A stretch of DNA of 38,479 nucleotides from NCBI GenBank assembly GCA_963205375.1, contig CAUJJV010000067.1, forward strand, positions 1-38,479, written 5' to 3'. This stretch comes from Pseudomonadota bacterium. Its GTDB lineage: Bacteria > Pseudomonadota > Gammaproteobacteria > Burkholderiales > Burkholderiaceae_C. Below are positions 1 to 38,479 of the stretch, piece after piece. Under the pieces are notes generated by a model. It was given only the letters and a program-made list of their open reading frames with translations, did not search any database and was not told the origin of the DNA. The position numbers were made by a program, and so were the translations under genes. The number at the start of each line of letters is the position of its first letter. Positions within the stretch are counted from its first letter, which is position 1.

Positions 1-12
1 GAGCGCAAGCAC

Positions 13-3000
13 GTGGTGCGCAAGCTGCATGTCGCGCTGCCCTTCCTGAGCAGCCTGGCGTCCCAGCGCGAAGTGAATGTCACGCCCCGCCTGGCATTTG
101 AACTCAATGGCAGCGCCTTTGATACCGCGGCCGAGGGCACCCCGTTTGCCCAGACCCGCAAAGGCGAGGCCACGGTACGCATCTCCCAATTTGATGTGAC
201 GCCGTACCTGCCTTACCTGCCCAAGGGCTTGCCGCTGCAGCTCAAGGCGGCGGTGCTGGACACCGATTTGCGCGTGGCCTTCGAGCAGCAGCCCCGCCTG
301 GCCGTGTCCGTCAAAGGTTCGGCCACTGTGTCCTCACTGGACCTGGCGGAGGCTGGTGGTCAGGACCTGCTGGGAGTGGAGTCCATCCATGCGGTGCTGG
401 CGGATGTGCGTCCGCTGGAGCAGGTGGTCCGGCTGGAGTCGCTGGAGATCGTGGCGCCGGAGCTGCAGGTGCGGCGTAACCGTGCGGGCCATATCAATCT
501 GGATTTGGCAACCTCCGTCAAATCGAAAAATGCTCCTGAAATCATAGCTGCTAGCGCAAGCAATACGGGGGCTACAGGCCAAAATGATGCTAAACCTGCG
601 ACTGCAACGCCAGCGCAGACCACCCAGCCGGCATGGCAGGTGGAACTGGCGCGCTTTGCCTTGCACAAGGGCGCGGTGCACTGGACCGACGATACCCTGG
701 CACCCAGTGCAAAGCGGGATGTGAAGGACATCGAACTGCAGGTCCAGGCGATCCAGTGGCCCTCTACCGACAAGCCGGCCACGCTGGAAGGCAGTCTGGC
801 AATACCGTCGGGCAACAAAACCGCCCAGTTCGCTTTCAAGGGCACAGGCACCGATGGCGCTGGCAGCGTCGAGGCCACATTGAAGGACCTGCCGCTGGGC
901 GTGACTGCGCCCTATGTGGCGCAATTCCTGGTACCGCAGGTGGCTGGCGTGCTGGAGGCCGAGGCCCAGGCGCTGTGGAAGGACGGGCAGGTGCAGCTCA
1001 AACTGCCACGGCTGGCCTTGCGCGACTTTGCGCTGGTGGCCGACAAGGCACTGGCTGCCGAATCGGCGGCGCCATTGCCCAGATTCAAATGGCTGGAAAT
1101 CACCGATGCACAGGCAGACCTGACCGCCCGCACCGCCAGCGTGGGCAAGGTGGCGCTGCGTGCACCTTCGGCCACGGTGGATCGGGATGCGCAGGGGCGC
1201 TGGATGTTCCAGCGCTGGTTGAAGACGGCTCCTGCAGCTGACACACCAGCTCCTGCCTCTGCCGCGAATACCGCGGCGACTACGCCGCCATGGAAAGTGG
1301 CGGTGGCCGAGTTGGCCCTGGACGACGGCGCGGTAGCACTGGACGACCGCCTGCCTGCGCGGCCAGTGATGGCAACGATCTCCGCACTGAAGGTGCTGGC
1401 CAAGACGCTGACGCTCGACGGCAAGAAGCCGGCCCCTCTGACCGTCTTGGCCCGCATCAAGGCAGGCCAGACTGAGCCGGGGATGCTCAAGTACAGCGGC
1501 ACTGTGATGTGGGACCCGGTCACGGTGCAGGGTACGCTGGACGCACTGGATATCCCCGCCCATGCCTTTGCCCCCTATGTGGCAGACCGGCTCAATATCG
1601 AGCTGCTGCGCGCGGATGCCAGTGTCAAGGGTACGGTGCGCTATGCCGCGACTGCGGGCGGGCCGCAAGTGCAATTGCGCATGGATGCCGCGCTGGAGGA
1701 TTTTCGCTCGAACAGTGTGCAGACCACGGGTGGCCAGGGGCTGCCGGTGGGGGAAGAGTTGCTGAGCTGGAAGTCGCTCAACGTGCCGGGCATTGAGTTC
1801 GACATGGTGCCGGGCACCGCCCTGCGCGTGCAGGTGCGCGAGGCTGCGCTGACCGATTTCTATGCCCGTCTGCTGATCAGCCCGCAAGGCAGGCTCAACC
1901 TGCAGGACCTGGTCAAACCCGCACCAGCAGATGTCGGCAAAGTGGCTGCTGCCCCTGCCACAGCTGCTTCAGCACCTGTGGCGTCCGCACCTGCGACCCC
2001 GGCTGGTCCCGCGCCCATCATCACCGTGGGGCCGGTCAGTCTGGTGCACGGCAAGGTACTTTTTTCGGACCGTTTCATCCAGCCCAACTATTCTGCCGAC
2101 CTGAGCGAACTCACCGGCCGGCTCAGCAAGTTCTCCTCGCAAAGTGTGGACGGTGTGGTGCAACTGGCCGACCTGGAGTTGCGCGGGCGCGCCGAAGGCA
2201 GTGCGGCGCTGGAGATCACCGGCAAGATCAACCCTCTGGCCAGGCCACTCGCGCTGGACGTGCGCGGCAAGGTGCGCGACCTGGAGTTGCCGCCCCTGTC
2301 GCCCTATGCGGTCAAGTACGCGGGCTACGGCATCGAGCGCGGCAAGCTCAGTGTGGACGTCAGCTACCTGATCAAACCCGATGGGCAACTGACCGCCACC
2401 AACAGCCTGGTTCTGAACCAGCTGACTTTTGGCGACAAGGTGGATGGTGCGCCCAACAGCCTGCCGGTCAAGCTGGCGGTGTCGCTGCTGGCCGACCGCA
2501 ATGGCGTGATCGACCTGAACCTGCCCATCAGCGGTTCGCTGAACGACCCGCAGTTCAGTATCGGGCCGGTGATCTGGAAGGTCATCACCAACCTGATTGC
2601 CAAGGCCCTGACGTCACCGTTCAGCCTGTTGGCCAGTGCCTTGGGCGGCAGCGACGAACTGAGCAATGTCAGCTTTGCTCCTGGCTCCAGTGTGCTGACA
2701 GCGGATGCCAGACAGGGCCTGGACAAAGTGGCCCAAGCCTTGGTGGACCGGCCCGGCCTGAAGGTCACGGTGCTGGGAACCGCAAGTCTGGAGGCTGAAC
2801 GGGAGGCCCTCAAGCGGGAGCGACTGCGCGGCCTGTTGCTGGCCGAGAAGCGCCGCCAGGCCGCCGTGGCCGGGCAGGACACGGTGGCGGTGACCGCCGT
2901 GACCGACGCCGAGTACCCCGCACTGCTCAAGGAGGTGTACCGGCGCGCTGACATTACCAAGCCACGCAACTTGGTGGGTTTTGCCAAAACCTTGCCGGCA

Positions 3001-3207
3001 CCCGAGATGGAGTCCTTGCTGCTGGCCAGCATCGGAGTCAATGAGGACGCCATGCGGGAGCTGGCCTTGAGCCGGGGTGTTGCGGTGCGTGACTATCTGG
3101 CGGCCAAGCAGCTTGAATCGGAGCGGTTGTTTCTGGGGGCTGCAAAAACAGTTCCGCCCCAGACCGACTGGCGGCCCAGGGCGGAACTCAGTCTGACCAG
3201 CAGGTAG
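13..3207 (+). CDS. DUF748/AsmA-like domain protein with C-terminal OmpA-like segment; probably 5'-truncated by the window edge
   Basis: Long ORF of 1064 aa open from the window edge. Repeated modules of the type 'W-V-LA-L--GAV---D' separated by Ala/Pro linkers. C-terminal 'SSVLTADARQGLDKVAQALVDRPGLKVTVLGTAS'. Confidence 0.85.
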   Translation: MVRKLHVALPFLSSLASQREVNVTPRLAFELNGSAFDTAAEGTPFAQTRKGEATVRISQFDVTPYLPYLPKGLPLQLKAAVLDTDLRVAFEQQPRLAVSVKGSATVSSLDLAEAGGQDLLGVESIHAVLADVRPLEQVVRLESLEIVAPELQVRRNRAGHINLDLATSVKSKNAPEIIAASASNTGATGQNDAKPATATPAQTTQPAWQVELARFALHKGAVHWTDDTLAPSAKRDVKDIELQVQAIQWPSTDKPATLEGSLAIPSGNKTAQFAFKGTGTDGAGSVEATLKDLPLGVTAPYVAQFLVPQVAGVLEAEAQALWKDGQVQLKLPRLALRDFALVADKALAAESAAPLPRFKWLEITDAQADLTARTASVGKVALRAPSATVDRDAQGRWMFQRWLKTAPAADTPAPASAANTAATTPPWKVAVAELALDDGAVALDDRLPARPVMATISALKVLAKTLTLDGKKPAPLTVLARIKAGQTEPGMLKYSGTVMWDPVTVQGTLDALDIPAHAFAPYVADRLNIELLRADASVKGTVRYAATAGGPQVQLRMDAALEDFRSNSVQTTGGQGLPVGEELLSWKSLNVPGIEFDMVPGTALRVQVREAALTDFYARLLISPQGRLNLQDLVKPAPADVGKVAAAPATAASAPVASAPATPAGPAPIITVGPVSLVHGKVLFSDRFIQPNYSADLSELTGRLSKFSSQSVDGVVQLADLELRGRAEGSAALEITGKINPLARPLALDVRGKVRDLELPPLSPYAVKYAGYGIERGKLSVDVSYLIKPDGQLTATNSLVLNQLTFGDKVDGAPNSLPVKLAVSLLADRNGVIDLNLPISGSLNDPQFSIGPVIWKVITNLIAKALTSPFSLLASALGGSDELSNVSFAPGSSVLTADARQGLDKVAQALVDRPGLKVTVLGTASLEAEREALKRERLRGLLLAEKRRQAAVAGQDTVAVTAVTDAEYPALLKEVYRRADITKPRNLVGFAKTLPAPEMESLLLASIGVNEDAMRELALSRGVAVRDYLAAKQLESERLFLGAAKTVPPQTDWRPRAELSLTSR
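526..590 (+). repeat. Dispersed ~58-bp repeat, copy 1 (in-frame inside the DUF748 gene)
   Basis: TGCTCCTGAAATCATAGCTG CTAGCGCAAGCAATACGGGGGCT ACAGGCCAAAATGAT; aligns without gaps to copies 2-4. Confidence 0.7.
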
Positions 3208-3209
3208 CG

Positions 3210-3665
3210 TTACTTGGGGATCACGACGCTGTCGATGACGTGAATCACGCCGTTGTCAGCGACGATGTCGGTCTTCACCACGTTGGCGTTGTCCACCTTG
3301 ACGCCGCCCATGGTAGTCACTGTCAGTTCAGAGCCCTGCACGGTCTTGACTTTGCCTGCCTTCACATCAGCGGCCATCACCTTGCCGGCTACCACGTGGT
3401 AGGTCAGCACCGCAGTGAGCTTGGCCTTGTCTTTCAGCAACGCGTCCAGATCGGCCTTGGGTACCTTGGCAAAGGCTTCATCGGTGGGAGCGAACACGGT
3501 GAAGGGGCCTTTGCCTTTGAGGGTGTCAACCAGTCCGGCTGCCGTCAGCGCGGTGGCCAGCGTCTTGAAGCTGCCCGCAGCAACGGCGGTGTCGACGATG
3601 TCTTTGGCTTGTGCGGAAAACACAGCGCCGAGAGCCAGAACGGAAGCGATGAGGGTCTTTTTCAT
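3210..3665 (-). CDS. Fasciclin (FAS1) domain secreted protein
   Basis: Start placed at [20 protein letters not shown] (signal peptide). '[17 protein letters not shown]' and '[15 protein letters not shown]' are FAS1 motifs. Confidence 0.93.
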
Positions 3666-3728
3666 GGAGATCTCCAAAAATGGGTTGTTTACCGGGTCCG
3701 CCAAAAAACTGGCGTAGGCGTAATGTAA

Positions 3729-3780
3729 TACCAATAAGTAACCTTATGAACTAAATGGTAATTATGGATACTAAACGGTA
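3729..3780. promoter_or_regulatory. Cluster of three related 11-12 bp half-sites (candidate operator) in the fasciclin/paiB divergent intergenic region
   Basis: ACTAAATGGTA at 3750-3760 and ACTAAACGGTA at 3770-3780, exactly 20 bp apart, plus inverted TACCAATAAGTA at 3729-3740. Confidence 0.4.
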
Positions 3781-3857
3781 TTTTTTTGAGCATGCCTCCG
3801 AATTACGATCGGTGCTCCCCCGCTTTGCTCTCCCGTATTCCCACCCAGCGAGACACC

Positions 3858-4496
3858 ATGTACACGCCCACGCACTTTGAAGAAACCCGCACCGAGGTCT
3901 TGCACCAGCTGGTGCGAACGCATCCACTGGCCACCCTGGTCACGCTATCACCGGACGGACTGGTGGCCAACTATGTTCCGCTGCTGTACCGGCCGTCTCC
4001 TGCCGGGCTTGGAGCGCTCGTAGGGCATGTAGCCCGCGCCAACCTTGTGTGGAACGCTACAAATTTTGAAGTGCCTGTGCTGGCCTTATTCCAGGGGCCA
4101 CAGCTGTATGTCAGCCCTTCGCTGTACGCCACCAAGCAGGAGCATGGCAAGGTGGTGCCGACCTGGAACTATGTGGTGGTGCAGGCCCGGGGCCTGCTCA
4201 CGGTGCATGACGATGCCCAGTGGATTCGCCAGCAGGTGACCGAGCTGACCCAGCAGCAGGAAGCAGTACGCCCCCAACCCTGGGCCGTGGACGACGCGCC
4301 GCGGGCCTACACCGATACTATGGTCAAGGCGATCGTGGGTATCGAGATCACGCTCATGCAGTTGAGCGGCAAATGGAAAGTCAGCCAGAACCAGCCCGCT
4401 ATCAATCAGGCCAGCATCATCGCGGGCTTGCGGGCAGAGGGGACCCCGGATGCGCAGACCATGGCGGCACTGGTGGCGAGCGCCAGCAAGCGCTGA
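3858..4496 (+). CDS. paiB: FMN-binding negative transcriptional regulator, PaiB family
   Basis: MYTPTHFEETR...HPLATLVTLSPDGLVANYVPLLY...HGKVVPTWNYVVVQARG...LSGKWKVSQNQP matches the PaiB pattern. Confidence 0.88.
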   Translation: MYTPTHFEETRTEVLHQLVRTHPLATLVTLSPDGLVANYVPLLYRPSPAGLGALVGHVARANLVWNATNFEVPVLALFQGPQLYVSPSLYATKQEHGKVVPTWNYVVVQARGLLTVHDDAQWIRQQVTELTQQQEAVRPQPWAVDDAPRAYTDTMVKAIVGIEITLMQLSGKWKVSQNQPAINQASIIAGLRAEGTPDAQTMAALVASASKR

Positions 4497-4586
4497 CAGG
4501 GCGGGGTAGGTGAAATAGCGAGGTAAAGGAGGAGGCCGCAGGCCGGGGGACACGAGCGATTTCGCCTACCCCGCCCTGTCAGCGCT
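4489..4586. repeat. Long inverted repeat (28-bp arms, 42-nt loop) between convergent paiB and pirin genes
   Basis: Left AGCGCTGACAGGGCGGGGTAGGTGAAAT (4489-4516). Right ATTTCGCCTACCCCGCCCTGTCAGCGCT (4559-4586). One non-Watson-Crick position, which is a G-U wobble on the + transcript. Confidence 0.93.
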
Positions 4587-5595
4587 CTTCGAGTTTGCCG
4601 TCGGCATGCAGGGCAAAACGCCCCTTGTCGCGCGGATGCACCGGGTCGCTCACCCCCCAGGGCCAGCCACCAAATTCGGTACGCCGGTAGTCGGCAAACG
4701 CCTGGTGAATTTCGGCCTGGGTGTTCATGACAAAGGGGCCGTACTGCGCCACCGGTTCACCAATCGGCCGGCCCTGTAGCACTAGCAGCTCGGCCTCGGT
4801 GTTGCCGTTGTGGAGTACACAGTCATGGTTACCGCGCACCTCCACCACGGAGGAGGGCGTAACGGCTTCACCCGCCACCGTCAGAGAAGAGCCACTGAAA
4901 AAATACAGCTGGCGCCGGGTGGCGGCGTGCTGCGCTGCAGGCAGCGTCCACTGCGCGCCTGGTGCCATCTTGATCGTGTAGATGCCCACTTCGGCATCCA
5001 GTTCGCTGGCCCAGGAATCGGGTGGTGGGGGCAGGCACCGGGCGCCTGGCAGGTCGCCAGCAATGACCGTCACTTCGGTGAGCCGGTTGGCAGTGTCCTG
5101 CGCCTGGATGCGGGGAATGTCTTCATGCCAGAACATGGTGAAGTGCGGCTCGGCCATTTTGTTTTTCGCCGGCAGGTTGAGCCAGATCTGGAACAGCTCG
5201 GCATGGTTGGGCGCGTCCGCATGGAGCAAAGGGAACATCTCGCAGTGCACGATGCCCTTGCCGGCGGTCAGCCATTGCACATCACCACTGCCAAAGCGGG
5301 CGGTTGCACCCAGCGAGTCGGAATGGTCGATGCGCCCGTGGCGCACGATGGTGACGGTCTCAAAACCCCGGTGGGGGTGCGAGGGGAAGCCCGGCACGGT
5401 CTGGCCGTGGTACATGCTCCAGCCGTCCTTGCCTGCAAAGTCCTGCCCGAGGTTTCGCCCGGCCAGCAGCGCGGGGTCCGGCCCCAGGCTGGCATTGCCT
5501 TTCGGATAGGCATCGTTGTGGTGAACGCAGAACAGGAAGGGGTCAATGGTTTGCCACGGAAATCCCAGCGGCGCGATGGACAGGACGGTTTTCAT
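4579..5595 (-). CDS. Pirin family protein
   Basis: MKTVLSIAPLGFPWQTIDPFLFCVHHNDAYPKGN...VPGFPSHPHRGFETVTIVRHGRIDHSDSLG...VQWLTAGKGIVHCEMFP is a pirin cupin signature. Confidence 0.93.
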   Translation of the reverse strand: MKTVLSIAPLGFPWQTIDPFLFCVHHNDAYPKGNASLGPDPALLAGRNLGQDFAGKDGWSMYHGQTVPGFPSHPHRGFETVTIVRHGRIDHSDSLGATARFGSGDVQWLTAGKGIVHCEMFPLLHADAPNHAELFQIWLNLPAKNKMAEPHFTMFWHEDIPRIQAQDTANRLTEVTVIAGDLPGARCLPPPPDSWASELDAEVGIYTIKMAPGAQWTLPAAQHAATRRQLYFFSGSSLTVAGEAVTPSSVVEVRGNHDCVLHNGNTEAELLVLQGRPIGEPVAQYGPFVMNTQAEIHQAFADYRRTEFGGWPWGVSDPVHPRDKGRFALHADGKLEER

Positions 5596-5611
5596 GCGGA
5601 CGATTGTCCGC
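5596..5611 (-). promoter_or_regulatory. Perfect hairpin directly abutting the pirin start codon
   Basis: GCGGAC-GATT-GTCCGC immediately 5' (on the - strand) of ATG at 5595. Confidence 0.45.
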
Positions 5612-5674
5612 GGTTCAGGGGTTTTTTGCAGGCCGTGCCTGCATCTGCCCATGCCCAGCCACTAAGATTCACGG

Positions 5675-6841
5675 ATGTTGATTCGATCCCGTCTATTGCG
5701 CCTGCTCTGTGCCCTGGTGCTTGCAGTGCTGGCCATGGCGGCGGGGTGGGTGCTGCGCCCGGCGGCTCCGGTGCCAGCCCGTGCGGTGGTTCACGCCGCC
5801 GCGGCCCCTGTGGCGGTGGATGTCACCCGACTGCACAAGGTGGCGCAGGGGGATTTGCCCATGCCGGCGGGGGCGGCGGCGGCGCATGCCAGCAGCCTGC
5901 TGGTCATGCCCCCGGGCGGGCCGTCTGCCCTGACGGTGTTCTGGTTTTCTGGCGAGCGTGAGAGTGGCCCCGGGGTGCAGATTGCGGCGTCGCAATGGGA
6001 TCGCAGCATGCAGGCCTGGAGTGCACCGCGCATCGTTGCCAACCGGCACGTGCTGGGAGCCCAGCTGGGGCACGGAGTGCGCCGGCTCGGTAATCCGGTG
6101 GCGTGGATGGACGCCGACGGGCGCATCCACCTGTTTGTGGTTGCGACTGGCTGGGGCGGCTGGGCGGCCAGCCGCATCCTGCATTTGCGCCAGAGCAGTC
6201 ACAGCCTGAACCTGGATGCGCTGGAGTTCTCGCCGGTGCGGGTGTTGCCACTGTCGTGGTTGTGGAATACCAGCCATCTGGTGCGCAATACCCCCCTGCC
6301 ACTGGCCGACGGCGGCATGGTGTTGCCAGTGCATTTCGAGCTGGGATGGAAGTACCCCGTGGCACTGCGATTTGACGCGCAGGGCGACTTCCAGGGCATG
6401 GTGCGCATGTCGGCCCGCAAGCATCTGCTTCAGCCCACATTGCTGGCCCAATCGCCTGACCATTGGATTGGCCTGCTGCGCGATGAAAGCGCCAACGGCA
6501 AAGTGGGCGCTGTGGCGACCGATGACGGTGGGCAGCATTGGCGGGACCTGCCAGACCTGGCGCTGGACAATCCGGATGCATCGGTCGGTGGCATGGCACT
6601 TGGGGCCGGCCAGATGGTGCTGGCCCATAACTCCTCACCGGGCTCGCGTGCCCGTCTGGACCTGAGCCACAGCAGCGATGGGGTGCATTGGTCACTGCTG
6701 GCGACCCTGGCCAGCGGAGCGCCGATGGACGAGTTTTCCTACCCGTCCATGGCCTGGGCAGATAACAGCCTGTGGATCAGCTACACGGTGGACCGGCAGC
6801 GCCTGGCCTGGCAGCGCTTTGCACCAGGAGGTTCGCCATGA
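5675..6841 (+). CDS. Sialidase/neuraminidase-like (BNR/Asp-box) protein with N-terminal membrane anchor or signal
   Basis: N-terminal hydrophobic segment; Asp-box-like motifs 'TDDGGQHWRDL' and 'SSDGVHWSLL'; 'FWFSGERESGPGVQIAASQWD'. Confidence 0.78.
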   Translation: MLIRSRLLRLLCALVLAVLAMAAGWVLRPAAPVPARAVVHAAAAPVAVDVTRLHKVAQGDLPMPAGAAAAHASSLLVMPPGGPSALTVFWFSGERESGPGVQIAASQWDRSMQAWSAPRIVANRHVLGAQLGHGVRRLGNPVAWMDADGRIHLFVVATGWGGWAASRILHLRQSSHSLNLDALEFSPVRVLPLSWLWNTSHLVRNTPLPLADGGMVLPVHFELGWKYPVALRFDAQGDFQGMVRMSARKHLLQPTLLAQSPDHWIGLLRDESANGKVGAVATDDGGQHWRDLPDLALDNPDASVGGMALGAGQMVLAHNSSPGSRARLDLSHSSDGVHWSLLATLASGAPMDEFSYPSMAWADNSLWISYTVDRQRLAWQRFAPGGSP

Positions 6842-7503
6842 ATGCCGCGGCTTCCCTCTTCAGCGCGGATAACCCGGGTTTGCCCGCCTTGGGGTTGGTG
6901 CAACTCTGGCTGCATGTCGGCTGGGGTACCTTGCTGGCCTGGTTGGGCGTTCGTATGGGCACGCGGCTGGGGCTGCAGCCACGTGCCGCCTGGGTGTTGG
7001 CGTCTGCCTTGATGGTGTGGGCCTGGTTGCCTGGGCCGTACGCACCCGTGCACTGGCTGGGGCTGGCTTTCCAGGGGCCCAGTGTGATGGCGGTGCTGCT
7101 GTGCGCTGTGGACCTGGTCTGGCGCCGGACTGGTTCTGGGCGTTTCCGGGAAGGGCCAAGCTTCTGGAGTGGTGCATGGCTGGCGGCGGGCGTGTTGCTG
7201 GGCTGGGCACTGTTGCTGGATACCCTGGCGTTACTCCCCGTGTCGCTGTACGCGTGGGGGTTCAACGCTGCAGTGCCGGCGTTGCTGGTGTTGCTGGCCC
7301 TGCTGCCCTGGGTGTTGCAGGGCGGGTCGGCGCGCCAGCATTCCATGTCGGTGCTGGTGGTCATTGTTCTCGGTGTGTATGTGGCTCTGCACCTTCCCAC
7401 GGGCCATGTCTGGGATGCCCTGCTGGACCCCTGGCTCTGGCTGTATCTGAACGTGCGCGCTGTGCGAGCAGGCTTCGCCGGGCGGCGTGGCGTGTTGCCC
7501 TGA
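6838..7503 (+). CDS. Multi-pass membrane protein of unknown function, translationally overlapped with the upstream sialidase-like gene
   Basis: ATGA overlap with the upstream stop; strongly hydrophobic 221-aa translation. Confidence 0.7.
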   Translation: MNAAASLFSADNPGLPALGLVQLWLHVGWGTLLAWLGVRMGTRLGLQPRAAWVLASALMVWAWLPGPYAPVHWLGLAFQGPSVMAVLLCAVDLVWRRTGSGRFREGPSFWSGAWLAAGVLLGWALLLDTLALLPVSLYAWGFNAAVPALLVLLALLPWVLQGGSARQHSMSVLVVIVLGVYVALHLPTGHVWDALLDPWLWLYLNVRAVRAGFAGRRGVLP

Positions 7504-7519
7504 CGCGAAGCGGGACGGG

Positions 7520-8542
7520 TCAGGCCCTGACCAGCTTCTCGATGTGGGCGCGCCCTTCAGGGTTGGCCATCACCACCAGCGTGGCGCCGCCCTGCACGGG
7601 GTGGTCGTCCGCCGGATTGAACAGCCATTTGCCGTTTTCCTGAATCGCCATGAGCAGATAGTCGCGGGACTTGGGAATCAGCGTGGCCAGTGGCGTGGGG
7701 TCGAAACCATTGGGCACAATCACTTCCTCCACGCGCAGCCCTTCATCGCTGTGCAGCATCTTGTCCATGAAGTTGACGACATGGGGACGCACCATGGCAG
7801 AGGCAATGCGCATGCCACCGGTGAAGTCGGGGGAGACGATCTCGTCGGCGCCAGCGCGGCGCGCTTTCTTGGTGTTGCGAATGTCGTGCAGGCGCACCAC
7901 GACGCGCACTTTGGGATCACTCATTTTGACCGACAGCGCCACCATCAGGTTGTGGCTGTCATCACCGGTGACGGCAAATACGCCGGCGGCGCGCCCGGCT
8001 CCGGCCTTGTGCAGGGCGTCGTCATCGGCGGCATCGTCGTGCAGGTGCAGGGTTTTGGGGTGGTGCTCCAGCCAGTTATCGAGCGCTTCGCGGTCACTTT
8101 CAATGACGACGAAAGGGCGTTTGGTCTTGAGCAGCTCCGTGGCGACATTGGAGCCCACGCGGCCAATGCCACAGATGACGTAATGGTCCGAGAGTCCGGC
8201 AATTTCTTTTTCCATGCGTTTCTTTCTCAATCCTGCGTTCAGGTCAGCATCAATCAGCAGCGCCACCACCATGGAGAACAGGTAGCTCAGGGTACCAATT
8301 CCCAGCACGGAAATAAACACTGTGAACAGCCGCCCCATCGGGTGCTGCGACAGGTCCACGATCTCGCCATAGCCAATGGTGGCAATGGTGATGAAGGTCA
8401 TGTAGAAGCTGTCCACCCACGTCGCGTTGGGGGAGCCGATCTCGTGGTAGCCCAGGGTGCCGATGACGGTGATGATCAGCAGCAGTACCGATCCGTACGC
8501 GAGTCTTCGGAAGTGTCGGCTTTGAAGAATGTCGTTGAGCAC
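7520..8542 (-). CDS. Potassium channel protein: 2-TM ion channel plus TrkA-N/RCK NAD-binding domain
   Basis: Pore loop 'ITIATIGYGEIVDLS', Rossmann 'DHYVICGIGRVGSNVATELL', TrkA-C-like C-terminus. Confidence 0.92.
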   Translation of the reverse strand: MLNDILQSRHFRRLAYGSVLLLIITVIGTLGYHEIGSPNATWVDSFYMTFITIATIGYGEIVDLSQHPMGRLFTVFISVLGIGTLSYLFSMVVALLIDADLNAGLRKKRMEKEIAGLSDHYVICGIGRVGSNVATELLKTKRPFVVIESDREALDNWLEHHPKTLHLHDDAADDDALHKAGAGRAAGVFAVTGDDSHNLMVALSVKMSDPKVRVVVRLHDIRNTKKARRAGADEIVSPDFTGGMRIASAMVRPHVVNFMDKMLHSDEGLRVEEVIVPNGFDPTPLATLIPKSRDYLLMAIQENGKWLFNPADDHPVQGGATLVVMANPEGRAHIEKLVRA

Positions 8543-8571
8543 GTCCGGTAGTTCCTGCGTCTGCGCTTAAG

Positions 8572-10350
8572 TTAAGGTTTCTGTGCCCCGACCACCAGCC
8601 ACTCCCGCCGGAACAGCCACTGCTGGGGCTGCCAGAGGTTGTCCAGAGTGATTTCGCCACCCTTGTGCCGGCTCTTGACGTGCCACCGCTGGCCAATGAC
8701 CCGGCAGGCTGGTACGCAGGTCGGGGCTGTATCCGCCCCATTCTCCTGCAACCAGACAACCGCATCAAATTCACGCAACAGATATTGCAGTCGCTCGCCA
8801 GGCGGCAGCTCAGGATGCAGTGCACCGGTGTTGCGGCCTTCTGCGTCGTAGGGCACCAGCCGGCTGTCGGGAAACACGAAGCGGAAGCGCTCGAACTGGC
8901 CGGTGAATCCATTGGGCACTGCAATGCGTACGCCCCGCATCGCACTTTGCACTTGCGGGCTGTATTGCAAGCGCGCATCTTCCAGTGGTGCCACCATCAG
9001 GCCGAAGGTGGCGTACACCGAGAGGCAGGTTACCAGAGCACCTGTGCGAGCCCATGATTTATAGAAAAAAGTGACTGCAGCCCCCGTCAATCCTGCGCAG
9101 ACAGCTATCAAAGTAATAGCATTCGAGGAGCGTGAGGCAATTTCCATGTCACCCATCACCCAGGCAATGCGGGCCAGCATCACCAGCGCAGGCACCGTGA
9201 TGGCCGCTGTGACCCAAAACCAGACACGGGGAATGCGGTCCCAAAGCAAGGCCATGACAATCGCCAGCGCCGGCATGGCCGGGATCACGTAGCGGGCCGA
9301 GCGCTGGCTGGGGATGGTGAAGATGACCAGCCACACGACCAGCCAGACCAGCAGGATGCGCATGGCCGGTGTCATCTGCACATAGGTCTGGCTTTTGAAA
9401 GCGCGTGGCAGCCCGAGCAGCAGGAACCCCAGTACCGCAAAGAACAGCAGTCCGCCATTTTCCGGGTAGGCCAGCAACTGGGTCCACATGGGGTAGGCAC
9501 CGAACAGCGCGGCATGCCAGTAGCCCTGCCCCCCCGACATCTTGCCGGCGTTCTCAGCCACCACGAACTCCTGCCAGACGGAGGCAGGGTCCGGGTCGAG
9601 CACAAACCACAGCGCAAAAATGCCCAGGCCCATCAACGTGCTCCAGGTCACGCCCAGCGTGGTGCGGATCACCACGGGCCAGCGCAGGGGCATGCTGTTC
9701 ACCAGAATGGCGCACCACAATGCCGCCGCTGCCGGCGCAACCAGCGCAAAGGATTTGTAGGCCGCACCCAGGCCCATGGCCATGCCGAACAGCGTGTAGG
9801 CCACGAAGCCAAGCTGCGGCGCAGCCGGTGCCTGCTGCACTCCTGGAGGTGTGTTGCGCAACGGTTGCCAGAGCATCCAGAGCATCGGCAGTGCCAGCCA
9901 GAAGGTTTCTGGTGCCGAGGTCAGGTACACCCGGCCGTAGCGGAAAGTGGAGAAAAACAGCAGGTACAGCACAGCGGCGACACAGGCGGTGCGCCATTGC
10001 CCGCTGATGCGGTGGGCAAAGAACGCCAGCAGGCCGGTGGTGACAAAGGTGTAAGCGATGCTGGGCAGGCGCAACGCCACCAGGCTCCAGTTGTGCCCCC
10101 AATTGCCTGCAGCAATTGCCTGCCAGAACAGCAGCGGTGGCTTGGTGTTGCGGGTATCCACGATCTCGGACTGCAACGGCAGCCAGTGGCCCGACTCCGC
10201 CGTCATGCGGGCGATGTGGATGTAGACCATCTCATCGCCGTTGGTGGGCGCGTAGAAGCTGCCCAGGCCCAGCACATAGAGCAATGCAGCCGCACTCACC
10301 AGCACCAGCCAGAGCCAGGGCACCGCGATGGTAGAGCGTGGGGGCATCAT
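8572..10350 (-). CDS. Glycosyltransferase family 39 (ArnT/PMT-like) membrane protein
   Basis: 'YAPTNGDEMVYIHIARMTAESGHWLPLQ...NTKPPLLFWQAIAAGNWGHNWSLVALRLPS' is a PMT_2 signature; many TM segments. Confidence 0.9.
   Translation of the reverse strand: MMPPRSTIAVPWLWLVLVSAAALLYVLGLGSFYAPTNGDEMVYIHIARMTAESGHWLPLQSEIVDTRNTKPPLLFWQAIAAGNWGHNWSLVALRLPSIAYTFVTTGLLAFFAHRISGQWRTACVAAVLYLLFFSTFRYGRVYLTSAPETFWLALPMLWMLWQPLRNTPPGVQQAPAAPQLGFVAYTLFGMAMGLGAAYKSFALVAPAAAALWCAILVNSMPLRWPVVIRTTLGVTWSTLMGLGIFALWFVLDPDPASVWQEFVVAENAGKMSGGQGYWHAALFGAYPMWTQLLAYPENGGLLFFAVLGFLLLGLPRAFKSQTYVQMTPAMRILLVWLVVWLVIFTIPSQRSARYVIPAMPALAIVMALLWDRIPRVWFWVTAAITVPALVMLARIAWVMGDMEIASRSSNAITLIAVCAGLTGAAVTFFYKSWARTGALVTCLSVYATFGLMVAPLEDARLQYSPQVQSAMRGVRIAVPNGFTGQFERFRFVFPDSRLVPYDAEGRNTGALHPELPPGERLQYLLREFDAVVWLQENGADTAPTCVPACRVIGQRWHVKSRHKGGEITLDNLWQPQQWLFRREWLVVGAQKP
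9064..9124 (-). repeat. Dispersed ~58-bp repeat, copy 2 (in-frame inside the GT39 gene)
   Basis: Minus strand: TGCTATTACTTTGATAGCTG TCTGCGCAGGATTGACGGGGGCT GCAGTCACTTTTTTC. Confidence 0.7.
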
Positions 10351-10838
10351 CTCTTATGGCGCTTGAAAGTCCAGCGGTCGTTGGCCAGGAAGTTGCTCAC
10401 ACTGGCCGCGAGGATGGCAATGATGTTGGCCAGCCGGTAGTCCATGGTGTTGGAGAGCAGCAGTGTCAGGACGTACTGCAGCGCACTGCCAAAGGCCGAG
10501 GCCGTGACGTACTGGCCGAACTCCATGCCCAGCAGGCGCAAACTGACCGGGTGGACCTCGCCAGCTTCCAGGGTACGCACCCGGTCGGCCCACGTCCACA
10601 GCCGGTTCCAGGTGAAGTTGTTCAGCGTGGCCAGGGTGATGGCCAGCGCCAGGGAGAAGTAGGGTTTGTTGTAGCCGGCTTCGATCTGGTTGAACAGGTA
10701 CTCGTGCCCGAAGTGCAGCACCAGCAGGTTCACCACGGTGCCGCTGGCCCCCACGATGCCGAACTTGATATAGCGGTAGCGCTCCAGCAAGCCCAGCGCC
10801 CACAGCGTGGCGCGCTGCACGGTATTGGGGGCACTCAT
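10347..10838 (-). CDS. GtrA family membrane protein
   Basis: 'YRYIKFGIVGASGTVVNLLVLHFGHEYLF...LALAITLATLNNFTWNRLWTW' matches GtrA; overlaps the GT39 start. Confidence 0.88.
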   Translation of the reverse strand: MSAPNTVQRATLWALGLLERYRYIKFGIVGASGTVVNLLVLHFGHEYLFNQIEAGYNKPYFSLALAITLATLNNFTWNRLWTWADRVRTLEAGEVHPVSLRLLGMEFGQYVTASAFGSALQYVLTLLLSNTMDYRLANIIAILAASVSNFLANDRWTFKRHKR

Positions 10839-12088
10839 GCCGCTGTACCTGCGCCGCCTGCTGGGGCTTGCATCTGCAGAAAGGCCAGGGCCTGGTCCAG
10901 CACCGGGTCGGGCGCAATGCGCTTGAGGCACTGGTTGTCGCCATCGCAAAAGGTCAGGCGATGGTTATAGGCGGTGAGGCAGGGCGAACAGGCGATGCCC
11001 GATTCGAGAATGATGGTGCGCTTGCCCAGTGGGCCATACAGTTTGCCGGTCTCGGGTCCGAAAAAAACCATGGTCTGGATGGGAGTGACGGTGGCGAAAT
11101 GGCTGGGCCCGCCATCGTTGGTGATGAGCAGGCTGCTGGCATGCATGAGCATGAGCAGCTCGCGGATGCTCTTGGTGTAGCCGGTCAGATCGAGGCAGGC
11201 GTCGCTACTGACCCGGGTTTTGAGGTCTTGCGCCAGGGCTGCATCGTCCTTGAGTCCGATCAGGCCCACCGCGTAGCCCGAGGTGCACAGGCCCTGCACC
11301 ACGCGGGCGTAGTGGCTGGCGGGCCAGGCCCGCTCGGGCAGGATGCCACCGCCGGCATATACCAGCACCAGTTTGCGTGTCCGGGTCACCGGGTGGTCGG
11401 ATTCCACTTTGGCGCGGTACGCGGCCAGTTCCTCCGACGTGAAGTCCACCGACAGTTCGGGCTCGGCAGGGATCTCGCGGATGGCGCCAGCCCGGTTGCG
11501 TGGCATGCCATCCGGTGACTGCAGGGCGTCGACCAGTGACAGGAACTGCTTGCTGATGTGCTGGTAGGGGTTGTAGGGGATCGCGTGGTTGATGAAGCTG
11601 CCGCGGTACAGACCTTCTTGCGTGTGCGGTGTGAAGCCGACACGCACCGGTGCCCCAGTGCTGAAAGACAGCAGGGCGCTGACGCGGGAAAACAGTTCGC
11701 AGTCAATCACCGCATCCAGACCCATTTTGCGCATTTGCAGGCTGACCTTCAGGATGTCGCCAATCAAAGCGCCCCCCGAGCTGTCGTCCAGCGTGTGCAT
11801 GTACTCAGGTTCAGTGAGCGAGAGCAGTCTGGATACTTCCTGGTTCTTCTTGAGCTGCAGGATGTGGATGGCCGCACCCGGGTACTGCCGGCGCAGGGCC
11901 GCAAACATGGGGCCGGCCAGGACGATGCTGCCCATTTCCGAGAGCAGGATCACCAGAATATTTTTCGGTGCTTTTCCCATGCGGGCAGGCGCACCGAATA
12001 GCCCTGTCAAACGTACCCACGCAGACACCGCACCACACAGCAGTTGGCCGACCCATCGGTCAATGAAGCGTTGTGTCTGGATTTTCAT
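10835..12088 (-). CDS. Glycosyltransferase family 9 (heptosyltransferase-like)
   Basis: 'KNILVILLSEMGSIVLAGPMFAALRRQYPGAAIHIL...LLITNDGGPSHFATVTPIQTMVFFGPETGKLYGPLG'. Confidence 0.87.
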   Translation of the reverse strand: MKIQTQRFIDRWVGQLLCGAVSAWVRLTGLFGAPARMGKAPKNILVILLSEMGSIVLAGPMFAALRRQYPGAAIHILQLKKNQEVSRLLSLTEPEYMHTLDDSSGGALIGDILKVSLQMRKMGLDAVIDCELFSRVSALLSFSTGAPVRVGFTPHTQEGLYRGSFINHAIPYNPYQHISKQFLSLVDALQSPDGMPRNRAGAIREIPAEPELSVDFTSEELAAYRAKVESDHPVTRTRKLVLVYAGGGILPERAWPASHYARVVQGLCTSGYAVGLIGLKDDAALAQDLKTRVSSDACLDLTGYTKSIRELLMLMHASSLLITNDGGPSHFATVTPIQTMVFFGPETGKLYGPLGKRTIILESGIACSPCLTAYNHRLTFCDGDNQCLKRIAPDPVLDQALAFLQMQAPAGGAGTAA

Positions 12089-12096
12089 TGGGGCAA

Positions 12097-13287
12097 TTAC
12101 TTCAGGCCAGCGGCCGCGCGCAGAGCCTGGACCTTGTCGGTGCGCTCCCAGGTGAACTCGGGTTCTTCGCGGCCGAAGTGGCCGTAGGCGGCGGTTTTCT
12201 CGTAGATCGGGCGCAGCAGGTCCAGCATCTGGATGATGCCCTTGGGACGCAGGTCAAACACCTCGGCAACGATGGCTGACAGCTTGTCGTCGCTGATCAC
12301 GCCCGTGCCTTCGGTGTAGACCGTGATGTTCATGGGCTTAGCCACGCCAATGGCGTAGGCCACCTGCACCTGGCACTGCTTGGCCAGGCCAGCGGCGACC
12401 ACGTTCTTGGCCACGTAGCGGGCAGCGTAGGCAGCGGAACGGTCCACCTTGGAAGGGTCTTTGCCAGAGAACGCGCCGCCACCGTGGGGGCAGGCGCCAC
12501 CGTAGGTGTCCACAATGATCTTGCGGCCGGTCAAGCCGCAATCGCCCTGGGGGCCGCCCACCACGAAACGCCCCGTGGGGTTGATCAGGTAGCGGGTGTT
12601 CTGCAGCCATTCCTTGGGCAGCACGGGTTTGATGATCTCTTCGATGATGGCCTCAGTGAAGCTGGCCTTCATCGTGGTCTGGGTTTCCGACTGGTCGGGG
12701 CTGTGCTGGGTGGACAACACCACGGTGTCGATGCTGTGGGGCTTGCCGTCCACATAGCGCATGGTGACCTGGCTCTTGGCGTCCGGGCGCAGGAACGGCA
12801 GGCGACCGTCCTTGCGCAGCTGGGCCTGGCGCTCCATCAGGCGGTGGGCGTAGTAGATGGGAGCGGGCATCAGCTCGGGGGTTTCGTCGCAGGCGTAGCC
12901 GAACATCAGACCCTGGTCACCGGCGCCGGTGTTCAGGTGGTCGTCGGATGCGTGGTCCACACCCTGGGCGATGTCGTTGGATTGCTTGTCGTAGGCCACC
13001 AGCACGGCGCAGCCTTTGTAGTCAATGCCGTATTCGGTGTTGTCGTAACCGATGCGTTTGATGGTGTCACGCGCCACCTGGATGTAGTCCACGTTGACGT
13101 GGGAGGCGGTGGTAATTTCACCTGCCAGCACGACCAGACCGGTGTTGGTCAACGTCTCGGCGGCCACGCGAGCTTTGGGGTCCTGCTTGAAAATCGCGTC
13201 GAGGATTGCGTCGGAAATCTGGTCTGCCACCTTGTCGGGGTGGCCTTCAGAAACGGACTCGGATGTAAACAGAAAATCGTTCGCCAT
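12097..13287 (-). CDS. metK: S-adenosylmethionine synthetase
   Basis: '[26 protein letters not shown]', '[12 protein letters not shown]', '[27 protein letters not shown]'. Confidence 0.98.
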
Positions 13288-13465
13288 ACATGTTCTCCAA
13301 AAAGTTCATCAAGTCGCGTTGCTTGGGCTTTGGAGCTTGCAGCGAACGCTTTAGCAGATTCGTCAGTGTTGACAAGGCACAATGGCAACCCGTATCGGTA
13401 TGCCCATGTGGTGTCGCCCTGCAAGTAGTTCCGTAACTCAGCGACCCGACGATTTTATCTCAGTC

Positions 13466-14296
13466 ATGACCCTGGTCTTCAAATTGCTGTCCCTGTTGCC
13501 GTTGTGGCTGCTGCATAGCTTCGGCTGGTTGTTGGGCTGGATCGCCTTTCTGTCATCCGGTGTCTACCGTCGCCGTTTTATGGACAACGTGCGCCAGGCG
13601 GGTATCGATGGGAGTGGCTGGCACGCGGCGGTGGGCGAAGCTGGCAAGATGGCGATCGAGTTGCCACGGCTCTGGAAGGGGCGTCCGGTGGATGTGCAAT
13701 GGCAGGGTATGGAGCATGTGGAGCAGGCCATAGCCCGGGGCCATGGCATCGTGTTTCTGACACCGCATCTGGGGTGCTTTGAAGTGACTGCCCAAGCCTA
13801 TGCTGCCAAGTTTGGGCAATCTGGTCACCCCATGACGGTATTGTTCCGTCCGCCGCGCCAGGCCTGGTTGCGCGAGTGGGTGGTCGCATCCCGCGCCAGG
13901 CCGGGTTTGATGACCGCGCCGACGACGCTGGCCGGCGTCAAACAATTGATCAAAGCGCTCAAGCAGGGCCAAAGTGTGGGTTTGCTGCCCGACCAGGTTC
14001 CGCCTGTAGGGCAAGGTGTCTGGCTGCCGTTTTTTGGCCGCGATGCCTACACGATGACGCTGTCCGCGCGGCTGGCCTTACAGACTGGGGCCGAGGTACT
14101 GGTGGCCTGGGGTGAACGCTTGTCCTGGGGGCGTGGCTACAAAGTGCATGTTTCGTCATTGGGATTGGCGTTGCCACCGACGGTCGAAGCGGCATCGCTG
14201 GAAATCAACCGGGCCATGGAAGCCCTGGTGCGCCAGTCGCCTGGTCAGTATTTGTGGGGCTATGCCCGATACAAGGCGCCGCGCGATGTGGCTTGA
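13466..14296 (+). CDS. Lysophospholipid / lipid A late acyltransferase (LpxL/HtrB-like)
   Basis: 'GHGIVFLTPHLGCFEVTAQAYA...MTVLFRPPRQAWLREWV...GQSVGLLPDQVP' and 'MEALVRQSPGQYLWGYARYK'. Confidence 0.92.
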   Translation: MTLVFKLLSLLPLWLLHSFGWLLGWIAFLSSGVYRRRFMDNVRQAGIDGSGWHAAVGEAGKMAIELPRLWKGRPVDVQWQGMEHVEQAIARGHGIVFLTPHLGCFEVTAQAYAAKFGQSGHPMTVLFRPPRQAWLREWVVASRARPGLMTAPTTLAGVKQLIKALKQGQSVGLLPDQVPPVGQGVWLPFFGRDAYTMTLSARLALQTGAEVLVAWGERLSWGRGYKVHVSSLGLALPPTVEAASLEINRAMEALVRQSPGQYLWGYARYKAPRDVA

Positions 14297-14314
14297 GTTT
14301 GGACGGGGCATGGC

Positions 14315-15181
14315 ATGTTGACGCGTATTGCATTGAAGCTGGTGGAGTGGTCGCGTTGGCTACCCCTTTCCTGGCTGCGTGCGCTGGGGGCGCTCCTCGG
14401 CCACACCTTGTATTGGGTGGTGGTTTCGCGACGGCGCGTGGTGACGACCAACCTTCGGCTGTGCTTTCCGCAGTGGTCCGAAGTGCAGATACAAAAAACC
14501 ACGCTGGACACCTTTATCTGCTTTGCGCAGGCTTGGCTGGACCGTGGCTGGCTATGGCATGGAGCGCCAGACACCGTTCGGTCGCGTGTGCGGTTGATAG
14601 GTGCGCTGCAGGAACTCGATGGCGATGCACCGACCGTTATTTTTGCTCCCCATTTCATGGGCCTGGATGCGGGCTGGACGGGTTTGACCCAGCAGATTTC
14701 GCGCCGTTTCGCCACCATTTATTCCCCGCAGGCAAATGCCGCAGCCGATGTCTGGGTCCACGCAGGAAGGCGCCGCTTTGGTTCTCCGGAGATGGTCGCG
14801 CGACTCGACGGTGTCAAGCCCATCATTGCAGCCCTTCGCGGTGGTGAGCCGCTGTATCTTTTGCCGGACATGAATTTTGACCCTTCCGAGTCGGTATTCG
14901 TCCCTTTTTATGGGGTCTTGGCGGCGACGATTCCATCCTTGTCCCGCTTTGCACGCCTGTCCCGGGCCAAGGTAGTGCCGGTCATCACCCGTATGACGCC
15001 GCAAGGGTATGAAGTGGAAATACTCCCTGCCTGGCAGGATTTTCCAACGGCCGATTCGGCGGCAGATACCGCCTTAATGAACCTGCGCCTGCAGGGGTAT
15101 ATCGATACTATGCCGTCCCAGTATTACTGGGTGCACAAACGTTTCAAGGATCGGCCTTCGGGAGAGGCTGCGCCCTATTAG
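14315..15181 (+). CDS. Second lipid A late acyltransferase-like protein (LpxL/LpxM family)
   Basis: 'TVIFAPHFMGLDAGWTGLTQQISRRFATIYSPQ...GEPLYLLPDMNFDPSESVFVPFYG...YYWVHKRFKDRP'. Confidence 0.92.
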   Translation: MLTRIALKLVEWSRWLPLSWLRALGALLGHTLYWVVVSRRRVVTTNLRLCFPQWSEVQIQKTTLDTFICFAQAWLDRGWLWHGAPDTVRSRVRLIGALQELDGDAPTVIFAPHFMGLDAGWTGLTQQISRRFATIYSPQANAAADVWVHAGRRRFGSPEMVARLDGVKPIIAALRGGEPLYLLPDMNFDPSESVFVPFYGVLAATIPSLSRFARLSRAKVVPVITRMTPQGYEVEILPAWQDFPTADSAADTALMNLRLQGYIDTMPSQYYWVHKRFKDRPSGEAAPY

Positions 15182-16102
15182 CTAGCCTTTGCGCTGGGAA
15201 AGATAGTCCTGGACCAGTTGGATTGCCAGCGCTGGCTGTTCGTGGATGATCCAGTGCGTGGCATCCTCCACCTTGTGTACCGTCAGATACTGAACATAGG
15301 CGTCCAGTCCCTCGATGAGCGCAGGTGGAAGCGCCGTGTCATCCATGCCCCAAACCACCAGGGTGGGGACCACAATGGTCAGCATGGAGACGGGTATCTC
15401 GACCACCGATGCGGCTGGATCGGTCGCCGTAGCGGGGCGTAACGGAGATGCACGGTAGTAGTTGCAGCCACCCTGCAGGCCGTGTGACCAGACATTCCGG
15501 TACTGTTGTTTGACGTCTTCGGTGAGCCAGTTGTCCGCCTTGCGCTGGTTGCCCATGTCGGTAAAGAAGGCCCACATTCTCGCGAAGTCATTGGCGGCCA
15601 GGTGCTGCTCTGCACCTGGTTGCACCAGGAAATTCATGTAGGCGCTGGCTTCCTGCTGCGATGTGCTGTTTTTCAGTTCACGCAGGAACGTGCCCGGGTG
15701 CGGGGAGTTGAAAATAACCAGCTTTTCCATGCGCTGGGGCATCTGGTTGGCCAGATTCCACGCGACTGCACCACCCCAGTCGTGCGCAATCAGGGCAGCA
15801 ATTGCGTTGTCTCCCCCTGCCTCGATATCGATCAACGCAGCAATATCCTGCACCAGGTGCTTGGGACGGTAGGCTGAAACTTCGGCGGGCGCAGTCGATT
15901 GCTCAAAACCACGCAGATTGGGAGCCACGCACCGGTAGCCGCCGTTTTCAGGTCGGGAGAAATGCGTGAGCAATGCATCCCAGACGAAGGCTCCTTCCGG
16001 AAAGCCGTGCAAAAACACCAGAACAGGTCTGCCACGCTGGCCCGTTGCGCGACAGCTCAGGGTGATCCCGTGCGGCAGCGCTTGCTGCCAAGTCTCCATC
16101 AT
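15182..16102 (-). CDS. Alpha/beta fold hydrolase (epoxide hydrolase-like)
   Basis: 'PVLVFLHGFPEGAFVWDALLTHF', 'ALIAHDWGGAVAWNLANQMP', 'LVVWGMDDTALPP', 'DATHWIIHEQP'. Confidence 0.93.
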   Translation of the reverse strand: MMETWQQALPHGITLSCRATGQRGRPVLVFLHGFPEGAFVWDALLTHFSRPENGGYRCVAPNLRGFEQSTAPAEVSAYRPKHLVQDIAALIDIEAGGDNAIAALIAHDWGGAVAWNLANQMPQRMEKLVIFNSPHPGTFLRELKNSTSQQEASAYMNFLVQPGAEQHLAANDFARMWAFFTDMGNQRKADNWLTEDVKQQYRNVWSHGLQGGCNYYRASPLRPATATDPAASVVEIPVSMLTIVVPTLVVWGMDDTALPPALIEGLDAYVQYLTVHKVEDATHWIIHEQPALAIQLVQDYLSQRKG

Positions 16103-16809
16103 GGAGCTGGAGGCTGCGACGGTTCGGGGTGTGCCCAACGCCACAATAGCTGGGCGACGTCCTCGATGCCCGTGCGCTTGGGCGCAGAGAAAAGCATTAC
16201 CTCGCCACCGCCGGCCTGCAGTTTGGTAATCGACAGCGCTTTGGCACCTTCGCTGCGGGTGAGTTTGTCGGCTTTGGTCAGGACCACCAGAAACTTCAGG
16301 CCTTCCGCCACGCGCGGGCGGATGACATCCAGCAGGATTTCATCGAGTTCGGTCATGCCGTGGCGGGGGTCGCACATCAGGACGATGCCCTGCAGGTTTT
16401 TGCGGCTGACAAGGTAGTTGGCCATGACCTGTTGCCAGCGGATCTTGTCCTGTTTAGGTACGGCCGCGTAGCCGTACCCCGGCAAATCCGTGAGGACGGC
16501 ATCGGTGATGCCCTGTTTTCCCAAGGCAAACAGGTTGATGTGCTGGGTTCTGCCGGGTTTTTTGGACGCAAAGGCCAATTGCTTCTGCTGCGTGAGCGTG
16601 TTGATGCAGGTGGATTTGCCGGCGTTGGAGCGCCCGACAAAGGCAATTTCAGGCACATCCAGCTCCGGCAGGAAATGCAGCTGGGGGGCTGTTGTCAGGA
16701 ATCTTGCCGTGTGGAGCCATCCCAATGCAACTGTCGCAGGCGACTTTTCGCCCGGTGTGGACGCAGCTGCAATGGGTGGCTTGGAGGGTGGGTTTGTGCT
16801 GTTAGTCAT
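16099..16809 (-). CDS. engB: Ribosome biogenesis GTP-binding protein YihA/YsxC (EngB)
   Basis: 'EIAFVGRSNAGKSTCINTLTQQKQLAFASKKPGRTQHINLF', 'LTDLPGYGYAAVPK', 'VVLTKADKLTRSE'. Confidence 0.96.
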   Translation of the reverse strand: MTNSTNPPSKPPIAAASTPGEKSPATVALGWLHTARFLTTAPQLHFLPELDVPEIAFVGRSNAGKSTCINTLTQQKQLAFASKKPGRTQHINLFALGKQGITDAVLTDLPGYGYAAVPKQDKIRWQQVMANYLVSRKNLQGIVLMCDPRHGMTELDEILLDVIRPRVAEGLKFLVVLTKADKLTRSEGAKALSITKLQAGGGEVMLFSAPKRTGIEDVAQLLWRWAHPEPSQPPAP

Positions 16810-16879
16810 TAAATTGGAAGTTAAACCCGAAGCGCCATTGTAGAATGGCACAGTTTTGCTCACCAGACATGACCGCCCT

Positions 16880-17509
16880 ATGAAGTTGATCGCCCCACTG
16901 TTTATTGCCGCTGTCGTTGCGGCGACCTCCGTCTCTGCCTTCGCAGCTGAAGCCAAACCCACGGTTGCCAAGCCAGACCTTGCCAAAGGTGAGGCCAGCT
17001 ATGGCGCGGTTTGTGCAGCATGCCACGGTGTCGATGGCAATTCCGGCACACCGGCCTATCCCAAACTGTCGCAACAGCACCCTGAATACCTGGTCAAGCA
17101 GTTGCAGGAGTTCAAATCCGACAAGCGCAGCAACGCGATCATGAAGGGGTTTGCGTCGATGTTGTCGGATGACGACATGAAGAACATCTCTTATTGGTTA
17201 GCCACCAAGAAGGCCAAGCCTGGTACTGCAAAAGACAAGGAATTGGTCACGCTGGGCGAGCGCATCTACCGCGGTGGCATTGCAGACCGCCAGGTGGCTG
17301 CCTGTGCAGGTTGCCACAGCCCTAATGGTGCTGGTATTCCTGCACAGTACCCCCGTTTGAGTGGGCAGCATGCCGACTATGCAGTGGCCCAGTTGACGGC
17401 TTTCCGTGACGGCGTTCGTAAAAACAGCCTGCAGATGACCCAGATTGCAGCCAAGATGAATGACCGTGAAATCAAGGCGGTTGCCGACTACGTCGCAGGT
17501 CTTCGTTAA
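16880..17509 (+). CDS. Di-heme cytochrome c4-type protein
   Basis: Signal peptide and two CXXCH motifs (CAACHG, CAGCHS) in a tandem cytochrome c architecture. Confidence 0.94.
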   Translation: MKLIAPLFIAAVVAATSVSAFAAEAKPTVAKPDLAKGEASYGAVCAACHGVDGNSGTPAYPKLSQQHPEYLVKQLQEFKSDKRSNAIMKGFASMLSDDDMKNISYWLATKKAKPGTAKDKELVTLGERIYRGGIADRQVAACAGCHSPNGAGIPAQYPRLSGQHADYAVAQLTAFRDGVRKNSLQMTQIAAKMNDREIKAVADYVAGLR

Positions 17510-17567
17510 TCTGCGGGAGTTGCCGGGGTTCCTCGGGAACCAATTGCCGGCAACCCACCCTAACAGG

Positions 17568-17601
17568 GCAGGCGCATCGTTGGATGGCCTGCTTTTTTTT
17601 T
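17568..17601 (+). terminator. Rho-independent terminator after cytochrome c4
   Basis: Stem GCAGGC (17568-17573)/GCCTGC (17587-17592) followed by T9. Confidence 0.8.
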
Positions 17602-17619
17602 GACTGACACCAGCAATCC

Positions 17620-19749
17620 ATGACAGTTTCCACCCAGGGTCTTGAGTTAAGTAGTGGTTCGCGTGCCGTAAAGGCAGCAGTGGAGCTGCTGTCTTCCATG
17701 CGGTTTGCCATTTCGCTGCTGACGCTGATCTGCATCGCGTCGGTGATCGGCACGGTACTCAAGCAGCACGAACCCTTGGGTAACTACATCAACCAGTTTG
17801 GCCCCTTCTGGGCTGAGGTGTTCGCGCGCGCCAGTCTTTACAACGTGTATAGCGCCTGGTGGTTCCTGGCCATTCTTGGCTTCTTGGTGACCAGCACTTC
17901 TTTGTGCGTGGCACGCAACACCCCGAAGATCATTGCCGATCTGAAGTCTTACAAAGAGAATATTCGCGAGCAAAGTCTCAAGGCGTTTGGTCACCGCGCT
18001 GAAACTGAACTGAAAGAGTCACCGGAAATGGCTGCGCGCCGTCTGGGCAGCTTGCTGGCTACGGGAGGCTGGAAGGTCAAGCTGCAGCGGCGCGAGACTG
18101 CCGCTGGCGCCGGGTGGATGCTTGCGGCCAAGGCCGGGGCTGCCAACAAGCTTGGCTATATTGCTGCACACAGCGCCATTGTGCTGGTCTGTCTGGGCGG
18201 GTTGCTGGACGGAGACCTGATCGTCCGGGCGCAGATGCTTTTCAACGGGAAAACGCCTTACAACGGCGGCGGCATGATCGCTGATGTGGCCAAGGAGCAT
18301 CGTCTCGGTGATCGCAACCCCACTTTCCGCGGCAATTTGTTGGTCGCCGAGGGAACGCAGTCCGACACGGCCATTCTTACGCAGTCCGACGGTATTCTTC
18401 TGCAGGAGTTGCCGTTTGCCGTGGAGTTGAAGAAGTTTGTCGTCGAGTACTACTCGACGGGCATGCCGAAACTGTTTGCCAGCGATATCGTGATCCATGA
18501 CAAGGAGACCGGGGACAAGATTCCTGCACGGGTGGAGGTCAACCATCCGGCCAGCCACCGGGGCATCGAGATCTACCAATCGAGTTTTGATGACGGGGGA
18601 TCTACGGTTCGTTTCAAAGCCATCCCCATGCATGTACAAACCAGGGCGTTCGACCTGGAGGGAAAGATTGGTGGGGCGTCGCAGTTGACCCGCGGAACCG
18701 CACCCGGTAGCGACCAACTGACTGTCGAGTACACCGGTTTGCGGGTCATTAATGTGGAAAATTTTGCAGCTGAGGGCCTGTCCGGCACGGATGTCCGCAA
18801 GGTAGATCTGCGTGAATCCATTGATGCCAGCCTGGGGGCAGCTAACAAGAGCACTAATAGAAAAGACCTGCGCAATGTGGGTCCCAGTGTCAGCTACAAA
18901 CTGCGTGATGCTGCAGGTCAGGCCCGTGAATTCAACAACTACATGCTGCCTGTGGATATGGGTGAGGGCGTGCCGGTGTTCCTTCTGGGAATGCGTGAAT
19001 CGCCTTCGGAGCCTTTGAGGTACCTGCGCGTGCCTGCAGATGCAAGCGGTTCCATGGATGATTTTATGCGTATGCGCTATGCCCTGCTGGACCCGGTCCT
19101 GCGGGACAAGGCCGTAAAGCGCTACGCCGCCAAGGCGGTGGATGCGCGCAATCCGGAGCTGGCAACGCAGCTGGGTGCCTCTGCTGCACGTGCGCTGTCC
19201 CTGTTTGCGGGAGAGAATAGTGTGCGCCCTGCAGCGGGCCTGCAGACAGTGGCAGATTTCATTGAAGCCAATGTCCCGGAGGCAGAGCGCAACAAGGCGG
19301 GCGAAGTCCTGATTCGCATACTCAATGGCACCGTGTACGAGTTGGCCCAGATCACCCGGGAGCAAGCGGGTTTGCCGCCTCTGGTGGCGGATGAGCGAAC
19401 CCAGATGTTCATGACGCAGGCGGTGCTGGCCCTGAGTGATGCGCCACTGTATCCAGCGCCGGTGGCTCTGCAACTGACGGATTTCACCCATGTTCAGGCC
19501 AGCGTCTTCCAGGTGGCCCGGGCACCCGGGAAAATGGTGGTTTACCTTGGCTGTGCCCTTCTGATACTGGGGGTATTTGCCATGCTGTACATACGGGAGC
19601 GGCGTTTGTGGATATGGTTCAGCCCTGTAGCGGGCGCCGACGCTGATGTAGCCCACGCCACCATGGCTTTGTCGACCAATCGCAAGACCATGGATGGTGA
19701 CCGTGAATTTGACCAACTCAAAGCCCGTCTGCTGGGCGTGACTTCGTAA
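17620..19749 (+). CDS. resB: Cytochrome c biogenesis protein ResB (Ccs1)
   Basis: 'ELLSSMRFAISLLTLICIASVIGTVLKQHEPLGNYINQFGPFWAEVF', 'YQSSFDDGGSTVRF', C-terminal TM. Confidence 0.95.
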   Translation: MTVSTQGLELSSGSRAVKAAVELLSSMRFAISLLTLICIASVIGTVLKQHEPLGNYINQFGPFWAEVFARASLYNVYSAWWFLAILGFLVTSTSLCVARNTPKIIADLKSYKENIREQSLKAFGHRAETELKESPEMAARRLGSLLATGGWKVKLQRRETAAGAGWMLAAKAGAANKLGYIAAHSAIVLVCLGGLLDGDLIVRAQMLFNGKTPYNGGGMIADVAKEHRLGDRNPTFRGNLLVAEGTQSDTAILTQSDGILLQELPFAVELKKFVVEYYSTGMPKLFASDIVIHDKETGDKIPARVEVNHPASHRGIEIYQSSFDDGGSTVRFKAIPMHVQTRAFDLEGKIGGASQLTRGTAPGSDQLTVEYTGLRVINVENFAAEGLSGTDVRKVDLRESIDASLGAANKSTNRKDLRNVGPSVSYKLRDAAGQAREFNNYMLPVDMGEGVPVFLLGMRESPSEPLRYLRVPADASGSMDDFMRMRYALLDPVLRDKAVKRYAAKAVDARNPELATQLGASAARALSLFAGENSVRPAAGLQTVADFIEANVPEAERNKAGEVLIRILNGTVYELAQITREQAGLPPLVADERTQMFMTQAVLALSDAPLYPAPVALQLTDFTHVQASVFQVARAPGKMVVYLGCALLILGVFAMLYIRERRLWIWFSPVAGADADVAHATMALSTNRKTMDGDREFDQLKARLLGVTS

Positions 19750-19753
19750 GCAC

Positions 19754-21112
19754 ATGACAACACTACACATGCCAACTGGCTCTTCCCAGGGTGGATCAAC
19801 GGGGCAGGTTGAAATACTCCATTCAGGTTACTTTGCGCGTAGAAATGCGTTTGACTGGGTGCTCGCTCTGGCTGTCATTTGTGGCTGTGTGTTTGCATTC
19901 ATGCAGTACCACGCAGCCATGGATGTGTATGAGAAAGGCATTCTGATTGCCGCAGTTCCCTGCGCCATCATGCTGGCCTGGTTCTGGCGCCCGCTGGGCA
20001 TCCTGATGCTGGTGGTTGCCGGACTGTCACTGGCTGGAATCGTGTCTTACCAGGGAAACCTGGCGCGTGCCGAGACGGTGTTCTGGTTGAAGTACTTCCT
20101 GTCTAGCCAGTCTGCCATCCTCTGGATGAGCATGCTCTTCTTCATGAGCACGGTGTTCTACTGGATTGGCGTGTTTGCCAAAGGCCGTGCCGAGGGGATG
20201 GAGCTGGTGGCGTCGCGTCTGGTCTGGGTGGCTGTCACCATGGCTTTGACTGGCACCATGGTGCGCTGGTATGAGAGTTACCTTCTGGGCGCCGACATCG
20301 GGCATATCCCGGTCAGCAATCTGTACGAAGTGTTCGTCATGTTTTGCTGGATGACGGCGACGTTCTATCTTTATTTCGAAGCCCAGTACAAGACACGTGC
20401 TCTGGGGGCATTTGTCATGCTGGTGGTGAGTGCCGCGGTGGGTTTTCTGCTCTGGTACACCGTGGTGCGCCAGGCGCACGAGATCCAGCCTCTGGTACCC
20501 GCCCTCAAGAGCTGGTGGATGAAGCTGCATGTGCCGGCCAACTTCATTGGCTATGGGACGTTTGCCCTATCCGCCATGGTGGCTTTTGCCTACCTGATCA
20601 AGCAGCAGGCGACCGAAACGCGCTGGTACAAGCTGGCGCCACTGTGGCTGCTGGGCGTAGTGCTGTGCTTTGAACCCATCGTGTTTCGCAAGTCGGCTGT
20701 CGCGGGTATGAGCGATTACTGGGCCGTGTATTTCGGCATCTCGGCCCTCATCGTGGCGAGCATTGTTTTTGGCCGCCAGCGGATTGCAGCGAGGTTACCC
20801 TCGTTTGAAATCCTTGATGACGTGATGTACAAGGCCATTGCTGTGGGTTTTGCTTTTTTCACGATTGCAACGGTGCTTGGCGCGCTGTGGGCCGCGGAGG
20901 CTTGGGGCGGCTACTGGAGCTGGGACCCCAAGGAAACCTGGGCGCTGATTGTCTGGCTCAACTACGCCGCCTGGCTGCACATGCGCCTCATGAAGGGCTT
21001 GCGTGGAACCGTGGCAGCATGGTGGGCACTTGCGGGACTGGCGGTCACCACTTTCGCGTTCATCGGTGTCAACATGTTCCTGAGCGGTTTGCACAGCTAC
21101 GGAACCCTGTAG
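19754..21112 (+). CDS. ccsB: c-type cytochrome biogenesis protein CcsB (ResC)
   Basis: 'AAEAWGGYWSWDPKETWALIVWLNYAAWLHMRL' WWD-type haem-handling signature; multi-TM. Confidence 0.95.
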   Translation: MTTLHMPTGSSQGGSTGQVEILHSGYFARRNAFDWVLALAVICGCVFAFMQYHAAMDVYEKGILIAAVPCAIMLAWFWRPLGILMLVVAGLSLAGIVSYQGNLARAETVFWLKYFLSSQSAILWMSMLFFMSTVFYWIGVFAKGRAEGMELVASRLVWVAVTMALTGTMVRWYESYLLGADIGHIPVSNLYEVFVMFCWMTATFYLYFEAQYKTRALGAFVMLVVSAAVGFLLWYTVVRQAHEIQPLVPALKSWWMKLHVPANFIGYGTFALSAMVAFAYLIKQQATETRWYKLAPLWLLGVVLCFEPIVFRKSAVAGMSDYWAVYFGISALIVASIVFGRQRIAARLPSFEILDDVMYKAIAVGFAFFTIATVLGALWAAEAWGGYWSWDPKETWALIVWLNYAAWLHMRLMKGLRGTVAAWWALAGLAVTTFAFIGVNMFLSGLHSYGTL

Positions 21113-21168
21113 TGTGCGGGTAGAGAAACGTCGCTGACGGACGACCAACCAATATCGAGGACGTCTTT

Positions 21169-22176
21169 ATGCTGATCAAGACCAATTCCCACGGGTTCAA
21201 CCACCCCATCGCCAGCGAGATCACGGACCGTACGGTGTATGAGCAGCGGCGCAGCATGCTCAAAGCGCTGGCCGCCGGCGCTGCCGGAAGTTCCATGGCG
21301 GTATGGGCTGCACGCGAGGCCCTCGCGCAGCCTGCGACGTGGGGTACGCGTCCAGGCAAGCTGGCTGCACTGGCAGGCGGCGTGACCCGGGCGGATGGCG
21401 GGATGACGCTGGACAAGGTCACTCCGTACAAGGACGCCAGTACCTACAACAATTTCTACGAATTCGGCACGGACAAGAGCGATCCGGCGGTCAACGCCCA
21501 TACCCTGAAAACGCGCCCTTGGTCGGTAGAAATTGAAGGCCTGGTCAAAAAGCCCGGGAAGCTGGCGCTGGAAGACCTGCTCAGACTCAGCCCCATGGAA
21601 GAGCGTATTTACCGTCTGCGGTGCGTCGAGGGCTGGTCGATGGTGATTCCCTGGGTCGGTTACGCACTGGCGGATCTGATCAAGCGTGTGGAGCCCCTGG
21701 GGAGTGCGAAGTACGTGGAGTTTGTGACTCTGGCGGATCCGAAGACCATGCCTTTTGTGGGGTCGAGGGTGCTCGACTGGCCGTATGTGGAGGGCTTGCG
21801 TCTGGATGAAGCCATGCATCCGCTGACATTGCTGACGTTTGGCATGTACGGTGAGGTGCTGCCCAACCAGAGCGGAGCTCCGGTGCGACTGGTGGTTCCC
21901 TGGAAGTACGGCTTCAAAAGCGGCAAGAGCATTGTCAAGATCCGCTTTACGGACAAACAACCGGGTACGGCGTGGAACAAGGCGGCAGCCAACGAATATG
22001 GTTTCTATTCCAACGTCAATCCCCAAGTGGACCACCCGCGCTGGAGTCAGGCGACCGAGCGCCGCATTGGTGAGGACGGATTGTTTGCCAAGAAGCGCAA
22101 AACCCTGATGTTCAATGGGTATGAAGCACAGGTTGGCCAGTTGTACGCTGGCATGGACCTCAAGAAGTTCTACTGA
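21169..22176 (+). CDS. msrP: Protein-methionine-sulfoxide reductase catalytic (molybdopterin) subunit
   Basis: Tat-like '[29 protein letters not shown]'; '[29 protein letters not shown]' typical of MsrP (YedY). Confidence 0.95.
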
Positions 22177-22800
22177 TTGGGCGTGAGGACATTTTTGAAC
22201 ACATGGCTTCTGCACAAGGCTGCCAAACCGGCAGCCTTTTTACTGGGGCTGCTCCCTGCACTGTGGCTGGTTTATGGCGCGGCGTTTGATCAGTTAGGGG
22301 CCAATCCGGCAGAGGCGCTGGTGCGCTCAACCGGCGACTGGACCTTGCGAATGCTGTGTGCTGTTCTGGCGGTGACACCTTTGCGTGTCAGCGCGGGCTT
22401 GCCAGGGTTGGCCCGCTTTCGGCGCATGGTGGGGCTGTTCGTGTACTTCTATGCCACGCTGCACCTGCTGGCCTACAGCTGGTTTGACATGGGGCTGGAT
22501 GCCGGTGACATTGCCCGTGACATTGCAAAGCGTCTGTTCATTCTGGTGGGCTTTACCGCCGTGCTGCTGCTGACGCCGCTGGCATTAACTTCATCGAACT
22601 GGATGATTCGATGGCTGGGGGCGCGGCGTTGGCAGGCGTTGCACCGAAGCGTATATGTGGTGGCTGCGCTGGCCGTGCTGCATTTTTTCTGGATGCGCGC
22701 CGGCAAGAACAACTTCACCGAGGTGGCGGTGTATGCCGCTGTGCTGGCGACGCTCTTGGGATGGCGCGCACAGCGGCATTTTAATAAAAAACGCCCCTAG
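22177..22800 (+). CDS. msrQ: Protein-methionine-sulfoxide reductase haem-binding subunit
   Basis: Directly follows msrP; 'RRMVGLFVYFYATLHLLAYSWFDMGLD', 'WQALHRSVYVVAALAVLHFFWM'. Start codon uncertain (TTG 22177 or GTG 22183). Confidence 0.92.
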   Translation: MGVRTFLNTWLLHKAAKPAAFLLGLLPALWLVYGAAFDQLGANPAEALVRSTGDWTLRMLCAVLAVTPLRVSAGLPGLARFRRMVGLFVYFYATLHLLAYSWFDMGLDAGDIARDIAKRLFILVGFTAVLLLTPLALTSSNWMIRWLGARRWQALHRSVYVVAALAVLHFFWMRAGKNNFTEVAVYAAVLATLLGWRAQRHFNKKRP

Positions 22801-22842
22801 CCCTCGTGGAATATGCGTAAGCAGCTATTAAAAGAGTAGCAA
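22781..22842 (-). repeat. Dispersed ~58-bp repeat, copy 3 (between convergent msrQ and lysA)
   Basis: Minus strand: TGCTACTCTTTTAATAGCTG CTTACGCATATTCCACGAGGGCT AGGGGCGTTTTTTAT. Confidence 0.75.
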
Positions 22843-24141
22843 TCAGAGCAGCTTCTCGCCCCGCATCTGGTCTGCCATGGTGTCGCGGACGCGAATCAGG
22901 TGGTGGTTCTGGCCATCCACCAGAATCTCGGCGGCCTTGGGGCGGGAGTTGTAGTTGCTCGACATGCTCATGCAATAGGCACCCGCAGACAAGACCGCGA
23001 GCCGGTCACCGGCCTGCACTGCCAGTGGCCTGTCGCGTCCGATCCAGTCGCCACTCTCGCAGACGGGGCCCACCACATCACAGACCAGTCCGTTTGTGCT
23101 GCCTTTGACGTGCAGTGCTTCATCCAACGGAACGATGGTGTGAAAGGCCTGGTACATGGCCGGGCGCGGAAGATCGTTCATGGCGGCATCCACAATGCAG
23201 AAATTCTTTTGCTCGCCAGGTTTCATGAACAGTACTTCGGTAACGCAAACCCCGGCATTGCCTACCAGTGAGCGACCCGGTTCGATCATCAGCTTGCGTT
23301 GGCCAAAACCACGTGCGTCGAGCTTGGTGAGCAGCTTGGCCCACAGCGCGTCCGCGGCAGGAGGTGTATCGCCCTGGTAGTCGATGCCCAGACCGCCACC
23401 AAAATCGATGTGGTGGATGGGGATGCCTGCGGCCTCGATGCTTTCAACCAGGTCCAGCATGCGGTCCATGGCGTCCAGGTAGGGCGTTTCTTCCGTGATC
23501 TGGGAGCCAATATGGCAATCAATACCGACGATCTGCAGTCCCGGCAGAGACGCCGCGTGCTGGTAGGTTGCCAGCGTGCGCTCGTGTGCGATACCAAACT
23601 TGTTGCCCTTGAGCCCGGTCGAGATGTAAGGGTGCGTCTTGGGGTCCACATTGGGATTCACGCGAATGCTGATAGGCGCACATTTGCCCATGGATACAGC
23701 CACAGCGTTGAGCACATCTATCTCTGCCTCGCTCTCCACATTGAAGCATCCGATGCCGGCTTCCAGCGCCTGGCGCATCTCGGTGCGGGTTTTTCCGACA
23801 CCGGAAAAAATAACCTTGGAGGCATCGGCACCAGCAGTGATGACGCGGGCCAGCTCACCGGCAGAGACAATGTCAAAGCCGCATCCGGCCTGCGCGAACA
23901 CCTGCAGTACACCCAAGCTTGAGTTCGCCTTCATGGCGTAGCAAATCTGGGCGTTCCTACCCGAAAAACCGCGCTGGTAGGCCGCCAATGCGGCCAACAT
24001 GGATGCCTTGGAATACACGAACAACGGCGTGCCAAATTCAGTGGCGAGTCCATCAAGGGAGCAGCCCTCGACCTGCAACTGTCCGTCAGCGTAGTGGATG
24101 TGGGGTTGTCCTGGAATGGAAGGGGAGGTCATTGGATTCAC
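22843..24141 (-). CDS. lysA: Diaminopimelate decarboxylase
   Basis: 'FGTPLFVYSKASMLAALAAYQRGF', 'ICYAMKANSSLGVLQVFAQAGCGFDIVSAGEL', 'VCESGDWIGRDRPL', 'GAYCMSMSSNYNSRPKAAEILV'. Confidence 0.98.
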   Translation of the reverse strand: MNPMTSPSIPGQPHIHYADGQLQVEGCSLDGLATEFGTPLFVYSKASMLAALAAYQRGFSGRNAQICYAMKANSSLGVLQVFAQAGCGFDIVSAGELARVITAGADASKVIFSGVGKTRTEMRQALEAGIGCFNVESEAEIDVLNAVAVSMGKCAPISIRVNPNVDPKTHPYISTGLKGNKFGIAHERTLATYQHAASLPGLQIVGIDCHIGSQITEETPYLDAMDRMLDLVESIEAAGIPIHHIDFGGGLGIDYQGDTPPAADALWAKLLTKLDARGFGQRKLMIEPGRSLVGNAGVCVTEVLFMKPGEQKNFCIVDAAMNDLPRPAMYQAFHTIVPLDEALHVKGSTNGLVCDVVGPVCESGDWIGRDRPLAVQAGDRLAVLSAGAYCMSMSSNYNSRPKAAEILVDGQNHHLIRVRDTMADQMRGEKLL

Positions 24142-24305
24142 GGTTTTTTAGATTCAGGGGTAACCACTGGGGTTGCAGGAGCGAATGGTTTGGGGCTGGC
24201 ACGCTCTGGCAGATACAGTGCCCCGGTCTGGCCACAGCCCGCCAGATTCAGCACAACTGCACCAAGGACAATCGCACTGACTAGAATTTGCTTTGCTTTC
24301 AACAT
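24138..24305 (-). CDS. lptM: LptM/YifL-like small lipoprotein
   Basis: 55-aa ORF with lipobox: [34 protein letters not shown]; classic lptM-lysA synteny, overlapping the lysA start. Confidence 0.9.
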
Positions 24306-24317
24306 GGTGAAATTGTA

Positions 24318-24647
24318 ATGACCGACCCCGAATTCCTGGATTACGCCGAAGCCCTGCTCAAAGCGGTGGAAGAAAGCTGTGACCGACTCAACGATGCAAC
24401 GGATGCCGATGTGGACAATCAACGCGTGGGCAGCATGGTCACGCTGACATTCGCCAACCGCAGCCAGATCATCATCAATCTGCAAAAGCCATTGCACGAA
24501 GTGTGGATGGCGACCAAGTCGGGGGGCTACCACTACCGTTGGGAAAAGGGGCAGTGGCAGGACACCAAGGGACAAGGTGAATTCTTTGACGCACTGTCCC
24601 GCAACGCGACGGCACAGGCTGGGGCAGCACTCAAATTCTCATCCTGA
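24318..24647 (+). CDS. cyaY: Frataxin homologue / iron donor protein
   Basis: '[22 protein letters not shown]', '[25 protein letters not shown]'; divergent from lptM-lysA. Confidence 0.95.
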
Positions 24648-27014
24648 TCAATCTTTGAATAGGTCCAGGATTTTTTTCTTTTCATCGCCTGCCGGAAGGG
24701 GTTGTGGTGCGGCAGGTTTGTCCTCAAGGCCCAAACCCGATACGCCAGCCCCTTTGGCGAATTCGTCGTAGAACCATTCGCCACCGATGTTGAGGATGCC
24801 TTCGGGCACCGCGGGCTCCGTTACCGGAACGCCCTTCAAGGCGGTTTCCATGTAGCTGATCCAAATGGGTAAGCTCAATCCCCCACCCGTTTCGCGATCG
24901 CCCAGTTTGCGCGGCGTGTCATAGCCAATCCAGGTGATGGCCGCCAGCGTCTGGTGGTAGCCTGCAAACCAGGCGTCCATGGAGTCATTGGTGGTGCCGG
25001 TTTTGCCGTAGATATCCGGCCTCTTGAGCGTTGCCTGGGCCCGTGCTGCCGTGCCTGAGCGGGTGACTTCCTGCAGCAGACTGTTCATGAGGAATGCATT
25101 GCGAGGTTCGATGGTGCGCTGGGTCTCGTCGGGCGCCAGGGGAGGAATATCTACGAGCACTTTGCCGCGCTGCTCACTGACGCGGCTGACCAGCCATGGG
25201 TTGACGCGGTAGCCTCCGTTGGCAAATACCGAATATGCCGTAGCCATTTGCATGGGGGTGACCGAGCCCGCGCCTAAAGCCATGGTGAGGTAGGGTGGGT
25301 GGCGCTCGGCCTCAAAACCGAAATGGGTGATCCAGTCCTGCGCGTACTGGGTTCCAATGGATTGCAGTATCTGGATGGAGATCATGTTCTTGGACTTGGC
25401 CAGACCGCGGCGCAGTGTCATAGGGCCTTCGAAGGTACCGTCGTAGTTCTTGGGTTCCCAAGGTTGTCCTCCAGTGACCCCTGCATCAAAAAACAGGGGG
25501 GCATCGTTGACCACGGTTGCGGGTGTGAAGCCTTTTTCTAGTGCAGCTGAATAAATGAAGGGTTTGAAGCTGGAGCCGGGTTGGCGCCAGGCCTGGGTGA
25601 CGTGGTTGAACTTGTTCTTGGCAAAGTCAAAGCCCCCCACCAGCGCCTTAATGGACCCGTCGCGCGGGTCCATCGACACAAAAGCCCCTTCCACTTCTGG
25701 GAGCTGGGTGATTTCCCATGCGCCTTTGGCGGTTTTCGCCACGCGAATGATGGCGCCACGACGAACCTTGATGTTGGGTGGCGCCTTGTCTGAAAGTCCG
25801 GATTGTGCAGGTTTGAGGCCCTCACCGGTGATTTCCAGCGTTTCACCACTTTGGCGGATCGCCTTGATGTGTTTGGCGTCTGCTTCCAGAACAACCGCGG
25901 ACATGACGTCGCCGTTGTCCGGGTGCTCATCCAGGGCATCGTCGATGGCGTCCTCGATCTCCTGGGCGGTCGATGGAAGTGTGATGAATTTCTCGGGGCC
26001 ACGGTAGATCTGACGGCGTTCAAAATCCATGATCCCGCGTCGCAAGGCTCGGTAGGCGGCGTCTTGGTCGGCTGTTCTGAGTGTGGTGTACACATTGAGG
26101 CCGCGGGTGTAGGTTTCATCGCCATACTGTGCGTACATTAGCTGGCGCACCATTTCGGTTGCATATTCGGCATGAACCTGCTTCGTGTTCGCTCCGGTCC
26201 TGATCTTCAGTTCCTGTTTTTTTGCTGTTTCCGCTTCCACTGCGGTAATAAATCCGTTTTCGAGCATGCGTTCAATGATGTAGAGCTGTCTTGAACGGGC
26301 CCTTTTCGGATTGGTGATGGGGTTGTAGGCTGACGGCGCCTTGGGCAGGCCGGCCAGCATGGCTGCTTCGGCAATCGTGATGTCTTTGAGTGGCTTGCCA
26401 AAGTAGGCTTCGGAGGCTGCGGCGAATCCGTAGGCCCTGTGGCCCAGGAAAATCTGGTTCATATAGATCTCAAGGATCTGGTCTTTTGTAAGCAAATGTT
26501 CCAGTTTGAACGTAAGCAGAATCTCGTAAATCTTCCGGGTGAAGGTTTTTTCGGATGTCAGGTACACGTTGCGGGCGACCTGCATGGTGATCGTGGACGC
26601 GCCCTGACTCTTGACACGTCCGACGTTGGCGAGTCCGGCGCGAATGACACCGATGTAGTCCACGCCACCGTGCTGATAGAAGCGGGCATCTTCAATGGCC
26701 AAAACTGCATTGGCCATGACCGGGGGGATTTCCTTGATGGGTGTCAGGTTGCGGCGTTCTTCGCCAAATTCACCTAGCAGATCACCCTCGGCAGAGAACA
26801 CCCGCAGGGGCAGCTTTGGGCGGTAGTCCGAGAGATCGGATATGTCCGGCAAATTAGGAAAAGCGACAGAAAGCGCCAACGCAATGACGAGCAGTAGGGA
26901 CAGCGCCCCGGCCATCGCCAGTCCCCCAATCCACAGTACCACCCGAACCAGCCAATGGTGCTGCGAGCCGTTGCCAGCTTTTGGCGAGTCAGATTTGTTG
27001 GAGGGTGTGGCCAT
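24648..27014 (-). CDS. mrcA: Penicillin-binding protein 1A
   Basis: Transglycosylase 'AVLAIEDARFYQHGGVDYIGVIRA', transpeptidase 'GSSFKPFIYSAALEKGFTPATVVNDAP' and 'YGKTGTTNDSMDAWFAGY'. Confidence 0.96.
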   Translation of the reverse strand: MATPSNKSDSPKAGNGSQHHWLVRVVLWIGGLAMAGALSLLLVIALALSVAFPNLPDISDLSDYRPKLPLRVFSAEGDLLGEFGEERRNLTPIKEIPPVMANAVLAIEDARFYQHGGVDYIGVIRAGLANVGRVKSQGASTITMQVARNVYLTSEKTFTRKIYEILLTFKLEHLLTKDQILEIYMNQIFLGHRAYGFAAASEAYFGKPLKDITIAEAAMLAGLPKAPSAYNPITNPKRARSRQLYIIERMLENGFITAVEAETAKKQELKIRTGANTKQVHAEYATEMVRQLMYAQYGDETYTRGLNVYTTLRTADQDAAYRALRRGIMDFERRQIYRGPEKFITLPSTAQEIEDAIDDALDEHPDNGDVMSAVVLEADAKHIKAIRQSGETLEITGEGLKPAQSGLSDKAPPNIKVRRGAIIRVAKTAKGAWEITQLPEVEGAFVSMDPRDGSIKALVGGFDFAKNKFNHVTQAWRQPGSSFKPFIYSAALEKGFTPATVVNDAPLFFDAGVTGGQPWEPKNYDGTFEGPMTLRRGLAKSKNMISIQILQSIGTQYAQDWITHFGFEAERHPPYLTMALGAGSVTPMQMATAYSVFANGGYRVNPWLVSRVSEQRGKVLVDIPPLAPDETQRTIEPRNAFLMNSLLQEVTRSGTAARAQATLKRPDIYGKTGTTNDSMDAWFAGYHQTLAAITWIGYDTPRKLGDRETGGGLSLPIWISYMETALKGVPVTEPAVPEGILNIGGEWFYDEFAKGAGVSGLGLEDKPAAPQPLPAGDEKKKILDLFKD

Positions 27015-27135
27015 AGGGAAGAGGTTGAGTGTGCGGCGCGATTATAGAAACGGGCATTTCAGCGGTAGAGTTTCACTTTGTTCGGATGGCTCCTGCCCAT
27101 TATCCATAACGGCTGTCTGTGGCATATTCATCTAA

Positions 27136-27177
27136 CAGACGGTTTCAGAACGTCTGCTTTTGGCAACGCTTGCGTTG
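27136..27177. promoter_or_regulatory. Two adjacent inverted repeats in the mrcA-pilM divergent intergenic region
   Basis: CAGACG (27136-27141) / CGTCTG (27151-27156), then CAACGC-TT-GCGTTG (27164-27177). Confidence 0.4.
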
Positions 27178-27197
27178 TTCCGAATTGGAAAAAACCT

Positions 27198-27226
27198 TTG
27201 CGGGACAAGGAGCTTACTGATAGCAT
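27198..27226 (+). promoter_or_regulatory. Weak candidate sigma70-like promoter for pilMNOPQ
   Basis: TTGCGG - 17 bp - TAGCAT upstream of pilM; similarity only. Confidence 0.25.
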
Positions 27227-27282
27227 TCAAGTGAATTCTTAAGTATGACTGTCCATTTGGCGGTCAATTTCAGGGGACAGTT

Positions 27283-28362
27283 TTGATCTCATTGGGGTCG
27301 CTCTTCAGTCGCCAGCCGGCACCATTGCTCGGTCTGGATATCAGTTCTTCCAGTGTTAAGCTGGTCGAGTTGGGCCGTGACAAGGCCGGTAATCTGGTGC
27401 TTGAACGGTGTGCCATCGAGCCCCTGGAGCGAGGCTGGATCAGTGATGGCAATATTGAAAAATTTGACGAAGTGGCTGATGCCTTGCGCAGGCTCGTCAA
27501 GAAAAGCGGTGCCAAGACCAAGAATGTAGCGATGGCGTTGCCGCCGTCAGCAGTTATCACCAAGAAGATCATCCTGCCCGGTGGCATGACGGATGAAGAA
27601 TTGGAATCACAGGTTGAGACAGAAGCCAATCAGTACATCCCGTTCCCGCTGGATGAGGTGAGTTTGGACTTCTGCGTGATCGGTCCAAGTGCTACTTCAG
27701 CAGGCGATGTTGAAGTACTGATTGCGGCCTCCCGGCGGGAAAAAGTGCAGGATATTCAGGGTCTCGCTGAAGCGGCGGGCCTGACACCCGTTGTGGTGGA
27801 TGTTGAATCGTATGCTTCCCGACTGGCTGCTGGGCGATTGATAGAAAACCTGCCCAACAACGGATCAGGCTTGATCGTTGCACTTTTCGAGATTGGCGCA
27901 CTGACGACCAGCATGCAGGTGTTGCGCGACGATGAGGTTCTTTATGATCGGGATCAGGCTTTTGGCGGAGCCCAGTTGACGCAGTTGATCATCCGGCAGT
28001 ATGGATTCTCACAGGAAGAAGCCGAGAGCACGAAGCGCAGCGGTGAATTGCCCGAGGACTATGAATCCTCTGTGCTGAAGCCGTTTCTGGAAACCATGGT
28101 CCAAGAGTTGGGGCGTGCGTTGCAGTTTTTCTTCACCAGTACACCACACAACAAGGTGGATTACATCATGTTGGCGGGTGGCTCAGCGGCACTTCCGGGT
28201 CTGACTGCAGCCGTGACACAGCACACCTCTTTCCCGTGCAGCCTGCTTAATCCGTTTGACGGCATGGAGATTGGAGACGGGGTGCGTCTGAAGCGTATGA
28301 CCCGTGAGGCGCCCTCCTATTTGACATCGTGCGGCTTGGCGCTGCGGAGGTTCGCGCAGTGA
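27283..28362 (+). CDS. pilM: Type IV pilus assembly protein PilM (TTG start)
   Basis: 'PLLGLDISSSSVKLVELGRDKAGNLVLERCAIEPLERGWISDGNI' plus operon context. Confidence 0.95.
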   Translation: MISLGSLFSRQPAPLLGLDISSSSVKLVELGRDKAGNLVLERCAIEPLERGWISDGNIEKFDEVADALRRLVKKSGAKTKNVAMALPPSAVITKKIILPGGMTDEELESQVETEANQYIPFPLDEVSLDFCVIGPSATSAGDVEVLIAASRREKVQDIQGLAEAAGLTPVVVDVESYASRLAAGRLIENLPNNGSGLIVALFEIGALTTSMQVLRDDEVLYDRDQAFGGAQLTQLIIRQYGFSQEEAESTKRSGELPEDYESSVLKPFLETMVQELGRALQFFFTSTPHNKVDYIMLAGGSAALPGLTAAVTQHTSFPCSLLNPFDGMEIGDGVRLKRMTREAPSYLTSCGLALRRFAQ

Positions 28363-29018
28363 TCTTGATTAATCTGCTTCCGCACCGTGAGGCTGCTCGC
28401 AAGCGGCGCCGTGACGTCTTCAATATTTCACTCGGGGCTTCGGCGCTGTTGGGTGGATTGATTGCTGGCGCAGTCTTTTTGTGGTTTCAGGCCGCCATTT
28501 CTGTTCAGCAGAACACCAATGGAATTCTTGAAACAGAGATCAAGAAACTAGAAAGCCAAATCAAGGATATTGCTGGTTTGGAGTCCGAAATTGCAGCGTT
28601 GCGCGCAAGGCAGCAGGCCGTTGAAGACCTCCAGTCTGATCGCAATTTGCCAGTGCACTTGTTGACTGAACTGGTAAATCAATTGCCGGATGGTGTTTAT
28701 ATTTCAAAAATGGTTCAGGCGGACAAATTGGTGACACTGAACGGGACCGCCCAGTCCAATGAGCGTGTCTCTGAGTTGTTGCGCAATTTGTCAAACAATA
28801 CGCCATGGTTCACGAAGCCCGAGTTGGTGGAAATCGTGGCCGGGTCAGTTGCGCTGAATCGCGAACAAAAGCGCGTGGCCAATTTTGTGATTCGTGTTCA
28901 GCTGGTTCGCGCGAGCGACGCTGAGAAGGCAGCTGCCGCTGCAGCTGTCGCATCAGATGCCATTCCCGCAGCGTCGCCTGCGTCTGCACCGGCAAGCAGT
29001 GTCGGTGTCAAGAAATAG
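28359..29018 (+). CDS. pilN: Type IV pilus assembly protein PilN (GTG start overlapping pilM stop)
   Basis: 'VILINLLPHREAARKRRRDVFNISL' typical PilN N-terminus; operon context. Confidence 0.93.
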   Translation: MILINLLPHREAARKRRRDVFNISLGASALLGGLIAGAVFLWFQAAISVQQNTNGILETEIKKLESQIKDIAGLESEIAALRARQQAVEDLQSDRNLPVHLLTELVNQLPDGVYISKMVQADKLVTLNGTAQSNERVSELLRNLSNNTPWFTKPELVEIVAGSVALNREQKRVANFVIRVQLVRASDAEKAAAAAAVASDAIPAASPASAPASSVGVKK

Positions 29019-29029
29019 CTGGGTGCACC

Positions 29030-29692
29030 ATGGTGGAAAAAACTTCCCGCTCGTTTGATTTTTCGGCTTTACAGGCTAAGGTGCAGGGCCAATTTCAGAA
29101 CCTGGATCCCAAAGATCCGTCTGTTTGGCCTTCCCTGCCGCGTTACGCCCTGTTTGTGGTCACCGCCATTGTTGTGGTCACCGTTTTGTGGTTCTTGTGG
29201 CTAACCAGTTCACTAGAGGTGCTAGAACAGGAGCAGGAGAAAGAGGTAAAGCTTCGGGCTGATTACAAGATCAAGCTAGCTAAAGCAGTGAATCTGGATG
29301 TTTTGAAAAAGCAGCGCGAGCAGGTTCAGCAGTACGTAACGCAGCTGGAGAAGCAGTTGCCCGGAAAATCCGAGATGGATGCCCTGCTCTCTGACATCAA
29401 TCAGGCTGGTCTTGGCAGAAGTCTGCAGTTCGATTTGTTCCGCCCAGGGCAGGTCGCCGTCAAGGAGTATTACGCAGAGCTCCCTATTACTATCAAAGTG
29501 AGTGGTAGATACCACGATATCGGAGCTTTTGCGTCCGACATCGCCAATCTCTCCCGCATCGTGACGTTAAACAATTTGTCCATCAGTCCCAAACCTGATG
29601 GAACGCTTTCCATGGACGCTACTGCCAAAACTTTCCGGTATCTCGACCCTGACGAAGTGGCTGCACAGCGCAAAGCAGGGGGCAAGAAATGA
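29030..29692 (+). CDS. pilO: Type IV pilus inner-membrane protein PilO
   Basis: Single TM, coiled coil, 'LEKQLPGKSEMDALLSDINQAGLGRSLQFDLFRP'. Confidence 0.94.
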   Translation: MVEKTSRSFDFSALQAKVQGQFQNLDPKDPSVWPSLPRYALFVVTAIVVVTVLWFLWLTSSLEVLEQEQEKEVKLRADYKIKLAKAVNLDVLKKQREQVQQYVTQLEKQLPGKSEMDALLSDINQAGLGRSLQFDLFRPGQVAVKEYYAELPITIKVSGRYHDIGAFASDIANLSRIVTLNNLSISPKPDGTLSMDATAKTFRYLDPDEVAAQRKAGGKK

Positions 29693-30231
29693 GGGCCGTG
29701 TATGGTTTGCTGGCGATGGCTGGACTTATTGGCCTTGCGGGATGCGGTGCATCGCGGGAGGATGATATTCGGCAGTGGATGGTAGAGGAGCGAAATCAAA
29801 CGCGGCCCAAGGTGCCCCCCATTTCAGCGCCCAAGCAGTTCAAGCCGGAGGCTTATACCAATGCCTCAGCGATTGAGCCATTCAGCAACCAGAAATTGAC
29901 GCAGGCGCTCAAGCGGGACTCAGCGCAACAAGCCTCCAATGGTGCATTGGTGGCTCCTGAGCTGGCTCGTCGCAAGGAGCCTATGGAAGCGTTTCCGCTC
30001 GATACCATGAGTCTGGTCGGTAGCATCATCAAGGCGGGCCAACCGGTGGCTCTGGTCAAAGTGGACAGCTTGTTGTACCAGGTGAAGCTAGGAAACTATC
30101 TGGGTCAGAATTACGGAAAAGTCACAAAAATCACTGAAACCGAAGTGACATTGCGGGAAATCGTGCAGGACGCTGTCGGTGAGTGGATTGAACGTGTTGC
30201 AACGCTCCAGTTGCAGGAGAAGTCTAAATGA
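29689..30231 (+). CDS. pilP: Type IV pilus lipoprotein PilP
   Basis: Lipobox 'LAGCGA'; 'PVALVKVDSLLYQVKLGNYLGQNYGKVTKITETEVTLREIVQD'. Confidence 0.95.
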   Translation: MRAVYGLLAMAGLIGLAGCGASREDDIRQWMVEERNQTRPKVPPISAPKQFKPEAYTNASAIEPFSNQKLTQALKRDSAQQASNGALVAPELARRKEPMEAFPLDTMSLVGSIIKAGQPVALVKVDSLLYQVKLGNYLGQNYGKVTKITETEVTLREIVQDAVGEWIERVATLQLQEKSK

Positions 30232-32336
30232 GTAAACAGAACAAACAAACAGGATTGAACATGTGGCATCGGCTGGTATTTTCTGTTGCCATGGTGTTGG
30301 TGGCTGTGTCGGGGCGTGCTGAGACTTCGATTGAAGCCGTGACGGGTTCTGTTCAGGGCGGCACGGAGATCGTTCGCATCGATCTTTCAGAGGCGCTCAT
30401 CGCTCCTCCAACGGGATTTGCCATTCAATCCCCTGCACGCATTGCGCTTGACTTTCCGGGGGTCGCCAATGGTATGGGGCGCTCTACCGTCGATGTGAAT
30501 CAGGGTAATCTAAAATCTGTCAGCGTGGTGCAGGCTGGAGAGCGTACGCGTGTTGTGCTCAACCTGAAGCAGGCAGCAGCGTACAGGACAGAAATACAAG
30601 GCAAGTCATTGCTCGTCATGCTGGAGCCATCTGTGGCTGGTGCCAGCAGCCCCGTGGCAAGCCCAACTTTTGCTGAAAACAAGAGTCGCGATTCCGCTCC
30701 CATCAAGGACATGGATTTCCGCCGTGCTGCCGATGGTGCTGGCCGCATCGTAGTGACGCTTCCCAATAATCAGGTCGGTGTGGATATCCGTCAGCAGGGT
30801 CAAAATCTGGTTGTGGAGTTCATGAAGTCGACATTGCCCGAAGGCCTTCGCCGGCGCCTGGATGTGGGAGATTTTGGTACGCCAGTGAAGACTGTTACCT
30901 CGTTTCAGTCCGGCGACAGAGTTCGTATGGTGATTGAGCCCAAAGGGCAGTGGGAGCATTCGGCTTACCAGAGCGATGAGCAGTTTGTTGTGGAGGTCAA
31001 GGAAATCAAGGTTGATCCCAAAAAACTGACGCAGGGCGTTGGATACAACGGTCAAAAGCTGTCATTGAACTTCCAGAATATCGAGGTCCGTTCACTCTTG
31101 CAGGTGATTGCAGACTTTACCAACTTCAACATCGTTACGTCGGATTCAGTTTCTGGTTCGGTAACCTTGCGCTTGCAGGATGTTCCTTGGGATCAGGCGC
31201 TGGACATCATTTTGCAAGCCAAAGGCTTGGGCATGCGCAAGAGTGGGAATGTGCTGTGGGTTGCTCCCAAGGACGAAATTGCGGCCAAGGAAAAGCTGGA
31301 TCTGGAATCGGCTGCTGCCGTGCAAAGTCTGGAGCCATTGCGGACCCAATCATTCCAGATCAACTATGCCAAGGCTGCAGAAATCGCAGCCCAGTTGACT
31401 GCAGGTGGAAGCGGTGCTGCCAATAGCGCACGCATTCTGAGTGCCCGTGGAAGTGTGATTGCAGAGCCACGCACCAACCAGTTGTTTGTGACCGATATCC
31501 CAAGCAAGCTGGAACAAGTGCAACAGCTGCTTGCTAAACTTGACATTGCGGTGCGTCAGGTGCTGATTGAAGCGAGGATTGTGGAGGCATCGGACAGCTT
31601 TGGAAAATCCTTGGGTGTGCGCTTGGGCGGTGGGAACTCCACCAACGCGGCGACATTGGGAACGACAGAGGGCGGGCCGTTAAATGTCGGATTTGGCTCT
31701 ACCTACACCACTGGGGTGTCTGGCACCAATTCGGGTAACTTTGTCAACTTGCCTTCCACCGGTGCACTGGGCTACGCAAATGCAGGAACCTTCGCGATTT
31801 CCTTGTTCGGGGAGTCTGCAAACAAGTTTTTGAATTTGGAAATTTCTGCGCTTGAGGCCGATGGAAAAGGCAAGGTGGTTTCAAGCCCCCGTGTGGTTAC
31901 GGCAGACCAGATCAAGGCGCTGATTGAGCAGGGTACAGAATTGCCATATCAAGTAGCCTCGTCCAGTGGAGCTACGTCTATTGCTTTCCGCAAGGCCAAC
32001 TTGAAGCTGGAAGTAACGCCGCAGATCACACCAGAAGGCAACATCATTCTGGATTTGGATGTCACCAAGGACACGGTTGGGCAGTCCACTCCCGCGGGCT
32101 TTGCAATTGACACCAAACACATCAAGACTCAAGTGCTGGTCGAGAATGGCGGTACTGTTGTGATCGGCGGGATTTTTACGGAAGACCAAACAACAGACGA
32201 AGCCAAGGTTCCGTTCTTTGGTGATCTGCCAGGCTTGGGCGTGCTCTTCCGGAATAAGTCCAGCTCCTCAAGAAAGCGTGAAATGCTGGTCTTCATTACC
32301 CCGAAGATGATTGCCGAGAAAGCCATCGGCCGCTGA
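30228..32336 (+). CDS. pilQ: Type IV pilus secretin PilQ
   Basis: AMIN-like N-terminus, STN/secretin '[26 protein letters not shown]'-type region, C-terminal '[19 protein letters not shown]...[16 protein letters not shown]...[11 protein letters not shown]'. Confidence 0.97.
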
Positions 32337-32340
32337 TCCC

Positions 32341-32880
32341 TTGATATTCAGTCTGGTTGGCCTGCCTGGCTCCGGAAAGACAACAGTCGGGCGTCAACTC
32401 GCCCGGCGTCTTCAGCTTCCTTTCGTGGATTCAGACCATGCCATTGAAGCGCGTCTGGGCTGCTCCATTCGCGAGTTCTTTGAGCGCGAAGGCGAAGCCA
32501 AATTCCGGGATGTCGAAGAGGAAGTCATAGACTCGTTGACCACGGGGCCCACCGGTGTGCTTTCCACTGGCGGTGGCGTGGTCATTCGTCCGGCCAATCG
32601 ACAGCATCTGCGTGAACGCGGACAGGTCATTTACCTGAAATCCACTCCAGAGGAGTTGTTTCGGCGCCTGCGCCACGATGTGAATCGTCCATTGCTGCAG
32701 GTGGCTGACCCGCTGTCCCGTTTGCGGGATCTCTACGCCACACGCGATCCTCTGTACCGTGAAATCGCGCATTTCGTCCTCGAAACCGGGCGGCCGTCCG
32801 TTGCGACGCTTGTCAATATGATTCTGATGCAGCTTGAACTTGCGGGTCTGCTGCCGGCGCAGCAAACACCCTCGGTGTGA
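32341..32880 (+). CDS. aroK: Shikimate kinase (TTG start at 32341, or 32311)
   Basis: P-loop '[55 protein letters not shown]'. Confidence 0.94.
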
Positions 32881-32913
32881 ATTGGTAGTGCAAGGTCCCC
32901 TAAACTCTAGGGT

Positions 32914-34029
32914 ATGACTTCAAACAACCACACCAGCGTTTCGATCGATCTGGGCGATAGAAGCTACTCCATTCAAATCGGCACTCAACTGCTTGACGAT
33001 AGTCAGACTTTCTCGCAGCTGCCCAAGGCCAATTCCGCTTATGTTGTCAGTAACACGACAGTAGCACCGTTGTACGCTGACCGACTGGTCCGTGCGTTGG
33101 CTGGCGTGTACAAGAGCGTGCATTTGGTGGCTTTGCCCGATGGCGAAGAGTTCAAGACATGGCAGGTTCTGAATCAGATCTTTGATGCTTTGCTGTCGAA
33201 CGGAGCTGACCGGAAAACAGTGTTGTTTGCGCTGGGCGGCGGCGTGGTGGGGGACATGACGGGATTTGCCGCCGCAAGTTTTATGCGCGGGATTCCCTTT
33301 GTGCAGGTGCCGACCACATTGCTGTCGCAGGTCGACTCGTCGGTGGGTGGCAAGACCGGCATCAACCATCCTTTGGGCAAGAACATGGTCGGTGCGTTTT
33401 ACCAGCCTCTCTTGGTGGTGTGCGATCTGGATACGCTCAAAACGCTTCCGGATCGTGAGCTGAGTGCAGGTCTGGCAGAGGTCATCAAGTACGGCCCCAT
33501 TGCTGACGGATCATTTCTGGACTGGATTGAGCAGAACCTTCCACTGTTGCTTGCGCGTGACGGTACTGCGCTGGCCCACGCGGTCAAGCGAAGCTGCGAG
33601 ATCAAGGCCTGGGTGGTCGGACAGGATGAGCGCGAGGCCGGGTTGCGTGCGATTCTGAATTTTGGGCACACGTTCGGTCATGCCATCGAAGCCGGGCTCG
33701 GGTATGGCGAGTGGCTGCATGGCGAAGCGGTTGGATGCGGCATGGTTATGGCAGCCCACCTGTCACAACGTTTGGGATTGGTGGATGCCGCTTATGTACA
33801 GCGACTGACCAGCCTGATTCATAACGCGCGTCTGCCAGTCGTCGGTCCCATTCTGGACGCCAATGACAACGCCGGACGCTACCTGGAACTGATGCGAATG
33901 GACAAGAAGTCAGAAGCAGGAGAGATCCGTTTCGTCGTTCTTGACGGTATTGCCAAAGCAAAGATGCTTGGCGCACCCGATTCCATGGTGCGTGAAGTGG
34001 TGGACTCGTGCTGCAATCCTTTGCTATGA
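32914..34029 (+). CDS. aroB: 3-dehydroquinate synthase
   Basis: '[60 protein letters not shown]', '[12 protein letters not shown]'. Confidence 0.97.
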
Positions 34030-34080
34030 ATAGTGTAGCTATACGCGCAGCATTGGCGAGGGGTAGGGTGTGATTTGTCT
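34021..34080 (+). repeat. Dispersed ~58-bp repeat, copy 4 (aroB-dgt junction)
   Basis: TGCTATGAATAGTGTAGCTA TACGCGCAGCATTGGCGAGGGGT AGGGTGTGATTTGTC; same spacing as copies 1-3. Confidence 0.6.
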
Positions 34081-35271
34081 ATAAATAGTGCTCTTGCGCC
34101 GTATGCCAGTGATCCGGCACTGTCGCGTGGCAGGCGCTTTGTTCAGCCGCCTGCGCCGACCCGTACCGAGTTCCAGCGTGACCGTGACCGCATCGTGCAC
34201 TCCACCGCGTTCCGCCGTCTTGTGTACAAAACCCAGGTTTTTCTCAACCACGAGGGAGATCTGTTTCGTACCCGCCTGACACATTCGCTGGAGGTCGCCC
34301 AGCTCGGCCGGTCCATCGCACGGGCGTTGCGAATCAATGAGGATCTTGTCGAGGCCATTGCCCTGGCGCACGATCTGGGGCACACACCGTTTGGTCATGC
34401 CGGTCAGGATGCGCTGAATGACAGTATGGAGGCCCATGGTGGGTTTGAACACAACCTGCAGAGCTTGCGGGTGGTAGACCATCTGGAAGAGCGGTACCCG
34501 GATTTTGACGGGCTGAACCTGACTTTTGAAACACGGGAAGGCATCCTCAAGCATTGTTCACGCAGGAATGCACTGGCTATTGAGCAAATCGAACATGTGT
34601 ACGCCGATGGCAATGGTGGCGTTGGCCAGCGTTTTCTCAACCGCACGGAGCCGAGCCTGGAAGCACAGCTGTGTAATCTGGCGGACGAAATTGCCTACAA
34701 CGCACACGATGTCGACGATGGGTTCAGATCGGGTCTGATCACGCTGGAGCAGTTGCGGGAGGTTCCCCTGTTCGCACAATTCAGCGACATGGCACTGAAA
34801 AATCATCCACGGCTGGTTCAACCGACGCAGTCACGGCGGTGGATGTATGAGTCCATCCGCCTGATGCTCAGCCAACAAGTTTACGACGCAGTGGCTGCGA
34901 CCCAGATAGCCCTTGATGCAGCACAGGTAAAAAGCGTCGAGGATGTGCGCCGAGCGGCCCCGTTGGTGCAGTTTTCACCAGATATGCGCAGGCAGTCGAC
35001 CGAGCTCAAGTCATTTCTATTCCAGCATTTGTACCGCCACCCGCAGGTCACGCAGACGATGGACATGGCCAAGCGTGTAGTGCGCGAGTTGTTCGATGTC
35101 TACGTCGCCAAACCGCAGGAAATGCAGGCAGGCTTCGCTTCACGCACGGAAGCACAAAACGGCGTGGATTCAGCACCGCATCGGGTTGTGGCGGACTATA
35201 TTGCCGGTATGACCGACCGATTCGCTGCGCGGGAGCATGAACGATTGACGGGGCAGCGTCTGCTTGCCTGA
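34075..35271 (+). CDS. dgt: Deoxyguanosinetriphosphate triphosphohydrolase-like protein (TTG start)
   Basis: HD domain: 'HSTAFRRLVYKTQVFLNHEGDLFRTRLTHSLEVAQLGRSIARAL...AIALAHDLGHTPFGHAG'. Confidence 0.94.
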   Translation: MSINSALAPYASDPALSRGRRFVQPPAPTRTEFQRDRDRIVHSTAFRRLVYKTQVFLNHEGDLFRTRLTHSLEVAQLGRSIARALRINEDLVEAIALAHDLGHTPFGHAGQDALNDSMEAHGGFEHNLQSLRVVDHLEERYPDFDGLNLTFETREGILKHCSRRNALAIEQIEHVYADGNGGVGQRFLNRTEPSLEAQLCNLADEIAYNAHDVDDGFRSGLITLEQLREVPLFAQFSDMALKNHPRLVQPTQSRRWMYESIRLMLSQQVYDAVAATQIALDAAQVKSVEDVRRAAPLVQFSPDMRRQSTELKSFLFQHLYRHPQVTQTMDMAKRVVRELFDVYVAKPQEMQAGFASRTEAQNGVDSAPHRVVADYIAGMTDRFAAREHERLTGQRLLA

Positions 35272-35292
35272 CCACTGTTTTGAAAGACCACG

Positions 35293-35883
35293 ATGACTTC
35301 CCAATCACGCTCCAGTGATGAACAGATGCTTTCTTTGACGGTGCGTTGGCTGGAGCGCGCGGTCATCGGGCTCAATCTCTGCCCGTTTGCGAAAAGCGTT
35401 CACGTCAAAGGCCAGATCCACTACCGATTGAGCCATGCCACGCAAAAGCAAGAGTTGCTGCAAGTGCTGCAGGAAGAGCTTCAGGCGTTGCAAGCAACAG
35501 ATCCCGCAGTGCGCGACACCACACTGTTGATACTGGCAGACTGTTTTCCTGATTTCCTGGACTTCAATGACTTTCTGCAGGATGCAGATGATGTTCTGTA
35601 CACGCTGGGGTTGGATGGCACCCTGCAAATCGCCAGCTTCCATCCCAGGTTCCAGTTTGCCGGAACTACCGAGGACGACATTACGAATTTCACCAACCGG
35701 GCACCCTTTCCGGTGTTGCACCTGATTCGGGAAGCCAGCATTGCACGCGCTGTGGAGGCCTTCCCGGACGCAGAAATGATTTACGAGAAGAACATGCGGA
35801 CCCTTGAAGACTTGGGCCGCGCCGGCTGGAAAGAGTTGGGTCTGGAAATCGAACGTGAACAAGACGCAGAGAGGCAAGCATGA
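35293..35883 (+). CDS. DUF1415 family protein
   Basis: 'RWLERAVIGLNLCPFAKSVHVKGQIHYRLSHAT...LHLIREASIARAVEAFPDAEMIYEKNMRTLEDLG'. Confidence 0.87.
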   Translation: MTSQSRSSDEQMLSLTVRWLERAVIGLNLCPFAKSVHVKGQIHYRLSHATQKQELLQVLQEELQALQATDPAVRDTTLLILADCFPDFLDFNDFLQDADDVLYTLGLDGTLQIASFHPRFQFAGTTEDDITNFTNRAPFPVLHLIREASIARAVEAFPDAEMIYEKNMRTLEDLGRAGWKELGLEIEREQDAERQA

Positions 35884-36797
35884 AATCGCGCCAAGCAGCC
35901 AAGCCAATGCCATCTGCCAAGGTATCTGCGGCCAGCCCACTGGATGCGGAATTGCGTCCGGGGCAGTCCATTGAACTGCTCAAGGAACTGCATATTCTTA
36001 CGCGCGATGGCAAGCTGAACCAGGATTCCCGCCGCAAACTCAAGCAGGTGTATCACCTGTATCAGTTTATCGAGAAGCTGCTACAGGAACTTCCGGCCAA
36101 TCCCAATGGGACGCTCACCCTGGCGGACCATGGTGCCGGCAAGTCGTACTTGGGATTTATCCTGTATGACCTGTATTTCAAGAACTTGCCGAAAAGTCAC
36201 ATCTACGGCATTGAGACGCGGGCGGAACTGGTTTCCAAATCCAGAGAACTGGCGGAGAAGCTGGGCTTTTCGCGCATGTCGTTTATCAATCTGAGCGTGG
36301 CCGAGTCCGCCCAATCGGAAGCATTGCCCGGCCAATTCGATGTCATCACTGCGTTGCATGCATGCGATACCGCCACGGACGACGCCATCGCCTTTGGATT
36401 GCAGAAGAAGGCGCGGGCCTTTGTGCTGGTTCCCTGCTGTCAGGCTGAAGTGGCGCGGCATTTGAGCCAGAGTAAGGCACTGTCTCTGGCGCGCACCCCG
36501 TTGGCCGAACTCTGGCGCCACCCGTTGCACACGCGGGAGATGGGCAGCCAGATTACCAACGTATTGCGTTGCCTGTACCTGGAGGCACATGGTTACCAGG
36601 TGACCGTAACCGAACTCGTGGGTTGGGAACACAGCATGAAGAACGAGTTGATCCTGGCGCGTTACACCGGGCAAAAAAAGCGGGCCGCAGCAGCGCGTTT
36701 GCGATCGATTCTGGAGGAGTTCGGACTTCTGGAGCTGCTTGACACAAGGTTTACATTGCCGCGCGACAATGATGGCGACAACGGAACGGCTGGCTGA
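35880..36797 (+). CDS. Class I SAM-dependent methyltransferase, METTL25/Methyltransf_32-like
   Basis: 'LADHGAGKSYLGFILYDLYF' motif I and 'FDVITALHACDTATDDAIAFGLQKKARAFVLVPCCQAEVARHL'. Confidence 0.8.
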   Translation: MKSRQAAKPMPSAKVSAASPLDAELRPGQSIELLKELHILTRDGKLNQDSRRKLKQVYHLYQFIEKLLQELPANPNGTLTLADHGAGKSYLGFILYDLYFKNLPKSHIYGIETRAELVSKSRELAEKLGFSRMSFINLSVAESAQSEALPGQFDVITALHACDTATDDAIAFGLQKKARAFVLVPCCQAEVARHLSQSKALSLARTPLAELWRHPLHTREMGSQITNVLRCLYLEAHGYQVTVTELVGWEHSMKNELILARYTGQKKRAAAARLRSILEEFGLLELLDTRFTLPRDNDGDNGTAG

Positions 36798-36840
36798 AGC
36801 GTTCTGAAGCGGTATCTTTTCAATATTTTGGGGGTTGACT

Positions 36841-37308
36841 ATGAAACGATGGTTTGGGTTGGGGGTGGTCCTTGCAGCTTCGTTGGTATTGGGTGCCTGT
36901 GCGACCAGCAGTCCGGATGTCATCCAGCGCGGCGACGCGCAGCGTATGGCCCAGGTCGAAGATGCCGTGGTTTTGTCGGTGCGTACCGTTACGGTTGACG
37001 GTAGCCAGTCCGGTGTGGGCGCTACTGTGGGTGGCGTGGTCGGTGCGATTGGCGGCTATGGTGGAAGTGGCGTCCAGCGCGAAGCGCAAGTGCTGGGTGT
37101 ATTGGCAGGCGTGGCAGGTGCCGCGGTAGGTAATACCCTGGAGCGTATGACTACCCGCGAAGAGGCGGTTGAAGTCCTGGTTCAGCTCAAAAATGGTGAA
37201 AGGCGCGCGATTGTGCAAGCCAAGGCAGCCGAGGTGTTTGCTGCGGGCGACCCAGTGATCATTGTCACAACGGGTGGCAAGGTTCGCGTGACCAAAGCCC
37301 CCCGGTAA
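36841..37308 (+). CDS. Glycine-zipper outer-membrane lipoprotein (SlyB-like)
   Basis: Lipobox 'LVLGACAT'; glycine zipper 'GATVGGVVGAIGGYGGSGVQREAQVLGVLAGVAGAAVGNTLE'. Confidence 0.88.
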   Translation: MKRWFGLGVVLAASLVLGACATSSPDVIQRGDAQRMAQVEDAVVLSVRTVTVDGSQSGVGATVGGVVGAIGGYGGSGVQREAQVLGVLAGVAGAAVGNTLERMTTREEAVEVLVQLKNGERRAIVQAKAAEVFAAGDPVIIVTTGGKVRVTKAPR

Positions 37309-37365
37309 ATTTTGATGACAGGATTCGATGCCTCATGGCACGGAAACTTTCCACCGCTCCCGTTT

Positions 37366-37383
37366 GGGAAGTAATAATTTCCC
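37366..37383 (+). repeat. REP-like hairpin upstream of the RAYT gene
   Basis: GGGAA-GTAATAAT-TTCCC. Confidence 0.45.
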
Positions 37384-37446
37384 GGATCAATCGGTGAACC
37401 AGTCATCGGTGGACGCCTTGATACCCTCACTGGGTTAGTCAGTCCT

Positions 37447-38148
37447 ATGGCTCGCCTTCCCCGTCTTGCGTTGCCAGGTTGTGTTCACCACGTGATGCAG
37501 CGGGGTAACAACGGGCAACGTATTTTTGAAACTGCGGCCGACTACCAGCGAATGTTGGATCTCTTGAGCGAGCATTCCCGGACGTTTGGAGTGGCGGTGC
37601 ATGCGTATGTGCTCATGGCCAACCAGTTCCATGTGCTGGTGACGCCGCATACGGAGACCGGGCTCCCACAGATGATGCAGGCGGTGGGCCGCCAGTATGT
37701 GCGTCATTTCAACGATGTTCACCAGCGAACCGGCACCTTGTGGGATGGGCGGTATCGATCTACCGTCATCGAAGCGGAGCAGTTTCTGCTGGCCGACATG
37801 GTCTACATCGATCAGAGTCCTGTTCGGGAAGGACTGGTGGTGCAGGCTGGCGAATATCTGTGGTCCAGCTTCGGGCATTACGCCGGCCAGCGCGTAGACA
37901 AACTTCTGACTGTGCACCCGCTGGTGTGGAAGCTCGGAAACACGCCATTTGCGCGTGAGGCGGCTTACACCGAAATGGTGCGAGCGGGGATCAATGCGGT
38001 GCAGCAGGAGGCTTTGCGCAACGCCATTCTTTCCGGGTGGCCCTTGGGCACGCCAGAATTTGTCGACAATCTGCAAAAAGCCACTCCGAGGCGACTTACC
38101 AAAAGCAGTCCTGGCAGACCTCCCATCGAGCGAAATACTCGGGAATAG
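37447..38148 (+). CDS. REP-associated tyrosine transposase (RAYT, Y1_Tnp/HUH family) with altered HUH motif
   Basis: 'LPRLALPGCVHHVMQRGNN', 'VHAYVLMANQFHVLVTP', 'MMQAVGRQYVRHFNDVHQRTGTLWDGRYRSTVI', 'LGTPEFVDNLQKATPRRLTKSSPGRPP'. Confidence 0.93.
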   Translation: MARLPRLALPGCVHHVMQRGNNGQRIFETAADYQRMLDLLSEHSRTFGVAVHAYVLMANQFHVLVTPHTETGLPQMMQAVGRQYVRHFNDVHQRTGTLWDGRYRSTVIEAEQFLLADMVYIDQSPVREGLVVQAGEYLWSSFGHYAGQRVDKLLTVHPLVWKLGNTPFAREAAYTEMVRAGINAVQQEALRNAILSGWPLGTPEFVDNLQKATPRRLTKSSPGRPPIERNTRE

Positions 38149-38160
38149 CGGTCTATTCCC
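38141..38160 (+). repeat. Perfect 8-bp-stem hairpin overlapping the RAYT stop codon (REP-like)
   Basis: GGGAATAG-CGGT-CTATTCCC; the stop codon TAG is inside the left arm. Confidence 0.75.
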
Positions 38161-38175
38161 TCGCAAATACTGGCT

Positions 38176-38195
38176 TTTTTGCTATCATTTTTGAT
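38176..38195 (+). repeat. Truncated copy of the dispersed repeat (5' ~20 bp only)
   Basis: TTTTTTGCTATCATTTTTGAT resembles the repeat 5' end, then diverges at GTGTCCCCAATAAG. Confidence 0.35.
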
Positions 38196-38321
38196 GTGTC
38201 CCCAATAAGTTTCTGGAAGTTTGGATTGAATTTAATAAGAATCTGACCCCATTTATTTTGCTTGGCACCTTTGTTGCAATGCGGTATTCTTGTCATCCAC
38301 TGTCATTTTCAGGAGTGCGCC

Positions 38322-38479
38322 ATGACCACGGCTGCCGAAATCAAGCATCTTCAAGAACACGGTCTCTATTCCAACGCCAATGAGCACGACGCGTGCGGCG
38401 TGGGTTTTGTCGCCCATATCCGTGGTGAAAAAAGCCACTCCATCGTCAAGAATGCGCTGAAGATTCTTGAAAACCTCGA
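38322..38479 (+). CDS. gltB: Glutamate synthase large subunit, 5' end (truncated by window)
   Basis: 'MTTAAEIKHLQEHGLYSNANEHDACGVGFVAHIRGEKSHSIVKNALKILENL' is the GltB N-terminus. Confidence 0.95.
   Translation, partial: MTTAAEIKHLQEHGLYSNANEHDACGVGFVAHIRGEKSHSIVKNALKILENL

Follow-up and report, generated by a model that had tools for sequence, protein, structure and literature searches.

What kind of element is the sequence that occurs four times, on both strands, in the 38,479-nucleotide stretch of DNA analysed here (the window), and what has kept it there? A sequence-only reading had reported a dispersed family of four copies that align without gaps; all four were found where it had placed them, and their gapless alignment was confirmed. 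A sequence-only model trained on 32 copies of the source genome, run on the window with filters off, recovered exactly these four (E 2.6e-17 to 4.8e-11; next match E=0.33), and a 28-nt pattern gave 4 matches in the window versus 0.09 expected in shuffles. The length of ~58 bp claimed in the same reading proved too short, column composition indicating 66-68 bp per copy, and the copies were delimited as follows:

Copy 1: 530..597, forward strand, 53.1 bits
Copy 2: 9055..9122, reverse strand, 55.6 bits
Copy 3: 22775..22842, reverse strand, 57.6 bits
Copy 4: 34021..34087, forward strand, 37.5 bits

Copies 1 and 2 are entirely intragenic, and copies 3 and 4 overlap the 3' ends of genes. The element starts ~16 bp ahead of TAGCTG and ends ~53 bp beyond it. 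In 147 copies from other species, the AT-rich composition gives way to background near positions -16 and +53, counted from TAGCTG, which delimits ~67 bp. The better consensus for the source genome is nTTGCTATnAAATTnATAGCTGCTTGCGCAnnnTCnACGGGGGCTAGAGnCCnATTTnnCTnnAAA, and in 324 ungapped copies the information content amounts to ~60 bits over ~67 bp. The element begins with a GCTAT-like block and an A/T tract, continues with a RTAGCTGCTNGCGC core and a variable middle, of which there are genus-specific variants, and ends with a GNGCTAGAGGCC block, an A/T tract and, about one helical turn further on, a second A-rich tract. TpA steps in the A/T columns of the 324 ungapped copies occurred at 0.43 and 0.38 of expectation, and the runs therefore behave as A-tracts of either strand. 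The inner part, before which RTAG stands, forms a perfect 9-bp palindrome (CTAGCGCTTn7AAGCGCTAG) in certain copies from other genera and an imperfect one (CTTGCGCAn6ACGGGGGCTAG) in the source genome. Neither the outer GCTAT/ATAGC stem nor the inner stem showed base-pair covariation beyond column composition, and a hairpin or RNA structure was rejected on this ground. The consensus has no clear terminal inverted repeats, and target-site duplications were unreadable, the empty sites described below being too diverged.

The source genome, of which the window is contig 67, comprises 2.76 Mb in 297 contigs and is 75% complete. A strict 30-nt pattern matched 33 times in the whole of it versus 0 times for a reversed-pattern control, and the model identified at least 150 copies, all with E<1e-8. 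Because the contigs that were read completely contain 56 comparable matches, 7 of which fell outside these listed copies, and because the window holds 4 copies per 38 kb, we estimate that the complete genome would contain ~290; elsewhere the density was 24 copies in 247 kb, and overall ~1 per 10 kb. Across the GTDB family, matches to a general pattern were present in 45 of 401 genomes and 20 of 141 genera, with zero control matches; this pattern fixes many columns, and conservation among its matches was excluded as evidence of constraint. The named matches belonged to Comamonadaceae genera (among them Acidovorax, Rhodoferax, Polaromonas, Simplicispira, Giesbergeria, Variovorax, Ottowia, Diaphorobacter and Curvibacter) and to a few records labelled only Burkholderiales, Burkholderiaceae or beta proteobacterium; apart from these broader labels, none of the named matches lay outside Comamonadaceae. 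The suggestion in the sequence-only reading of a Comamonadaceae-wide repeat was therefore right, with many genera matching and no control matches. Among viral contigs, 10 element stretches were found in 2.9 million, and two plasmid searches gave 4 records each, in both cases nearly all from Comamonadaceae. The repeat is essentially chromosomal, and carriage by phages or plasmids was rejected in view of its near absence from plasmids and viral contigs. Copy number was nearly all-or-none, with 94 to at least 150 copies in bearers and 0-1 in ten genus members, the exception being one genus member with 16; outgroups had 0. On an AroB plus Dgt tree, deep-branching members carry the repeat and the repeat-free lineages (G034 plus G004, G032 and G017) are each nested among bearers, and this nesting indicates ancestral presence of the repeat followed by at least three losses.

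An ancestral insertion could be demonstrated at the site of copy 4, and is proposed by extension for the remaining copies. This site lies between two genes:

32914..34029, forward strand, aroB (3-dehydroquinate synthase; Pfam DHQ_synthase), whose end hosts copy 4
34075..35271, forward strand, dgt-like HD phosphohydrolase gene (Pfam HD and HD_assoc), the downstream neighbour of copy 4

Copy 4 itself supplies the aroB stop codon (34027-34029). A match in the same orientation was present at the aroB-dgt junction, at or just past the aroB stop, in 17 of 20 element-bearing genomes representing 13 other genera, and no match was found at this junction in nine repeat-free genomes. Five genus members have an orthologous copy 4, and the site is empty in G034, G004, G017, G032 and the outgroups, being 52-70 bp shorter in the four named genomes than in the element-bearing G015. 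Across the aroB-dgt orthologs the inner hairpin carries one paired change and two wobbles. Copy 3 lies immediately 3' of the stop codon of a decarboxylase gene (22843-24141, reverse strand) and covers the last ~26 bases of a ferric-reductase-like gene (22177-22800, forward strand); G026 and G007 have it, and G001, G034, G004 and G017 lack it, with a site shorter by 48 to 61 bp. Empty orthologous sites, which the sequence-only reading had suggested looking for, thus exist at the loci of copies 3 and 4. Copy 1 lies in a DUF748/AsmA-like gene (13-3207, forward strand, assigned by Pfam), where it is read in the stop-free (GCT) frame and encodes NAPEIIAASASNTGATGQNDA; many genus members have a homologous in-frame peptide and others the same linker without it, a pattern that would fit an insertion. 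Copy 2 is on the same strand as its host, a PMT-family gene (8572-10350, reverse strand), in the GCT frame over a hydrophobic segment. The PMT-family protein is of equal length in relatives that lack the element sequence and in other families, and comparison with the genus and with these families revealed no net insertion.

Among 63 copies in 327 kb of source-genome contigs, which were picked for holding several copies, 33 were intergenic, 20 overlapped gene ends and 10 were intragenic, and the median distance past the upstream stop codon was 9 bp. Over three data sets, divergent gaps held 7 of 194 copies, although their length predicted 24% (p 6e-15), and convergent gaps held 27% of copies, where 11% was predicted (p 2e-9); copies avoid promoter gaps. 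Their strand relative to tandem genes was nearly neutral (78:57, p 0.08). A same-strand run of matches in one other genome led to a replichore test, in which none of four genomes showed an orientation skew (p 0.17 to 0.75); a replichore-oriented signal of the KOPS/Chi type was rejected, as orientation did not follow the replichores. Copies were mostly singletons; adjacent pairs less than 150 bp apart numbered only 2. Roughly a fifth of the copies were intragenic, in unrelated proteins such as EarP, SpoU methylase, TruB, HemD and PurL as well as a NuoF-like protein, a DnaE-like polymerase and an ABC-F-like protein. On the same strand as the host, 39 of 44 intragenic copies used the only TAG-free frame and gave peptides like APEFIAARAYSTGATGQN, and antisense copies mostly encode peptides like NRPLAPVEYAQAAIKNIA. 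Several copies appear, partly on our own reading of the sequences, to occupy linkers, signal-peptide-like N termini or hydrophobic helices, and one region has a cluster of copies in repair genes of imuB-like and dnaE2-like type.

Over 247 kb compared between G007 and G001, insertion polymorphism was nearly absent, with no clean case, and recent transposition was rejected on this basis. Copies with matched flanks were nearly all shared by the two genomes, mostly with zero length difference. Taken together, the empty sites at some loci and this near-total sharing imply that the insertions were real but happened long ago, and most of the copies examined are old and have been inherited vertically. 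In 18 orthologous copy pairs from G007 and G001, the identity of the 5' half (columns 5-31) was 0.904 in noncoding sequence and 0.941 at third codon positions, compared with 0.654 and 0.65, respectively, in the 3' half, and with 0.867 in noncoding flanks and 0.723 at third positions of flanking genes. Fisher tests on these contrasts gave p values of 2e-7 to 6e-10, with p about 2e-7 for third positions of the 5' half against those of the flanks and of the 3' half. These results, obtained on a single genome pair with a simple gene caller and for copies detected by profile in both genomes, point to DNA-level constraint on the 5' half, with the 3' half as an internal control. Between these two genomes the 3' half is poorly preserved, yet it is conserved within the source genome.

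A candidate for the past mobiliser is located in the window:

37447..38148, forward strand, RAYT-like Y1 transposase gene beside gltB, the only PF01797 match in the source genome

The encoded protein scores below the NCBIfam cut-off. A copy stands in the downstream gap of gltB-linked RAYT loci in only some genomes, and in G015 one RAYT lies between two element copies. RAYT is, moreover, present in repeat-free genomes, and its persistence there led us to reject it as sole explanation. That no mobilising enzyme tracks the repeat, as the sequence-only reading had suggested, was borne out by the occurrence of the genome's one RAYT-like protein in repeat-free relatives.

The explanation that we favour, tentatively and with slightly less than even confidence, is that of an ancient, now immobile interspersed repeat kept as an orientation-independent double-stranded DNA site for a putative factor. 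The ~67-bp repeat would have spread by insertion in or before the Comamonadaceae ancestor and would then have descended vertically. A putative chromosomal DNA-binding factor would contact the RTAGCTGCTNGCGC core and the flanking A-tracts whatever the strand or transcription, and sites would survive where they are least harmful, namely just past a gene's stop codon, in convergent gaps, or within linkers, signal peptides and membrane helices when read in the one frame without stops; placement at gene ends would accordingly reflect tolerance rather than function. Once a lineage lost the putative factor, all copies would decay and be deleted, leaving the near all-or-none distribution. Something maintains the sequence, since a neutral fossil would be expected neither to stay recognisable at the same site in different genera nor to keep its synonymous sites. 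Recognition as double-stranded DNA is suggested by the near strand neutrality, by copies inside genes in either orientation, by the A-tract rule and by the lack of covariation, and a putative trans-acting factor by the loss of copies as a set. Retention at aroB-dgt, constraint on the 5' half, near-zero insertion polymorphism, the scarcity of copies in divergent gaps, all-or-none copy number with nested losses and near-absence from plasmids and viruses speak for such a site, whereas copy 2, which simple insertion fails to explain in the absence of a net insertion, and the weak conservation of the 3' half between G007 and G001 count against it, as do the basis of the constraint in a single genome pair and profile-found copies and the demanding nature of host-level selection on hundreds of 60-bit sites.

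The main conservative alternative is a selfish REP/RAYT- or RPE-like relic, in which a Y1 transposase once moved an [A/G]TAG-tagged palindromic repeat whose copies are now functionless fossils. It would account for the RTAG ahead of the inner palindrome, the insertion size of the empty sites, the in-frame intragenic copies, and both the RAYT between two copies in G015 and the RAYT-like gene in the source genome. However, fossils should keep neither synonymous sites nor one locus across genera, RAYT persists in repeat-free genomes, no recent insertions were seen between G007 and G001, and the copies are single rather than clustered (2 adjacent pairs); we consider a relic rather unlikely. As the main novel alternative, a drive like that of DNA uptake sequences would multiply a ~67-bp chromosome-wide signal by biased uptake or conversion, overwriting coding sequence at unchanged gene length, and the signal would be maintained for the age of the family and purged as a set once the machinery was lost. 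Such a drive would better explain copy 2, with its lack of a net insertion, and is consistent with the conserved core and A/T tracts of either strand, the location on the core chromosome rather than on plasmids or viruses, the genus-specific middle variants, the set-wise loss and the regional concentration of copies in repair genes resembling imuB and dnaE2. But at ~60 bits the element greatly exceeds known uptake signals in length, at ~1 per 10 kb it is sparser than they are, and the aroB-dgt and copy 3 sites resemble insertions. We consider such a drive rather improbable. Copies just past stop codons (median 9 bp), an inner palindrome that is perfect in some genera, and the paired change and two wobbles at the aroB-dgt orthologs would suit a transcription terminator or 3'-UTR element acting through the inner hairpin. 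Such an RNA element is nevertheless very improbable, given the lack of covariation beyond column composition, the near strand neutrality with antisense and intragenic copies, the position of the hairpin in the half less well kept between G007 and G001, and the lack of an Rfam match above the gathering score.

In this common and much-sequenced bacterial family, a repeat with hundreds of copies per genome-scale set has so far gone unnamed, with fragments noted in 2017. Its retention at the same site, its intragenic DNA-level constraint and its at least three independent losses should make a putative trans-acting partner findable, and this partner, if found, would reveal a new chromosome-organising site or a new driven signal. 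The element also accounts for lineage-specific peptides in many Comamonadaceae proteins. The USS of Haemophilus and the DUS of Neisseria resemble it in combining a core with A/T tracts, in their core-genome location, in coding copies that use preferred frames and in lineage variants. However, they have a short core at about one per 1-2 kb, and the Comamonadaceae element is far longer and sparser.

The fragments stem from a study (PMC5217627, 2017) whose list of potential novel motifs includes GCTTAT(N)5AAGCG, from Acidovorax ebreus, and ATAGCT(N)22CAAAAG, from Polaromonas naphthalenivorans. These two motif pairs have 114 and 125 copies, most of them between genes and some inside genes; they lie often in convergent and rarely in divergent gaps, a bias similar to that of the present element, and Rhodoferax ferrireducens was the genome with most motif pairs. 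When compared here, the spacing of these pairs matched the Comamonadaceae element in register. That study (PMC5217627) had only the two pentamer/hexamer pairs, from A. ebreus and P. naphthalenivorans, and left them unexplained; the full element, of which no description was found in the open literature searched, its family-wide range, orthologous retention, coding frame and constraint are new. REP/RAYT systems (PMC3733652) are similar in their hundreds of copies, their placement at gene 3' ends, the [A/G]TAG beside a palindrome and a RAYT in the genome. REP elements are, however, GTAG/CGTC-tagged palindromes of 20-40 bp that are extragenic and often paired or clustered, whereas the Comamonadaceae element is 67 bp long, has RTAG and a palindrome that is imperfect in the source genome, occurs singly and about a fifth of the time inside genes, and is present or absent independently of RAYT. 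Rickettsia palindromic elements (described in PMC10969869) likewise have in-frame copies in unrelated proteins and conserved peptides, but, by that description, the present element is set apart as shorter, from another family, mostly intergenic and constrained over genus-level distances. BRE, known from Bordetella and other Betaproteobacteria (PMC3110155), is also shared by Comamonadaceae and has some copies inside coding sequences, but is ~90 bp long, has a GC content of 69% in Bordetella and is often found in tandem and in varying number, whereas our element is single and AT-rich at both ends, and identity with BRE was rejected because composition and layout differ. In contrast to a MITE, the element lacks recent insertion polymorphism between G007 and G001. 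Since it lacks some defining features of REPs, MITEs and uptake sequences, we class it as a short interspersed repeat of its own.

Directly 5' of gltB in the window lies a RAYT-like gene, followed beyond its stop codon by a short element-like stretch:

37447-38148, + strand: single-copy RAYT-like Y1 transposase gene, directly 5' of gltB
38180-38200: element-like stretch TTTTTTGCTATCATTTTTGATG, 3' of the RAYT stop codon

The gltB-adjacent gene was found in nearly all members of the genus, repeat-bearing and repeat-free alike, and it is possibly a domesticated Y1 transposase. The stretch TTTTTTGCTATCATTTTTGATG is similar to the 5' half of the element, and in some relatives (contig stretches L121, L125, L133 and L135) the gap downstream of the RAYT gene holds matching element copies. 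A second RAYT gene, present in genome G015, is flanked by two copies in the same orientation (L120 1854-2802).

An intermediate repeat count, 16 copies, was found in one genus member, G348, which may represent a lineage caught in the course of repeat loss. In genome G007, five copies lie within approximately 14 kb, inside two repair genes:

L366 9272-10684: ImuB-like repair gene, named from its context and without a Pfam match
across L366-L367: DnaE2-like repair gene

Elsewhere in G007 (L365 17851-19533), copies encode the signal-peptide-like N termini of two adjacent genes, and one of these N termini has a lipobox-like end.

In the window's own genome, the same pair of copies occurs with near-identical flanks on two contigs (L090 1494-3002 and L092 17223-18731); the assembly here contains either a duplication or a mixture of strains.
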